Assembly: GCF_001636845.1 (NCBI RefSeq)
Contig: NZ_LITT01000014.1
Coordinates: forward strand, 1 to 57,058
Direction of reading: 5' to 3'
DNA: 57,058 nucleotides
DNA from: Clostridium ljungdahlii
Lineage (GTDB): Bacteria; Bacillota; Clostridia; Clostridiales; Clostridiaceae
This document shows, piece by piece, positions 1 through 57,058 of the stretch. How positions within the stretch are numbered: position 1 is the stretch's first letter; each line of letters begins with the position of its first letter. Below the pieces are notes generated by a model, which was given only the letters and a program-made list of their open reading frames with translations, was not told where the DNA came from and ran no database searches. Both the position numbers and the translations under genes were made by a program.

Positions 1-55
1 GAAGTACTTCTAATACTAATTTTGCTTTGAATTCAGAACTATAATTTTTTCTCAT
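1..55 (-). CDS. IS3-type transposase OrfA, N-terminal fragment cut by window edge
   Basis: Reading from the ATG at 55 toward the left edge gives 18 codons beginning MRKNYSSEFKAKLVLEVL. This is the typical opening of the small helix-turn-helix OrfA protein of IS3-family transposases, which binds the element ends. An AGGATGG-type ribosome site lies about 9 bases upstream. Only the start is visible, so the family call rests on this short opening. The element sits directly after the broken SpoIID-type gene and may have truncated its 3' end. Confidence 0.6.
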   Translation of the reverse strand, partial: MRKNYSSEFKAKLVLEVL

Positions 56-120
56 GTGATTCACCATCCTTAATAAAAATATTATGGAGAACCTAACTAA
101 AAAGCAAGCATTTTTTTGTC

Positions 121-696
121 TTAATTCTTGGGTCCATTATAATAATCCTTTGTTGAAAGTGAATCTTTCACATATACTGTTATATTATAATTTCCTGCAC
201 CATTAACTTTGTAAAGTAAATTTGCATTACTGCTATAGTCTATAGTTGTCAAAGTTGTTCCACCTAGTGAAATTACATATTTATAAAGGTAACTTCCAGA
301 ACCTGACGAAGCAGTTGTGTTTATGTTACCAGTTTGTCCAGTTAAATATTGTGGTTTATTAGTAGTTAAGTTGTTTATAACAGGACTTCCATAAACCGTA
401 AAAGAAGATGTCTTTGTATCATCATAATCAGCTGTGGAATTTTGATCTTTCATATAAACTTGCACAGTATAATTTCCTTGAGTACTTGGCACATAATCTA
501 GTGATGAAATATTATTATAATCTTTTGTGTATACAACATTAGTTCCATTCTCTACTACATACTTATATAAATAAGTTCCACTGCCAGATGTTGCCGCTGC
601 ATTAAAGGAAATAGTATTTCCAGTAAGCAAGCTATTTGTGCTTTGAGTAAAGTTATTTAAGATAGCACTTGTAATGAGATTCTGTAAATATACATT
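121..696 (-). pseudogene. Detached C-terminal tyrosine-rich repeats of the SpoIID-domain protein
   Basis: The frame that follows the TAA stop of the SpoIID-domain gene stays open, in the same phase, for 191 codons (TAA at 121-123). It holds two copies of an about 80-residue module with the recurring pattern SGSGTYLYKY ... Y.V.VYVKD, of the triple-tyrosine / bacterial Ig-like type found as C-terminal extensions of clostridial secreted proteins. There is no ribosome binding site at the first internal ATG (630). The simplest reading is that a longer secreted protein was cut by one nonsense change. The end, YYNGPKN, may also be shortened, because an IS3-type transposase starts 65 bases further on. 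Confidence 0.65.
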
Positions 697-1845
697 TTAA
701 TAATAGAATTTTAAAATCTGATCATAAGTTTGTCCTACACTGGCTCTGTTTTTAGCTCCGATCTGGCTCATTCCAAGACCATGTCCATTTCCCATTCCTG
801 AAAAAGTGTATGCTCCATTTACTGCATCATAAGTTACAGTATAAAGATTACTTGGCAGTCCAAGGAAAGTTCTTGTACAATCATTTGTTACAGATTTTGT
901 TTGCACCGTACCTGCTGCATCCTTATAAATAATATTAATGTTTGACACTCTACCACTTGTAAATTTAGTTATTGAACTTAAATCTAAACTTACAAAGGTA
1001 TCTGTAGAAGCTATATATTTCCTATTCACTAAAATTGCTTGTATCTGTGCATTGGTCAATACTATGTTGCCATTAGGCCAAGGTAATTTTTCAAATGGAT
1101 CTTGTACAGATCGTAGATATGGAACATAATTTCCCCATACATTTTCACTATCTTCTGAAACTCCCCCACGCCAGGCGGAATACAAAGTTTCCACTAATTT
1201 ATCATTGTATAAAAGAACTTGTCCCTTAGTTTGATCCACAGCACTAATCACATTGGTAAGGCTTGCATCATAACCTTTATATGTCTGATAAGCTGGAGTG
1301 TCATCAAAATCATAGCCATTAGCTGTTGCATATCCTATTCGTGATATTGCATAATTTCTTGCTGCCACTGCTTGTGCCTTTAAGGCCTCAATTGGGCAAC
1401 TATTATCCAATTCATATCCTACTACACCTTTTAGATAGCTTTCAATATCAATCATATTAATAGGCAAAACTTTTCCATTATAAAACTTGATTACAAAGGA
1501 ACCTAAGTACTTATTTGATACTGAACCAGAAGTTAGAGTTACCAAGTTAGAGCTATTATTTGGAGTTAAAGTAAGCTGACTCTGTACTACTCCATTTAGT
1601 GTGATACTTGTTCCGCTTATCCCAAAATTTAAAACAGATCCAAATGGATATACTTGTCCATTTAAAGTATAATCTCCATTTAATGCAGCAGTAATAGTGG
1701 TAGAGGACATGCTTAAAAGTCCTACCTTTACATTATTAAAGTAACCACTGTTTTGATAAGTATAAGCTTTTTGCGCAAAGGCAATTAAAAGCATAGCAAT
1801 AAAGAGACTACATGTTATAAAACTTGTAAAATATCGTTTAAACAT
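697..1845 (-). CDS. Secreted SpoIID/LytB-domain protein
   Basis: The 382-residue product starts with a signal peptide (MFKRYF..., hydrophobic stretch at residues 10-25). From about residue 125 it carries a SpoIID/LytB domain with ALKAQAVAARNYAI, TYKGYDA and the C-terminal GHGLGMSQIGAKNRA block. SpoIID is a lytic transglycosylase acting on denuded peptidoglycan during engulfment; LytB relatives modify amidase activity. This protein has a cleavable signal rather than the usual SpoIID membrane anchor and is not in a sporulation operon, so a role in wall turnover outside sporulation is an inference. The stop after KFYY falls where relatives usually continue, and the same frame goes on into tyrosine-rich repeats, so the protein is probably shortened. 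The catalytic domain itself looks intact. Confidence 0.85.
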   Translation of the reverse strand: MFKRYFTSFITCSLFIAMLLIAFAQKAYTYQNSGYFNNVKVGLLSMSSTTITAALNGDYTLNGQVYPFGSVLNFGISGTSITLNGVVQSQLTLTPNNSSNLVTLTSGSVSNKYLGSFVIKFYNGKVLPINMIDIESYLKGVVGYELDNSCPIEALKAQAVAARNYAISRIGYATANGYDFDDTPAYQTYKGYDASLTNVISAVDQTKGQVLLYNDKLVETLYSAWRGGVSEDSENVWGNYVPYLRSVQDPFEKLPWPNGNIVLTNAQIQAILVNRKYIASTDTFVSLDLSSITKFTSGRVSNINIIYKDAAGTVQTKSVTNDCTRTFLGLPSNLYTVTYDAVNGAYTFSGMGNGHGLGMSQIGAKNRASVGQTYDQILKFYY

Positions 1846-1924
1846 AAACCATCCCCCCCTCCAGATAATTTAGCCTTTAGTAAAGTATCGATAGAATACT
1901 TATTAAATGGACTGGGATCTGGAG

Positions 1925-1964
1925 GAAAAAAAACGAAATCACACGATAGTACTTGTGATTTCGT
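1925..1964 (-). terminator. Rho-independent terminator after the MarR gene
   Basis: A perfect 11-base stem (ACGAAATCACA with TGTGATTTCGT, 1933-1943 and 1954-1964) is followed on the minus strand by eight T residues. It lies 26 bases after the end of the MarR gene. Confidence 0.85.
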
Positions 1965-1989
1965 ATAATATTTGTTTTAAATTGTTACT

Positions 1990-2421
1990 TTAAACTAATT
2001 TTTTGCAATTTTTAATACTATTCTCCATAACCTTTTCCATTAATTTTTGAAAAACGTCACATTCTATATCACTTAAATTTTCAGTCAATCTATGATGCCA
2101 CTCATCCTTTATTTCCAATATTTTTGGGTAGATAGTCATAGCTTTATCTGTAGGAAAAATATTGAATGCACGTCTATCATTTGAATTTATTATTTTAGTA
2201 ATAAATCCTTTTGTTTCAAGCTGTGATAAAACCTTTGCTACAGTGCTCTTATCTATAATTAATCGTTGGGATAATTCATCCTGTGTCTGTCCAGCATTTT
2301 CACAAATACAGACTATATACATAAATTGTCCACTAGTAATTTCTAACTTTTCAAGATGCTCTGTATAAAACATTTGTGTACGGCGATGTGCCACAGAAAC
2401 ATATTTTGATAAATCCTTCAT
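1990..2421 (-). CDS. MarR-family transcriptional regulator
   Basis: A 143-residue winged-helix protein of ordinary MarR length. The recognition region (about residues 53-75) reads TQDELSQRLIIDKSTVAKVLSQLETKGFI, followed by the wing NSNDRRAFNIFPT. It is transcribed away from the YczE-like membrane protein gene. Two near-identical inverted repeats lie in the shared region, one just upstream of its own start and one over the promoter of the divergent gene, so it very likely represses both itself and that gene. The inducing ligand is unknown. Confidence 0.9.
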   Translation of the reverse strand: MKDLSKYVSVAHRRTQMFYTEHLEKLEITSGQFMYIVCICENAGQTQDELSQRLIIDKSTVAKVLSQLETKGFITKIINSNDRRAFNIFPTDKAMTIYPKILEIKDEWHHRLTENLSDIECDVFQKLMEKVMENSIKNCKKLV

Positions 2422-2433
2422 AATAATCCTCCT

Positions 2434-2461
2434 AATTAAAGTTTTATATGCAACTTTAATT
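2434..2461. promoter_or_regulatory. Inverted-repeat operator candidate before marR-type gene
   Basis: AATTAAAGTT and AACTTTAATT form a perfect 10-base inverted repeat with an 8-base spacer (TTATATGC). It lies 13 bases before the regulator's start codon. Core and spacer match the second site at 2550-2579, giving a shared AGTT-N8-AACT with TATGC inside the spacer on one strand. Confidence 0.65.
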
Positions 2462-2524
2462 TTAAAATAAGCAAACTATTATGTCAATAAATCTCCTAAT
2501 AATAGAAATAAATCAGCCTAAATA

Positions 2525-2553
2525 TTGACACTCTATTAGTGAAACATTATAAT
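2525..2553 (+). promoter_or_regulatory. Consensus sigma-A promoter of the YczE-like gene
   Basis: TTGACA (2525-2530) and TATAAT (2548-2553) match both hexamers exactly with a 17-base spacer. This is the strongest promoter seen in the window and sits 59 bases before the start codon. Confidence 0.85.
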
Positions 2554-2579
2554 AATAGTTGCATACGAAACTATTATTA
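2550..2579. promoter_or_regulatory. MarR operator candidate over the -10 and start site
   Basis: TAATAATAGTT and AACTATTATTA form a perfect 11-base inverted repeat with the 8-base spacer GCATACGA. It overlaps the -10 hexamer and the expected start of transcription, so binding would block polymerase. It shares its core with the site at 2434-2461. Confidence 0.7.
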
Positions 2580-2612
2580 TCAATAAAACTTTTTTATTAG
2601 GAGGCATTATTA

Positions 2613-3293
2613 ATGTCAAAACTTAAAATAGTTATAAGATATTTTATATTTATAGCTGGCTTATTTTTTATGGGTTTAGGAATAAGTCTAACCACAAAAT
2701 CAAATATGGGAACTTCACCCATTAACAGTGTACCATATGTACTTTCCATGATATTTCGTCTTACACTTGGACAATTTACCTTTTTGTTGAGTATTTTATT
2801 TTTACTTACAGAAATAATTATTTTAAGAAAAGATTTTCCAAAAGAACAATTTCTTCAAGTGTTTGTAGGCCCATTTTTTGGTTTGTTCGTTGATTTAGGA
2901 ATGAACATATTTAGTTTTTTAAATCCCAATATTTATATAGAAAAAATAATTGTTTTACTTTTTGGCTGTTTTGCTCTTGCTTTAGGAGTATATTTACAGG
3001 TTATTGCCAATGTAATTATAAATCCTGGAGAAGGTGTTGTAAAAGCTATTGCTAATAAAACAGGGAAAAAATTTGGAAACATAAAAATTATGTTTGACTC
3101 CACCTTATGTATAATTGCAATAGTGATTTCACTTTTTACTTTTGGAACAATAAGAGGAGTACGAGAAGGGACAATAATTTGTGCTGTACTTGTAGGAAAC
3201 ATTACAAAAATATATAGTTTTATTTTTGAACATTTTAAATATAAAAAGACTAAATATGAAACTGAGAACTATGAAAGTAGTCAGAGTATATAA
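2613..3293 (+). CDS. YczE/YyaS-like multi-pass membrane protein
   Basis: The 226-residue protein has about five or six hydrophobic segments and the opening pattern of the YczE/YyaS/YitT-related family (GLGISLTTKSNMGTSPINS near residues 22-40, GEGVVKAI near 137). Family members are integral membrane proteins of poorly known function, sometimes linked to surfactin or Bsr-type loci. It has a GGAGG site 9 bases before ATG, a consensus promoter, and an operator over that promoter, so it is probably induced when the neighbouring MarR protein lets go. The tail is charged and cytoplasmic. The substrate cannot be told from sequence. Confidence 0.75.
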   Translation: MSKLKIVIRYFIFIAGLFFMGLGISLTTKSNMGTSPINSVPYVLSMIFRLTLGQFTFLLSILFLLTEIIILRKDFPKEQFLQVFVGPFFGLFVDLGMNIFSFLNPNIYIEKIIVLLFGCFALALGVYLQVIANVIINPGEGVVKAIANKTGKKFGNIKIMFDSTLCIIAIVISLFTFGTIRGVREGTIICAVLVGNITKIYSFIFEHFKYKKTKYETENYESSQSI

Positions 3294-3358
3294 TATTCTA
3301 ACTACTTTTAGTTTATCGTAAATTTAGCTCTCCTTCAAAATCATTTTTTTAACAATAT

Positions 3359-3396
3359 AAGTTAGAAATTTATTTTTATCTACAAATTTCTAACTT
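3359..3396. terminator. 13-base perfect hairpin between membrane protein genes
   Basis: AAGTTAGAAATTT and its complement (3359-3371, 3384-3396) enclose a 12-base loop. It ends 48 bases before the next start codon and is followed by TTG rather than a T tract, so it may be a weak terminator for the gene ending at 3293 or a leader structure for the gene at 3445. Confidence 0.4.
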
Positions 3397-3444
3397 GTAT
3401 ATGATATACTATAAAAAATATTACATATTTAGGGGAGGTTCATA

Positions 3445-3693
3445 ATGAAAAATAAAACAAAATTATTTGCAATTGGATTACTTTCAGCTGGAGCTTTAAT
3501 TCATGTTATTCATAAGGTAAGAAAAAAATCTAACTCAGAAAATATGATTATAATATCAGATGACGATTCTGATATTGATGATAAGTTAAGGCTACTTCTA
3601 TCTCAGGGCAAAAAAATTAGGGCAATTAAAGAAGCTAAACATGATTTGCACCTTAATTTAAGAGATGCCAAAAAATATGTAGAACAATTATAA
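3445..3693 (+). CDS. Small membrane-anchored protein with an L7/L12 C-terminal-like tail
   Basis: The 82-residue product has one N-terminal hydrophobic segment (residues 7-24), an acidic linker (SDDDSDIDD) and a C-terminal helix pair GKKIRAIKEAKHDLHLNLRD followed by AKKYVEQL. The last 35 residues resemble the fold signature of the ribosomal protein L7/L12 C-terminal domain (KI..IK..R...GL.L.EAK..VE). Short proteins that join such a tail to an anchor occur in Firmicutes without a known role. It has an AGGGGAGG ribosome site and its own strong terminator. Confidence 0.65.
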   Translation: MKNKTKLFAIGLLSAGALIHVIHKVRKKSNSENMIIISDDDSDIDDKLRLLLSQGKKIRAIKEAKHDLHLNLRDAKKYVEQL

Positions 3694-3720
3694 TCTATAC
3701 ATTAATGTAGAAATTGAAAA

Positions 3721-3747
3721 AGCTCCGGATTTCCGGAGCTCCCTTTT
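3721..3747 (+). terminator. Rho-independent terminator
   Basis: AGCTCCGGA and TCCGGAGCT pair perfectly across two bases and are followed by CCCTTTTT. An A run on the left side makes it usable from either strand. Confidence 0.9.
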
Positions 3748-3983
3748 TAACGTCATCAATACATTTAATATTTCAAAATCACTAAAATAATTAGGAGATA
3801 TTCATGTGGTAAATTTAAATAGTAAAAATGTAACACAAATTTTAATTATATAGTGTATTTTTCACCTAGTTTGTAATATAATAGTAAATATGTAGAGTGA
3901 GTGGATTACAGGAAGCTGTATACATTCACAAAACTATGTCATGCATGAAAAAACTTATATGGGCAAGTAGCTTTTAGCCGAAG

Positions 3984-4272
3984 TTACTTGCTACTTTCTT
4001 TTTTAGGTTTGTCTACATCGACCTCCTTGAGAACAGGTATAAGAGATTTAGAATCAGCAAGAGATTTATCTTCGTCCAGTGAATGAGATTTTTTCTCAAT
4101 AACAATATCAGGATGTGCTTTCTTAAAAGTTTTAAGCTGTTTTATGATGCGGTTAGCATACTTAGGGTTGTTTTCAGTAACAAAAGCTTCAATACCAGAA
4201 GTATCAAAAATAGTCATAGAAGCAAGTTTGGGGTCAATTTGCTGGCATATTGGTTCAGTAATATCAATTCAA
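3984..4272 (-). pseudogene. Remnant of an IS1182-type transposase
   Basis: The open frame runs from inside a reading that begins ITEPICQQIDPKLASMTIFD at about 4266 and lacks a start codon; an in-frame TGA lies just upstream at about 4275. The stretch TIFDTSGIEAFVTENNPKYA and the following lysine-rich helix are typical of the central part of IS1182/IS4-like DDE transposases of clostridia. The catalytic acidic residues and both ends are absent. The 290 bases between the terminator at 3747 and this remnant hold no gene that I can support. Confidence 0.65.
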
Positions 4273-4392
4273 TTTTAACATAAATCAGTGAGGAGTTATT
4301 TTATTTTGTTACAAAAAATATACCGCATTTATGCGGGTTGTAGCGTTTCGCAAACGCCTACTAATTGATTTGCATAAGAAAGGAGTTTGTTT

Positions 4393-4551
4393 ATGGAACA
4401 GAATAAAAAGGCAAATAAAAAAAGTTATTCTTATTTGGCTCTTGGAATAACTTTAGGAATTCTATTTGGAACATCATTCCATAATCTTGCTTTGGGAATA
4501 GCACTTGGCTCTGCTTTAGGTATAGCTTTAAGTGACAATAAAACAGCTTAG
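4393..4551 (+). CDS. 52-residue glycine-rich small membrane protein
   Basis: The product starts with a charged, lysine-rich segment (MEQNKKANKKSY) followed by one or two hydrophobic helices with repeated small residues (LALGITLGILFG, LALGIALGSALGIAL), like a glycine zipper. An AAAGGAG ribosome site lies 8 bases before ATG. The next gene begins 54 bases later on the same strand, so the two may be cotranscribed. No function is recognised. Confidence 0.6.
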   Translation: MEQNKKANKKSYSYLALGITLGILFGTSFHNLALGIALGSALGIALSDNKTA

Positions 4552-4605
4552 TATTACAACTTTATAGTGTTAATAAACTTTGGTATATTAACAGGAAGGA
4601 AGAAA

Positions 4606-5283
4606 ATGATGTTATTAGCAAAAAATACTTATAAAAAATACAACCACTTTTTATCGTTAACTATATTTATATTTTTAACCTTATGGTTTGCATATCTAAA
4701 AAAAGCTATAGTTTCTCAACATATTATGTATTCTTATCTTGATTCTAAAATACCTTTTGTGAAAGAATTCGTTTTAGCATATTATTTCTGGTTTGCTTAT
4801 ATGTCTATTGGTTTTGTATACCTTGGTTCTGTATCAAAAATAGATTTCTATAAAATGGAGTTATTTCTTTCATTAAGCATGACTATTTCCTTTATAATAT
4901 TTATACTATATCCAAATTCTCAATTTCCCAGACCAAGTGTATCAGGTAAAGATATTTTTTCTCGGCTAGTTAACTTTATTTATGACCATGATGGTACAAA
5001 CAATGTATTTCCGAGCATTCATGTTTGTAATTCCATTGGAATTCATATAGGGTTAATTAACTGTTATAAATTAAAAGATAAAACTTTAATTAAAAATTTA
5101 TCACTTATAGCTACACTATTGATATGTGCTTCTACAGTATTTATAAAACAACATTCAATTATAGATGTTGTTGGAGGAATCATTCTTGCTGCAATAATTT
5201 ACATATGTATTTATCAAATACCAAAATTATTTATATCCTCACTAAAAATAGGAAACTTAAAAATTGAAAACAGGAAATACTAA
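4606..5283 (+). CDS. PAP2-family membrane phosphatase
   Basis: A 225-residue protein with about six membrane segments. The PAP2 signature is present in a reduced form: FPRP near residue 107, the catalytic-histidine block PSIHVCNSIG near residue 138, and KQHSIIDVVGG near residue 182. Members remove phosphate from lipid phosphates such as phosphatidic acid or undecaprenyl pyrophosphate at the outer face of the membrane. I start at the ATG at 4606 because AGGAAGGAAG precedes it; an upstream GTG at 4567 has no such site. Confidence 0.8.
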   Translation: MMLLAKNTYKKYNHFLSLTIFIFLTLWFAYLKKAIVSQHIMYSYLDSKIPFVKEFVLAYYFWFAYMSIGFVYLGSVSKIDFYKMELFLSLSMTISFIIFILYPNSQFPRPSVSGKDIFSRLVNFIYDHDGTNNVFPSIHVCNSIGIHIGLINCYKLKDKTLIKNLSLIATLLICASTVFIKQHSIIDVVGGIILAAIIYICIYQIPKLFISSLKIGNLKIENRKY

Positions 5284-5344
5284 TTCGATACCTATAATTC
5301 TCAGAGATAATGAATAGATCTATCTTAGGTTATAGTTCCATTAT

Positions 5345-6667
5345 TTATCCTTCTATCTTAAATTTCACTAAGAACTTAGTGATTTCAGGACTACTTTCCA
5401 CATATATTTTCCCATTATTTTCTTCGACCAATTGTTTAATAATATACAATCCAAATCCATGGTCACTTTTCTTAGTGGTTTTTGTGGAAAACCCTCTATC
5501 AAAAATCTTTTTTCTCATGTTCTCTGGAATTACATCCCCATTATCAGCTACTTCAATACAAAAATCTTCATGTTCTGTAAAAGTACTGACGGCTACCTCC
5601 TTATAATCTGTATATGTCTTAGATTGAAATGCTTCAAAAGCATTGTCTACCAAGTTGCTTATTATACTTATCAATTCATCCTGCCTAATTTTTATCAAAT
5701 CAAAGGGTTCATCAATCATTACTTCAAAGTTTATGTTATTTTTCACAGCATAGCTGTTTTTGATGGATAATAATCCGTCTATGTAATCATTTCCCGTATC
5801 CAAGTATTTAAAATTTGATTTTACAGTATCTGAAATTTTCAACACATAGTCATTTATTCTTTCAACGGTATTAGGCTTGTTTAACAAACATAACCCCTGT
5901 ATAACATTAATATGATTTCCAAAATCATGTTTTTCCTGCCTTATTATGCTAATTATTTCCTCCATGTTTTTAATTTGACTTTCCTTAACTTTATACTTAG
6001 CATTTATATTTACAAGTGTTTGTTTTTCTTTTAAGTTTTTGAATTTAAAAATTAAAAATATGAAATATACGGTAAAAACTAAGATGTTATAGGTTTGTAT
6101 ATTTTTTATATTAAGAATGCTAAAGTTAATACAAAATGCAAAGAGAGTAACTACTCCTGATTCAATTATTAAGTTAGAAAAAACGACTCCTTCTTTTTCA
6201 AATATTTTGAGTTTAACAAAATAGGAATTAAATTTAAAAATCATAGCTACAATAAAAACTTGTAATACTTTAGAAATTATTATTGTAAGCCAAAAATATA
6301 TAGGCTTTAAAATAGTTTGATTTAAAACTATGTTATATGCAAACATTTCAATAACTTGAATAAAAAATTCTGTACTAAGAATTATTGTAAAAAATAAAGA
6401 AACTATAACCATGGAATCAAAAATTCTTATTTTTGTAATCCATGCTAGTAATACGATATCAAATATTACAAGAATCAGTGAATGATAAGCTATCATTGTA
6501 TGAAATGTAATCAGATAGGTTATAAAAACATACAATATGCAAAATAACCCTGCTCTAACTTTTTTCTGTAATATAAATTTTTTTTCATTATGTAATGATT
6601 CAAAAATAACTAAAAGAAGCAAAGCTTCTATGATATCCATAACTATTTCTCTTATAACATCAAGCAT
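5345..6667 (-). CDS. AgrC-like GHKL sensor histidine kinase
   Basis: The N-terminal half (to about residue 210) is made of about six hydrophobic segments. It is followed by a coiled linker, an H-box of the SpoB/AgrC kind (RQEKHDFGNHINVIQGL) and an ATPase domain with NLVDNAFEAF, ADNGDVIP and HGFGLYI. This layout and the 440-residue length fit AgrC, the receptor for cyclic peptide autoinducers. The start is unclear: TTG at 6697, ATG at 6679 and ATG at 6667 share a frame; AAAGGA lies 12 bases before the last. No response regulator is adjacent. An AgrD-like peptide gene lies on the same strand 2 kb upstream, beyond an IS110 element, so the two probably belonged to one agr locus. Confidence 0.8.
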   Translation of the reverse strand: MLDVIREIVMDIIEALLLLVIFESLHNEKKFILQKKVRAGLFCILYVFITYLITFHTMIAYHSLILVIFDIVLLAWITKIRIFDSMVIVSLFFTIILSTEFFIQVIEMFAYNIVLNQTILKPIYFWLTIIISKVLQVFIVAMIFKFNSYFVKLKIFEKEGVVFSNLIIESGVVTLFAFCINFSILNIKNIQTYNILVFTVYFIFLIFKFKNLKEKQTLVNINAKYKVKESQIKNMEEIISIIRQEKHDFGNHINVIQGLCLLNKPNTVERINDYVLKISDTVKSNFKYLDTGNDYIDGLLSIKNSYAVKNNINFEVMIDEPFDLIKIRQDELISIISNLVDNAFEAFQSKTYTDYKEVAVSTFTEHEDFCIEVADNGDVIPENMRKKIFDRGFSTKTTKKSDHGFGLYIIKQLVEENNGKIYVESSPEITKFLVKFKIEG

Positions 6668-6719
6668 AATAACTTTCATTCCTTTCACTGTGCTCAAGGC
6701 ACAAAATTTAATTAAAGTG

Positions 6720-6955
6720 ATTAGTCTTCAAAACATTGTCAATAATTATAGACAAGTATACAGGTGTACTACAGAGCACGGCGGAGGAAGTGTGATTTTA
6801 ATCCGCATAATAACATGTGCCGAATACTTTTTTAAGTACAAATAATTGTGCCAATGAGCACGTAAGTTAATCTTTGTTTAAACAAAGACCGTTTAAGATT
6901 ATGGGTATTCAGTCAACACCTGTGTACTCTATTTTTTTATTTGTAGGTGATATAT
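6720..6955 (+). ncRNA. IS110 left-end noncoding region, candidate bridge RNA
   Basis: About 235 bases without a gene precede the IS110 transposase. They hold several hairpins: GCGGA with TCCGC around 6781-6808, a perfect 16-base palindrome CTTTGTTTAAACAAAG at 6872-6887, and ACAGGTGT paired with ACACCTGT across most of the region (6763 and 6917). In IS110-group elements the noncoding end next to the recombinase encodes a bridge RNA that pairs with target and donor DNA. The exact ends of the element and of any RNA cannot be set here. Confidence 0.4.
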
Positions 6956-8227
6956 ATGCTAAAAATTGTTTACAAAGTTTGCTGTGGTATGGATGTTCAC
7001 AAGAAATTTGTAGTTGCAACAGTAGCATCCACAAATGAAAGTAACATCACTACTTACAAAACTAAACAATTCAATACTTACTCCCAAAACCTTTATCAAT
7101 TAAAAGAGTGGTTGGCTAAACAAAATTGTAAAGATGTTTGTATGGAGAGTACCGTAAAATATTGGATTCCTATTTACAATATCCTTGAAGACTCTTGCAA
7201 CATTACCTTGGCTAATCCAAGGTATGTTAGAAACATTCCTGGCAAAAAAACTGACAAACGTGATGCACTTTGGCTTGCAGATTTGCACAAACATGGTCTT
7301 GTCCCTGGGAGCTTTATCCCTCCTAAAAATATTAGAGAACTACGAGATCTTATGTGCTATCGTTTTAAACTTACCAACATTCGTTCAGGTGAGAAAAACA
7401 GATTGCAAAATTCTCTTACAGTATCAAATATAATGCTTTCAAGTGTTGTATTAGATACCTTTGGAAAATCCTCATCAGCTATAATTAAATATGCTATGGA
7501 TCATCCTGATAAATTAGATATTGATTACTCTCAATTTTTACACAAAAGTATGATATCTAAAGCTGATGAAATTAAACTTGCTATGCAGGGTAATATTTCT
7601 AAAGAACAAAAATCTAAAATGTCTATATGTTTAAATCATTATGACTATATTAATTATTGTATTTCTCAACTTAATAATGCTATAGCATTAGTTTCCAGTG
7701 ATTTTACTCCACAAATTAAAATTGCGGCATCTGCACCTGGGGTAACGATTCAATCTGCTACATCAATTATCTCTGAAATCGGCATAAATATGTCTGTTTT
7801 CAAAGATGCAAAGCATCTTTGTTCTTGGGCTGGTGTTGTTCCTCAAAGTAATGAAAGTGCTGGTAAAAAGAAAAATGTCCACATAAGTCGTGCTGGTGTT
7901 TATCTAAAACCTATTCTTATTCAATGCGCAAACGCAGCAATAAAAGATAAATCTTGCCCTTATTTTAGACACCGTTATGAGTGTATAAAGAAAAGACGTG
8001 GACACAAACGTGCAATTATTGCCATTGCCAGAATGCTTTTAACTTGCATTTATAATATGTTCTTAAAAAATGAACCTTTTGATAATTCTATTTATGAAGA
8101 ATATTTAAAAAGAGAAAATTCCAGTAAACACATTAATCCTAATATAGATAGAATTATTTTATTTCTTAAATCTCAAGGCTTTGAAATAAATAAGATCAAT
8201 AAGGACATATCACCTCAACCAATTTAA
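6956..8227 (+). CDS. IS110-family transposase (DEDD recombinase)
   Basis: The 423-residue enzyme has an N-terminal RuvC-like domain (CGMDVHKKFVVAT, CMESTVKYW, KTDKRDALWLADL, giving the acidic catalytic residues) and a C-terminal Tnp domain (SAPGVTIQSATSIISEIG, SWAGVVPQSNESAGKKK, ISRAGVYLKP with the likely nucleophilic serine). Length and domain order are complete, so the element may be active. ATG at 6956 follows AGGTG; a GTG nine bases earlier overlaps that site. It lies between the AgrC-like kinase gene and the AgrD-like gene. Confidence 0.92.
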   Translation: MLKIVYKVCCGMDVHKKFVVATVASTNESNITTYKTKQFNTYSQNLYQLKEWLAKQNCKDVCMESTVKYWIPIYNILEDSCNITLANPRYVRNIPGKKTDKRDALWLADLHKHGLVPGSFIPPKNIRELRDLMCYRFKLTNIRSGEKNRLQNSLTVSNIMLSSVVLDTFGKSSSAIIKYAMDHPDKLDIDYSQFLHKSMISKADEIKLAMQGNISKEQKSKMSICLNHYDYINYCISQLNNAIALVSSDFTPQIKIAASAPGVTIQSATSIISEIGINMSVFKDAKHLCSWAGVVPQSNESAGKKKNVHISRAGVYLKPILIQCANAAIKDKSCPYFRHRYECIKKRRGHKRAIIAIARMLLTCIYNMFLKNEPFDNSIYEEYLKRENSSKHINPNIDRIILFLKSQGFEINKINKDISPQPI

Positions 8228-8253
8228 TATTGAGTCGACATTAATTATTTTTT

Positions 8254-8404
8254 ATAACTTCTATTTTTTTGACCTTTTCGCTAGGTTTTTTTGTTATGCT
8301 TAAAATTCTGATTAACCTCAAACTTTTCTTTCAAGTTAAGCCTCCTTTAATTCTAGATTTTCTTATAACTCATATTCCACTGAATGCATAAAAATAGAAG
8401 TTAT
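8254..8404. repeat. 15-base inverted repeats 120 bases apart
   Basis: ATAACTTCTATTTTT at 8254-8268 is perfectly complementary to 8390-8404. The left arm lies 27 bases after the IS110 transposase stop. It interlocks with the pair at 8363/8543, which suggests two separate insertions or deletion of a larger element. The enclosed 120 bases show no gene except a 17-codon frame on the minus strand preceded by AAAGGAGG. Confidence 0.5.
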
Positions 8405-8558
8405 TTTATAGCTTTATACAATTTTTCCCTTTATGTGGCATGAACTTGCGAATATTTATCTATATTTTTAGATTAATACATTGATAACTAACGAATTTTT
8501 AAGCCTAAAATTAAAATATCGTAAATATGAAAATCATTGTGCGGAATATGAGTTATAA
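8363..8558. mobile_element. MITE-like element with 16-base terminal inverted repeats
   Basis: TTATAACTCATATTCC at 8363-8378 and its exact complement at 8543-8558 bound 196 AT-rich bases with no coding frame of note. The size and perfect ends resemble a miniature inverted-repeat element. No clear target duplication is seen at the outer edges. Confidence 0.45.
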
Positions 8559-8636
8559 TTGCTTTAAGTTAAAAATTAAAAATTTTATATTCTTCATTAA
8601 AATTTTTAACCTAAGCATTTATAAGAAACTAAACAA

Positions 8637-8780
8637 TTACTTTAAGAGTTCATCAGGACATTTGGGTTGATAACAAGAACCCGCTGATGCTGGAGTTATA
8701 ACTAATGCTGCTAGAAACAAAGACAAAAATCCTACCATTTTCATACTTTTTTTTAAAACATTCTCTTTTAAATTTTTCAT
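8637..8780 (-). CDS. agrD: AgrD-like cyclic autoinducer peptide precursor
   Basis: A 47-residue product has an amphipathic N-terminus (MKNLKENVLKKSMK), a hydrophobic leader (MVGFLSLFLAALVITPASA) and the C-terminal core GSCYQPKCPDELLK. A cysteine followed by YQPK.P.EL is the hallmark of clostridial AgrD precursors: AgrB cleaves the charged tail and joins the chain end to the cysteine as a thiolactone. GGAGG lies 10 bases before ATG. An AgrC-like kinase gene lies downstream on the same strand beyond an IS110 insertion. No agrB gene is visible anywhere in the window, so maturation would need a remote AgrB. Confidence 0.8.
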   Translation of the reverse strand: MKNLKENVLKKSMKMVGFLSLFLAALVITPASAGSCYQPKCPDELLK

Positions 8781-8914
8781 TTTTCATATACCTCCTATAA
8801 TGTTTTAATTTATAAGTTCTACAATAATTTAGATTTTCCTGCTATATATTACAAAAAAAATAAAAATAAGAAAATTAATTTTTATTTTGTAAATATTTTA
8901 CATATAGGATTTAT

Positions 8915-8953
8915 AAAAAAATGGAACTATATTAGACTATAGCTCCATTTTTT
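8915..8953 (-). terminator. Terminator after the 44-residue gene
   Basis: A 17-base stem with a single A-C mismatch (ATGGAACTATA with TATAGCTCCAT, extended by A and T runs) with a 6-base loop. It ends in a T tract on both strands and serves the minus-strand gene that stops at 8998. Confidence 0.8.
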
Positions 8954-8997
8954 TGATACGATAAGGCTTATTAGTACAGCAAGGCCTATTCTATAAT

Positions 8998-9132
8998 TTA
9001 ACTCTTTTTAACAGAATTATATTTTGATTTAGTTTTATCTTCAGGATTTATATATTCAAATTCTCCTTGTGAATTTTTTCTTATTCCCATCTTTTCATAT
9101 TGCTTATCTTTAACTTTGCGCTTATTAACCAT
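8998..9132 (-). CDS. Small basic hypothetical protein, 44 residues
   Basis: The product MVNKRKVKDKQYEKMGIRKN continues with a short acidic/aromatic patch (GEFEYINPEDK) and ends lysine-rich. An AGAGGTGATATTA site gives a good start, and a clear terminator follows. It is located 57 bases after the SdpI-like gene on the same strand. I do not recognise it; it looks like a soluble, highly charged clostridial small protein. Confidence 0.6.
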   Translation of the reverse strand: MVNKRKVKDKQYEKMGIRKNSQGEFEYINPEDKTKSKYNSVKKS

Positions 9133-9189
9133 TAATATCACCTCTAGCTTATTATCTATAATAATAAGCCATTATATTCAAATCAACCT

Positions 9190-9540
9190 TTATATTCTTT
9201 TTACTCCATTTTTATCAAATAATTTTCTTAAATGAATTTCCGTAAGAGGAATCGAAGCTAAAAGTAAAATTACAGATATCCTAGATGAAACTGATAAAGC
9301 AGTATAAATATTATTTTTATACACAAAACTACATATTGCCCCTATTATTAAAGATGCAATGCCAGCATATATCATTATAATACTTGAAAATCTATTTCCT
9401 TCATCCCAGGTATCATTATTTTTCATAGAAAAAGGTGTTCTGTATCCCATGATCCCATTTATATGTTCCGGAGGCCACAATTTAAATATAATTCCTATAA
9501 TAAGTACACTCATTCCTACTAAATAATTTTGGATTGACAT
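9190..9540 (-). CDS. SdpI/YhfL-like small membrane protein
   Basis: A 116-residue protein with three or four hydrophobic segments and the family signature GYRTPFSMKNNDTWDEGNRF near residues 32-52. In Bacillus SdpI the matching domain gives immunity to the SdpC toxin and senses it; stand-alone short relatives are common and mostly unstudied. No toxin gene or ArsR-type SdpR partner is seen beside it, so an immunity role is only a possibility. Confidence 0.75.
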   Translation of the reverse strand: MSIQNYLVGMSVLIIGIIFKLWPPEHINGIMGYRTPFSMKNNDTWDEGNRFSSIIMIYAGIASLIIGAICSFVYKNNIYTALSVSSRISVILLLASIPLTEIHLRKLFDKNGVKRI

Positions 9541-9610
9541 AATAAACTCCCCCTATTCACATTAATATAAGAAATTATACCATCAAATATAGAAAAGTAA
9601 AGTTTATTTT

Positions 9611-10810
9611 TTATATCAGTGTGACATAACTATTCCATAAATCTCTCATATCCTTAAAATACTTGTCTTTGGTAATATAATATATTGTGTCAAGCTGCTT
9701 TACATGTACAGAATGATAGTATCCTGCACTATTAGGTTTGGATTTGTTTGTTATATAATACAAATCATAGCTCGTAAAACCTCCAATATCGTAGTAAGGC
9801 AAAATACATTTGAGGCTGTCAATTCCCTTATTGAAATACTCATAGGCAATATTGGAATAGTACTTGTTTTGAGCTTCTTTAACGTGCCACCAATCATATA
9901 ATCCCATTAAAGTGAAAATGTATCCATTTAATGTATAGGAACTAGTAGTATTTACATATTCCTGAAAAAATATCTTGTTTCTCAAATTTGTGTCCAGCGT
10001 CTCCAGCGTATCCATTACACCTCCTTCTGAAACAGGTGTAATGAGATATTTTAAAGCTTTATTTCCAGCTTCTATATATTTTTCGTCTCCTGTTATTTTA
10101 AACGCCCTTTCAAATACACTTAAAGCCTGACCTTGAGCCATACTCGATGTCCATCCCGGTTTCAAGTCCTCATAGTGATTGTATACAAAGTCATATTTTA
10201 AAGCACCTCTTTTATCCATGTAATTAATTAAAAAATCAGCACAGTTTAAAAAACTTTTTTTTGTATCATTTCCATTTATATATTTGCCATACATAGACAA
10301 TGCATATAATTCTACTGATACAGGATTATAATAAAACTTACCACTATATTTACGCATAGGTATATTATTTGAATCAAACTTAAAATCATCACAGTTTTCA
10401 TCATTACTCTTTTCACAATCAAAATAGCACTTATAGGGACTATAATAATGGCTTAATTCAACTGAATATCCCTTTAACTTATACTCCTCTTTTGATCTAG
10501 ACACTACTTGAATAAAGTTTGGATAATATCTATATTTTGTGGAAACTGGTTTTTTTACCTCAGCTAGCTTTTTATAGACAAGTACTTCATTTTTAATATG
10601 ACTTGGTGCCTCACTCTTTAGTATTAAATTATATGCTTTAATGGCAGAATCAAATTTTCCTAAAGTGTGATACTTCTTGCTTGTACAGAGCATTTCATTA
10701 AATGTAGCCTTTTTATTTTTACTATTTAAACGTACTGAGGCATACCCTATATTGCTGCTAAAAATAATTATAATACTAAAAATTAGTAATGTCTCTTTTA
10801 CAAATTTCAT
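9611..10810 (-). CDS. Secreted D-glucuronyl C5-epimerase-domain protein
   Basis: The 399-residue protein opens with a signal peptide or anchor (residues 5-24), then a short TPR-like helical part, and from about residue 165 a glucuronyl C5-epimerase C-terminal domain with PGWTSSMAQGQALSVFERAF, TGDEKYIEAGNKALKYL and GFTSYDLYY. In heparan sulphate synthesis this fold inverts glucuronate at C5; bacterial members are extracellular and their substrates mostly unknown. It is isolated here, with no glycosyltransferase beside it. Two CXXXC-type cysteine clusters near residues 128-140 could form disulphides. Confidence 0.75.
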   Translation of the reverse strand: MKFVKETLLIFSIIIIFSSNIGYASVRLNSKNKKATFNEMLCTSKKYHTLGKFDSAIKAYNLILKSEAPSHIKNEVLVYKKLAEVKKPVSTKYRYYPNFIQVVSRSKEEYKLKGYSVELSHYYSPYKCYFDCEKSNDENCDDFKFDSNNIPMRKYSGKFYYNPVSVELYALSMYGKYINGNDTKKSFLNCADFLINYMDKRGALKYDFVYNHYEDLKPGWTSSMAQGQALSVFERAFKITGDEKYIEAGNKALKYLITPVSEGGVMDTLETLDTNLRNKIFFQEYVNTTSSYTLNGYIFTLMGLYDWWHVKEAQNKYYSNIAYEYFNKGIDSLKCILPYYDIGGFTSYDLYYITNKSKPNSAGYYHSVHVKQLDTIYYITKDKYFKDMRDLWNSYVTLI

Positions 10811-10896
10811 CAGTTTTCTCCTTTTTCAATCAAAATTCTAACTATTAGTATTATTTTTCAAATGTGTAGTTTTTATTAAAAATTTACATATAGAAT

Positions 10897-10949
10897 AAAC
10901 CTCACTTCGTATAAATTCATATAATTAAGAATTTACAAAAGTGAGGTTT
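10897..10949 (-). terminator. Inverted repeat, probable terminator of the monooxygenase gene
   Basis: AAACCTCACTT and AAGTGAGGTTT pair perfectly over 11 bases with a 31-base loop, 70 bases after the stop at 11020. The T tract is better on the plus strand, so direction is uncertain. Confidence 0.5.
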
Positions 10950-11019
10950 TTATATAGAAACTCCATGCTAATAAGTTCTATGTTGTAATCCTATACTTTG
11001 TGTCAATAAATAATTTGGA

Positions 11020-11307
11020 TTAGAAACAATTAGTATATACGTTTATATCCATATCCTTTTCTTGAATTTTTGCAAGTTCTGCCATTATTCTTACAAAATG
11101 AGGTGACTTCATGTGTCTAGTCAAACCATCTTCATCCTTCCATTCTTCTATAAAAGTTAGAATTTGTTTATCACTAATATCTTCATATAAATTATAAGCT
11201 ATATTAGCTTCTTCTTTTAAACTTTCTGTAATCAACTCAGAAGAAAGTTTCTTGAATTTTTCTATTTCACCTGCTTTAACACAGGCTTTTGCTACAACTT
11301 TAAGCAT
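11020..11307 (-). CDS. Antibiotic-biosynthesis-monooxygenase (YgiN-like) domain protein
   Basis: A 95-residue ferredoxin-like ABM domain: KVVAKACVKAGEIEKFKKL at the start, the DISDKQILTFIEEWKDEDGL core, and HMKSPHFVRI with the conserved histidine. Relatives act as cofactor-free quinol or polyketide monooxygenases or as haem-binding proteins; the substrate cannot be told. The upstream spacer has two copies of a TGTCACAC.CTT motif (11311 and 11374), perhaps regulatory. Confidence 0.75.
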   Translation of the reverse strand: MLKVVAKACVKAGEIEKFKKLSSELITESLKEEANIAYNLYEDISDKQILTFIEEWKDEDGLTRHMKSPHFVRIMAELAKIQEKDMDINVYTNCF

Positions 11308-11409
11308 ACTATGTCACACCCTTCCTTAAATTATAAACATTATATCATATAAATGTCAAAATAAGAACATTCATGTCACACTCTTTTCTTAAAATATATA
11401 ATTCATATT

Positions 11410-12606
11410 CTAATGTTTTTTATTTAAGATTGTTTCAATCCAGTTAAAAATACGTTCACCTGCAATTAACTTAGCTCCAACCTGACAGTGTTCTTCAGCT
11501 CCTTCTTCTTTAGTAAAAAGCATAAAATCCTTTTTACATTTGAGATCATCATAGAGAAGTTTAGCTTGTCCTTTAAAGTATCCTTCATTTTCAGTATCAA
11601 TAACAAGTGTAGGGCACTCAATTTTTTCTACTATTCCTTTAAGGTAATAATTTTCTGTTTTTAGGAAGCACTCAGCAGGCGTCTTTGCATCAAATACATA
11701 CATTGCATTTGAAATTGACCACTTAATCGCTGAACTTTTTTTCATCTCTTCATACATACTGTTATTAACTTCTTCTGGATTATTACGCACATATTCGAAA
11801 AAACCTTCCCTTGAAAAATTAGAAGGTCTCCTGAACCCCATGAAATCATATACCCCTCCATTAGCAATGCAAGCTGCTATACGTTTTTCATATGCTGCCG
11901 CTCTTGGGGCAAGATATCCTCCAAAACTTTCTCCCATAAGCACAATACGATTTGGATCTATCTCTTTTCTTGAAATTAGATAATCTATTACAGGTGTTAC
12001 AACTTTCTCATAATCATATCTAAAGAATAAATGCTGCTTTCTCACAGCTTCTCCCTGTCCAGGACCTTCAAAGGTAAAAAAGTTCATACCCCTTGCTAAG
12101 GCTGACATTGCCATTCCATAAAATTCTTCTTTAGTTCCATCAAATCCATTCACAAGAACTAAAACAGGTCTTTTTTCATCTCCTTCATGATAAAAATGTC
12201 CTGGAAGTGTTGTATTTTCGTATGGTATTTTAACAGCTTCTATAACAGGTTTATTTAATTTCATAACCTTGGAAAAACATTTAACACCTGCATCATAGAG
12301 TTCATTTATTCTTGAATCATTTGGATTCTCATGCAAATAAAATTCAGCTGTCCTATAATAATTAGAAGCTCTGAGATATGCCCCTTTTGCACTAACCAAA
12401 TGGCCTTCCAAATAACATTTGTCTGCAAATGCATGAATTCTCTTTGCAAGTTTAGTCCATTCTGTGCACCAGCTTTCAAAATTTCCTTCTAATATCTTGT
12501 TTGCAGTTGAAATTACTTCTCCTATATCAGAAGCTCCAGAAGCAGCTCCTCCAAGAAGCCTCAATACCTGAAATGAAAATTGCTCATCTTTAAAAATTAC
12601 CTTCAT
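11410..12606 (-). CDS. Alpha/beta hydrolase of the FrsA / pseudooxynicotine-hydrolase type
   Basis: The 398-residue protein has a helical N-terminal cap (residues 1-130) and a C-terminal hydrolase fold. The nucleophile elbow is GESFGGY near residue 212, the oxyanion region is VNGFDGTKEE near 153, a likely acid is in LVIDTENEG near 333, and the histidine is in EEHCQVGAKL near 369. Relatives cleave C-C or ester bonds in cyclic ketones and esters. Its start codon follows the TetR stop by two bases, so both are one operon controlled by the TetR protein; the substrate is probably also the inducer or related to it (inference). Confidence 0.8.
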   Translation of the reverse strand: MKVIFKDEQFSFQVLRLLGGAASGASDIGEVISTANKILEGNFESWCTEWTKLAKRIHAFADKCYLEGHLVSAKGAYLRASNYYRTAEFYLHENPNDSRINELYDAGVKCFSKVMKLNKPVIEAVKIPYENTTLPGHFYHEGDEKRPVLVLVNGFDGTKEEFYGMAMSALARGMNFFTFEGPGQGEAVRKQHLFFRYDYEKVVTPVIDYLISRKEIDPNRIVLMGESFGGYLAPRAAAYEKRIAACIANGGVYDFMGFRRPSNFSREGFFEYVRNNPEEVNNSMYEEMKKSSAIKWSISNAMYVFDAKTPAECFLKTENYYLKGIVEKIECPTLVIDTENEGYFKGQAKLLYDDLKCKKDFMLFTKEEGAEEHCQVGAKLIAGERIFNWIETILNKKH

Positions 12607-12608
12607 AA

Positions 12609-13250
12609 TTAATTTTCTCCCTTCACTAATTGGTCAATATTGGGTATATTTAAAATTCCTTTATGTACTCCTAATATTCTTTCAGCTATATCTTCAGCAG
12701 CTTTAGCCTTTATTTTTAAATCTTCAAGATTTGTATGGAAAATTCCAGGATCAAACATAAATCCAGTAGCTACCAACATATACTCTGCAGCTTCTTTTGG
12801 ATACTTAGTATTAAATGCTCCCTCAATTACTCCCTGTTCTATAATTGAAGCATAAACAGGTATTAGTTTATTTATAGAATTTATAATAAATTTTTGGTGA
12901 ACCCCAGCATTTTTTTCAGTATGAAGCTCTAAAAACAAATCATCTTGTCTTCTATTTAAGTCAAATTCAATTTTTGCAATTAAATTGAACTTTTGAATTG
13001 CATTTAGATCTTCTCGTTTTTGAATATCAATAATTTTTTCAACTCTTTCTTCTGATAAATTTTCAAGTACTGCAAGAAAAACATCCTCTTTGGATTTATA
13101 GTAAATATAAAATGTACCTTGAGCTATACCTGCTAATTTTACAATGTCGCTTATTACTGTCTTTTCATAGCCTTTTTCTCTAAACAGCCTTTGCGCTGCT
13201 TTTAATATATCTTTTTTCCTCTCTTCTGGTTCTTTAACTGTCCTACTCAT
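12609..13250 (-). CDS. TetR-family transcriptional regulator
   Basis: I use the ATG at 13250 (MSRTVKEPEERK) because GGAGG lies five bases before it; a longer in-frame reading to 13322 would run through the operators. The 213-residue product has the usual helix-turn-helix at about residues 29-50 (ISDIVKLAGIAQGTFYIYY) and a ligand-binding C-terminal half. It leads an operon with the alpha/beta hydrolase. Two matching palindromes directly upstream point to autorepression. Confidence 0.9.
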   Translation of the reverse strand: MSRTVKEPEERKKDILKAAQRLFREKGYEKTVISDIVKLAGIAQGTFYIYYKSKEDVFLAVLENLSEERVEKIIDIQKREDLNAIQKFNLIAKIEFDLNRRQDDLFLELHTEKNAGVHQKFIINSINKLIPVYASIIEQGVIEGAFNTKYPKEAAEYMLVATGFMFDPGIFHTNLEDLKIKAKAAEDIAERILGVHKGILNIPNIDQLVKGEN

Positions 13251-13265
13251 TTTTTCCTCCTCATT

Positions 13266-13319
13266 TTGAATGACATCATTCATTAAATATATAATATCAT
13301 AATGAATGATGTCATTCAA
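13266..13319 (-). promoter_or_regulatory. Twin TetR operators flanking the promoter
   Basis: Two palindromes, GAATGACATCATTC (13268-13281) and GAATGATGTCATTC (13304-13317), each fit GAATGA-NN-TCATTC. With their flanks they form a perfect 20-base inverted repeat (13266-13285 and 13300-13319) around an AT-rich spacer that reads TATTATAT on the minus strand, a likely -10 region. The centres are 36 bases apart. Confidence 0.75.
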
Positions 13320-13322
13320 CAA

Positions 13323-13375
13323 AAAGTTATATTTAACTACCCTATGTTAAATATAGAGCAGTTAAATATAACTTT
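13323..13375 (-). terminator. Terminator between the 125-residue gene and the TetR promoter
   Basis: AAAGTTATATTTAACT at 13323-13338 pairs perfectly with 13360-13375 around a 21-base loop. On the minus strand the stem ends in CTTTTTG, directly after the gene stopping at 13379... read in the direction of that gene. Confidence 0.7.
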
Positions 13376-13378
13376 AAT

Positions 13379-13756
13379 TTAAAATGTGCCTCCCTTTAAA
13401 ACATTCATTAATTGTAATAAGTCTGTTTCATTAGCACCTTGTTTTTTTAACTTATGGTCGATAGACATATGAATTTTACCTGATAAAGCGGATAAGCAAT
13501 ATTGTGTTGCATCATCCCCTGTTAAATTTTTCGACAATTTTTGCTTTTCCATTTTATCAATAGGAATTTTACTTATTAAATGCTTATTATTACTTTCATC
13601 TACTACATATGTACAATAATACTTTCCTACTTTTTCTGATATAACTTGTTTACTTTTTTTTGATTTCTTTGTATCATTGCTGCCCTCTTTACTATCTGTT
13701 ACTACAGGATAAGCATAAGAATTACCACTAGAAATACTATTTACAGATAAACTCAT
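13379..13756 (-). CDS. Hypothetical soluble protein, 125 residues
   Basis: I do not recognise the family. The N-terminal 45 residues are serine- and lysine-rich and look disordered (MSLSVNSISSGNSYAYPVV, then a KKSKKSK patch). A compact part follows with KYYCTYVVDESNNKHLISKI and a C-terminal helical segment with paired leucines (DLLQLMNVLKGG). There is no signal peptide or membrane segment. It has a TGGAGGT ribosome site, its own terminator, and stands alone. Confidence 0.6.
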   Translation of the reverse strand: MSLSVNSISSGNSYAYPVVTDSKEGSNDTKKSKKSKQVISEKVGKYYCTYVVDESNNKHLISKIPIDKMEKQKLSKNLTGDDATQYCLSALSGKIHMSIDHKLKKQGANETDLLQLMNVLKGGTF

Positions 13757-13880
13757 TTTGATACCTCCATAATGGAATTTTTATTATATATTGTATATTA
13801 TAGCATATTATTTTTCTAACCTTGAAGAACAATGCCTTTCAGAAATCCTATGCTTATCTTATTTACATAATAATTTCTTT

Positions 13881-15332
13881 TCATCTTCTTTTAATAGATA
13901 TACAAACTTTAACCTCAGCTCCACCTTCATCATTATTTTTAACTTCAACAGCACCACCTAATTTATCTACCAAAGTTTTAACAATATAGAGTCCTAACCC
14001 TGAATGTCCTTTTCCCTTTGACCTGGATTCATCCCCTTCATAAAACTTTTTAAATACATTTTCTAAATCTTTTCTTGAAAATCCACATCCAGTATCGCAA
14101 ACAGAAAGAATCACTTTATCTGAATTTAATTTTAAATTTAAAGTTATTCTTCCATCTTCTTTAGTAAACCTTAAACTATTTGAAACTAAATTATCAAGTA
14201 TTTCTGACAATACATAAGTATCTATTTTTATTAGGGCATCAGAGCTTCTCAAATCTTGAATATTGCATACAAACTTTACTTTTTTACCCTGTGCTAGTAC
14301 ATCATAATCCATACCTTTTTCGTTTATATAAGCTATTAAATCACATTCACTATCACTTAGTTTAAAAGTTTCACCTTCAATCTTAGTTAGTAAATTTATT
14401 CTTTGAACTTGATTAGACATTCTATCTATATTTCTGTCTATTAAATTTAAATACCTATATAGCTTATCCTTATCCAATTTCTTACTTTCTAAAAGTCCCT
14501 CTACATGCCCTTTTATAATTGTAATGGGTGTTTTTAAATCGTGTGCAACATCACTTACTATTTCTCTTCTCTCTTCTTCCATTTTCCACTGGTTTTCTAA
14601 TGACTTCTTTAAATCTACTCTCATATCCTCAAATGACTTGCAGAGTTTCCCAAGTTCATTATCATTTTCATAACTTATCTTAAACTCCAAATCCCTAACT
14701 CTTATTCTTTCTGCAGCCTCCATTAACTGTTTTAAAGGTACATTTAATTTCTTGTTAAATCTACGACCAAAGAATATACTAAATAATATGATATAAACAA
14801 ATGGGGAAAATATTACAAAAGTATCTGAATACCTAGCAATAAAGTTAAAGTTAGGATTTTTAGCACTACTTCTTATATAATATTTTAATATAACCATTCC
14901 TTTTAAGTCTTTGTTATCTATAATAGGGATAGACATTATAATTTCTGGATTTATCCGTCCATTAATTTTGGTTGTTTGATCTTTACTTATAGGCACTTCT
15001 GATGCAATAGGCTTTTTAAAATGGCCATAAGAAAGTCTGCCAACTGAATCTACTACCTCATATTCAATACCAACTGTAGGTATTACTTTTTCAAGTTCAT
15101 TTTTAAAATCTTTATTTAATATTTTATCCTTATTCTTATTTATATATTGTTTTATTCCAGGTGCTAAATCACTATAATAACCTGCTCTTAATATTACTCC
15201 TTTATCAATAAGATAAATATCCAATATTAAACCTACTATGGCAAAAAAAATACTTAATATAATCACCAAAATCACTGAAATCATAAATTGTCTCTTAAAA
15301 GTTATATTTTTTATTATATTTAATTTCCCCAT
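13881..15332 (-). CDS. Membrane sensor histidine kinase (HAMP, HisKA, HATPase)
   Basis: The 483-residue kinase has two membrane segments (about 20-42 and 170-192) around an extracellular sensor of 130 residues, a HAMP linker, the phosphoacceptor box VSDVAHDLKTPITIIKGHVE near residue 260, and the ATP site (NLVSNSLRF, DTGCGFS, GHSGLGLYIV). I start at 15332, 22 bases after the upstream stop, where AGGAG precedes ATG; the longer frame to 15371 overlaps the previous gene. It is the last gene of the ABC/esterase operon. Its likely partner is the response regulator at 19399, at the other side of that operon. Confidence 0.88.
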   Translation of the reverse strand: MGKLNIIKNITFKRQFMISVILVIILSIFFAIVGLILDIYLIDKGVILRAGYYSDLAPGIKQYINKNKDKILNKDFKNELEKVIPTVGIEYEVVDSVGRLSYGHFKKPIASEVPISKDQTTKINGRINPEIIMSIPIIDNKDLKGMVILKYYIRSSAKNPNFNFIARYSDTFVIFSPFVYIILFSIFFGRRFNKKLNVPLKQLMEAAERIRVRDLEFKISYENDNELGKLCKSFEDMRVDLKKSLENQWKMEEERREIVSDVAHDLKTPITIIKGHVEGLLESKKLDKDKLYRYLNLIDRNIDRMSNQVQRINLLTKIEGETFKLSDSECDLIAYINEKGMDYDVLAQGKKVKFVCNIQDLRSSDALIKIDTYVLSEILDNLVSNSLRFTKEDGRITLNLKLNSDKVILSVCDTGCGFSRKDLENVFKKFYEGDESRSKGKGHSGLGLYIVKTLVDKLGGAVEVKNNDEGGAEVKVCISIKRR

Positions 15333-15354
15333 ATGTAATCTGCTCCTATTATAA

Positions 15355-16689
15355 TTAGTTAGGCTCTGCACTACTTGTGGTATCTACAAATATCAATCCG
15401 TCATATCGAAGGTCTAAAATTTCAGATTCAAAACTTTCATTTTCTCCAGGAAAAACCGCACCTATATTATGACAATATTGAGGTTTTGATAAAATATTTT
15501 TTGCATATTCATTTTCCTTACAAGTGTTGAAATCAATGAAAAAAATAGGATTTACCTTAGAGAAGATGTATGCTGCTGAATTTTCTTTTGCTGCTTTTAA
15601 GGTACATTTTCCATTAACTGCTTGTCCATTTTCCTTATTTGTATAGTTGGCTCTTAAATCACCTTTATTAAACTCAAAGCCAATAACATACATTTTGCTG
15701 CCATACATATCATATAAATTTGAGCCCATTCTCTTTACATTTCCTTCTGGATATTCTGAATTTGAACCACCAAACTTGTCTATTCCTTTTGACACATGTA
15801 GATTATGTGCCCACAGCATTATCTTGCTGCCTTCTCCTTCATGGTCTAAAATCCATTTTACATTTTCCGCCATATATTTATCTCTTTTAGTTTCTTTTTG
15901 AAAATCACTGCCTCCTGTGCCGAACATATCATAAAACTCACATATGACATTTAAATTTTGCATATAAAGCTCATATTGTTCTTTTGAAGACTTTTTTATA
16001 TATTCATCTTTGTTTTTTTCAAAAATATTTTTTATTTCCTTAATGCCATCAATTGGAAGCTGCTTTTTTACTCCATAATCCAACGTTCTGTCATTAAACT
16101 TTGAAAGCACTTCATGTACACTCACTTCATAGGATGGATCAACTTTATTTAAATAATTTATAACATTTTGAGCTGCTGTATGGCTGGACTGCATGTCAAA
16201 ACCATAGAATTTAATTTTCTTTTCATGTGTTTTATTGTATTCCTTCATCCATTCTACCATATCTAAAACTTCCTTAGTATCCCAAGTCCAAAATCCTAAA
16301 TTTTCTATAAGCTTAATTGGATCGCCATTTCCATTTAGAATGTAGTCATTTACTGCCATACAGTCAGGCTGTGAAGCTTCCATGGCAAAAACATTATAAC
16401 CCATTTCTTCCACAAGGAACTGAAACATTCTATGTTTCATCTGAAAAAATTCTTTAGTTCCATGGGTAGCTTCTCCCATGGTAACAATTCTTTTATCCTT
16501 TAATATAGGTTTTAAAGGCATTAAATCTTGAAAACCACTATTATACTTTACTGTTTTTAAATTCACCGCTTTAGTTTTAAAAGCCTGTACAGCTTTATTT
16601 GATTTATATTTACTATATTGGTTATTAAATTCAATACCTATTAGGATAAATATAAACGCAGAAATCACTATAATTATAATTTTTTTCAA
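15355..16689 (-). CDS. Erythromycin-esterase-family protein
   Basis: The 444-residue protein starts with an uncleaved or signal-type hydrophobic segment (residues 3-20) and continues as an erythromycin esterase domain: VTMGEATHGTKEFFQMKHR near residue 69 with the conserved Glu-His pair, FAMEASQPDC, YGFDMQSSH near residue 162 and LWAHNLHVSK near residue 289. EreA/EreB open the macrolide lactone; many relatives act on other substrates. The N-terminal segment puts it at or outside the membrane, unlike the cytosolic Ere enzymes. It sits inside an operon with an ABC exporter and a two-component system, which fits a resistance or envelope-stress role, but the substrate is not known. Confidence 0.8.
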   Translation of the reverse strand: MKKIIIIVISAFIFILIGIEFNNQYSKYKSNKAVQAFKTKAVNLKTVKYNSGFQDLMPLKPILKDKRIVTMGEATHGTKEFFQMKHRMFQFLVEEMGYNVFAMEASQPDCMAVNDYILNGNGDPIKLIENLGFWTWDTKEVLDMVEWMKEYNKTHEKKIKFYGFDMQSSHTAAQNVINYLNKVDPSYEVSVHEVLSKFNDRTLDYGVKKQLPIDGIKEIKNIFEKNKDEYIKKSSKEQYELYMQNLNVICEFYDMFGTGGSDFQKETKRDKYMAENVKWILDHEGEGSKIMLWAHNLHVSKGIDKFGGSNSEYPEGNVKRMGSNLYDMYGSKMYVIGFEFNKGDLRANYTNKENGQAVNGKCTLKAAKENSAAYIFSKVNPIFFIDFNTCKENEYAKNILSKPQYCHNIGAVFPGENESFESEILDLRYDGLIFVDTTSSAEPN

Positions 16690-16701
16690 TAAAATCAGCT
16701 C

Positions 16702-17475
16702 CTAATAAAGATAATCTTTCTTTTGCCATAAAAATATACTTACAAGTAATCCCCCAAGCAAGGTGCTTATTAAAGTAATGTAAAAACTCATAGGAGCTGT
16801 ATTTGATAAAACATGAAAACCATATTCTGTAGTTTTATCCAAAAACTCAAAAAGTTTTATATATAAGCTCAAACCTACAAGTGCAGCTATAACAGCTAAA
16901 ATTGAAATTATAGAATTATTTATTACTAATCCAATAATGCTTGATATTGATAAGACACATAAAGCTATTATAAATTGTATGATGAAAAATTTAGTAGTGT
17001 ATAAAAGTGCTCCAGACATTGAAAATTTCTGTTGTATTTTATAAAACTTTACACTTGATACATTAGGCATAAACAGATATCCGAAAATTGTACTTATTAT
17101 AAATGCTATGAACATTAGTATAAAGGTAGTTATAGTTAAGGCTGCCCATTTGCTTACTATGAATTCATATTTTTTATAAGGTCTTGTTACATACATTCTA
17201 AAAGCACCTATAGATTGCTCATAATTAATTGAAGATATAAATAAAATAGGTAAAATTAAATATACTAGTTCTACTCTTATATCATAAAATGCAAAAGGTG
17301 AAAAATTAAGTCTGTTCAAATCTACATTATAATTTACGCCGTCATAGGACCCCTGCGGACTTATATACCTAAATATACACATTAGTATTATCATACCTAA
17401 ATAAAATACTAATAGTAATTGGTTTCTTCTATTCTCAAAAATTCTTTGAAATTCTGAAGCTATTAATCTTTTCAT
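16702..17475 (-). CDS. ABC-2 type permease (second of pair)
   Basis: The 257-residue integral membrane protein has six hydrophobic segments and a polar N-terminus (MKRLIASEFQRIFENRRN) that is typical of BcrB/NatB-type permeases. AGGAGG nine bases before ATG at 17475 fixes the start; a longer frame to 17502 would overlap the previous gene. It lies between its partner permease and the erythromycin-esterase-like gene with a gap of 12 bases. Confidence 0.85.
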   Translation of the reverse strand: MKRLIASEFQRIFENRRNQLLLVFYLGMIILMCIFRYISPQGSYDGVNYNVDLNRLNFSPFAFYDIRVELVYLILPILFISSINYEQSIGAFRMYVTRPYKKYEFIVSKWAALTITTFILMFIAFIISTIFGYLFMPNVSSVKFYKIQQKFSMSGALLYTTKFFIIQFIIALCVLSISSIIGLVINNSIISILAVIAALVGLSLYIKLFEFLDKTTEYGFHVLSNTAPMSFYITLISTLLGGLLVSIFLWQKKDYLY

Positions 17476-17489
17476 ATTCGTGTTACCTC

Positions 17490-18317
17490 CTAACAATAAC
17501 AATCTTGATCACTAAATAAACTATGTGCAATTAAATAAAAAACAATTATGTGAAAAGCAATGGATGTAAATATTATCCCCACTTGCTGAGGCGTTTGTGC
17601 CAAAAGTGTTTCTATCCCTATATATTGAATTCTTGTAATAAAAGAAAAGTATAAAATGTTATATATTTGAGAAGTATTATCCATAAGAAAGGAAAATATC
17701 TCTGGTAAAATTATAGATACAAGTATAAATGCTAAACTAGCTGAAAGTGTACCTATAGTAGTTTTGCACATCATTGATATACACATAATAACTGATATAA
17801 CAGCAGCTAAAACTAAAAAGGCAATAACATAGTATTTTATATTGTAGATCATACTTTCATTTATTGTAAATTTATTTGAATAATAAGGAAACTTAACCTC
17901 CTGTTTTGATAAAGCTAAATATCCTAAAAAGCTGCTCAAAATAAAATTCGTAATTAAAAGTAAAAATACTGTACTCAACGTAACTAGATACTTTACTTTG
18001 AAAATTTCACTAAATGAAAAACTTCTTAGCATTACCATTCTCATTTGCCCTTCTCTATACTCACTGGTCACAGCCATAATAATAAGAAGGATTACTATAA
18101 CATCAAAAAACAATATGCTTTCGTTTCTTAAGATTGCACTTGGGAAATTCAAACAAGAAACATATTTAGGGCTATTTGTAGTAATTAAAGCATCTATTTT
18201 AATATAGTGTTTTATAGCCGCTATAATTACTAGTGGTATTAGCATAAATGAAATCCATGTAGATTTTCTATTCCACAATCTTTGCCATTCACTAATAAAC
18301 AATTGTTTCATAATCAC
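17490..18317 (-). CDS. ABC-2 type permease (first of pair)
   Basis: A 275-residue permease with six hydrophobic segments and an amphipathic N-terminus (KQLFISEWQRLWNRKST), related to the neighbouring permease. Together they would form the heterodimeric channel served by the ATPase at 18327. The start is GTG at 18317 with AGGAGG five bases upstream, or ATG two codons later. Confidence 0.85.
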   Translation of the reverse strand: MIMKQLFISEWQRLWNRKSTWISFMLIPLVIIAAIKHYIKIDALITTNSPKYVSCLNFPSAILRNESILFFDVIVILLIIMAVTSEYREGQMRMVMLRSFSFSEIFKVKYLVTLSTVFLLLITNFILSSFLGYLALSKQEVKFPYYSNKFTINESMIYNIKYYVIAFLVLAAVISVIMCISMMCKTTIGTLSASLAFILVSIILPEIFSFLMDNTSQIYNILYFSFITRIQYIGIETLLAQTPQQVGIIFTSIAFHIIVFYLIAHSLFSDQDCYC

Positions 18318-18326
18318 ATCTTCCTC

Positions 18327-19064
18327 CTAACATCCACTTACTAATTTTATAAAGGCATCCTCTAATCTTCCACTTTTGCCCATAGATTCTAGTTCATCCT
18401 TACTTCCCTGCCATATAAGTTTCCCTTTGTTTATTACTACAAATCTATTGCAAAGTTGTTGAAGTTCATCTAGCAAATGACTTGATATAAAGAAGGTTAT
18501 TTTCTTTTCTTTTTGAAGCTTAAATATAAGTTCTCTTAAATCTCTCATGCCCATTGGATCAAGTCCATTTGCAGGTTCATCTAAAATAATTACTTCTGGA
18601 TTGTTTAAAAGTGCTTGTGCAATTCCAAGTCTCTGCTTCATTCCTAAGGAATAAGTTTTAACTTTATCTGAGCCTCTATCTTGAAGGTCTACTATTTTTA
18701 AAACCTCCTCCACTTTTTCTTTTTGTTCAGACTTAGACATACCTGGATTTAACATAGCTAAGTTTTGAAGATTTTTTCTTCCTGACATATATGGAAAGAA
18801 TATAGGTTCTTCAACTATTGCTCCAAGTTTTAATAATGCAGTTTTTCTTTCTTTGACTACATTAGCTCCATCTATAGTTACTTCTCCTTCCGTAGGTGAA
18901 ATTAGATTTGTTATTACTCTGATCATAGTAGTTTTTCCCGCACCGTTAGGTCCAATAAAGCCACAGATATCACCTTCATGAACATTGAAGGAAATGTTTT
19001 CTAATATAGTTTTTTTCCCTATTTTTTTGCTCACATTTTTAACTGTGATTTTTTCACTTGACAT
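18327..19064 (-). CDS. ABC transporter ATPase, BcrA-like
   Basis: A 245-residue ATPase with Walker A GPNGAGKTT near residue 38, signature YSLGMKQRLGIAQALL near residue 138, Walker B VIILDEPANGLDP and the H-loop SSHLLDELQQL. BcrA/NatA-type subunits drive export of peptides, sodium or antibiotics. It is the first gene of the operon ATPase - permease - permease - esterase - kinase. The 334 bases upstream hold the first copy of the structured repeat. Confidence 0.92.
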   Translation of the reverse strand: MSSEKITVKNVSKKIGKKTILENISFNVHEGDICGFIGPNGAGKTTMIRVITNLISPTEGEVTIDGANVVKERKTALLKLGAIVEEPIFFPYMSGRKNLQNLAMLNPGMSKSEQKEKVEEVLKIVDLQDRGSDKVKTYSLGMKQRLGIAQALLNNPEVIILDEPANGLDPMGMRDLRELIFKLQKEKKITFFISSHLLDELQQLCNRFVVINKGKLIWQGSKDELESMGKSGRLEDAFIKLVSGC

Positions 19065-19149
19065 AAATTAATGCCTCCTAATTACTAATACTTTTTAAAC
19101 ACAAGGTAATTATAAGAGACAATTTTAAAGTTTTCTTAAAGTTTTATAT

Positions 19150-19332
19150 TTATCCGATGACTATTTGCTCTAATACTCCCACTTCTTCAAGTAGGAGTAA
19201 AGAGCAATTACGTCCCTGGATAACGATTTTCCCTAAAGGATAACGCCTTCTAAGTGCTGAAGCACTAAGAAGCCTGTTAATAAGCATCAGGTGAAGTTAA
19301 AACTCAATCTGATGCCAAGAACTCTGTTTATT
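19150..19332 (-). repeat. Structured 3' repeat, copy A
   Basis: Read on the minus strand it starts AATAAACAGAGTTCTTGG, 67 bases after the response regulator stop. It has hairpins GCATCAG/CTGATGC, GGCTTCTTAGTGC/GCACTTAGAAGGC and TACTCC/GGAGTA inside GCTCT/AGAGC, and ends TAGTCATCGGATAAA. It is the longer form, with the second hairpin that copies C and D lack. It also forms the leader before the ABC operon. Confidence 0.75.
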
Positions 19333-19398
19333 GCATAAAAAATAGACTAAACCAGATTTTTGGCTTAGTCATATTTGCCCATAGAAATTTTAATAGTC

Positions 19399-20082
19399 TT
19401 ACTTTTCCCACTTATACCCTACTCCCCAGACAGTAGAAATATATTCTTCTTCAGGATCAAATTTTTGAATCTTATGTCTTATCTTTTTAACATGCTCTGC
19501 TACCGATGCTGAATCTCCTTCAGCATCATACCCCCATACTTTCTCGTATATCTGTTCCTTTGAAAAAACTTGTCCACAATTTACCGACAAAAATTCAATT
19601 ATATCAAATTCCTTCTTAGTTAAAATTACTAACTGGCCATTACAGTAAATTTCTCTATTTCTTAAGTTTATACTCACATTTTTAAAGTATAAATTGGCCT
19701 TTTCAGAATTATTTGTGTTTCTTTTTTCTCTTCTCAAATGAGCATGTATTCTCGCTTTTAATTGTCTTAAACTAAATGGCTTTTGAATATAATCATCTCC
19801 ACCAGAAGCAAGTCCCTTAACTATGTCTCTTTCTTCTCCTTTAGCAGTTAAAAAAATAATTGGACAACTTACTATATCTCTTATATCATTACATACCTCA
19901 TATCCATTTTTACCTGGCATCATAATATCAAGTAATATTAAATCTGGATAAAGCTTTATTTTTTCCATGGCTTCTTCACCACTAGAGGCAGTAAAAACTT
20001 CATAATCATCTTCCTCCAATGAATCTTTTAAAAAAGATATTATATCCTCTTCATCATCTACTACTAATATTTTTTCTCTCAA
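19399..20082 (-). CDS. OmpR/PhoB-family response regulator
   Basis: The 227-residue regulator has a receiver domain with the acidic pocket DDEED near residue 9, phosphoacceptor Asp in LILLDIMMPG near residue 52, and KPFS near 101, and a C-terminal winged helix (KEFDIIEFLSVNCGQVFSKE, VRHKIQKFD-like helix, GVGYKW end). It precedes the BcrA-type ABC operon, whose last gene is a kinase, so the two form a split two-component system that probably controls that operon. Confidence 0.92.
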   Translation of the reverse strand: MREKILVVDDEEDIISFLKDSLEEDDYEVFTASSGEEAMEKIKLYPDLILLDIMMPGKNGYEVCNDIRDIVSCPIIFLTAKGEERDIVKGLASGGDDYIQKPFSLRQLKARIHAHLRREKRNTNNSEKANLYFKNVSINLRNREIYCNGQLVILTKKEFDIIEFLSVNCGQVFSKEQIYEKVWGYDAEGDSASVAEHVKKIRHKIQKFDPEEEYISTVWGVGYKWEK

Positions 20083-20120
20083 TTTTTATCACTCCAATAA
20101 TAATTCTTATATCTGCTTTA

Positions 20121-20375
20121 TTTTGTCCGATCGCTACCATTGCTAACACCCCATCGCACACAGCGAAAGCGACTATCACCAAATCAAAGATTTGGGATAT
20201 CTGCTTTTCTATCAAAGTTGGGGATAAGCACTGCTACGCGCCTGGATAAGTTCTTCCCCTAAAGGATAACGTATTCTAAGTGCTAAAGACACTAAGAATA
20301 CTGTTAATAAGGTTCAGCTGGATGAAAGTCATCCTTATAAAGCAAACTCCATCTGAACCTAAGAATCACTTGATA
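20121..20375 (-). repeat. Structured 3' repeat, copy B (long form)
   Basis: On the minus strand it starts ATCAAGTGATTCTTAGG, where TGA is the stop codon of the preceding phosphatidyltransferase gene. Hairpins GGTTCAG/CTGAACC and GTATTCTTAGTG/CACTTAGAATAC match those of copy A with changed pairs, followed by a TCGC...GCGA hairpin, ending TAGCGATCGGACAAAA. It covers almost the whole gap before the response regulator gene, so it is also that gene's leader. Confidence 0.75.
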
Positions 20376-20902
20376 AATAAACTTTTTCTATTTATTTGTA
20401 ATTCACTTGAAAACAAATTAATCAATAATTCCTCAATAGCAGAAATGCTTGCAATAGTACAAACTATATACATAATCATATTTGATTGCACAAAGGCAAG
20501 TGATATTATAAATGCAAACAGTATAACTCCTGTAAATTTATTTCCATAAGTATGGAGCATCTCAAAAGTTTTATACTTTATAAATATTATTATCATTGAT
20601 ATTATTTTAATCATTGCTATAATGAAAACCCAGATGATAATTCTAATTGTCAGTTTAATAACTGGATACAGTACAATTATTAATACCAATATCATTATAA
20701 AATCCCCAATAGAATCAAGGTTATCGCCTAGTTTACTAACGGTATGCGTTTTTCTTGCTATATATCCATCAAGAACATCAGTAATTTGACAAGCAAGAAA
20801 AATTATAAAAAATGGTCCACTCAAAGGCTTTACAAATAACATCATAATTTCAAGAAATACTCTTAAAAGCGATATGCAATTTGCTACTGAATTAATTATC
20901 AT
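20366..20902 (-). CDS. CDP-alcohol phosphatidyltransferase family protein
   Basis: The 178-residue membrane protein carries the complete family motif DG..AR(8)G...D...D: DGYIARKTHTVSKLGDNLDS followed by IGD, near residues 44-66. Such enzymes move a phosphatidyl group from CDP-diacylglycerol to an alcohol such as glycerol phosphate or inositol. It has four or five further hydrophobic segments. The protein ends FIK inside the 5' edge of repeat copy B. It follows the small membrane protein gene by 41 bases on the same strand. Confidence 0.85.
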   Translation of the reverse strand: MIINSVANCISLLRVFLEIMMLFVKPLSGPFFIIFLACQITDVLDGYIARKTHTVSKLGDNLDSIGDFIMILVLIIVLYPVIKLTIRIIIWVFIIAMIKIISMIIIFIKYKTFEMLHTYGNKFTGVILFAFIISLAFVQSNMIMYIVCTIASISAIEELLINLFSSELQINRKSLFIK

Positions 20903-20942
20903 AAAATTATCCTTCCTCGTATAATCATATTTATCCTTACTT

Positions 20943-21341
20943 TTATGATGAACGAAATACTACTAAAAACCAAATAGCATTTACAATTAACGATGCAATA
21001 CAAATAACTCCTATTAGTGTATATAATGAATTTTTAGCAAATAAACTAGACATAAAGACGACTGTCATTAATGAAAAATCTGATAATACTCCAATGGCAA
21101 GAACAAATGCCATTACAAATCTCACTGCTCTTATTCCTAATATATAAATGATTAAAGGTAATATATACAATAATAAAACAATACCCACAGATAACCACAT
21201 ACCAAAAGAATTGAATTTATTAGCATGTGGCCCAGAATTAGCAAGCGGCGAAAGAGAACTTATAACTATTAGCGAGCAAAAAAGTACTGCAGAAACTAAT
21301 GTTATAAAAATAACCTTATACTTATTTTTTTGTTCTATCAT
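20943..21341 (-). CDS. Hypothetical membrane protein, four segments
   Basis: A 132-residue protein with four hydrophobic segments (about residues 10-28, 46-68, 72-95, 105-127) and a short polar loop ANSGPHANKFNSFG after the first. I do not recognise the family. It lies just upstream of the phosphatidyltransferase gene on the same strand and divergent from the Bce-type regulator gene. Confidence 0.6.
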   Translation of the reverse strand: MIEQKNKYKVIFITLVSAVLFCSLIVISSLSPLANSGPHANKFNSFGMWLSVGIVLLLYILPLIIYILGIRAVRFVMAFVLAIGVLSDFSLMTVVFMSSLFAKNSLYTLIGVICIASLIVNAIWFLVVFRSS

Positions 21342-21457
21342 TATTTAAGCATCCTTTCTTAATTCTTCTATTTTGTTTCAGTAAAAAATGAATTATTAAT
21401 TATATTATATTATGATAAAATGGAAATAAGCAACATTACTTTTAAGAGGTGTATTGA

Positions 21458-22147
21458 ATGTACAATATAATGTTAATTGAAGATGATAAAAAATTAAATA
21501 GTCTTATAAGAAATCATCTTAAAAAGTATGGATATCAAACTTGCTGTGTAAATGATTTTTGTGATATAAAAACTGAATTTATTAAAAATAACCCCCATCT
21601 TGTTCTCATGGACATTAACTTACCCTTATATGATGGCTTTTACTGGTGCAGAGATATAAGAACAATATCTAATGTTCCTATAATATTTCTTTCAGCTAGA
21701 AATTCTGATATGGATCAAGTTATGGCCATTGAAAATGGAGGAGATGATTATATAACCAAGCCTTTTTCCTATGATGTACTCATGGCAAAAATAAAGGGAG
21801 TTATAAGAAGAGTTTATGGAAGTTACTCAGAAAACAGCAGCAGTGAAGTATTTGAATCAAATGGACTTTTTTTGTATTTAAATCAAAACGTAGTAGAATA
21901 CCAAAGTAAAAAAATAGAACTTAGCAAAAAAGAATTTCAACTTTTATACTCTCTAATTAAAAATGCAAATAAAATTGTCTCAAGAGAAACATTACTGGAA
22001 GTTTTATGGAATGATATTGACTTTGTTGATGACAATACATTATCCGTTAATATGACCCGAGTGAGGAAAAGACTTGAAGAACTTGGAATTACTAAAGTTA
22101 TTGAAACCAAGCGTGGGCAAGGTTATAAAATAGTCCCTAATTGGTAA
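21458..22147 (+). CDS. Bce-type OmpR-family response regulator
   Basis: A 229-residue regulator: receiver domain with EDDKK near residue 8, phosphoacceptor Asp in LVLMDINLPLYDG near residue 51 and KPFSYD near residue 100; winged helix with SKKEFQLLYSLIKNANKIVS and RGQGYKIVP. It starts a plus-strand run with a short kinase, an ATPase and a FtsX-type permease, the standard layout of bacitracin/lantibiotic detoxification modules, in which the transporter itself senses the peptide. Confidence 0.92.
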   Translation: MYNIMLIEDDKKLNSLIRNHLKKYGYQTCCVNDFCDIKTEFIKNNPHLVLMDINLPLYDGFYWCRDIRTISNVPIIFLSARNSDMDQVMAIENGGDDYITKPFSYDVLMAKIKGVIRRVYGSYSENSSSEVFESNGLFLYLNQNVVEYQSKKIELSKKEFQLLYSLIKNANKIVSRETLLEVLWNDIDFVDDNTLSVNMTRVRKRLEELGITKVIETKRGQGYKIVPNW

Positions 22148-22166
22148 AACAAAGCAGGTGGAATAA

Positions 22167-23219
22167 ATGAATTTCAAAGACTTTCTTAAAGATAAGATAC
22201 CTTTTGCAGTAATTTATTTTTTAGCTACTGCTGCAGTTATACTTGTAATGTATCTTACTTTAATCATAAACAAAATTGAACTTATGAATAATAACATACT
22301 TTACGCCTGGTTAATTTCAATAATCTTTTTTATACTATTTTTAATATATGATTACTTAAAAAATAGACATTTTTATAATCAGCTAAATGTAATGTTAAAT
22401 GCAAAGGAAGATTTAGATAACATACTTAATATAGGTAATTGCAGCACTCATGAGCAGGAAATGTTTAAAAAGCTCCTGCTTAAAACTTATAAAATCTACA
22501 ATAACAAAACTATAAAATTTGAAGAAACACATAAAGAATACATAAATTTCATAAATAAGTGGGTACATCAAATGAAAACTCCTGTATCTGTTATGAATCT
22601 GATACTTCAAGATGAAATAAATGAAGAAAATAGAGCTGTATTTGACAGTATATTAGAAGAAAATGAAAAGTTATCTCATGGTCTTGATATGATCCTTTAC
22701 AATGCAAGACTCAATGAATTCAATTTCGATTTTAATGTTGAAAGTTTAAATATAGTATCTATTGTTAGAAAAGTTATTAATGACAATAAAAAGTCTCTCA
22801 TAAGAAATCACATATTTCCTAAGCTTACAGACAATACATCTATAACAGTAGAAACAGATAAAAAATGGATTTACTTTGTTATAAATCAAATAGCTGTAAA
22901 TGCTATAAAATATTCAAAGCTGAAAATTCAAGACAACAAGTACATTACCTTTAAAATGAAAGCTGAAAATTCAAAAATTATATTATCCATAAGTGATGAA
23001 GGAATAGGTATACCAAAAGAAGATCTAAGTAGAGTATTTAATGCTTTCTTTACAGGTAAAAATGGAAGAAAAAGTGATGAATCCACAGGTATGGGAATGT
23101 ACCTTGCAAAGAAAATATGTGATAAACTTGGTCATGAAATTCTTGTAGAATCAGAAGAAGGCAAAGGTTCCACCTTTTCTATTGTATTTTTCAAGGGTAA
23201 AAACTTGTTTAAATTTTAA
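22167..23219 (+). CDS. Bce-type intramembrane-sensing histidine kinase
   Basis: The 350-residue kinase has two close membrane segments (about 13-34 and 42-62) with almost no extracellular loop, then the phosphoacceptor box INKWVHQMKTPVSVMNLIL near residue 131 and an ATPase domain (NQIAVNAIKYSK, DEGIGIPKEDL, STGMGMYLAK). Kinases of this build do not bind the drug but take their signal from the partner ABC transporter encoded downstream. It follows the regulator gene by 19 bases. Confidence 0.92.
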   Translation: MNFKDFLKDKIPFAVIYFLATAAVILVMYLTLIINKIELMNNNILYAWLISIIFFILFLIYDYLKNRHFYNQLNVMLNAKEDLDNILNIGNCSTHEQEMFKKLLLKTYKIYNNKTIKFEETHKEYINFINKWVHQMKTPVSVMNLILQDEINEENRAVFDSILEENEKLSHGLDMILYNARLNEFNFDFNVESLNIVSIVRKVINDNKKSLIRNHIFPKLTDNTSITVETDKKWIYFVINQIAVNAIKYSKLKIQDNKYITFKMKAENSKIILSISDEGIGIPKEDLSRVFNAFFTGKNGRKSDESTGMGMYLAKKICDKLGHEILVESEEGKGSTFSIVFFKGKNLFKF

Positions 23220-23254
23220 TCTTTCAATATTGTAAGATTAAAATTGTATTTGAA

Positions 23255-23289
23255 AGAGAAATCGATACATTGATTTCTCTAATTTTTTT
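23255..23289 (+). terminator. Hairpin with T tract between kinase and transporter genes
   Basis: AGAGAAATC and GATTTCTCT (23255-23263, 23272-23280) pair perfectly and are followed by AATTTTTTT. It should limit read-through from the regulator/kinase pair, so the transporter pair probably has its own inducible promoter in the 75 bases after it. A weaker inverted repeat around TCTCAT/ATGAGA (23313-23342) there may be a regulator site. Confidence 0.75.
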
Positions 23290-23364
23290 ATAATATATAC
23301 ATAAAGTTCAAGATATTTCTCATCTAAAAGAATGAGAATATTATGAGATGAAAGGAATGATAAC

Positions 23365-24132
23365 ATGTCAGTATTAAAGGCTGAAAATATAAGTAAAATT
23401 TATAGTGATAAAAGAGGAAGCTTACAGGTAAAAGCCCTTGATAAATTTAATATTAGCATAGATGAAGGAGAATTTGTAGGTGTTATGGGTCCTTCTGGAA
23501 GTGGTAAGAGTACCCTTTTAAATATTCTTGCAACAATAGATACTCCAACTTCAGGAGAGCTTTTTATAAATGGAGTTAATCCAGAAAAACTTGACGAAAA
23601 GAAAGCTGCACTATTTAGAAGAAAGGAGCTTGGATTCATATTTCAAGATTTCAATTTACTAGATTCCTTATCAATAAAGGAAAATATAATACTTCCATTA
23701 GTACTCAATAAAACAAGTACTCATGAAATAGAAAAAAAAGTAGATGATATTGCTTCACTTTTAAATATAAAAAAGATTTTAGATAAAAGACCCTATGAAA
23801 CTTCAGGTGGTCAGCAGCAAAGAGCCGCTTGTGCTAGAGCACTAATTCACAATCCATCTATAATACTTGCAGATGAACCTACTGGAAATCTTGATTCTAA
23901 AGCTTCTCAAGACGTTATGGAATCTTTGACTAACTTAAACAATGAAAGAAAAGCAACTATAATGATGGTTACTCATGATCCTTTTGCAGCTAGCTTTTGT
24001 AAAAGAATAATAATGATTAAGGATGGAAGGTTCTTTTTAGAAATTGTAAAAGGAGGTAATCGTCAAGCTTTCTTCAAGGAAATCATGGATTCACTTACTT
24101 TAATAGGAGGTCATTACAATGACATTGCATAA
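23365..24132 (+). CDS. BceA-like ABC transporter ATPase
   Basis: A 255-residue ATPase with Walker A GPSGSGKST near residue 40, the Q-loop FQDFNLLD, signature TSGGQQQRAACARAL, Walker B IILADEPTGNLD and H-loop MMVTHDPFAASF. This is the MacB/LolD/BceA branch, which pairs with a FtsX-type permease. Its end overlaps the permease gene start by 14 bases, showing translational coupling. Confidence 0.92.
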   Translation: MSVLKAENISKIYSDKRGSLQVKALDKFNISIDEGEFVGVMGPSGSGKSTLLNILATIDTPTSGELFINGVNPEKLDEKKAALFRRKELGFIFQDFNLLDSLSIKENIILPLVLNKTSTHEIEKKVDDIASLLNIKKILDKRPYETSGGQQQRAACARALIHNPSIILADEPTGNLDSKASQDVMESLTNLNNERKATIMMVTHDPFAASFCKRIIMIKDGRFFLEIVKGGNRQAFFKEIMDSLTLIGGHYNDIA

Positions 24133-26080
24133 CATTGCTATTAAAAATATAAAAGGAAATTTAAATAAATTTATAATGTACTATTTAAGTAATACCTTTG
24201 TAGTAATGGTATTTTTCATATTTGCAAACTTTCTTTTAAGTCCTAAAGCTTCCAGTTTAAAAAACATGGGGCAAGCTGGATCAATTATGACAGAAACAGT
24301 TTATCTTTGTGAGTTTGTAATACTCATATTCACAGTTGTATTTACTAACTATTCCATATCAAGTTTTTTAAAATCAAGAGAAAAAGAATTTGGACTTTTA
24401 TCAATGTTTGGACTGACAAGAAGCCAGGTAAGAAATTATGTTATGTTTGAAAACATTATTGTTTCTTTATTTTCAATAACAACAGGAGTCGTCTTTGGTA
24501 TCCTTTTTTCTAAATTATTTTTTATGGCAATTTCAGCTATTTTGATTTTGAATGCTGAAATACCCTTTACTATATCAATTAAAGCTGTAGTATTAACCTC
24601 AATTTGCTTTTTAGCATTGTTTCAAATAACCTGTTTTAGATCAAGCTATAAGATAAAAAGCAACAATATAATAGAGCTTTTAAAAGGCTCACGGGTTGCA
24701 AAGCCAGTGCCTAAATTTTCTAGTAAAAAAGCAATTTTATCTATAATATTGATTGGCTTTGGATATATTTTAGCAGTTTTTTCAGGTCAGGCTATTGTAC
24801 TCACTATGTTTCCTATTTTAATTGTAGTAGTAACTGGTACCTATATGTTATACTCTCAATTCAGCATATATGTTACAAGTAAACTTAAAAATAATAATAA
24901 AATCTTTTATAAAGGCATCAACATGATAACACTGTCTCAAATAATATATAAACTTAGTGACAATACAAAAATACTATTTGCTGTTTCAATACTTTCAGCT
25001 GTAACTTTGACAGCTTCTGCAAGTGTATACTCATTTCAAAAAACTGTACAAAAACAAACTGTAATAGACTACCCACAAGACATAAGTTTTATTGAAAATG
25101 GATTAAATACACACAATGTAATATCACCTAAAGAAGTAGAAAAAGTTTTTAAATCCTATGGAAATGAAATAAAATATAAAAATAAAATTATCCTTATAAA
25201 AGCAACTAACAATGATTTATCTTCAAATAAGCACTCAAATTTTGAAGAACTCATCAATAAAAAAGATTTCTATATTATGTCCAATACTGATTATAACACT
25301 TTATCAAGTGAGCAAAAGAAACCACCTATTAAATTAAATAATAGTGAAGTAATTGTTCACTATCATAATGTAATTGCAACTAAGGATAAGGAATTATTTG
25401 CTGATAAAAATTATTTAAAATTAAATACCCAAAGCACTTCCATAAACTTAAAGCTTAAAAATGAAATAAATGGTGGAATAATTAATAAGGATAGCAAGAA
25501 CTCTAATACTGCAGTAGTAAGCGATGATGAGTTTAACAAACTTAAAGCTGATATTAAGGATGATAATCTTCAAGTTTATTATGGTTATACTATAAAAAAT
25601 GGATTTAGAGCAGTAAACTCAGTATCAAAGATAAAAAGCGAAGTTCCAAAAGAAATGAAAATCAGTCTTTCTGAAAGAGTATTAAGCTTTTCTAATATGA
25701 TGGAAGTTATGTCCACATTTTTCTTCATAGGAACCTTTATTTCAGTATTGTTCTTTATAGCAACCTGCAGCATAATATATTTTAAGCTATTTAATGAAAT
25801 TCAAAATGATAAGCATGAATTTACAGCTCTTAAAAAAATGGGAATGTCTCTAGATGAAATAAAAAAAATAGTAAGTACACAATGCTTTATAATGTTCTTT
25901 CTCCCTTTTGCAGTATCCTTTATTCATACTAGTTTTGCAATAAATGCCTTAAGCAACATATTACAAACAAGCCTTAGCCTTTATTTAATGATTATAGTAG
26001 GAATTTATTTTCTACTTCAGACAATTTACTTTTGCTTTTCAAGATCAATGTATATAAAGCAAATAAATAGCTGGCGATAG
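24119..26080 (+). CDS. BceB-like FtsX-domain permease
   Basis: A 653-residue permease with about ten membrane segments, a FtsX domain in the N-terminal half, and a large extracellular domain of roughly 200 residues between segments seven and eight (about residues 310-520), the hallmark of BceB-type peptide-antibiotic transporters that recognise drug-bound lipid cycle intermediates. The particular antibiotic cannot be read from sequence. A terminator follows. Confidence 0.9.
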   Translation: MTLHNIAIKNIKGNLNKFIMYYLSNTFVVMVFFIFANFLLSPKASSLKNMGQAGSIMTETVYLCEFVILIFTVVFTNYSISSFLKSREKEFGLLSMFGLTRSQVRNYVMFENIIVSLFSITTGVVFGILFSKLFFMAISAILILNAEIPFTISIKAVVLTSICFLALFQITCFRSSYKIKSNNIIELLKGSRVAKPVPKFSSKKAILSIILIGFGYILAVFSGQAIVLTMFPILIVVVTGTYMLYSQFSIYVTSKLKNNNKIFYKGINMITLSQIIYKLSDNTKILFAVSILSAVTLTASASVYSFQKTVQKQTVIDYPQDISFIENGLNTHNVISPKEVEKVFKSYGNEIKYKNKIILIKATNNDLSSNKHSNFEELINKKDFYIMSNTDYNTLSSEQKKPPIKLNNSEVIVHYHNVIATKDKELFADKNYLKLNTQSTSINLKLKNEINGGIINKDSKNSNTAVVSDDEFNKLKADIKDDNLQVYYGYTIKNGFRAVNSVSKIKSEVPKEMKISLSERVLSFSNMMEVMSTFFFIGTFISVLFFIATCSIIYFKLFNEIQNDKHEFTALKKMGMSLDEIKKIVSTQCFIMFFLPFAVSFIHTSFAINALSNILQTSLSLYLMIIVGIYFLLQTIYFCFSRSMYIKQINSWR

Positions 26081-26132
26081 TTAAATTACTACGTTTAAAA
26101 AGTAAGAAAATACGATCACTTTCTTAAAGAAT

Positions 26133-26173
26133 TTAGAGGCAGTACTTTCTCAATGTGCCTCTAATTTTCTTTT
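26133..26173 (+). terminator. Terminator of the Bce-type module
   Basis: TTAGAGGCA (26133-26141) and TGCCTCTAA (26156-26164) pair perfectly around 14 bases and are followed by TTTTCTTTT. Confidence 0.88.
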
Positions 26174-26240
26174 AAATGCATATCAGCTCTACGTGATACT
26201 TTATATTTAACTGCTATTTTTAAACTCATAGTGTGGAGAT

Positions 26241-27191
26241 CTATAGGAGCAACTTTAATAAATCATATTCCTTTTGTTTATCAGTATTTTTGCTATTTAC
26301 CTTGCTGAAATCTACATCTATTATTTTGTTATCCTTAATTCCAACAGCCCTTCCTGTAAAACCTTTCATCAATAGTTCTACAGCTTTAACTCCCATTTTA
26401 CTCGCTAATACTCTATCAAAAGCAGACGGATTTCCCCCTCTTTGTATAAACCCTAAAACAGTGTTTCTTATACTAATTTTTAGTCTTTTTTCTATATAAT
26501 TTTGAAGTTCTTCTATATCATACATTCTTTCAGTTATTATTATCACGTTATCATTTTTACCTTTGCTTATGTTTTTACTCAATTTATTACATATAGTATT
26601 AAAATCTAATTTTTTTTCAGGAGTAGATATTATTTCTCCTCCTCCAGCTAAAGCTGAATATAACGCTAAATCACCACAATACCTTCCCATTACCTCTACA
26701 ATAGTAGTTTTTTCATGGGAAGAATCTGTATCTCTTATTTTACCTATACATTCTAAGACTGTATTTAAAGTTGTATCAAACCCTATACAATAGTCTGTAT
26801 AAGCCAAATCATTATCTATAGTTCCTGGTAATGCTATAACCTTTATTCCTAGTTTGCTAAGTTCTTCTGCCCCTTGAAAAGATCCATCTCCTCCAACTAC
26901 AACCACACTATCTATTTCAAATTTTTTTAATGTCTTTAGAGCTTTTTTTCTTCCACCCTCATCCATAAATTCTAGGCATCTAGCCGTTTTTAGTATAGTT
27001 CCTCCTTTTTCTGCAATACCATCTATATCTAAATTATCTAATTTTATTATATCTTCTTCTATCAAGCCCTTATATCCGTATTTTATGCCAAAAACTTCTA
27101 TGCTATTATAATTTGCAGATTTTACTACTGCTCTAATAGCAGCATTCATTCCTGGAGCATCTCCTCCACTTGTTAAAATTCCTATTTTCAT
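26241..27191 (-). CDS. pfkA: ATP-dependent 6-phosphofructokinase
   Basis: A 316-residue enzyme of normal bacterial length with GGDAPGMNAAIRA (ATP site), GGDGSFQGA, the catalytic PGTIDNDLAYTDYCIGFDT, and MGRYCGDLA and GFIQRGGNPSAFDR. The conserved glycine after GGD of PGTIDND type marks the ATP- rather than pyrophosphate-dependent form (GGDGS). The ATG at 27191 follows AGGTG; a GTG nine bases earlier is less likely. It follows the sugar/polyol cluster on the same strand, with 150 bases between. It may be a second PFK dedicated to that cluster, turning transketolase products into fructose bisphosphate or sedoheptulose bisphosphate (inference). Confidence 0.92.
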   Translation of the reverse strand: MKIGILTSGGDAPGMNAAIRAVVKSANYNSIEVFGIKYGYKGLIEEDIIKLDNLDIDGIAEKGGTILKTARCLEFMDEGGRKKALKTLKKFEIDSVVVVGGDGSFQGAEELSKLGIKVIALPGTIDNDLAYTDYCIGFDTTLNTVLECIGKIRDTDSSHEKTTIVEVMGRYCGDLALYSALAGGGEIISTPEKKLDFNTICNKLSKNISKGKNDNVIIITERMYDIEELQNYIEKRLKISIRNTVLGFIQRGGNPSAFDRVLASKMGVKAVELLMKGFTGRAVGIKDNKIIDVDFSKVNSKNTDKQKEYDLLKLLL

Positions 27192-27341
27192 ATATTTCAC
27201 CTGCTTAATATAACTTTTAATAGCCTTGTGTATAATTCACATGTCCTTATTTTGATGAGCCTATAGAGCATGTTCTTACAGCCTTTATACATTGTTCTGT
27301 ATCTGCAGAAACATCATTATATCTCTTTATTTTAATGTATA

Positions 27342-28715
27342 TTATTGTGCCTTGTTTATTTCTTCAATCATGTGTAGGTGTGTTTTCTTATCTATAGTAT
27401 AGAAATACAATATGATACCTGCTCCTAGTAACGCAATGCCACAAACTAAATTCATACTAACATTTATTGCTGTCATAACCTTTATGCTCTGAACCTGATT
27501 CGCTGCATACCCCAAAGCTCCTAGCACCCAGCCGATAACTGCCGTACAGATTGCCATACCTAATTTAAATGCAAAGTTAATGTATGCAGATAAAAAACCA
27601 GCTGCATGTTGATGATACTTGTATTGGGTATATTCTGTTGTATCTGGTACCATACCAAACAGAGAAGCCACACCAAGACCTCCTCCAATACCTGTCAAAA
27701 AAGTAAGTCCATGATATAGATTAAGTCCCACAGCAGTGTGTACTGGCAAGTAGTTCATGATAATCATAAGAATACCAGAAAAAGTAAAGCTAATCATTGG
27801 AAGTGTTCTCTTATTATTTACTTTAGCTACTAGATATGCTAATGAAAATGTTCCTATAACACGTCCTAAGAACATTAATCCAGAATTGAGCATAAATAAT
27901 TTATCGTTGCCTACATAATATTTAAAATAATACATTCTTACTGCGCCACCTGCTGCCTCATAAAAGCCCCAACAGACAAATGAAACCACTAAAATCATTA
28001 CAGGGGTATTGCCCTTTAACATCTTAATTTCGTCTTTCCAACTTACCTTTTCTACCTTTACCTCTACAACCTCTTTAGTTGTTTTAAAACAGAAAATATA
28101 TAATGGTAATGCTATACATGAGAAAATGACTGCCGCCCAAAAAAACCCTTTTCCTTCATTTCCTCCGCCAACCCATTGAACCACGCGTAGTACAAGCTGT
28201 GAGAGAAGCAATGTTGCAATAAATGCACCAGTCATACGATAACTAGAAAGACTAGATCGTGTATCTCCATCTCGGGTTAAAGTTGCTGGCATTGCAGAAT
28301 AAGGAACATTTACACATGAATAAACAAGTACTAACAGTAAGTAACACGCAAAACAATAAAATGCTCTTGTGTATGCAGATTGCGAAGGTAATACGGTAAA
28401 GCATATAATATTTAACAATAACATAGGAACACATGCGAATAGAATCCATGGTCTGTAGCAGCCCCATTTTGATTTAGTTCTATCAGCTATTGCACCTAAA
28501 ATAGGATCAAACACTGCATCACATAACTTTGAAACCAGCATAAAAGTACCACAAAGTATAGCAGGTATAAGTGCAACATCTGTCCAAAAATACATCAAAT
28601 AGGTAGAAACCAATGACCAACTAAAATTATTTGCAACGTCGCCAGAAGCATAACCTATTTTTTGGAACTTAGAAAGCTTAATGTTTTCAGAATTCATCTT
28701 ATCAGTAACAGACAT
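27342..28715 (-). CDS. GPH-family sugar:cation symporter (MFS)
   Basis: A 457-residue, twelve-segment transporter of the glycoside-pentoside-hexuronide group. The cytoplasmic loop motif LGAIADRTKSKWGCYRPWIL lies near residues 73-93, and the cation-site region DAVFDP is present just before it. GPH symporters (YicJ, XynP, MelB relatives) import sugars or glycosides with sodium or protons. It is one of two such transporters in this cluster; the other is at 33858. Confidence 0.85.
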   Translation of the reverse strand: MSVTDKMNSENIKLSKFQKIGYASGDVANNFSWSLVSTYLMYFWTDVALIPAILCGTFMLVSKLCDAVFDPILGAIADRTKSKWGCYRPWILFACVPMLLLNIICFTVLPSQSAYTRAFYCFACYLLLVLVYSCVNVPYSAMPATLTRDGDTRSSLSSYRMTGAFIATLLLSQLVLRVVQWVGGGNEGKGFFWAAVIFSCIALPLYIFCFKTTKEVVEVKVEKVSWKDEIKMLKGNTPVMILVVSFVCWGFYEAAGGAVRMYYFKYYVGNDKLFMLNSGLMFLGRVIGTFSLAYLVAKVNNKRTLPMISFTFSGILMIIMNYLPVHTAVGLNLYHGLTFLTGIGGGLGVASLFGMVPDTTEYTQYKYHQHAAGFLSAYINFAFKLGMAICTAVIGWVLGALGYAANQVQSIKVMTAINVSMNLVCGIALLGAGIILYFYTIDKKTHLHMIEEINKAQ

Positions 28716-28883
28716 TTTGAAAATCTCTCCTTTTTTTATAGAACTTTAGGCTTGATCATAACTGCTGCCCTTTTTATTTTAGTTTCTGGCATAGCTCAAA
28801 ATCATTTTATATACCTTTATTAACTGTAGCTGCAAATGCATACCCATGTTCTATTGAAATACTTTTCTTCACATATTTCTGTA

Positions 28884-29900
28884 TTATTTAGAGCAATCAA
28901 ATAAAATCTTAGGGTAAATTGATTTATTAAACAGTTCAAACCCTTTCACTGCATCACTCAGTGGCATTACCTTGCCAATAACCTTATCAAGCTGTAATCT
29001 TGGAATAAGATTGATGGTACGAGGCATAATTGAAGTTGTAGTAAATACTGTTTGAATCCTACCTTCCTTCATATATAGTTCATAGAGATTCAGTGGCATT
29101 TCATATTTAGGGGGAAATACTGCAAAGTAAACTACTGTACCACATTTGCCCATAATTTTTAGCGCTGGTTCTGCCGCTTTAGGAGAACCTGATGCCTCAA
29201 ATACGTAATCGAAGCCATTACCATCTGTAATTTCCATTGCACGCTTTTCCATATCTTCATTAAATGGGTCAATCACATACTGTGCTCCCATGTTAAGTGC
29301 AATTTGACGTTTGGATTCTACAGGATCAATAGCAGTTACCTTTGCACCGCCTGTAAGTAAAATCATGTTTAAAAGAATAGAACCAATACCTCCTACGCCT
29401 GAGATTGCAACTGTATCACCATGCTTTATTTGCGCTAAATCCATAGCACGGACAGTACAATTTGCTGGTTCTACTAAACTATACCATTGTAAATCAGCAT
29501 CATCCGGAATCTTAAAAACAGCACTGACATCAGTCACCACATATTCTGCAAAAGCACCTGTGTCTTGAGAATTATAACAATACTGTGGCTGTCCTTTTTT
29601 GCAGGCTGGACAATTTCCACAACTTGTTACTGGAAAAAGAGAAACCTTATCACCAATTTTAAATCCAAACTTATCAGCTCCCTCACCTAACTCTTCAATG
29701 ATACCAGATGCTTCATGACCAAGATGCATTGGCGGCTTTGCGCCTAATACTCCCATGGTTACCATATGCACATCTGTTGCACAAAGAGCAGCATATGCAA
29801 TTTTCACCTTTACCTGATTCTCAGCTACTTTTGGGATTTCCACATTACGAACTTCTACCTTATTTTTATCTGTAAACCATACCTGTTTCATTTTTTCCAA
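28884..29900 (-). CDS. Zinc-dependent medium-chain alcohol/polyol dehydrogenase
   Basis: A 338-residue enzyme with the catalytic zinc ligands (CATDVH, GHEASG), the four-cysteine structural zinc loop CGNCPACKKGQPQYC, and a Rossmann motif GVGGIGSILLN near residue 170. Sorbitol/threonine-dehydrogenase relatives oxidise secondary alcohols of polyols to ketoses. The start is TTG at 29900, seven bases after GGGGTG, or the ATG three codons on. It shares about the same plan as the dehydrogenase at 31991, so the pathway probably has two oxidation steps or two related substrates. Confidence 0.88.
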   Translation of the reverse strand: MEKMKQVWFTDKNKVEVRNVEIPKVAENQVKVKIAYAALCATDVHMVTMGVLGAKPPMHLGHEASGIIEELGEGADKFGFKIGDKVSLFPVTSCGNCPACKKGQPQYCYNSQDTGAFAEYVVTDVSAVFKIPDDADLQWYSLVEPANCTVRAMDLAQIKHGDTVAISGVGGIGSILLNMILLTGGAKVTAIDPVESKRQIALNMGAQYVIDPFNEDMEKRAMEITDGNGFDYVFEASGSPKAAEPALKIMGKCGTVVYFAVFPPKYEMPLNLYELYMKEGRIQTVFTTTSIMPRTINLIPRLQLDKVIGKVMPLSDAVKGFELFNKSIYPKILFDCSK

Positions 29901-30039
29901 TTTTCTTCACCCCTTCTATTAACATTAAACTTTTAAAAAATTATTTAGTTTACTTTTCCATTTATACAAACCCTTTAAATTTGACTAATTTAGTCTCTAT
30001 GCTGTATATATTTCAATGAAGACTATTTCTTAAAAGGCA

Positions 30040-30087
30040 TAGTTCAAATTAGTAGTATAAATTTTACACTAACCTTAATTTGAACTA
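30040..30087 (-). terminator. Inverted repeat after the transketolase C-terminal gene
   Basis: TAGTTCAAATTA (30040-30051) and TAATTTGAACTA (30076-30087) pair perfectly. On the minus strand the stem is followed by TGCCTTTT. It separates the first five genes of the cluster from the dehydrogenase and second symporter genes. Confidence 0.55.
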
Positions 30088-30105
30088 CGCTTCATATATT
30101 GTTTC

Positions 30106-31086
30106 TTACTTACCAGTAGCAGCAGCAAGCATCTTTTTTACTGTTTCAGCAATACTATGTGAATCCAGTCCATAATATTTGTAGATCTCAGTATCAGGGC
30201 CAATAACACTGAACTCATCAGGTAGCCCAATTCTCTTAAACTTGCAATGTATACCCGCTTCTGCTATAACCTCAGCTACTGCACCACCAAGGCCACCATT
30301 AATACTCTGATCTTCAACGGTTACAACAAAACCTGTTTCCCTTGCAGATTCTAAAACTATATCAACATCAAATGGTTTAATAGTATGCATATCTATAACT
30401 CTAGCATTTACACCTGTTTCTGCAAGCTCCTTTGCTGCCATAAGAGACCAATACACGCTGTTGCCCGTCCCAATTAAAGTCAAATCATTACCTTCCTTTA
30501 CAGTAATAGCTTTACCAATTTTAAATTCATAATTATTATCTTTATATACATCTGGCTCAGCACCTCTTGCAATACGGATAATCATAGGTCCTTTATAAGT
30601 CATTGATTCTCTTACCACTTTCCTACACTGCCCTGCATCTGCTGGAACACAAATTGTTAAGTTTGGTATTGCTCTATAAAATGACAAATCAGCAATAACA
30701 TTGTGGGTAGGACCTCCTCCAGATGTAACTCCAGAGTGAGTTCCAATCAATCTTACAGGCACATCATTATAAGCAATATCTGTGTGTATCTGATCTGCTG
30801 CCCTCAGAGGAAGAAATGGTCCAAATACTTGTGAAAATACAATTTTGCCAGAAAGAGCTAATCCCGCAGATATACCAACTTGGTTGGCTTCTGCAATGCC
30901 AATATTAAAACAACGTTCAGGATATTTTTTTATAAACTTTCCAGTAGATGTTGACGGTGCAACATTATCAGAATAAGTAAATGCAAATTCTAATCCTTCA
31001 TCTGCCATTTTCATTAATTCGACCCCATAAGCTTCTCTTGCGGATGATAACATCTGATCAAAATCGAAAGTTGTTTCAACTGCCAT
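30106..31086 (-). CDS. Transketolase, C-terminal subunit
   Basis: The 326-residue subunit has the pyrimidine-binding and C-terminal transketolase domains: NIGIAEANQVGISAGLALSG with the catalytic Glu, GPFLPLRAADQIHTDIAY, and GTHSGVTSGGGPTHN. Together with the gene at 31090 it makes the two-chain transketolase common in anaerobes and archaea. It moves a two-carbon ketol unit with thiamine diphosphate. Gap to the N-terminal subunit gene is three bases. Since the cluster has no sugar kinase, the acceptor or donor may be an unphosphorylated ketose (inference). Confidence 0.9.
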   Translation of the reverse strand: MAVETTFDFDQMLSSAREAYGVELMKMADEGLEFAFTYSDNVAPSTSTGKFIKKYPERCFNIGIAEANQVGISAGLALSGKIVFSQVFGPFLPLRAADQIHTDIAYNDVPVRLIGTHSGVTSGGGPTHNVIADLSFYRAIPNLTICVPADAGQCRKVVRESMTYKGPMIIRIARGAEPDVYKDNNYEFKIGKAITVKEGNDLTLIGTGNSVYWSLMAAKELAETGVNARVIDMHTIKPFDVDIVLESARETGFVVTVEDQSINGGLGGAVAEVIAEAGIHCKFKRIGLPDEFSVIGPDTEIYKYYGLDSHSIAETVKKMLAAATGK

Positions 31087-31089
31087 AAT

Positions 31090-31965
31090 TTATCTCACCT
31101 TTCTATTATTTTCTATTGATTTTAGTGCCTCGTCCAACTGCTCTTTAGCAATTCCGCCGCCATGCCATACTGCATTATTTTCCATAAATGAAACACCACA
31201 GCCCTTAGTGGTATTTGAAATAATACATATTGGCTTTCTTCTAGTTTCTGGATCTGCTGGTGGAAGAGATTGCAGGGCACTACAAACTTCATACATGTCA
31301 TTACCTTGAATCTCCATAACATCCCATCCAAAAGCTTTTATTTTATCTCCTAAAGGATCAATATTCATTACATTTCTTGTGAAACCTGTCATCTGTAGAC
31401 GATTTTTATCAACAATTGCTACAAGATTGCCAAGCTTATAGTGTCCTGCTGCCATAAAGGCTTCCCAATTTGAGCCTTCTTCAATTTCACCATCTCCTAT
31501 GATACAGAAGGTTCTCCAGTAGGCCTTTGACATTCTAGCACCTAATGCTAAACCAGTAGCTATGGATAATCCATGCCCCAAAGAGCCTGTTGATGCTTCA
31601 ATAGCAGGAACATATTTTCTATTAGGATGCATACCAAATTTAGCAGTATCTAAGGTTTCAAAATGTTCTATCATATATTCCATTGTATACATACCCAAAT
31701 CTGAAAATATAGTATACAATGTCTCTCCACAATGGCCTTTACTTAAAATCAATCTGTCTCTTTTTTCCCATTTAGGATTTTTAGGATCATAGTTCATGTA
31801 CTTGTAATAGAGGGCAACAGCCATATCAACAATAGACAATTCCCCTCCAAGGTGACCCATACCTATTTCATAGATAAATGAGCATAACTTTTTTCGAATC
31901 TCTACTGCCTTATCTTCTAATTGTTTAACTTGTTCCATATCAACATTACAATACATAATAGGCAT
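31090..31965 (-). CDS. Transketolase, N-terminal subunit
   Basis: The 291-residue subunit carries the thiamine diphosphate-binding domain: GHLGGELSIVDMAVALYY, LSKGHCGETLY, GSLGHGLSIATGLALGAR and the GDG...N cofactor motif (GDGEIEEGSNWEAFMAAGHY ... VDKN). It is followed three bases later by the C-terminal subunit. Two-chain transketolases in sugar clusters occur in the sulfoquinovose sulfo-TK and apiose pathways, but the other marker enzymes of those pathways are not present here. Confidence 0.9.
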   Translation of the reverse strand: MPIMYCNVDMEQVKQLEDKAVEIRKKLCSFIYEIGMGHLGGELSIVDMAVALYYKYMNYDPKNPKWEKRDRLILSKGHCGETLYTIFSDLGMYTMEYMIEHFETLDTAKFGMHPNRKYVPAIEASTGSLGHGLSIATGLALGARMSKAYWRTFCIIGDGEIEEGSNWEAFMAAGHYKLGNLVAIVDKNRLQMTGFTRNVMNIDPLGDKIKAFGWDVMEIQGNDMYEVCSALQSLPPADPETRRKPICIISNTTKGCGVSFMENNAVWHGGGIAKEQLDEALKSIENNRKVR

Positions 31966-31990
31966 CTCCTTTTTTCATTTATAAAAATTG

Positions 31991-33034
31991 TTAAAAATCA
32001 TTACATTTAATAAGTATTTTAGGATATTTTCCACTAATTTGAGCAGCAAAAGCTTCTTCTGCCTGATCAATAGTGAAGATTTTCTGTATAAAAGGTTTCA
32101 AATTCATTCTAGGCATAATTTGCGCAGCACGTGGAAATGCATATGGAGCTACATTTATACTAGAAATAGTCAATTCCTTGCTATACAATTTGTCATATAG
32201 ATTTAGCGGCATATCATAGTTTTTTGGAAACATTGCAATATAAAGAACAGTTCCTCCTTTTGCAGCTATTTCGGTGGCTGCCGGTGCAGCATTAGGTGAT
32301 CCCGAAGCCTCTATTACCAGGTCAAAACCCAATCCATTAGTTATTTTATTAGATTCTACACATACATCCTGTTGCAAAGGATTGATAACATAATCAGCAC
32401 CAAATTCTTTGGCAAGTTCCTGTCTTTCCTTGATAGGTTCTATAAGTGTCAATGATGTAGCTCCAAACATTTTCATTGCTTGAAGTGATAATAATCCTAT
32501 AGGTCCTCCTCCTGAAATGGCAACTCTTTGGCCAATCTTCATATTTGTTTTGTCCACAATTCTAACTGCAATTGACACAGGCTCTAACAGGCATGCTTCT
32601 TCTAAACTCACATCATCTGGAACTTTAAAGACCTGAGATTCATGCCATACTACATATTCAGACATACCAGGCTTATTATCCTGATATTCACAGAACTGCT
32701 CCTGACCATTTCGGCAATAATAACATGTACCACAAAATTTTAAAAAGTTTCCTGCGACCCTGTCTCCTACTTTTAGTCCCTTTTTAGTAGCTTTTTTACC
32801 AATTTCCACAATAGTACCTGAAATCTCATGTCCTATTCCAAAGGGAGGCTCAAGACCAAAAATTCCTTCTATTAAATGCGGATCAGAACCACATATTGAA
32901 CAATAAGCAACCTTTATTTTGACATCCTCATCTCCCATTTCCTGTTCAGGCATATCTATAACCTGAACACGTCCCCTCTTATTAACATCAGGATCTTTTA
33001 AACTTCCCACCTTAACACAAGCAATAGTCTTCAT
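31991..33034 (-). CDS. Zinc-dependent medium-chain polyol dehydrogenase
   Basis: A 347-residue enzyme: CSICGSDPH and GHEISG catalytic zinc ligands, structural zinc loop CGTCYYCRNGQEQFC, and nucleotide motif GGGPIGLLSLQ near residue 176. It resembles the dehydrogenase at 28884 (shared blocks such as DLVIEASGSPNAAPA and MPLNLYDKLY), so the pair arose by duplication. Likely reaction: polyol to ketose, or the reverse, with NAD. It lies in the operon between the SDR and transketolase genes. Confidence 0.88.
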   Translation of the reverse strand: MKTIACVKVGSLKDPDVNKRGRVQVIDMPEQEMGDEDVKIKVAYCSICGSDPHLIEGIFGLEPPFGIGHEISGTIVEIGKKATKKGLKVGDRVAGNFLKFCGTCYYCRNGQEQFCEYQDNKPGMSEYVVWHESQVFKVPDDVSLEEACLLEPVSIAVRIVDKTNMKIGQRVAISGGGPIGLLSLQAMKMFGATSLTLIEPIKERQELAKEFGADYVINPLQQDVCVESNKITNGLGFDLVIEASGSPNAAPAATEIAAKGGTVLYIAMFPKNYDMPLNLYDKLYSKELTISSINVAPYAFPRAAQIMPRMNLKPFIQKIFTIDQAEEAFAAQISGKYPKILIKCNDF

Positions 33035-33053
33035 AAATTAACGCCTCCTTATT

Positions 33054-33839
33054 TTATAATGTTGTCTGGAATCCACCATCAACACTTATATACCATCCAT
33101 TAATATAATCCGATGCACTACTTGCTAAAAATACGGCAGTTCCCATTAAATCATTGAGTTCACCCCAGCGGCCACTTGGAATTCTATTTGTAATTTTATT
33201 GTAAAAATTTTTATCAGCACGTAAATCCTTGTTAACATCAGTTGCCAGGAAGCCAGGGCAAATAGCATTGGTTTGAATATTATACTGGCCAACCTCGTTT
33301 GCAAATACCTTTGTCAAACCAAGAATAGCATGTTTACTTGCTGTATATGGCGGACATTTTTTATCCGCAGTAAAGGATAATGCTGAACCAATATTTATAA
33401 TCTTACCGGAATTTTGTTTAACCATTTCTTTAACTACCCTGTGGCTGAGATAGTACACAGAGTTTAAATCAATATCGATAAGCTTCTGCCATGCTGAATC
33501 TGGATACTCTAAAAATTCCGCAAACGTACTTCCACCTGCATTATTCACCAGGATGTCAATTTTCCCATATTCTTTCAAGCAAGTATTGACAACCTGCTCA
33601 ATATAATCCTTTTTCGTTAAATCTCCTTGCAAGAACTTAACCTTCTGACCAGTTTCCTCTATAAGACTCTTAATTTCAGATACATCATCAGTAAAGTGAG
33701 GTATAAAAAGATCAGCACCTGCTTTTGCAAAAGCAACAGCATAAGCCATACCAAGGCCTTGATTTGCACCTGTAACCACAGCTACCTTACCTTTAAGTGA
33801 AAATGCATTCATTGAAAAATCACTAAGCTTTTTTTCCAT
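33054..33839 (-). CDS. SDR-family oxidoreductase, gluconate 5-dehydrogenase type
   Basis: The 261-residue enzyme shows TGANQGLGMAYA (nucleotide site), NNAGGSTF, catalytic Ser in NIGSALSFTA, and YTASKHA (Tyr and Lys). NAYSLKG-like opening FSMNAFSLKGKVAVVTGANQ resembles the IdnO/KduD branch, which reduces keto groups of sugar acids or oxidises polyols with NAD(P). It is the second gene of the operon after the GPH symporter. Confidence 0.88.
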   Translation of the reverse strand: MEKKLSDFSMNAFSLKGKVAVVTGANQGLGMAYAVAFAKAGADLFIPHFTDDVSEIKSLIEETGQKVKFLQGDLTKKDYIEQVVNTCLKEYGKIDILVNNAGGSTFAEFLEYPDSAWQKLIDIDLNSVYYLSHRVVKEMVKQNSGKIINIGSALSFTADKKCPPYTASKHAILGLTKVFANEVGQYNIQTNAICPGFLATDVNKDLRADKNFYNKITNRIPSGRWGELNDLMGTAVFLASSASDYINGWYISVDGGFQTTL

Positions 33840-33857
33840 AATAACGCCTTCCTATAT

Positions 33858-35309
33858 TTATAATTTTGTTGATTGGTCAGGGATTTCCTCTACTAACTCA
33901 ACCAAACAATTTTCTTTATCATTTTTATGTCTTATATTTAATTCAGCCATTATATCAGCTACTCTTTCTTCTGTTAAATTATAGAATACCATGAATATGA
34001 TCAATGTAACTACACAGACAACAGCTGGCAAAATAGATGTCATAACTAAAATTCCATTCAAAGATTTTGCAGTTTGAGGTACATTAGGAATATATCCAAC
34101 ATTAGCTAATATCAATGTAGGTATAACTCCCCCTACTGCTAATGAAACCTTTAATCCAAGAGTAATAAGTGAGTACACAACTGCGGCATGTCTTTTGCCA
34201 GTATTGTACTCAGCATACTCAACTGCATCTGGAATAATTGACCACAAACTGCCCATAAGTATACCATAGCCAAATGCAGCTACTGATTTGGCTATCATCA
34301 TTACTGTAATTTGTGAAACCGGAATGATATATAAAGCTGCTGATCCAAGGGCACCTAAACTCAAACCAAGTGCAACAGTTTTTTTCTTTTTGATATGTCT
34401 AAAAAGCGTAGGCACAAAAGGAACTGCCACAACTGAAGGTAAAACATTTAACATAGAAAATAAAGCAACTAGATCTTTTCTATTTACGTTATAAGTCATA
34501 TAATAAATTCCTGAAGCTGATTGTATAGACGAGAATGCATAAACGCCTACAAACAGTAAAAATAATATGATACCTGGTTCATTATGTGTAATCTGATTAA
34601 TAAATCCTTTAAAAGTAACTGGATCTAAATGAGATTTTACTCTGATACGCTCATGCAAAGTAGTATAACTATAAAGCAATATGGACGCACAAATAATAGA
34701 AAGTAAAATAATAGTCATCTGGTAACCTTTTGCTGCATTACCTCTACCGAAAACCTGTGATAAAATAGGAATAAACAGAGCAACTATTACACCACCTGAC
34801 TGAGCAAACATCATCCTTATGGAATTTAGCCTAGTTCTCTCCATAGGATCTGCTGTCATAACAGTTGTACAAGATACATACGGATTGATGATGAAAGTAT
34901 ATAACGTCAGCAGCAAATTGTATGTAACATATGCCCATATCAATTTGCCTGTATGTCCCAAATTAGGTACTGTAAAAGTCAAAATACCTGCAAGTGCAAA
35001 GGGAATAGCTCCATAAATAAGATAACTTTTGTACTTACCATGCTTTGGATTCATTCTTTCTGCAATAATACCCATGGTAGGATCCCATATCATATCCCAT
35101 CCTCTAGAAATAAGAAACATAACAGAAACTTCTGCAGCAGTTAATCCATAAACATCGGTATAGTAGAATGTGAGAAACATTAAAATTGACTGAAAAACTA
35201 AATTCATTCCACCATCTACAAGGGAATATCCCACTACTTCTTTGGTTGGAAGTTTATAAAAACCAGGATTATCACCGCTTTTTTCATACAAATTTATTGT
35301 TTTTGCCAC
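33858..35309 (-). CDS. GPH-family sugar:cation symporter (MFS)
   Basis: A 483-residue twelve-segment transporter. The loop GIIAERMNPKHGKYKSYL after DMIWDPTMG is the GPH signature. It differs from the other symporter at 27342 and is the first gene after the divergent control region, so it probably imports the pathway's main substrate. An AAAGGAG ribosome site precedes ATG. A cre site lies 104 bases upstream. Confidence 0.85.
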   Translation of the reverse strand: MAKTINLYEKSGDNPGFYKLPTKEVVGYSLVDGGMNLVFQSILMFLTFYYTDVYGLTAAEVSVMFLISRGWDMIWDPTMGIIAERMNPKHGKYKSYLIYGAIPFALAGILTFTVPNLGHTGKLIWAYVTYNLLLTLYTFIINPYVSCTTVMTADPMERTRLNSIRMMFAQSGGVIVALFIPILSQVFGRGNAAKGYQMTIILLSIICASILLYSYTTLHERIRVKSHLDPVTFKGFINQITHNEPGIILFLLFVGVYAFSSIQSASGIYYMTYNVNRKDLVALFSMLNVLPSVVAVPFVPTLFRHIKKKKTVALGLSLGALGSAALYIIPVSQITVMMIAKSVAAFGYGILMGSLWSIIPDAVEYAEYNTGKRHAAVVYSLITLGLKVSLAVGGVIPTLILANVGYIPNVPQTAKSLNGILVMTSILPAVVCVVTLIIFMVFYNLTEERVADIMAELNIRHKNDKENCLVELVEEIPDQSTKL

Positions 35310-35412
35310 TATTTGATCAACTCCTTTTCAAATTTATACTTGTATTATCAGATTAAACAATATAAAAGCAGATATACAGCATAGCTTACAAGTTTTAAAA
35401 CTCCTTAATAAT

Positions 35413-35427
35413 AGTAAACGATTGCAA
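35413..35427 (-). promoter_or_regulatory. cre site for CcpA, perfect consensus match
   Basis: Read on the minus strand, TTGCAATCGTTTACT fits WTGNAANCGNWNNCW at every position. It sits in the 420-base divergent region, upstream of the symporter gene. This predicts catabolite repression by CcpA of the sugar cluster. Confidence 0.65.
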
Positions 35428-35547
35428 AATGTACCTCCCAAATAAAATGGCATATTTCAAAAACTTAACTCCTCCTTTTTATTTTATTCACCACTTCTTA
35501 GTTATTAATTTTATATTATTTAGTCTTAACTTAAGTGTGTTTTTTTT

Positions 35548-35562
35548 ATGAAAACGTGTACT
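35548..35562 (+). promoter_or_regulatory. Second cre-like site, one mismatch
   Basis: ATGAAAACGTGTACT fits the same consensus except for one W position. It lies nearer the AraC-type gene. The rest of the 35310-35730 region is AT-rich with no gene. Confidence 0.4.
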
Positions 35563-35730
35563 TTTCTATATTAATGTCATTATCCGTTATTTTTAAATAT
35601 ATTTTTTTAACATATAACTTTTTATATATTTTGGAAATAATATTTACAAATTGCTAATATATATATACAATAAAATCATAGTTTAAAATTTATATACGAG
35701 TAATTGGGGTATCTTGGAGGTACTATGTAA

Positions 35731-37326
35731 ATGTTTTCTAAAATTGTCTTATATGCAGAAGATAAAATTTCTAATATGATATATAACTTCTACAGGACAA
35801 CTAAAAGTGATTTTTCTATTTCTTATATTGCTAATTCTTATAAAAACAGTATTGAAAAAGCAATAGAACTTAATGCTCAAGTTATAATTCTTCAACTTAA
35901 ACATCCTGTATATAAAATTCATAATTTTTTCTACGATTTAGCAATGTCAAATATATATCCAATGATCCTAATTTTTAATGTCATTTCAGAAAATCAAATT
36001 ATATACTCTATTACAAGTCACAAAGACATTACTTATATTAATAAAATAAAATCCTTTTTTACTCAGTCTTTAAGTGAAAAATATACTTGTCATTTTAACT
36101 ATATTGGTGAAGAAAAAAATTCAAACTTGGTAATGGACTTCAGAATCAGTCAACTAGAAAAAACAGAATATCTAAAAGATATTCTACGCGGAGTAATTAA
36201 AAGTGAATTTTTATATTATAAAAAAAAAGTACATTTAAATCTAAATAATTACGGTTACTACGTATATATTTGTAACCTTATGGAAATTGAATATTCAGAC
36301 CACTACTTAAATAAAAACATTTACTACTTAACTGGAGAAGAATTTATTAAAGAATGTCAAACCGTTCTTGACGAGTACAGTGGAGGTGAGGTCTTTTATA
36401 TTAATCCCGATATTTTGTGCATAATTATCAATGATTTTAATTGTACAAGTATTGCTAGCAAACAGAATAAACTTTTTGAAATTACTAGCAAATTGAATAG
36501 CGTAACAAACTCTAAAACAGCATTCAGATATATGAGCAGCTATATCAAAGACATTGAAAATATGAGAGATGCTTATGAATCTTTCCATTGTTTAAAAGAA
36601 TATAACTTTTTCTGTTCTGATGCTAAATTACTCACTCAAGAATATATCAATTCAATAAAAAAAGAAATAGATTACACTTTGATAGATGACACTCTAAAAC
36701 AAATAAAAGAGCTTATAAATTATGATATTTTTAATTTAAAATTGAATGAATTAATATATAAACTATTTTTAGATATTGTAAAACCAAGTCTTGACTACAA
36801 TCTTTATTATTATTGCCATACTTCATTATCATCGGCCTTGGTTGACAGGTATAGCAATCTATATAAAAAAATATTACCGGAAAGCTTACCATACAAAAAA
36901 GTATTCTTTACCTCTATAGAGGATAAATGCAGTGAGTTTATAGATTCTGTAAATCAGCTCAAGTCTGAGCTTTCCAACAAATATATGATAAAGAATTCTA
37001 TAGTTATTCAAGTATTAAACTTTATTCATATTCACTATATGGAGGATATCACTGTAAACCTTATTGCATCCAGCTTAAATATTAGCAACTCATATTTAAG
37101 TCAGATATTTAAAAAGGAGATTGGTACAAGCATTATAAAATATATTATTAACTACAGAGTAGAAAAAGCCAAAGAACTTTTTTCTTCAAGTGACGAACTA
37201 ATTTACAATATTGCTGAAAAAGTGGGCTTTTCTGATGAAAAACACTTTTCAAAAACATTCAAAAAAATTACTGGTCTAACTCCTATGCAGTATAAAAAGC
37301 AAAATGGGAAGGCCAAATATATCTAA
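35731..37326 (+). CDS. AraC-family transcriptional regulator
   Basis: A 531-residue protein with the AraC DNA-binding domain at the C-terminus: first helix-turn-helix VNLIASSLNISNSYLSQIFK near residue 445, second IAEKVGFSDEKHFSKTFKKI near residue 493 and the closing TGLTPMQYKK. The 430-residue N-terminal part is not a recognisable receiver (no conserved aspartate pocket) or cupin and may sense the substrate. Divergent from the sugar operon, it is very probably its activator. GGAGG lies 11 bases before ATG. Confidence 0.88.
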   Translation: MFSKIVLYAEDKISNMIYNFYRTTKSDFSISYIANSYKNSIEKAIELNAQVIILQLKHPVYKIHNFFYDLAMSNIYPMILIFNVISENQIIYSITSHKDITYINKIKSFFTQSLSEKYTCHFNYIGEEKNSNLVMDFRISQLEKTEYLKDILRGVIKSEFLYYKKKVHLNLNNYGYYVYICNLMEIEYSDHYLNKNIYYLTGEEFIKECQTVLDEYSGGEVFYINPDILCIIINDFNCTSIASKQNKLFEITSKLNSVTNSKTAFRYMSSYIKDIENMRDAYESFHCLKEYNFFCSDAKLLTQEYINSIKKEIDYTLIDDTLKQIKELINYDIFNLKLNELIYKLFLDIVKPSLDYNLYYYCHTSLSSALVDRYSNLYKKILPESLPYKKVFFTSIEDKCSEFIDSVNQLKSELSNKYMIKNSIVIQVLNFIHIHYMEDITVNLIASSLNISNSYLSQIFKKEIGTSIIKYIINYRVEKAKELFSSSDELIYNIAEKVGFSDEKHFSKTFKKITGLTPMQYKKQNGKAKYI

Positions 37327-37385
37327 AAGCCAAAGATTAATTATTCATCTAGCGCCTTTTAAGTTAAATATACGTAAGACAAATA

Positions 37386-37422
37386 ACATACATGGCAGTA
37401 ATTAAATTACTACCATGTATGT
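37386..37422. terminator. Long hairpin between the AraC gene and repeat C
   Basis: ACATACATGG.AGTAAT pairs with ATTACT.CCATGTATGT over 17 bases with one mismatch. It lies 60 bases after the AraC gene and just after the 3' edge of repeat copy C, so it can end transcripts from both convergent sides, though neither side shows a strong T tract. Confidence 0.55.
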
Positions 37423-37555
37423 TTATCCGATGACTACCTGCCCTAATACTCCCACTTCTCCAAGTTGGAGTAAAGATCAGCTACGTCCCTGGATAACGAT
37501 TTCTAAGCATCAGGTGGAGTTAAAACTCCATCTGATGCCAAGAACTCTGTTTATC
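37421..37555 (-). repeat. Structured 3' repeat, copy C (short form)
   Basis: On the minus strand it begins with ATCGGATAAACAGAG, where TAA is the stop codon of the ABC permease gene. Hairpins GCATCAG/CTGATGC with an inner TGGAGT/ACTCCA, then CGTTATCCAGGGACGTAGCTG, then TACTCC/GGAGTA, and the end TAGTCATCGGATAAAC. It is terminal in its transcription unit, because the next gene is convergent, which argues against a leader-only role. Confidence 0.78.
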
Positions 37556-38408
37556 CGATATCCTTTTTAGCAAATCCTTTAATACTCATAAATATGAAAA
37601 ATACTAAATATACACATACATAGACCATCATCCATGCACTTGGTGTAGTAGACTTCCCTGATATACCAAAACCAAAACCTGACATAGGATTAAATGTCCC
37701 TAAAGAAGTAAAAATAGTAGAAATCATTTTTCTATAAATTACTTCAAAAGGGGAAATTAAACTTGAAATTATTCCAATTGTAGAAAGGGAATCATTTTTA
37801 ATATATGCTCCTGCTTGTTCCATCACTCCACCAATTAATCCAAGTACATATAAAGCCACTACTACTATCCCATTATTTAAGGTTTTAAATTTAGTACTTC
37901 CATAAAGAGATATTGATAATATAGTCAACGGCTGCAAAATAAAAAACAAAAATCCCTTAGCAAGTGCTGCTATCCCAAAGGTTTCTATAATAGATATTTT
38001 ACTTACAGTGGAAATAATAATTACTGCTATATAAAGAAAAGTACTATATAAAATAATAAGAACAGCTGTACCCAGATATTTTCCAAGTATATATTCTTCC
38101 CTCTTAATTGGCTTTGTTAAAATGGTTAAAATAGTTCCATTTTCTATTTCAGAAGAAACCATACCTATAGACAACATTATAGTCAAAAATGCTACAAGCA
38201 TGCTGGAAAAATAAAACCCTATTATAGAAACAGTTGAAGAAAGATTAACAATCATGTCTATCATTCCATTATTACCAGTTGTATTATTACTTATAAATTT
38301 AAAAATAATAGTTAAAAGGATAAGATATATTATGGTCAATATACCTATAAAATGAAAGATTTTCTTTCTATAAATTTCCTTAAAAGTAGAAAGTGCTATG
38401 ATAAACAT
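37551..38408 (-). CDS. ABC-2 type permease
   Basis: A 285-residue membrane protein with six segments (first at 14-38), with the polar start MFIIALSTFKEIYRKKIFHF typical of ABC-2 permeases. It ends in KKDIG with its stop codon inside the 5' edge of repeat copy C. It overlaps the ATPase gene by one base (ATGA-type join) and is the last gene of the sigma/anti-sigma/ABC operon. Confidence 0.85.
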   Translation of the reverse strand: MFIIALSTFKEIYRKKIFHFIGILTIIYLILLTIIFKFISNNTTGNNGMIDMIVNLSSTVSIIGFYFSSMLVAFLTIMLSIGMVSSEIENGTILTILTKPIKREEYILGKYLGTAVLIILYSTFLYIAVIIISTVSKISIIETFGIAALAKGFLFFILQPLTILSISLYGSTKFKTLNNGIVVVALYVLGLIGGVMEQAGAYIKNDSLSTIGIISSLISPFEVIYRKMISTIFTSLGTFNPMSGFGFGISGKSTTPSAWMMVYVCVYLVFFIFMSIKGFAKKDIG

Positions 38409-39322
38409 TATTCTTCACCTCTTTCAATAAGTTTTATAAATATGTCCTCCAAACTATTTCTGTGCGGAGTAAGCCCATACAACTTTCCTCCTCCTGATAT
38501 AATTAACGAAGCAACTTCGTGTATTTCATAGTTTTCCTTAACATGCATTTTAATGTTTTTCCCATCAAAAGTCATATCTTCATCAATTTTTTCAAGCTTA
38601 TTTAAAATTTCATTACTTATATTTTCTACATGAATATCCAAAACAGTGTTTCCTTCTAAAAGATCATTGATTTTTCCTTGTTTTACAATACTTCCTTTAC
38701 TTATAATAGCTGCACTGTCGCAAATCATTTCTACTTCACTTAAAAGGTGACTATTTAAAAATACAGTTTTGCCCATACCTTTTAGCTTCAACATAATATC
38801 TCTAACTTCTTTTCTACCTATAGGATCTAAGGCAGAAGTAGGCTCATCCAAAAAAAGAAGCTCAGGATCACAAAGAAGAGCACTGGCAATTCCTATTCTC
38901 TGCTGCATGCCTTTACTATAAGTACCTATTTTGCTTTCTTCAGCACCTTTTAGATTGACAATTTCAAGGACTTCTTCTATTTTTATAGAAGAAGTCTTCT
39001 TGTCAAGTTTATATAATGAAGAATGGAAGGACAGGAGGTCTAATCCTGTCATCCATTCTTGATATTTAAAAAGTTCAGGCAAATATCCTATCTTTTTTCT
39101 CGATTCTAAATCACCAATAGACTTACCTAGTATACGTGCATTTCCTGAAGTTGGAAATAGAAGCCCAACAAGGGTTTTTATAAATGTGCTTTTTCCTGCA
39201 CCATTAGGACCTAAAAATCCGTAAATTTCACCTTTGGATACAGATATATTAATGTTTTTGCATCCTTTATTATTTTCATATATTTTGGAAAGATTTTCTG
39301 TTTCAATTACCAAATTTATCAC
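38408..39322 (-). CDS. ABC transporter ATPase
   Basis: The 304-residue ATPase carries Walker A GPNGAGKST near residue 39, signature YSKGMQQRIGIASALL near residue 134, Walker B LLFLDEPTSALDP and H-loop LNSHLLSEVEMI, and an 80-residue C-terminal extension seen in NatA/CcmA-type subunits. The frame opens with GTG at 39322 overlapping the anti-sigma stop; TTG at 39313, six bases after GAGGTG, is the other candidate start. Confidence 0.9.
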   Translation of the reverse strand: MINLVIETENLSKIYENNKGCKNINISVSKGEIYGFLGPNGAGKSTFIKTLVGLLFPTSGNARILGKSIGDLESRKKIGYLPELFKYQEWMTGLDLLSFHSSLYKLDKKTSSIKIEEVLEIVNLKGAEESKIGTYSKGMQQRIGIASALLCDPELLFLDEPTSALDPIGRKEVRDIMLKLKGMGKTVFLNSHLLSEVEMICDSAAIISKGSIVKQGKINDLLEGNTVLDIHVENISNEILNKLEKIDEDMTFDGKNIKMHVKENYEIHEVASLIISGGGKLYGLTPHRNSLEDIFIKLIERGEE

Positions 39323-40425
39323 CTCATAGACTTTGCTGTTTCCAGTAATTTATTTTTATCTACATTACCATCAATACTAATTAAAACATTGTCTTTAAGA
39401 ATTAAAATGGAAGAATGTTTCTTTCCCTTGTCATTTTGGTTGGTATCAAAGCATCCAATGGCTTTCATGCCATTTATATTCATTTCTTCAGCTTTACCTC
39501 CTACATTAGGAATATACAAAGTACTTTTCCAATCCTTTATGGATTTCAACTGCTGCTGCATATCATATGGTAGTATAGAAAGATCTGATAGAGCATTGAA
39601 TATTTCATCTACATCTACATCATTAGGTGCTGTAATTTCTGGCATTTTGGTTTCTGACACAGCTATACGCTCACCATTTGTTGAATCTTCATACATAATG
39701 CTTAACGCTCCAGTCATGTTTAAAGAAAAAGTTTTTCCATCTAAGTCTTTAGGAAATAGCTTTTTTCCTCCTAAAGATTTAAGAAGTTCATTTATATTTT
39801 CTACATTTAAAGTAAAATCCATTTTTGAAGGCTTATCTATTGAAATATTCTTTACTTCCTTCGATTGTATATTTTGAGGTATAGATATTGTAAATGGCAG
39901 TGTTTTTTTTGCTTCATCTATAGTAACATTTTTTTGTTCACCACCCTGGTATTTAACTTTACCTATTTTATCAATGTTAATATCTGACTTACGATCTTGG
40001 AGCTCAGTTTTGAGCTTTTTAATATCATCCAATGGAATATTTACACTTTTAATATCCTTTGCTCTAAAAATTGAAACTGCACTCATAACTGATGCTCTTA
40101 TAGGCCCTACAGAAACACAAGTAGTTATGACAAGTGCTGCACAAGCAGCCGCTGCTATTTTTTTATACTTTTTCATATTTTTAAACTCTCCTTTTTTATT
40201 TTTTGCTTGAATATCCCTATTTTCTATTTCTACATGATTTATATTAAATTCTTTCTCATAATCCTGAAGCTTTTCCACAGCAAAACTATTCATAGACTTC
40301 AATTCTTTATAAACTTCTTTGCATTTTTCACATTGAAAAAGGTGCATTTCTACTTCTTTTATTTCAGTATTACTAAGTTCTCCATCAATATATGCTTGAA
40401 TGCTTCCTTCACTTAGACACTTCAC
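39319..40425 (-). CDS. Membrane anti-sigma factor with zinc-finger domain
   Basis: A 368-residue protein. The N-terminus has the ZAS motif HLFQCEKCKEV (H-x3-C-x2-C) that grips the sigma factor. A membrane segment lies near residues 88-108, and 260 extracellular residues follow. The C-terminal GMKAIGCFDTNQNDKGKKHS and NKLLETAKSM resemble the DUF4367-type domain of such proteins. It starts four bases after the sigma gene, so the pair is cotranscribed; release of sigma probably follows an envelope signal. Confidence 0.85.
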   Translation of the reverse strand: MKCLSEGSIQAYIDGELSNTEIKEVEMHLFQCEKCKEVYKELKSMNSFAVEKLQDYEKEFNINHVEIENRDIQAKNKKGEFKNMKKYKKIAAAACAALVITTCVSVGPIRASVMSAVSIFRAKDIKSVNIPLDDIKKLKTELQDRKSDINIDKIGKVKYQGGEQKNVTIDEAKKTLPFTISIPQNIQSKEVKNISIDKPSKMDFTLNVENINELLKSLGGKKLFPKDLDGKTFSLNMTGALSIMYEDSTNGERIAVSETKMPEITAPNDVDVDEIFNALSDLSILPYDMQQQLKSIKDWKSTLYIPNVGGKAEEMNINGMKAIGCFDTNQNDKGKKHSSILILKDNVLISIDGNVDKNKLLETAKSMR

Positions 40426-40428
40426 TTT

Positions 40429-40959
40429 TTATTCACCTCTCTCTTCTAAATTTAAGTAGTTCTCCTTAAATTTTCTTTGTGCTCTCGATATAAGTGTGCC
40501 TACAGAATTTTTATCTACTCCAATTATTTCTGCAATTTCACTATATTTGTATCCTGAAAACTTAAGAATCAGACACATACGATCTCTAGGTGGAAGTGTA
40601 TTTAGTACTTTTTTAGTTAAATCTACTTCACAATTATTAATTGCAACCTCTTCAATTGAAATAACGTTATCTGTTTCTTTTTTGTAAATCATCTCATTTT
40701 TTCCTTCATGAATTTTCTTATTTCTTATATAATTGTAGGAAGTATTGGTAGAAACCTTATTTAACCATGCAGCAATGTTATTGTGGTCAGGTGGTGAATT
40801 ATATAACTTCATAAATACTTCCTGTGCCAAATCTTCAGCTGCATGCATGTCCCCAGTAAGGTAGGAAATTCTTCTGAAGATGGTGTCATAATATTTCTCA
40901 TATACAGCTTTAAAATTTTGCTCATATTTCTTCTTCTTAAAATAACTGATAACACCCAT
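40429..40959 (-). CDS. ECF-type RNA polymerase sigma factor
   Basis: The 176-residue protein has sigma region 2 (AVYEKYYDTIFRRISYLTGD, AAEDLAQEVFMKLY) and region 4 (LPPRDRMCLILKFSGYKYSE, IAEIIGVDKNSVGTLISRAQ). It heads the operon sigma - anti-sigma - ATPase - permease, so it most likely drives its own promoter and the exporter genes. The 187-base region to the divergent DUF2164 gene should hold that promoter; I could not assign the hexamers with confidence. Confidence 0.92.
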   Translation of the reverse strand: MGVISYFKKKKYEQNFKAVYEKYYDTIFRRISYLTGDMHAAEDLAQEVFMKLYNSPPDHNNIAAWLNKVSTNTSYNYIRNKKIHEGKNEMIYKKETDNVISIEEVAINNCEVDLTKKVLNTLPPRDRMCLILKFSGYKYSEIAEIIGVDKNSVGTLISRAQRKFKENYLNLEERGE

Positions 40960-41182
40960 ATTTTTGACTTTATTCCTCCTTCTAGGTACTCTTGTTCAAA
41001 AGCTTCTGATTAATATATTCTAGAATATACCTGATACCTTTTTTGTTAAATTTGGTATCTATAATATTAACACATAAGTATTAAAAATTATGACAAGAAT
41101 TATGATATAATTAATAAACTGTTTTAGTCTATACTGTTATAGAATTATGAAAAATAATAATTTTAAATGGAGGTATGCTATA

Positions 41183-41410
41183 ATGAACAAAATTAAATTA
41201 AGCAAAGAAAAAAAGCAGGAAATGATTTCTACAATAAAGAACTATTTTCTAAACGAAAGAGATGAAGAATTAGGTGACTTAGCCTCAGGCTTGATACTAG
41301 ATTTTATAGTAGAAGAATTAGCTCCAGAATTTTATAATCAGGGAGTTTATGATTGTTATAAATATATTACTGATAGAAATGAAGATTTATTATCCCTTCA
41401 AATATATTAA
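41183..41410 (+). CDS. DUF2164 family protein
   Basis: A 75-residue protein: MNKIKLSKEKKQEMISTIKN, then FLNERDEELGDLASGLILDF and NQGVYDCYKYI. The pattern LG.L.....LDF......YN.GV.D fits DUF2164, a small cytosolic family without a known role. I use the ATG at 41183, nine bases after GGAGG; the frame upstream to 41147 has no ribosome site. Confidence 0.75.
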   Translation: MNKIKLSKEKKQEMISTIKNYFLNERDEELGDLASGLILDFIVEELAPEFYNQGVYDCYKYITDRNEDLLSLQIY

Positions 41411-41441
41411 CTTATATGCAAATTAGGAGAATGTTAAAAAT

Positions 41442-42272
41442 ATGATATATACACATGAAGATAAACGTAATAAAGAATTGAGAGCTGACTGTAAAAAATG
41501 TTTTGGATTATGCTGCATTGCATTATACTTCTCAGCGTCCGAAGGTTTTCCAACTAACAAAGACGCAGGTAAAGCCTGTATAAATTTGCAATCAGACTTC
41601 ACCTGCTCTGTTCACAAAAATCTTAGGAACAAAGGTCTTAAAGGTTGTACTGCATATGATTGTTTTGGTGCTGGTCAAAAATTAGCTCAGATTACCTGCA
41701 GTGGGCATGATTGGCATCAAAGCTCTGAATATGCTAAGAAAATGTTTGATGCCTTCTTAACTATGAGACAGCTTCACGAAATACTATGGTATCTTTCTGA
41801 AGCATATACCCTGCAAACAGATAACAGTATCAAAAAAAATATAAACTCCTTAATTGAAAATACTGAAGGCCTTACTCTTCTTGACGTTGATTCTCTATTA
41901 TCACTAGATGTAGAAGCTCATAGAAACAAGGTTAATGTAGTACTTAGAAATACAAGCGAGCTTATGCGTTCCAAAGCTCATAGTGGAAAGAACCCTTTAT
42001 CTCACAGATTAGACTATTTTGGTGCAGACCTGAGAAAAACTAATCTTAGAGGTGCAGACTTAAGGGGAACGTGCCTTATTGCTGCAAATCTTAGAGGAGT
42101 TGATTTAAGTTATGCTGATCTCATTGGAGCTGATTTGCGAGATGCTGATCTCAGCGGAGCCAATCTCTCAAAAATCATCTTTCTTACTCAGTCCCAAATC
42201 AATACAGCTAAGGGTAATTCCCATACAAAACTACCTATGGTGATAATTCGCCCAAGCTATTGGTCAAAATAA
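41442..42272 (+). CDS. Cysteine-rich plus pentapeptide-repeat protein
   Basis: The 276-residue protein combines two parts. The N-terminal 90 residues hold eight or more cysteines (CKKCFGLCC, GKACINL, FTCSVH, GCTAYDCFGAG, ITCSGHDW), resembling a YkgJ-type metal-binding cluster. After a helical middle, residues 200-250 form a pentapeptide repeat run (ADLRKTNLRGADLRGTCLIA and on through ADLIGADLRDADLSGANLS). Pentapeptide coils can mimic DNA, as in Qnr. It follows DUF2164 by 31 bases. Confidence 0.8.
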   Translation: MIYTHEDKRNKELRADCKKCFGLCCIALYFSASEGFPTNKDAGKACINLQSDFTCSVHKNLRNKGLKGCTAYDCFGAGQKLAQITCSGHDWHQSSEYAKKMFDAFLTMRQLHEILWYLSEAYTLQTDNSIKKNINSLIENTEGLTLLDVDSLLSLDVEAHRNKVNVVLRNTSELMRSKAHSGKNPLSHRLDYFGADLRKTNLRGADLRGTCLIAANLRGVDLSYADLIGADLRDADLSGANLSKIIFLTQSQINTAKGNSHTKLPMVIIRPSYWSK

Positions 42273-42290
42273 TTATAGCTAATATTATTA

Positions 42291-42422
42291 AATAAACAGA
42301 GTTCTTGGCATCAGATGGAGTTTTAACTCCACCTGATACTTAGAAATCGTTATCTAGGGACGTAGCTGCTCGCAACGTACACTTGGAGAAGGGAGTATTA
42401 GAGCAGGTAGTCATCGGATAAA
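42291..42422 (+). repeat. Structured 3' repeat, copy D (short form)
   Basis: It starts AATAAACAGAGTTCTTGG, 18 bases after the pentapeptide gene stop, on that gene's strand. Hairpin GCATCAG.../CTGATAC, then GTTATCTAGGGACGTAGCTG and GCTC...GAGC enclosing GGAGAAGGGAGTATTA, and the end TAGTCATCGGATAAAC. The inner GCTC loop differs from copies A and C. Confidence 0.78.
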
Positions 42423-42540
42423 CATCCTAGGAAAGCCATTTTTGACTTCCCTTAAAAAATGTTATAATTAGGATATAATTAAATTATAATATAGTACCCA
42501 TTTGTAAAATAGTGTACTTAAAGGAATGAGGGGTTAGTTT

Positions 42541-43203
42541 ATGTTTCATGTAGTTGATTTTCAAAAATGGGAAAGGCGTGAACACTTTAAATATTATACT
42601 GAACAGCTTAAATGTGCCTATAGTATTACCGCAAATCTTGATGTTACTTTATTTAAGGAATCATTAAAAAAGAATAATTTAAAATTTTATCCTTCATTTA
42701 TATATTGTGTTAGTTATAACATAAATTCTATGCCGGAATTTCGTATGCGTCTTGGGGAAAACAGCCAATTAATTGTATATGATATTGTCCATCCTAACTA
42801 TACAATTTTTCATAAAGATGATCATACATTTTCAGACATTTGGTCAGAATATACAGATGACTTTTATAAATTTTATGATAATTATAAATGTGATATGGAA
42901 AAATACTCACATATTAAAGGTGTAAAAATTAAGGCAAACCAGCCTAAAAATTTCTACTGCATATCTTGTGTCCCATGGCTCACATTTACAGGATATTCAA
43001 CATACAGCAGCGAATCCAGTCCATCTTTGATGCCAATTATAACCTATGGAAAATATCATGAAGAAAACGGAAAATGGTTAATGCCATTTACTGTAACGAT
43101 ATCACACGCAGTGGCTGATGGATATCATGTAAGCAAATTAATTAACAGCATACAAGAAACAATAGATAAATTTAATATTGAAAAAAATAAAGCAGTTTTA
43201 TGA
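42541..43203 (+). CDS. Chloramphenicol-acetyltransferase-like protein
   Basis: The 220-residue protein has the full CAT fold markers: WERREHFKYYT at the start, PSFIYCVSYNINSMPEFRMR, FYCISCVPWLTFTGY, and the catalytic histidine in ISHAVADGYHVSKL near residue 189. CAT moves acetyl from acetyl-CoA to chloramphenicol; several clostridial members confer resistance, others are untested. A possible promoter (TTGACT, TATAAT) lies about 65-90 bases upstream, with a 15-base spacer. Confidence 0.85.
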   Translation: MFHVVDFQKWERREHFKYYTEQLKCAYSITANLDVTLFKESLKKNNLKFYPSFIYCVSYNINSMPEFRMRLGENSQLIVYDIVHPNYTIFHKDDHTFSDIWSEYTDDFYKFYDNYKCDMEKYSHIKGVKIKANQPKNFYCISCVPWLTFTGYSTYSSESSPSLMPIITYGKYHEENGKWLMPFTVTISHAVADGYHVSKLINSIQETIDKFNIEKNKAVL

Positions 43204-43315
43204 GTAATATGCTATCGTAAGTTATGTAGTCAATTTAATTTACCATATGAATATGAATATTAATATGTATTATAGATAATAATACATATTACAGATATGA
43301 AAGGATGTGTATAAA

Positions 43316-43870
43316 ATGGCATTAAATAATGCAATGACCGCTGATTTTTTAAGATCTGCATATGGTGGAGAAAGTATGGCTCATATGAGATATCTTATTT
43401 GGGGAGATCATGCTGAGAAAGCTGGATATTCTAACATTGCTAGACTTTTTAGAGGCATAGCCTATGCAGAATGGGCACATGCTAAAAATCATTTCAATGT
43501 ACTTAAAAATCAAGTTGGTGACAATACAGTTGCAGCTGGTGCTGTATTTGGAAATACCGATATTGTAGAAAACCTTCAGGGAGCAATAAATGGAGAACTT
43601 CATGAAGTAGATCAAATGTATCCTGTATATCTTGAAACTGCAAGATTTCAAAATGAAAAAGATGCTGAAAGGTCATTTCATTATGCACTAGAAGCTGAAA
43701 AACTACATGCAAATATGTTTAAAGGTGCACAGGAATCAGCTAAATCAGGAAAAGATATTCCAAATCAAAAGATATATGTTTGTCCAATTTGTGGATACAC
43801 ATACATGGGCGATAATGTAGGTGACTGTCCAGTTTGTGGTGCAAAGAAAGAAATCTTCAAAGAATTTTAA
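43316..43870 (+). CDS. rbr: Rubrerythrin
   Basis: The 184-residue protein has the N-terminal four-helix diiron domain with the ligand motifs E..H (GGESMAHMRY, AYAEWAHAKNH, GELHEVDQMY, ALEAEKLHANMF), and a C-terminal rubredoxin domain with the iron-binding pairs CPICGY and CPVCGAKK. It reduces hydrogen peroxide with electrons from NADH via rubredoxin reductases. The ATG at 43316 has AAGGATG upstream. The protein is complete. Confidence 0.92.
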   Translation: MALNNAMTADFLRSAYGGESMAHMRYLIWGDHAEKAGYSNIARLFRGIAYAEWAHAKNHFNVLKNQVGDNTVAAGAVFGNTDIVENLQGAINGELHEVDQMYPVYLETARFQNEKDAERSFHYALEAEKLHANMFKGAQESAKSGKDIPNQKIYVCPICGYTYMGDNVGDCPVCGAKKEIFKEF

Positions 43871-43897
43871 TATCAACACTATTTTTAACGTTTTCCC

Positions 43898-43995
43898 ATC
43901 AAGTGATCCTTAGACTCAGGTGAAACTTGCTTATGTGTGAGTCGCTTTCACTGTGTGTGATGGAAGGGTTACGGATGGTAGCCATCGGACAAAAT
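43898..43995 (+). repeat. Structured 3' repeat, copy E (B-type, short)
   Basis: It starts ATCAAGTGATCCTTAG, 28 bases after the rubrerythrin stop, on that gene's strand. GACTCA pairs with TGAGTC, then TCGCTTTCACTGTGTGTGA matches copy B with the TCGC/GCGA stem changed to TCAC/GTGA. It ends TAGCCATCGGACAAAA. An ATTGAG/CTCAAT hairpin (43997-44036) follows, probably a terminator. Confidence 0.75.
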
Positions 43996-44051
43996 ATATT
44001 GAGCCTGCCTTAAAATACTTTCGAGACAGACTCAATCTTAAATCAACAATC

Positions 44052-44093
44052 TAGCATACTGACTAGTTATTTCTTTGAAAATGCCTAAACATC
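44052..44093 (-). repeat. Half of an AGGCAT hairpin repeat
   Basis: This 42-base stretch (CTAGCATACTGACT and on, through TTATTTCTTTG, to ATGCC) recurs almost unchanged at 47647-47689. On the minus strand the stop TAG of the oxidoreductase gene lies in its first bases. The partner arm present in the other copy is missing here. Confidence 0.6.
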
Positions 44094-45062
44094 TGCTGGA
44101 AATTTAATCCCCATTTTTCTTCTCGCTTCATCCATTATACTAAGTTCCATAAGGGAACACTTATTATACTCATCTGCATTTCCTTTTGTTTGAATAAGTC
44201 TAATTAACTCTTCTACTTCGTAATACATATTCTTATCATATTTATTGATATTTATATCTTCTTCTTTTCCGTTATTATATATAATAGTAATTTCTCTTGT
44301 ATCCGGTATTTCTTTTATAATCATACATCCCTTCTCACCTTGAATTTGACTTGGTAATTTAGAGTTAGTAATCTTAGAGTATAAAAGTTCCCCCTGCATA
44401 TTTTCATATTCAACTATAATGGTTCCAGCACCCTCCACTCCATTTTGTAAAATTACAGAATTTGCATATATACTTTTAGGCATTCCAAATAGCTTAACTA
44501 ATGGATGAACACAATATACCCCAATATCCATTAGTGCCCCATTAGAAAAGATAGGATTAAATGCATTTTCAATAATTCCTTTCTTGAAGTTATCATATCT
44601 AGAGGAATATTGACAATATTGAAATGTAACTCTTCTAATAGTTCCAAGCTTACTAAGGTTATTCTCTATGGCCTTAAACCCCGGATCAAATACAGAACGC
44701 ATTGCCTCTAAAAGAATTACTCCATTTTCTTTAGCTACTTTTATCATCTGCTCTAATTCCTTTTTATTGGATGCTATAGTTTTTTCACACAATACATGTT
44801 TTTTACCCTTTAGCATTTTAATTGACTGAAAAGCATGAAAACTATTTGGACTGGCTATATAAACAGCATCTACTTCTCTACTTGCTGCAAGTTCATCTAA
44901 ATCATCATATGCCAATGCAGCATCGTATTTACTCCCATATTCTAAAGCTCTTTCCTTTGTCCTTGAATACACTGCAGTGAGTTCAAAATTCTTGCATAAC
45001 TTAGCTGCTTCTATGAACTTATCAGTGATTTTATTTGTTCCTATTACAGCAAATTTCACCAT
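44085..45062 (-). CDS. Gfo/Idh/MocA-family oxidoreductase
   Basis: A 325-residue NAD(P)-dependent enzyme. The N-terminal Rossmann part has VIGTNKITDKFIEAA, VYIASPNSFHAFQSIKML and the catalytic-site LCEKTIASNKKEL (EK), and the C-terminal part has GALMDIGVYCVHPLVKLF with the conserved D-x3-H type pattern. Members act on sugars, inositol or trans-dihydrodiols. It is alone in its unit, so the substrate is open. Confidence 0.88.
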   Translation of the reverse strand: MVKFAVIGTNKITDKFIEAAKLCKNFELTAVYSRTKERALEYGSKYDAALAYDDLDELAASREVDAVYIASPNSFHAFQSIKMLKGKKHVLCEKTIASNKKELEQMIKVAKENGVILLEAMRSVFDPGFKAIENNLSKLGTIRRVTFQYCQYSSRYDNFKKGIIENAFNPIFSNGALMDIGVYCVHPLVKLFGMPKSIYANSVILQNGVEGAGTIIVEYENMQGELLYSKITNSKLPSQIQGEKGCMIIKEIPDTREITIIYNNGKEEDININKYDKNMYYEVEELIRLIQTKGNADEYNKCSLMELSIMDEARRKMGIKFPADV

Positions 45063-45099
45063 TATGATTCCCTCCTCTTTTAAATATTTAAATTATATC

Positions 45100-45131
45100 A
45101 AATAAGCTGTTGGATAGCCAACAACTTATTT
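45100..45131 (-). terminator. Hairpin between the oxidoreductase and cyclase genes
   Basis: AAATAAG.TGTTGG and CCAACA.CTTATTT pair over 14 bases with one mismatch and a 4-base loop. It follows the cyclase gene end at 45216 on the minus strand. There is no strong T tract. Confidence 0.55.
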
Positions 45132-45215
45132 ATGTTATTGTTTTTTACTATTAACATACGCTTCAACTTTGTCAATTAAAGGTTGACATACTAATTAATT
45201 AGTGCAGCAATTTAG

Positions 45216-46928
45216 TTATACTACAATTTTATTTCTTCCACTATTCTTAGCTTCATATAATAAATCATCAACAATTTTTATACATTCCATATTTGTATTT
45301 GACTTATTTTCATACAATCCGCCACTTATAGTAACTTTTATTCCATATTCCCATGGAAAAGTATTGATCTTATTTCTGATTCTTTCTCCTATTTCTACTG
45401 ACGCTTTCTGCTTAGTATTAGGTAAAATGACAATAAACTCTTCCCCACCATATCTTCCTGCATAACCCGTATCACCTATACATTTCATTATTATTTTACT
45501 CACATCGCTTAAAACCTTGTCTCCCTGTAAATGCCCATAATTGTCATTAATCAATTTAAAATAATCCACATCAAACATCATTATGCTAAATATTTCACCT
45601 TCATTTATATATTTTTTTATAGCCTTATCTAATATTTTTTCAATATAATTTCTTTTATATAATCCTGTAAGGTCATCTCTAATAAATTTTTCATATATAA
45701 TACGATTTTCTATTTTTAGTTTTTCTGCATTAATTATCTCATCAGAATATTGCATTACAATTACATAGGTTTCTAAAAAAGCAAAAATAAGCATACCTAC
45801 CTGAAAACCATACCTGCCATATATCATCCCATTATTTATGAGTACATCATTTGCTGCTGTAGCAATTAAAGCAATAAATGCCACAAATGATATTATCTCT
45901 TCCTTTTTTCTTGCTTTTTTTACAAAAAATAACAATATGCCAATCAAAATAAATATCAAAATAGCTTCACCTAAAAAAGATAATCTATCGTAAAAAGTAT
46001 TATTAGTTATAAGGCATATAGTGGTAAAGAATATTGAAAAGCAAAATGATATATTAACTAACTTTTTAGGAAAGCCTGGGAACAATTCCTTTAAAAGCAA
46101 AACATAAATCAGTATGTATAAATAGTATGTAATTGCCGCTGTTTTGCTAAGCAATTCAAAAGGCATATTTGGAAAAATGTGCACAATTATTCTTTCATTT
46201 AAAAACAAACACCTTAGCTGTGTAAGCAAGCATAATATAGAAAAATGCAGAAAAAATTTATTATTCTTCAAACGTGTATACAAGCATAAAAATAGCAATT
46301 CTACAATAAATAGGACTCCTATTATAATTAAATCACCACCTGCATTTACTATGAATTTATTCATAATTCTATCCTTAAGACCAAGATCAAAAGGTTTTAA
46401 TACTGGATAAAGGATTCTGTAATTGGATGCTTGAATTACTATATCAGCAGCTCCATTTTGTGCTGTAAAATATGTATAACTTGACAAGTATATAGATTTT
46501 TCTTTCTCATAACTTTTACCTACCTGGCCCACTTGTCCTTGTAAAACGCCATTCACCCAAATCTTTGAAGCTGACAAAAAACTTCCTATTCTAAGCCCAT
46601 AAACAACCCCTTCTGGAAGAAATATTTTCAAATGCACTGTCATATATCCAGTATTTTTCCCGTTTAGCTGTGTTGTCAGTTTATCTGGTAAAATTAAATA
46701 CTTATCAGCTTTTTCATACTTCACTTGTTCTGGTTTAAGAAGTTTATTAACATACAGCTCCAATTGCCCTTCAATCTTTACATTTCCTCTTCGCTCAAAA
46801 TCATAATTGCTTAAATTTAGAATTCCTTTATCTGCCTTAATATGACTATGCATATTAGAATCATTAAAAGCTGGAGATATGCCTACTAACAATGCTATAA
46901 GAATAATAGGTAAAATAAATTTTTTCAT
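45216..46928 (-). CDS. Membrane diguanylate cyclase (7TM and GGDEF)
   Basis: The 570-residue protein has an N-terminal signal, an extracellular beta-rich domain of about 160 residues (residues 30-195), seven membrane segments (about 200-395), a short coil, and a C-terminal GGDEF domain with DDLTGLYKRN, FDVDYFKLINDNYGH and RYGGEEFIVIL. It should make cyclic di-GMP. The inhibitory RxxD site before the active site is not present. The layout is like 7TM-DISM receptors with a bound extracellular ligand. Confidence 0.88.
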   Translation of the reverse strand: MKKFILPIILIALLVGISPAFNDSNMHSHIKADKGILNLSNYDFERRGNVKIEGQLELYVNKLLKPEQVKYEKADKYLILPDKLTTQLNGKNTGYMTVHLKIFLPEGVVYGLRIGSFLSASKIWVNGVLQGQVGQVGKSYEKEKSIYLSSYTYFTAQNGAADIVIQASNYRILYPVLKPFDLGLKDRIMNKFIVNAGGDLIIIGVLFIVELLFLCLYTRLKNNKFFLHFSILCLLTQLRCLFLNERIIVHIFPNMPFELLSKTAAITYYLYILIYVLLLKELFPGFPKKLVNISFCFSIFFTTICLITNNTFYDRLSFLGEAILIFILIGILLFFVKKARKKEEIISFVAFIALIATAANDVLINNGMIYGRYGFQVGMLIFAFLETYVIVMQYSDEIINAEKLKIENRIIYEKFIRDDLTGLYKRNYIEKILDKAIKKYINEGEIFSIMMFDVDYFKLINDNYGHLQGDKVLSDVSKIIMKCIGDTGYAGRYGGEEFIVILPNTKQKASVEIGERIRNKINTFPWEYGIKVTISGGLYENKSNTNMECIKIVDDLLYEAKNSGRNKIVV

Positions 46929-47096
46929 ACGATACCTCCGGTTAACAGTGTATTATTAAAATATTATTACATACTTACTGTATTATCAATGTCACAAATT
47001 AACATACTATTTATATATATTCTTATTATAAATAAAACAAGTGTAAATGTTATTTGTAGTAACCTAACATCTACACCATAGAATAAGCAGCATTTA

Positions 47097-47591
47097 CTAT
47101 TTAGATTTAACTTCGTAATAGGCTGTTTTATGTGTAACAACACTGTCCGAAGTTTTGTTGTTATTATATTGAACAACATCTACCTTATGTTTTCCTACTT
47201 TAAGGGCATCACCTTTAAGATTTATAGAAGATTGGCTTTCTGCCAATTGTTCTTTAGCATTTAGCGCACCATCTACAAATATATAACTTAAATTTTTACC
47301 ATTAAAGCCACTTGTATTTACTCCAATTTGTTCAATTTGAGTATTTTTATCTGCATATATAACTGGGACAGCTCCATTTTGCGATGTACCAGACGGAGTA
47401 GAAATATAAAAGGTACCTGTACCCATATCAGCCTGTAGATTTTTAGGAATTTGCATAACGTCATTTTTTGCTTGTTCTGTTGCATTTTTTGCTTTATCCT
47501 TCACCTCAGTAACACTCTTTTGAATTCCACAGCCTACCAAATTTATAATAAGCAATGAAATTGCCATAATTAAAGAAAGCTTTTTTTTCAT
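47097..47591 (-). CDS. Hypothetical lipoprotein
   Basis: A 164-residue protein with a lipoprotein signal (MKKKLSLIMAISLLIINLVG followed by the lipobox cysteine). The mature part has a lysine/alanine-rich helix (VTEVKDKAKNATEQAKNDV), then a beta-rich domain of about 100 residues ending in YYEVKSK. The family is not recognised. The 46929-47096 gap has only AT-rich sequence and possible promoter elements. Confidence 0.65.
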   Translation of the reverse strand: MKKKLSLIMAISLLIINLVGCGIQKSVTEVKDKAKNATEQAKNDVMQIPKNLQADMGTGTFYISTPSGTSQNGAVPVIYADKNTQIEQIGVNTSGFNGKNLSYIFVDGALNAKEQLAESQSSINLKGDALKVGKHKVDVVQYNNNKTSDSVVTHKTAYYEVKSK

Positions 47592-47611
47592 TTAAACATC
47601 TCCTTTGCCTT

Positions 47612-47682
47612 AGGCATTTGAAGGAAAATAACAAGTCAAAAATAGGCTAGCATACTGACTGGTTATTTCTTTGGAAATGCCT
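47612..47682 (-). repeat. AGGCAT hairpin repeat, complete copy
   Basis: Arms of about 27 bases (47612-47638 and 47656-47682) begin AGGCATTTGAAGG and end ATGCCT and pair with few mismatches. The right arm with its flank recurs at 44052. Position is between the amidohydrolase end and the lipoprotein start. Confidence 0.6.
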
Positions 47683-47750
47683 TATACATAATAATATATT
47701 TTTATTATGCTTATTTCTCAAAATAATATTAATTTCAATATTTTATATAA

Positions 47751-47787
47751 GGAAAAAACGGATAGTTTTACTCTATCCGTTTTTTCC
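47751..47787 (-). terminator. Bidirectional terminator after the amidohydrolase gene
   Basis: GGAAAAAACGGATAG and CTATCCGTTTTTTCC pair perfectly around a 7-base loop. The A/T runs at the outer part of the stem allow termination on both strands. It lies 22 bases after the stop at 47809. Confidence 0.88.
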
Positions 47788-47808
47788 TTATATATATTTA
47801 ACTTTTCT

Positions 47809-49113
47809 TTAGAAAAATTTAATTATACTATTTTTAATGCTATTTATTTTATCTATAATATCATCAATATCTATACCTATGAGTTTTCTACTCTTTACAA
47901 GGACTTTACCATTTATAATTACTGTATCCACATTTGCTGGATTGGCAGAATAAACTACCGCTGAATAATAATCATATATAGGCTGCATATTAATGGAGTT
48001 GGTTTCTATTATAACTAAGTCCGCATTTTTTCCCTTCTCAATAGATCCTATAGTTTTATCCATATTCAATGCTCTTGCACCGCCAATGGTTGCCATTTCA
48101 ACTATTTCAGAAGCTGGTAAAAGAGTTCTATCTCTATTAACCAGTTTATGAATTTTCCCAACAAGAGACATTTGAGTTATTATATCAAGAGTATTGCCAC
48201 TCATTGGTCCATCAGTTCCAAGTCCTATTTTCATACCTCTTTTATACATTTTAACTGCTGGTGAAACTCCCTTTGCTCCCTTTGAATTTGCACCTATATT
48301 GTGAGCTATTCCAATTTTAGTTTTGCAAACAATCTCCAAATCCTCATTGGTTATATTTATTAAATGTGCTGCTACAAAATTTTCATCTAAAATTCCTATA
48401 CTATTTAAATATTGTACAGGTGTCATGTTGTATTCTTTTTTATACTTTTCAGTTTCATAATCCATTTCTGCCACATGCATCATCATTGGAATACCGTATT
48501 TTTGAGAAATATTATGTGCTTTTACTAAATGCTCAGTATCATTACTATAGGGAGCATGAGGTGCTATTGCTGGAGTTATTAATTCTTCTTTTCCCCAATT
48601 TTTTATAAATTCATCAGCATATTCAATTCCTCCATAGGATTCTTTAGAATCTGGTGATGGAAAATTAAGTACTGTTTCACCTAGTACTGCACGGATTCCC
48701 ATTTTCTTTGCGGCCTTTGCAACTTCATCTTCAAAGTAATACATATCAGCTAATGTTGTAACTCCTCCTAATAGCATTTCTGCTATTCCAGCTCTTGCTC
48801 CTTCATAAACAAACTTGCTATCGACAAACTTGCTTTCAAGTGGAAATATATACTTCTTAAGCCTGTCAGCTAAATCATCTCCAAGACTTCTAAATGGCAG
48901 CATTGATGCATGAGTATGGGTATTTACCATGCCAGGCATTAATATTCCGTTATTTCCATCTATTACTTTCTCTCCATCATACTTTTTTAAAAGTTCACTT
49001 TTTCCTATATCCTCAATTATACTTCCATTTACAACTACTACTCCATTTTCTATTACTTCTTTTTCTTTATTCATAGTAATTATATTTACATTTTTTATTA
49101 TTGTTCTATTCAT
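47809..49113 (-). CDS. Amidohydrolase, methylthioadenosine/S-adenosylhomocysteine deaminase type
   Basis: The 434-residue metal-dependent enzyme has VNTHTHASMLPFRSLGDDL (HxH site) near residue 57, HAPYSNDTEHL near residue 182, the MMHVAEMDYE metal histidine near residue 207 and GLGTDGPMSGN with the catalytic aspartate near residue 305. MtaD/SsnA/TrzA relatives deaminate adenine nucleosides or hydrolyse chlorinated triazines. The ATG at 49113 follows AGGATG; the frame to 49152 overlaps the upstream gene. It follows adenine deaminase on the same strand, which fits purine salvage. Confidence 0.85.
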   Translation of the reverse strand: MNRTIIKNVNIITMNKEKEVIENGVVVVNGSIIEDIGKSELLKKYDGEKVIDGNNGILMPGMVNTHTHASMLPFRSLGDDLADRLKKYIFPLESKFVDSKFVYEGARAGIAEMLLGGVTTLADMYYFEDEVAKAAKKMGIRAVLGETVLNFPSPDSKESYGGIEYADEFIKNWGKEELITPAIAPHAPYSNDTEHLVKAHNISQKYGIPMMMHVAEMDYETEKYKKEYNMTPVQYLNSIGILDENFVAAHLINITNEDLEIVCKTKIGIAHNIGANSKGAKGVSPAVKMYKRGMKIGLGTDGPMSGNTLDIITQMSLVGKIHKLVNRDRTLLPASEIVEMATIGGARALNMDKTIGSIEKGKNADLVIIETNSINMQPIYDYYSAVVYSANPANVDTVIINGKVLVKSRKLIGIDIDDIIDKINSIKNSIIKFF

Positions 49114-49144
49114 GCAATCATCCTCGTATAAATAATTTTTATAT

Positions 49145-50845
49145 TTATTCACAAAATAAACTTACTATTTCCTGGGTATTAACTCTTATAAGACCTTTAT
49201 CTGTAATTTTTAGTTCTGGGCTTACTGGAAGAGATAGCGTACTAAAAGACATTATTTCATTATTATGTTTATATCCAAGTTTCTTTAATGCCATCCTCAC
49301 TTCTTTTAAATTTAAAGCTATGGACTCGATTGGTTCTTCAGACAATATACCACCAACAGGAAGAGTTAGGCTTGCTACAACTTTTCCATCCAAAGCTGCA
49401 CAATAGCCGCCATTATTCTTAATAACCCAATTTGCTGCTGCTTTCATATCTTCTGCATTTCTTCCCATTACCATTAAATTATGATGGTCATGCGCATAGC
49501 TAGAAGCAACTGCTCCTCTTTGGATTATGCTGCCTGAAACAAGTCCATAAGATCTTTTTTTAGTATTATCATATCTATTGAAAACTGTAATAAGTGCATG
49601 CTTAGAAGTTTCAAAAGAAAGCCTCCAGTCTTTCACTTCTACAAGATCACTTTCTTCTTTTGTAAATGTACTATCACTTTGAACCTTCATTATTCTACAT
49701 TTTACTTTACCCTCTTTTACAGGTGCTTTAACTGAAAAATCCGAGTCACTAACTGGATTCATCTTTATGCTTTTATAAAAATTCTCTGGAAATTCATGTT
49801 CTTTTTTCTGGCTAATATACTTACATGCAAGTTGGCCATTTTTATATACTTCATTTATACTAAATGATTTTAAATCATCCAATAAAATAAAATCAGCTAT
49901 CTTTCCAGGTGCAATGCTCCCTCTATCATAAAAATTCATTCTTCTTGCTGGAATAAAAGTACTTGCATAAACAGCCATTTCCGGCTTCATGCCCATGTCA
50001 ATAGCTTTTTTAACAAGCCCATTCAAATGTGAAGTAATTAATTTATCTGCCATTGTATCATCAGTAACAAAGCAAAAGTGCTCATATAGATCATTGGAAA
50101 TTAAATATTCCATGTTTTCTTTCGTCATTGATTTTTCCTGAATTTCTAAAAACATGCCATTTGATATCTTTTCCTCAATGGATTTTGGATTTTGCTGGGT
50201 GTGGTCTGCATCTACCCCTTGATATATGTATCTCGCTAGATCAAGTCCTGATATTTTAGGACAGTGACCTTCTATTTTGAAGTGAGGTTTTTCTCTTCTT
50301 ATCAATTTAATTATATCATTTATAAGTGAATCTTCACTATAAACTAAATCCTTAAAATTCATAACTTCACCAATGCACCATATACGGTCATTTTTTATAA
50401 GTTCTGATACTTCTTTTATACCTATTTGTCCACCTGTAGTTTCAAGTTTAACTGATGTTGATGGTACAGAACTTGGAATGCCATAAAATATATCCATTAT
50501 ATGCTGCCTGTCAGAATTTATCATAGCTTTTATGCCTTCTATTCCAAATACATTTGCAATTTCGTGTGGGTCAGCAACAACTGTTGTAACTCCATTCTTA
50601 ATGACAGCATTTGCAAAGTTCGTTGGTGTAGTCATTGAACTTTCAATATGCATATGTATATCAATAAGGCCAGGTATTAGATATTTCTTATTACCTTCTA
50701 TAATCTTTCTTGCACTTATTTTTTCATGACAATCATTACCTATATATAAAAACCTTCCATTTAATATTGATACATCACCGTATATAAATTTTTTAAAATA
50801 AGCATTAAAAATATAAACATTTTTTATGATTAGATCTGCTTTCAT
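49145..50845 (-). CDS. ade: Adenine deaminase
   Basis: The 566-residue enzyme has an N-terminal amidohydrolase barrel (IDIHMHIESSMTTPTNFANA metal site, VADPHEIANVFGI, GHCPKISG, FVTDDTM) and the C-terminal Ade domain (HALITVFNRY, SYAHDHHNLMVMG, GGYCAALDGKVVASLTLPVG). It turns adenine into hypoxanthine. I use the ATG at 50845 after AAAGGTG; a longer frame to 50911 would pass through a hairpin. It lies downstream of a polyamine-type ABC operon. Confidence 0.92.
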   Translation of the reverse strand: MKADLIIKNVYIFNAYFKKFIYGDVSILNGRFLYIGNDCHEKISARKIIEGNKKYLIPGLIDIHMHIESSMTTPTNFANAVIKNGVTTVVADPHEIANVFGIEGIKAMINSDRQHIMDIFYGIPSSVPSTSVKLETTGGQIGIKEVSELIKNDRIWCIGEVMNFKDLVYSEDSLINDIIKLIRREKPHFKIEGHCPKISGLDLARYIYQGVDADHTQQNPKSIEEKISNGMFLEIQEKSMTKENMEYLISNDLYEHFCFVTDDTMADKLITSHLNGLVKKAIDMGMKPEMAVYASTFIPARRMNFYDRGSIAPGKIADFILLDDLKSFSINEVYKNGQLACKYISQKKEHEFPENFYKSIKMNPVSDSDFSVKAPVKEGKVKCRIMKVQSDSTFTKEESDLVEVKDWRLSFETSKHALITVFNRYDNTKKRSYGLVSGSIIQRGAVASSYAHDHHNLMVMGRNAEDMKAAANWVIKNNGGYCAALDGKVVASLTLPVGGILSEEPIESIALNLKEVRMALKKLGYKHNNEIMSFSTLSLPVSPELKITDKGLIRVNTQEIVSLFCE

Positions 50846-50870
50846 ATGATCACCTTTCTTAAACGTAAAT

Positions 50871-50928
50871 AAGGCATCTGAAAAAATAAGTTCATCAGCA
50901 TATGGATTCATTATTTTTCAGATGCCTT
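50871..50928 (-). repeat. AGGCAT hairpin between the ABC operon and adenine deaminase
   Basis: AAGGCATCTGAAAAAATAA (50871-50889) pairs with TTATTTTTCAGATGCCTT (50911-50928) with one extra A. The loop holds GCATATGGAT. It resembles the hairpin at 47612 and probably acts as a terminator or processing site after the potD-like gene. Confidence 0.65.
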
Positions 50929-50944
50929 CTATTTAAAATTAAAA

Positions 50945-52003
50945 CTAATTATTGTAAATTTTATTCCACTTATCAATCCAGTCTTTATTGTTCTTATTTA
51001 TAAATTTAAAATCCAAAACATTTGATTTTTCAACTTCATCTCCATATGTTAGGCCCTGTGTTTCCGTACCTTGTAATTTTACATCGCTGTTAACTGGTGA
51101 TTCGCCTACATCTTTAGATGTTTTTTGTTCAACTTCTGCACTTAATACATAATTTATAAATTTCAATGCTAACTCTTTATTTTTTGAACTCTTTACTATA
51201 TTTACAGTATTAAAGTTAAGATATGCTCCTTCGCCTGGATCAACAAATTTTACTGAAGGAACTGCTTTTTTAATTGAACCATAAACAAAATCCGCAGCAA
51301 CTGCAGCTGTTATTTCTCCATTAGAAAACATATTTACAAGATCAGAAGATTTAGTATATGTCTTAACTACATTTGGCTTTAAAGCTTGAAGTGATTTAAA
51401 TGCATCTGCACAATTATCACTTGTCACATCAACACCATCCTTCTTTGAGGCTGCACAAACCATAGCAGGTCCAAATGTTGTTGTTATATCTGGTATTGCT
51501 ATTTTACCCTTAAAATCAGGACTCCATAAATCTTTCCATGAAGCTATATTTCCACTTACTTTTTCAGGATTATAAACTATAGCTGCTCTATTTAAAGTAT
51601 ATGCTGGACCATATCCTTCAGTTATAAACTTTTGTGCCTTAGGTATTACTTTCTTTGCATTTGGTACTTTACTATAATCAATTTTTTCAAATAATCCATC
51701 TTGTATGCCTTCTTCAGAAAAAGATTCTGCAAGGTACATTATATCAACGTTACTGTTTGGATTATTTTTGAGTTTAGTTAATCTTTCTCCATTATTTCCT
51801 GTTTCCAAAACTATTTTTACATTGTTTGCTTTCTCAAAAGGCTTAAAAACATCTTTTTGAAGGGCATCTTCATTTAACCCCCATGTTGATATTACAAGCT
51901 GCTTTTGATCATTTTTTGAATCTGTACTTTGCGCTGCACTTCCACATCCAGAAAGGGTTGATAGCAAAAATATGGATGCTAAAGCTAAAGGTAATTTTTT
52001 CAT
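50945..52003 (-). CDS. potD: Spermidine/putrescine-type ABC substrate-binding lipoprotein
   Basis: A 352-residue lipoprotein (signal MKKLPLALASIFLLSTLSG then Cys) of the PotD/iron-ABC branch: LVISTWGLNEDALQKDVFKP, AAVAADFVYGSIKK, and GEGAYLNFNTVNIVK. It follows potA by three bases. Binding residues for the exact ligand cannot be read, and since adenine deaminase follows, a nitrogenous ligand other than polyamine is possible. Confidence 0.8.
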   Translation of the reverse strand: MKKLPLALASIFLLSTLSGCGSAAQSTDSKNDQKQLVISTWGLNEDALQKDVFKPFEKANNVKIVLETGNNGERLTKLKNNPNSNVDIMYLAESFSEEGIQDGLFEKIDYSKVPNAKKVIPKAQKFITEGYGPAYTLNRAAIVYNPEKVSGNIASWKDLWSPDFKGKIAIPDITTTFGPAMVCAASKKDGVDVTSDNCADAFKSLQALKPNVVKTYTKSSDLVNMFSNGEITAAVAADFVYGSIKKAVPSVKFVDPGEGAYLNFNTVNIVKSSKNKELALKFINYVLSAEVEQKTSKDVGESPVNSDVKLQGTETQGLTYGDEVEKSNVLDFKFINKNNKDWIDKWNKIYNN

Positions 52004-52006
52004 TTT

Positions 52007-53068
52007 TTATTCCTCCTCAGATTTTTTAACAATTATTAATTTATTTGAAGGTAAATAAAGCTTTACCTCATTTCCAATATCATACACTTCATCATTTCCA
52101 TTGTTTACAATAATTGATCCAAGCTTTGTATTGACAGAATATTGGTATGCTTTTCCCAAATATGTTCTAATTTCGATTGTTCCATCTAGTATATTTTTAT
52201 TGCCTGTAAAATCAGATGCTAATATTTTAATATCATCAGGTCTTATAGTAGCTTTTATTTTACCAGGAACATCTTCATGATTTTTAATGTGAATTTCAAT
52301 ATTGTGATCTGCATTAAATACATCATCTTTAACATATTCTAAGTCAATAAAATTTTCGAATCCTACAAACTTTGCAACAAATTCTGTATTAGGCTTTGAA
52401 TATATTTTTTCTGGAGTATCATATTGTTCAATTGCACCTTTATTCATTACTGCAACTTTATCTGATATGGAAAAACATTCTTCTTGATCATGAGTTACAA
52501 AAACAGTTGTAATTCCAAAACGCTGCTGTAATTTCCTAATTTCTACCCTCATTTTCAACCTCAATTTAGCATCTAAATTACTAAGTGGCTCATCCAGCAA
52601 AAGAAGATCAGGTTTTATAACAAGTGCTCTAGCTATAGCAACTCTCTGTCTTTGTCCTCCTGACAATTCTGCAGGATACCTTTTGCCATATTCTTTTAAA
52701 TCTACTATTTCAAGAAATTTGTTAACTGACTCAGTTATAGTTTTTTTATCTACATTTCTCATCTTAAGTCCAAAAGCTATATTATCAAAAACATTGAGAT
52801 GAGGGAAAAGTGCATAACTTTGAAATACCATTCCAAAATTTCTCTTATTAACAGGTATTTTAGTATAATCCTTACCATCAAATATAAATTGACCACCTGT
52901 TGGCTCTAAAAAGCCGCTTATTACTCTCAATGTAGTAGTCTTTCCACACCCGCTTGGTCCAAGAAGTGAAACCAACTTTCCCTTTTCAATATCAAGGTTT
53001 AATTTTTTTAATATATTTGTTTTTCCATCATAAGAAACTGCAATATCTTTTAAATTTATTAAAGCCAT
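52007..53068 (-). CDS. potA: Spermidine/putrescine-type ABC ATPase
   Basis: The 353-residue ATPase has Walker A GPSGCGKTT near residue 37, Q-loop FQSYALFPHL, signature LSGGQRQRVAIARAL, Walker B LLLLDEPLSNLDAK and the C-terminal TOBE regulatory domain (residues 240-350). This is the PotA/MalK-type importer subunit. Confidence 0.9.
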   Translation of the reverse strand: MALINLKDIAVSYDGKTNILKKLNLDIEKGKLVSLLGPSGCGKTTTLRVISGFLEPTGGQFIFDGKDYTKIPVNKRNFGMVFQSYALFPHLNVFDNIAFGLKMRNVDKKTITESVNKFLEIVDLKEYGKRYPAELSGGQRQRVAIARALVIKPDLLLLDEPLSNLDAKLRLKMRVEIRKLQQRFGITTVFVTHDQEECFSISDKVAVMNKGAIEQYDTPEKIYSKPNTEFVAKFVGFENFIDLEYVKDDVFNADHNIEIHIKNHEDVPGKIKATIRPDDIKILASDFTGNKNILDGTIEIRTYLGKAYQYSVNTKLGSIIVNNGNDEVYDIGNEVKLYLPSNKLIIVKKSEEE

Positions 53069-53084
53069 GTAGCACCTCCATATT

Positions 53085-53867
53085 TTATTTTGTAAAATAA
53101 TTTAATCCCAAAGTTTTCTCAACAATAAACATTATTATAATAGTCATAAACATCAATATGACTGAAAGAGCTGAAACACTAGGGTCATAATTGTATTCAA
53201 CATAACTCATCATACTTATTGGCAGCGTACTGACTCCCGGTCCTGTTAAAAATATAGATACAGGTACATTATTGAAGGAATTTATAAATGCCAACATAAA
53301 GGCTGCAATTATACCAGATGTTATATTTGGCATGACAACTAGGAAAAATGTTTTTATTCTAGAAGCTCCAAGACTTATAGCAGCTTCTTCAATAGAATAA
53401 TCCAATCCTCCAAGACTTGAGCCAATGACCCTTATTATATATGGAATTACTATAACAACATGTCCAATTAATAAGCTAGTTAAAATATTCATTTTAAGAG
53501 TGATTGTTATAAATCTAAAAAGTGCAAATCCAAGTACTATTCCTGGTATTGTAACTGGTGATAGAAATATATTGTTAATAAACTTTTTCCCTTTAAAATC
53601 ATTTCTACTAATCACATAACAGGCAGGTATTCCAACAATAAGTGCAATTAAAGTAGCAGCTATGGATACTTCCAAACTTATACCTAACGTACTCATAAAA
53701 GTTGGTGACTGAAAAACATGTATAAACCACCTTATTCCAATATGCTTAGGTGGAAATGCTATGAAATTATCTGTTCCAAAAGCGGTTACAGCAACTATCA
53801 AAAGCGGTCCAAATAAAAATATGTATACAAGAAATACGAATAATGTAAGCAACTTATTTTTTTTCAT
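53085..53867 (-). CDS. potC: Spermidine/putrescine-type ABC permease, PotC
   Basis: The 260-residue permease has six segments and the ATPase-contacting EAA loop (EEAAISLGASRIKTFFLVVMP near residue 170). The ATG at 53867 lies five bases after GGGGTG and just after the preceding stop; the frame to 53924 overlaps that gene. Confidence 0.87.
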   Translation of the reverse strand: MKKNKLLTLFVFLVYIFLFGPLLIVAVTAFGTDNFIAFPPKHIGIRWFIHVFQSPTFMSTLGISLEVSIAATLIALIVGIPACYVISRNDFKGKKFINNIFLSPVTIPGIVLGFALFRFITITLKMNILTSLLIGHVVIVIPYIIRVIGSSLGGLDYSIEEAAISLGASRIKTFFLVVMPNITSGIIAAFMLAFINSFNNVPVSIFLTGPGVSTLPISMMSYVEYNYDPSVSALSVILMFMTIIIMFIVEKTLGLNYFTK

Positions 53868-53868
53868 T

Positions 53869-54696
53869 CTATACACCCCTTTCATATAATCTTGATGCAA
53901 ATTTATTAATTCCAAACATAACAATCAATGTAGCTATGATCATGACAGCAGAAACTACAGAAGCGCCTGTCCAATCACTTAGTGTCATAGCCTTTTGATA
54001 TATGAGAGTTGCAAGCACTGTGTTTTTATTTCCTCCAAGAAGTTGAGGTGTTGTATACGCTGTTAATGCACCAGTAAAAACAAGAATGCTTCCCACTATC
54101 ATTCCTGGAACACTTAATGGAAAAATTACCTTAAAAAAGGCTACTATTCTACTAGCACCAAGACTTTGGGCAGCTTCTACAAAATCACTATTAATATTTT
54201 CCATTACTCCAACCAAGGAAACAATCATAAGAGGCAAAAATAGATATACACTTCCTATAATTATTGCAAACTCCGTATAAAGAATTTCTCGTGGTTCACT
54301 TATAATATGGCAATTTATAAGTAGTGTGTTTATAGCTCCATTTTTACCAAGTATAGTCATCCATGCAAATGCACGAACAATAGAGTTGGTTAAGAGTGGA
54401 AATACCGTAAGTGCAAGAAGTAATCCTCTTATTTTTTTATCACTTCTTGATAAATAATAAGAAACTGGTACTCCAAGTACCATACAAACAATAGTCGTTA
54501 TAATTGCTATTCTAAGCGTACGAAAAAATATGTTCATTAAATAACTATCTTTAAAGAAAGATAAATACAACTTAGGTGTAATACCTTTATCACTTACAAC
54601 TGTAGGAATTAATATATTTATAAGTGGTGCCATTAAAAAGAACAAAATTATTAAAATTCCAGGTACTAACATTAAATAAAGTACTTTTTTTCTCAT
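53869..54696 (-). CDS. potB: Spermidine/putrescine-type ABC permease, PotB
   Basis: The 275-residue permease has six segments and the EAA loop VEAAQSLGASRIVAFFKVIF near residue 178. It is the first gene of the operon potB - potC - potA - potD and ends immediately before potC. GGAGGG lies eight bases before ATG. Confidence 0.87.
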   Translation of the reverse strand: MRKKVLYLMLVPGILIILFFLMAPLINILIPTVVSDKGITPKLYLSFFKDSYLMNIFFRTLRIAIITTIVCMVLGVPVSYYLSRSDKKIRGLLLALTVFPLLTNSIVRAFAWMTILGKNGAINTLLINCHIISEPREILYTEFAIIIGSVYLFLPLMIVSLVGVMENINSDFVEAAQSLGASRIVAFFKVIFPLSVPGMIVGSILVFTGALTAYTTPQLLGGNKNTVLATLIYQKAMTLSDWTGASVVSAVMIIATLIVMFGINKFASRLYERGV

Positions 54697-54803
54697 TATA
54701 AGTAGCCCTCCTTTGTATTTTTAAGTATATTATATTAAGCAAATTATTAATATATGTTTGTGCTATACGAATATTATTGCGTTTTTTCTCCACAACATTC
54801 ATA

Positions 54804-54832
54804 ATATTATCACTTCACCTTGGAAACGTCAA
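54804..54832 (-). promoter_or_regulatory. Sigma-A promoter of the pot operon
   Basis: TTGACG (complement of 54827-54832) and TAATAT (complement of 54804-54809) are spaced by 17 bases, about 108 bases before the potB start. No riboswitch motif is seen in the leader. Confidence 0.7.
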
Positions 54833-54961
54833 GCGATTTTGGTCGAAATAAGGGTTTTAGTAAACAAGTTCCAATAGTATTGACTTTTACAACATAAGGT
54901 ATAACATTTTTAGTAATAGGGAAAAGAAAATTAATGAAAATGTAAGAGGAGGTTTTTGACA

Positions 54962-55999
54962 ATGTATAGTTTTAAAAATGATTATAGTGAAGGAGCTCAT
55001 CCAAGAATACTAAATGCTTTAGTTGAATCAAATATGGAGCAAACTTCAGGTTATGGTGAAGATATATATACAGAAAAAGCTGTTGAGCTTTTGAAACAAA
55101 AAATTAAGCAAAACAATGCTCACATTCACCTGTTTGTTGGAGGCACACAGGCAAATCTCACTGCAATTTCAGCTTTTTTAAGACCCCATGAAGCAGCTAT
55201 TGCCGCTAATACAGGACATATACTAGTTCACGAGACAGGAGCTATAGAAGCTACAGGGCATAAGATTATCTCTATAAAAGTAAGCAATGGCAAACTAAGT
55301 CCCGAAGACATCAAGCCTGCCTTAGATGAACATACTGATGAGCATATGGTAAAACCTAAGCTAGTATACATCTCAAACTCTACGGAAATTGGTTCTATAT
55401 ATAAAAAAAGCGAACTAGAAAAACTAAGCAAATTTTGCAAAGAAAATAAACTGCTTTTATACATAGATGGTGCAAGGTTAGGTTCGGCTCTATGCTCAGA
55501 AGAAAATGATGTGGAACTTTCTGATTTAGCTAGATTAGCAGATGCATTCTATATAGGTGGGACCAAAAATGGTGCGCTAATGGGTGAGGCTATGGTCATA
55601 TGTAATGACTCACTTAAAGAAGATTTCCGATTTTATATTAAACAAAAGGGAGCGCTGCTTGCAAAAGGTAGGCTTCTTGGAATACAATTCTTAGAACTTT
55701 TCAAAGATGACTTATATTTTGATTTGGCAAGGCATGCAAATGCCATGGCAGGTTTACTTAGGAAGGAAATCAGTAAGGCTGGATATTCATTTTTGACCCA
55801 CTCGCCTTCAAATCAGATATTCCCAATCTTACCAAACAAGTTGATTGAAAAGCTTGGGAATAAATATTCTTTTGCAATTTGGCAAAAATCAGATGAATAT
55901 AACTCTGTTATTCGCCTTGTAACTTCTTGGGCAACAAAAGAGTCTATGGTTTTAGATTTTATTGATGATTTAAAAAAATTTACCGAAATTGATATGTAA
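54962..55999 (+). CDS. ltaE: L-threonine aldolase family, PLP enzyme
   Basis: A 345-residue enzyme: SFKNDYSEGAHPRIL, GYGEDIYTEKA, HLFVGGTQANLTAISAFL, YISNSTEIGSIY, LYIDGARLGSA with the PLP aspartate, and the PLP lysine in YIGGTKNGALMGEA near residue 204. It splits L-threonine or allo-threonine into glycine and acetaldehyde. The ATG at 54962 lies eight bases after GGAGG. Confidence 0.88.
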   Translation: MYSFKNDYSEGAHPRILNALVESNMEQTSGYGEDIYTEKAVELLKQKIKQNNAHIHLFVGGTQANLTAISAFLRPHEAAIAANTGHILVHETGAIEATGHKIISIKVSNGKLSPEDIKPALDEHTDEHMVKPKLVYISNSTEIGSIYKKSELEKLSKFCKENKLLLYIDGARLGSALCSEENDVELSDLARLADAFYIGGTKNGALMGEAMVICNDSLKEDFRFYIKQKGALLAKGRLLGIQFLELFKDDLYFDLARHANAMAGLLRKEISKAGYSFLTHSPSNQIFPILPNKLIEKLGNKYSFAIWQKSDEYNSVIRLVTSWATKESMVLDFIDDLKKFTEIDM

Positions 56000-56021
56000 C
56001 CATTTAAATCAAAAGCAAAGG

Positions 56022-56058
56022 AAAAAGTGCTCCATCCTCACAAGATTAGCACTTTTTT
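56022..56058 (+). terminator. Terminator after threonine aldolase
   Basis: AAAAAGTGCT (56022-56031) and AGCACTTTTT (56048-56057) pair perfectly and are followed by a T. Confidence 0.88.
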
Positions 56059-56115
56059 AGATCTATAATTTACGATCTAATCCAATAGCCCTAAAACAAA
56101 ATAAATGTTCTAAGG

Positions 56116-56142
56116 ATGATTAGTGTTGATAGCACTAATCAT
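56116..56142. terminator. Perfect hairpin at the group II intron insertion site
   Basis: ATGATTAGTG (56116-56125) and CACTAATCAT (56133-56142) pair perfectly with a 7-base loop. It lies directly after the expected 3' end of the intron. Class C introns insert 3' of such terminator stems. Confidence 0.55.
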
Positions 56143-56149
56143 TTCTTGA

Positions 56150-56233
56150 GTAAACATAGGCGTTACCGCCCATGCTCCTCTATAAAACCGTACGTGCCCT
56201 ATTAAAGCATACGGCTTTTCACATCATATTTAA
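56150..56233 (-). ncRNA. Group II intron domains V and VI (3' end)
   Basis: Read on the minus strand after the maturase stop, AGCCGTATGCTTTAATAG then GGCACGTACGGTTT folds as the 34-base domain V hairpin (56183-56219) with its AGC catalytic triad and bulge. GGGCGGTAACGCC (56159-56178) matches domain VI with an A near the base. The intron probably ends near 56145-56150. Confidence 0.7.
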
Positions 56234-57058
56234 TCATCTATAGAATAAGCTTACGCTTATTTTCGGTTCTAATAATGGAAAAGTTCTCAGTAAACCTTTA
56301 TAGAATGTTTCTACTGTATAGCTCTCCTTTTGGCTCCTTCTATTTAACCACTTAAAGAGCAACCATTTTACAACATTTTGATAACTCTTCACACTTCTTG
56401 TATTATCAGTGACCCCATAATACTGATAGTGTCCTCTTAGTTTCTGATTAATTTTCTTAATCAATTCACCTACTGGCATTATCCTATTCTTCTTAATCCA
56501 TTCTTTCATTGTCTTAACTTTACTTCTGAATTTCTTCTTACTAGTCTTAACTTTACATCGAAAGAACTCTTTTTTCCTATCTTCACTACAATAGAATGTA
56601 AATCCAAGAAAGTCAAAGGTTTCTGGTTTCCCTAATCCTTTATTTCTTCTATTTTGCTTTGCAAATTTCCCAAATTCTAATATCTTAGTTTTATCTAAAG
56701 CAAGTTCTAATCCAAATTTACCGAATCTTTCTATTAGCTTTTGGTAAAACCTTTCTGCCTCCCATTTGTTTTGAAAACAACATACAAAATCATCACAATA
56801 TCTTATCAAATAGGCTTCGCCTTTACATTTCCTTTTGATTTTAACATCAAACCAATAGTCCAGTACATAATGTAAATATATATTTGCAAGTACTGGAGAT
56901 GCTCCATTACCTTGCGGTGTTCCTCTTTCACTGTCTAGATATTTACCTTTTTCCATTATTCCAGCTTTTAAGAATTTCTTAATTATCTCTATAAATTTCT
57001 TATCTGCGATATCATGTTCCAAGAACTTTATTAACCATTCATGGTCAACATTATTAAA
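56234..57058 (-). CDS. ltrA: Group II intron reverse transcriptase/maturase, C-terminal part
   Basis: The open frame runs past the right edge; the first in-window residues are FNNVDHEWLIKFLEHDIA. The reverse transcriptase core has RGTPQGNGASPVLANIYLHY (motif with RGTPQG) and YCDDFVCCF (the YxDD active site), then FLGFTFYCSEDRKKEF and the GIIM maturase domain with LRGHYQYYGVTDN. No HNH endonuclease follows, which fits bacterial class C. Domain V follows the stop. Confidence 0.9.
   Translation of the reverse strand, partial: FNNVDHEWLIKFLEHDIADKKFIEIIKKFLKAGIMEKGKYLDSERGTPQGNGASPVLANIYLHYVLDYWFDVKIKRKCKGEAYLIRYCDDFVCCFQNKWEAERFYQKLIERFGKFGLELALDKTKILEFGKFAKQNRRNKGLGKPETFDFLGFTFYCSEDRKKEFFRCKVKTSKKKFRSKVKTMKEWIKKNRIMPVGELIKKINQKLRGHYQYYGVTDNTRSVKSYQNVVKWLLFKWLNRRSQKESYTVETFYKGLLRTFPLLEPKISVSLFYR

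Follow-up and report, generated by a model that had tools for sequence, protein, structure and literature searches.

The question raised by this locus, a window of 57,058 nt from Clostridium ljungdahlii, is whether five structured repeats lying next to genes are RNA elements of gene ends or have some other nature. The sequence-only reading had described five related copies with shared 5' and 3' blocks, and direct sequence comparison, with limits rechecked, confirms all five (c1 to c5) and sets their exact limits (Table 1). The 5' ends are of two types, ATAAACAGAG in c1, c3, and c4 (type I) and ATCAAGTGAT in c2 and c5 (type II), and the 3' end ATCGGAYAAA is common to all five, with the form GGACAAA in c2 and c5.

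Table 1. Repeat copies in the window and features of copy c3.
Feature	Coordinates	Strand	Description
copy c1	19149-19331	(-)	183 bp, type I ends plus an extra hairpin module
copy c2	20122-20374	(-)	253 bp, type II 5' end (ATCAAG), two extra hairpin modules
copy c3	37422-37554	(-)	133 bp, type I, basic form
copy c4	42292-42422	(+)	131 bp, type I, basic form
copy c5	43898-43993	(+)	96 bp, short derivative, type II 5' end
c3 hairpin 1	37498..37547	(-)	5' hairpin in the repeat's sense; right-end hairpin if the IS605 reading holds
c3 linker GTTATCC	37491..37497	(-)	putative guide
c3 hairpin 2 (GAC..GTC)	37432..37487	(-)	
c3 5' junction ATAAA	37550..37554	(-)	AT from target; AAA either element 5' end or target
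c3 3' terminus ATCGGATAAA	37422..37431	(-)	element closes in GGAT; AAA is target

With filters off, a covariance-model search across the entire window detects c1 to c4 with E values from 2e-28 (c3) to 1.5e-5, that of c4 being 2e-24, and the remaining matches either overlap the copies or have E values of 0.12 or worse. The scan misses c5, which is assigned as a short derivative from its ends. Compared with shuffled sequence, folding is much stronger for c3 and c4 (z -5.9 and -4.8) but not for c5 (z -1.4). The paired stem substitutions reported earlier (GCATCAG/CTGATGC to GGTTCAG/CTGAACC, and TCGC/GCGA to TCAC/GTGA) are present, and the covariation, rather than being lost as more copies were aligned, became stronger. 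Among 41 sequences from several genera double changes occur in 27 of 46 pairs, a number reached by none of 500 shuffles, and 89.7% of alignment cells are paired, again with none of the 500 shuffles as high. Double changes are found in 12 of 19 pairs of helix 1 (hairpin 1 of c3) and in 15 of 21 pairs of helices 3-5 (hairpin 2), indicating that two hairpin domains are maintained by paired changes.

The window copies belong to a dispersed family. Within the host stretches that were fetched, 43 copies were recognised by their ends (c1 to c5 and 38 more), and a blast search with c3 as query returns 67 hit segments within this genome, so the family is far above chance; a 15-base scan gives at least 111 loci, many of them chance matches. 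The complete genome of a relative, G003, has 57 recognised copies, and eight sites are common to the 43 host and 57 G003 copies, both sets being incomplete; by this comparison the repeats sit mostly at different places in sister species. Sampling of the host's class gave repeat matches in 27 of 293 genomes, and a second class gave them in 44 of 200. Three repeat queries gave no match on plasmids, the queries used against phages gave none, and two exact-pattern scans of viral contigs were likewise negative; among the titles listed by searches of an open-access literature library, none describes this repeat family.

One explanation for these properties is that the repeats are structured RNAs of 3' untranslated regions that protect or end mRNAs and have spread as a by-product. 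The strong fold with its double changes is consistent with this, as is the arrangement in the window, where all five copies lie 3' of a same-strand gene and c2 and c3 overlap the last bases of that gene. The sequence-only reading had taken this 3' position as the common feature, but a link to gene 3' ends fails because only 24 of the 43 host copies follow an upstream gene of the same orientation (p 0.54), 14 lie antisense between co-directional genes, and five lie between divergent genes, such that copies occur in either orientation. A weak bias is seen in G003 (36 of 55 copies same-strand, p 0.03) and in pooled co-directional gaps (43 sense versus 25 antisense copies, p 0.04), and bcr copies of all families are reported within transcripts in 84 of 165 and 62 of 155 cases in two B. 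cereus strains (PMC3446304); each of these favors an RNA role. Against it, insertions within genes occur, one close to where a CAT-family gene of G003 ends and others in an Mg-chelatase (ComM-like) gene of G248. Moreover, G-T and A-C mismatches in the stems are about equally common (67 versus 57), a parity that gives no sign of RNA-level selection, and G-T makes up 4% of standard pairs in the stems versus 11% in 21 tRNA predictions, a tRNA count that brackets standard pairs only and cannot show A-C. The earlier reading named no RNA class, and an Rfam scan of the window gives nothing over the gathering score, the sole overlapping match being YenS (E 4.8, 19.6 bits versus 80). A crude terminator scan scores 6 of 24 host gaps and 4 of 36 G003 gaps, which fits sense copies being transcribed as well as not. 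We consider this RNA explanation improbable, and DNA mobility is the most likely source of the stem covariation. The conserved fold thus survives from the earlier reading, whereas the fixed 3' position does not; RNA function finds no support in the G-T/A-C parity, and precise empty sites show mobile DNA.

These orthologous empty sites indicate entry into ATAAA, at AT^AAA, with nothing duplicated except the bases common to both ends. Seven empty alleles at five sites have an intact ATAAA: the c1 site in the carrier genome G005, where one ATAAA is left and about 20 further bases nearby differ; the c3 site in G005; the sites of two L154 copies, one of the ATCAAG and one of the ATAAAC type, each unoccupied in G003 as well as in G005; and the site of one G003-private copy that is missing from the window. 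The empty site of the ATCAAG-type copy reads ATAAA and not ATCAA, so the cut is fixed at AT^AAA, and ATCAA is ruled out as a target for this type. AT precedes all 83 type I copies from several species, and head-to-tail copies share one ATAAA (L124, L138, L055, L074, L042, and L239); at type I junctions the AAA may be element end or target, the two being indistinguishable by sequence. On sequence evidence, the repeats are interspersed, gene-less, fixed-ended mobile DNA that enters one resident ATAAA. A MITE with terminal inverted repeats and a duplicated target was considered, and neither feature was found.

Some alleles run counter to precise entry. The c4 site, filled in G003, is empty in G005 with a changed pentamer (ACAAA), the empty c3 site in G003 also has a changed pentamer, and c2, whose site is common to the host and G003, shows either imprecise loss or a wider difference in G005; the differences near c1 are of the same bearing. 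At the c5 site both G003 and G005 have a type I 5' half.

In opposite-strand orientation, the repeats have a TTTAT target, two subterminal hairpins, and a right end that terminates in TTTAT, TTGAT, or TTCAT. TTTAT is kept once and the element ends in TTTAT or TTGAT, as for entry 3' of a short T-rich site that is not duplicated, although a 2-bp AT duplication fits as well. Subterminal hairpins are present on both sides, and comparison of the ends by eye shows no terminal inverted repeat. The linker between the hairpins provides a further signal: its first base forms a Watson-Crick pair with base X of the 5' end in 36 of 39 readable rows (C-G 26, G-C 9, T-A 1), and a larger set, with noisier anchoring, gives such pairing in 108 of 148 cases versus 66.5 expected, with none of 10000 shuffles reaching this. 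One central-linker base evidently co-varies with the base beside the 5' end. The linker ATCC is complementary to the GGAT of the 3' end, and ATCC-GGAT is nearly invariant among the 41 sequences; for a putative guide, the covariation lies at the right end, the left end being invariant and giving no covariation signal.

We think it probable that the repeats are non-autonomous, IS200/IS605-like mobile elements moved as a single strand by a Y1 (HUH-type) transposase acting in trans. The opposite-strand element, with a hairpin near each end and a T-rich terminal pentanucleotide, would enter 3' of TTTAT, the central linker may serve as a guide for the cleavage sites, and the single-strand transposase would excise the element and then paste it. 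Any influence on neighbouring genes would be a by-product of position.

The same element could instead be moved as double-stranded DNA, by a serine, IS607-like or IS110-like enzyme that recombines site-specifically across a 2-bp AT core. AT is present at both junctions and fits equally well, this mode was previously suggested for bcr1 with its TTTAT motif, and IS110 matches were obtained for 7 of the 14 carriers tested, G003 among them. However, G005 and six other carriers have no IS110 match, hairpin conservation and the pairing of the linker point to a substrate that is single-stranded, and the self-complementary AT would leave orientation unfixed. In addition, 6 of the 45 distinct right ends in the host read GGACAAA although AT is retained on the 5' side, a misfit for a duplicated AT unless mutated. 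We regard AT-core recombination as conceivable but doubtful. As helpers, IS110 and IS91-type Y2 enzymes were both rejected, neither being universal among carriers (the latter matches in 1 of 14, and in none of 14 control genomes).

To return to a Y1 transposase as the mobilising enzyme, a PF01797 match is present in the host, in 13 of 16 carriers (12 over cut-off), and in 21 of 22 carriers; the three of 16 other carriers with no match are all metagenome assemblies. Inspection for repeat ends covered about 70 of the 184 Y1 matches listed. No transposase lies between repeat ends at the host's three Y1 and two TnpB loci, at 30 of 70 Y1 matches in other carriers, at 45 further loci (30 of 111 Y1 matches, 14 IS110, and one IS91-like), or in 16 more stretches, which include seven further Y1 places. 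Across the loci inspected no autonomous element sharing the repeat ends turned up, and G003, with its 57 copies, has no PF01797 match. With the origin of G003 taken to be near base 1, the repeat sense strand is co-directional with the replication fork in 37 of 57 copies. The strand that would be active under the IS605 reading thus falls on the lagging-strand template for just 20 of 57, and there is no strong replication-strand bias.

Repeat copies lie near Y1 genes at three of about 70 Y1 loci, against a rough chance estimate of one: directly 3' of short Y1 genes (195 and 232 aa) in G006 and G248, and, from the list of open reading frames, as a partial copy in G084. Together with high copy number and hairpins, this could point to a REP-type repeat moved by a linked TnpA-REP (RAYT) gene. 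Yet in both loci read (G006 and G248) repeats are on one side of the gene only, and the copies look like insertions, that of G006 overlapping the Y1 gene end and two in G248 lying within a broken Mg-chelatase gene. The Y1 loci of the host and G006 carry other repeats, and G003 has no Y1 match; we judge this origin very improbable. An unlikely, broader proposal is that an enzyme other than a recognised Y1 moves a structured family across several Bacillota classes, with the single linker acting as a shared guide that pairs with and aligns both ends for excision and entry at AT^AAA; if so, bcr1 would be one branch of a far wider class whose helper has never been identified.

The repeats are best described as small, gene-less, folded mobile DNA with dozens of copies at AT-rich chromosome spots of the host and many related species, rather than gene-end regulatory RNA, for which they are easily mistaken because their stems co-vary. 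Acetogen relatives and other Bacillota commonly carry the family, which puts strong hairpins and stop codons by the dozen close to genes. To our knowledge no helper is known for bcr1 mobility, and identifying the enzyme that mobilises these repeats would bear on bcr1 too.

Among known systems, non-autonomous derivatives of IS200/IS605 include PATE-like elements. The repeats resemble IS200/IS605 in entering 3' of a T-rich pentanucleotide, in their subterminal hairpins and right-end sequences, and in a guide-like linker; such elements are described as having a T-rich pentanucleotide target, no duplication, no terminal repeats, and guides 5' of palindromes (PMC4227781, PMC8266576). They differ in that no TnpA or TnpB was found between the ends, lagging-strand bias is lacking, and one linker seems to serve both ends. 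With REP/REPIN and RAYT systems they share high-copy chromosomal hairpin repeats, but have two different hairpin domains and no consistently linked RAYT. Okstad in 2004 reportedly described bcr1 with TTTAT at each end; here the reverse complement of ATAAA gives TTTAT at both ends for type I only, type II having TTGAT on one side. The likeness to bcr1 as described is that of an interspersed, gene-less, structured, TTTAT-associated (PMC6542083) repeat of similar size, bcr1 being given as 147 or 167 bp (PMC2267715) and bcr repeats as similar to MITEs (PMC3446304). Published accounts confine bcr1 to the B. cereus group and place some of its copies on plasmids (PMC6542083), whereas the present repeats occur in Clostridia and other Bacillota and gave no plasmid match with three queries. 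EFAR of Enterococcus faecalis, with which Efa-1 (163 bp) is named, is likewise modular, palindromic, and non-autonomous, with two stem-loop domains, but it enters stem-loop targets, whereas the target here is ATAAA.

The repeat is a real, widespread, structured and non-autonomous mobile element, and we hold its mobility to be very nearly certain. The five copies proposed by the sequence-only reading are present in the window with slightly corrected limits; c1, c3 and c4 start with ATAAACAGAG (type I, an ATAAAC-type 5' end), c2 and c5 with ATCAAGTGAT (type II, ATCAAG-type), and all five share the 3' terminus ATCGGAYAAA. Extra hairpin modules are present in c1 and c2, and c5 is shortened. Folding is far stronger than that of shuffled sequence in c3 and c4 (z −5.9 and −4.8) but not in c5 (z −1.4). 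A covariance model built from 41 sequences (R1), run over the whole window with filters off, recovered c1 to c4 and missed c5, and its remaining matches overlap c1 to c4 or have E-values of 0.12 or worse.

Coordinates of repeat copies and other features in the window and in fetched loci (L numbers)
Feature	Location	Strand	Details
Repeat copy c1	window 19149-19331	-	
Repeat copy c2	window 20122-20374	-	
Repeat copy c3	window 37422-37554	-	
Repeat copy c4	window 42292-42422	+	
Repeat copy c5	window 43898-43993	+	
GGACAAA 3' ends, AT kept at 5' end	window 20122-20125, 43990-43993; L004, L014, L143, L150		
Internal deletion derivatives	L060 5994-6029; L110 6496-6536; L147 around 7339		
G003-private copy	L182 around 8449-8582		
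Empty site of G003-private copy	window 43160-43180		exact ATAAA
CAT-family gene, host orthologue	window 42541-43203		
Gene broken by Y1 gene and repeats	L348 3799-5163		G248
RAYT-like Y1 gene	L158 (G000:C12:310451-310780 region)		182 aa
IS110-family transposase gene	window 6947-8227		PF01548, PF02371
Reverse transcriptase with group II maturase domain	window 56145-57022		running toward window end
Group II intron match	window 56145-56219		sub-threshold

Orthologous sites were compared in two relatives of the host, G003 and G005, whose matched segments are for the most part 93-96% identical. The c1 and c3 sites are empty in G005 with an exact ATAAA, the former with a further ~20-base difference nearby, and the sites of two copies at L154 are empty with exact ATAAA in both relatives; the window likewise has an empty site for a copy private to G003. 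That private copy lies near the 3' end of a CAT-family gene. The c3 site in G003 and the c4 site in G005 are empty with a changed pentamer, the c2 site in G005 is a wider, uninformative difference, and the c1, c2 and c4 sites are filled in G003. At the c5 site both relatives carry a copy of the other 5' end type, and thus copies seem to exchange halves. For the L154 copy of ATCAAG type, the site is CTCTATAAAGGAATC when empty and, when filled, CTCTAT, the element CAAGTG...CGGAT and then AAAGGAATC, which places the cut at AT^AAA; insertion duplicates either nothing or AT alone. AT, which is outside the search pattern, directly precedes all 83 ATAAAC-type copies, and adjoining tandem copies have ATAAA in common. 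Within structural classes of four or more members (34 of the 43 host and 49 of the 57 G003 copies) no pair is at least 98% identical, the best reaching 97.8% in the host and 97.0% in G003, and recent activity is therefore low.

A BLAST search with c3 returned 67 matching pieces in the 4.36 Mb host genome. In the stretches fetched, exact end patterns, which drop more diverged or truncated copies, picked out 43 distinct copies for the host and 57 for G003, with eight sites common to the copies so recognised. Distinct host right ends are GGATAAA (39) or GGACAAA (6/45); copies with the latter are perhaps a sub-lineage, and their retention of AT at the 5' end suggests that GGAT is part of the element. 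A covariance-model search of clostridial genomes had been proposed by the sequence-only reading; R1 matched 27 of 293 genomes in the class to which the host belongs, the host itself counted, and 44 of 200 in the class of G023, the genome containing Sporomusa malonica loci L059 and L091. Among the matches listed, strong ones include named loci from records of Clostridium, Haloimpatiens, Desulfosporosinus, Sporomusa, Petroclostridium and Syntrophomonas; plasmids (three queries), phages (one query) and viral contigs (two exact patterns) gave no match. Some derivatives have an internal deletion that leaves just the two element ends. Two host copies (L011 and L028) apparently occupy the same place of duplicated sequence, L028 without the 5' half.

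A position directly 3' of a same-strand gene had been taken as the common feature, and all five window copies do have such a gene upstream. It is not fixed in the family: with ORFs called by length alone, a same-strand gene lies upstream of 24 of the 43 host copies (in all 16 sense and 14 antisense between co-directional genes, 8 convergent, 5 divergent) and of 36 of the 55 G003 copies, among 57, with both flanking ORFs (27 sense, 11 antisense, 9 convergent, 8 divergent). The weak sense bias of the pooled copies (43 versus 25 antisense, p 0.04) is expected where harmful insertions get removed. A 3'-end RNA was rejected on the antisense and divergent placements and the mobile-element evidence.

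As for the conserved RNA fold also claimed, the fold stands and its RNA nature is not supported. Across 41 aligned sequences, 89.7% of cells are paired in a structure of 46 pairs, 27 of which show double changes, and none of 500 shuffles reached its covariation score; helix 2, from the linker between hairpins 1 and 2 to the 3' end, is almost invariant and has no proof value. G-T and A-C stem mismatches are about equal (67 versus 57, or 47 versus 56 without one column pair), whereas selection on an RNA fold is expected to favour G-U, so that the covariation reflects a folded nucleic acid and does not require RNA. Repair between palindrome arms is another possible source of paired changes. The base after AT.AA pairs with that before the linker's ATCC in 36 of 39 rows (two of 41 being unreadable by script), as C-G, G-C or T-A, which fits the linker as a putative guide for the right end.

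Read on the opposite strand, the element runs TTTAT, CCGATGAC-hairpin 2, GGATAAC linker, hairpin 1 and a TTTAT, TTGAT or TTCAT end. IStrons of IS200/IS605 type, in the portion of PMC4227781 that describes them, target the T-rich pentanucleotides TTGAT, ATTAT or TTTAT and have neither duplication nor terminal repeats, and a section of PMC8266576 places guides 5' of each palindrome. We propose that a Y1 (single-strand HUH-type, PF01797) transposase would move the element through a single strand, with the linker guiding the right end, a mechanism we rate at even odds or slightly better. Several results speak against a plain IS605 account: the loci inspected yielded no helper gene with these ends, G003 has no PF01797 match, 3 of 16 other carriers have none either, and lagging-strand preference is absent (20 of 57 G003 copies, with the origin position assumed). 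G003 may have lost a helper that the host and G005 retain, and the absence of very young copies is compatible with this. Copies directly 3' of short Y1 genes in G006 and G248 are a weak lead for Y1, but they sit there as insertions would. In G248 a Mg-chelatase (ComM-like) gene is interrupted by two repeat copies and a fused Y1 gene. The host RAYT-like gene is ringed by its own GGTGCCTGTCACC repeats, a different REP-like family. IS110 occurs in 7 of 14 carriers and IS91-type Y2 in 1 of 14, the Y2 control giving signal in no control genome.

The closest known element, likened by published description, is bcr1 of the Bacillus cereus group. A passage of PMC6542083 gives bcr1 a TTTAT motif and a copy number of up to 130 per genome, with some of the copies plasmid-borne; part of PMC3446304 finds bcr repeats similar to MITEs, with 84/165 and 62/155 copies of all families within transcripts and mRNA decay correlated with bcr3 alone among them. 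With membership of neither group proven, our repeat would work like bcr1 and the IS200/IS605 miniature elements.
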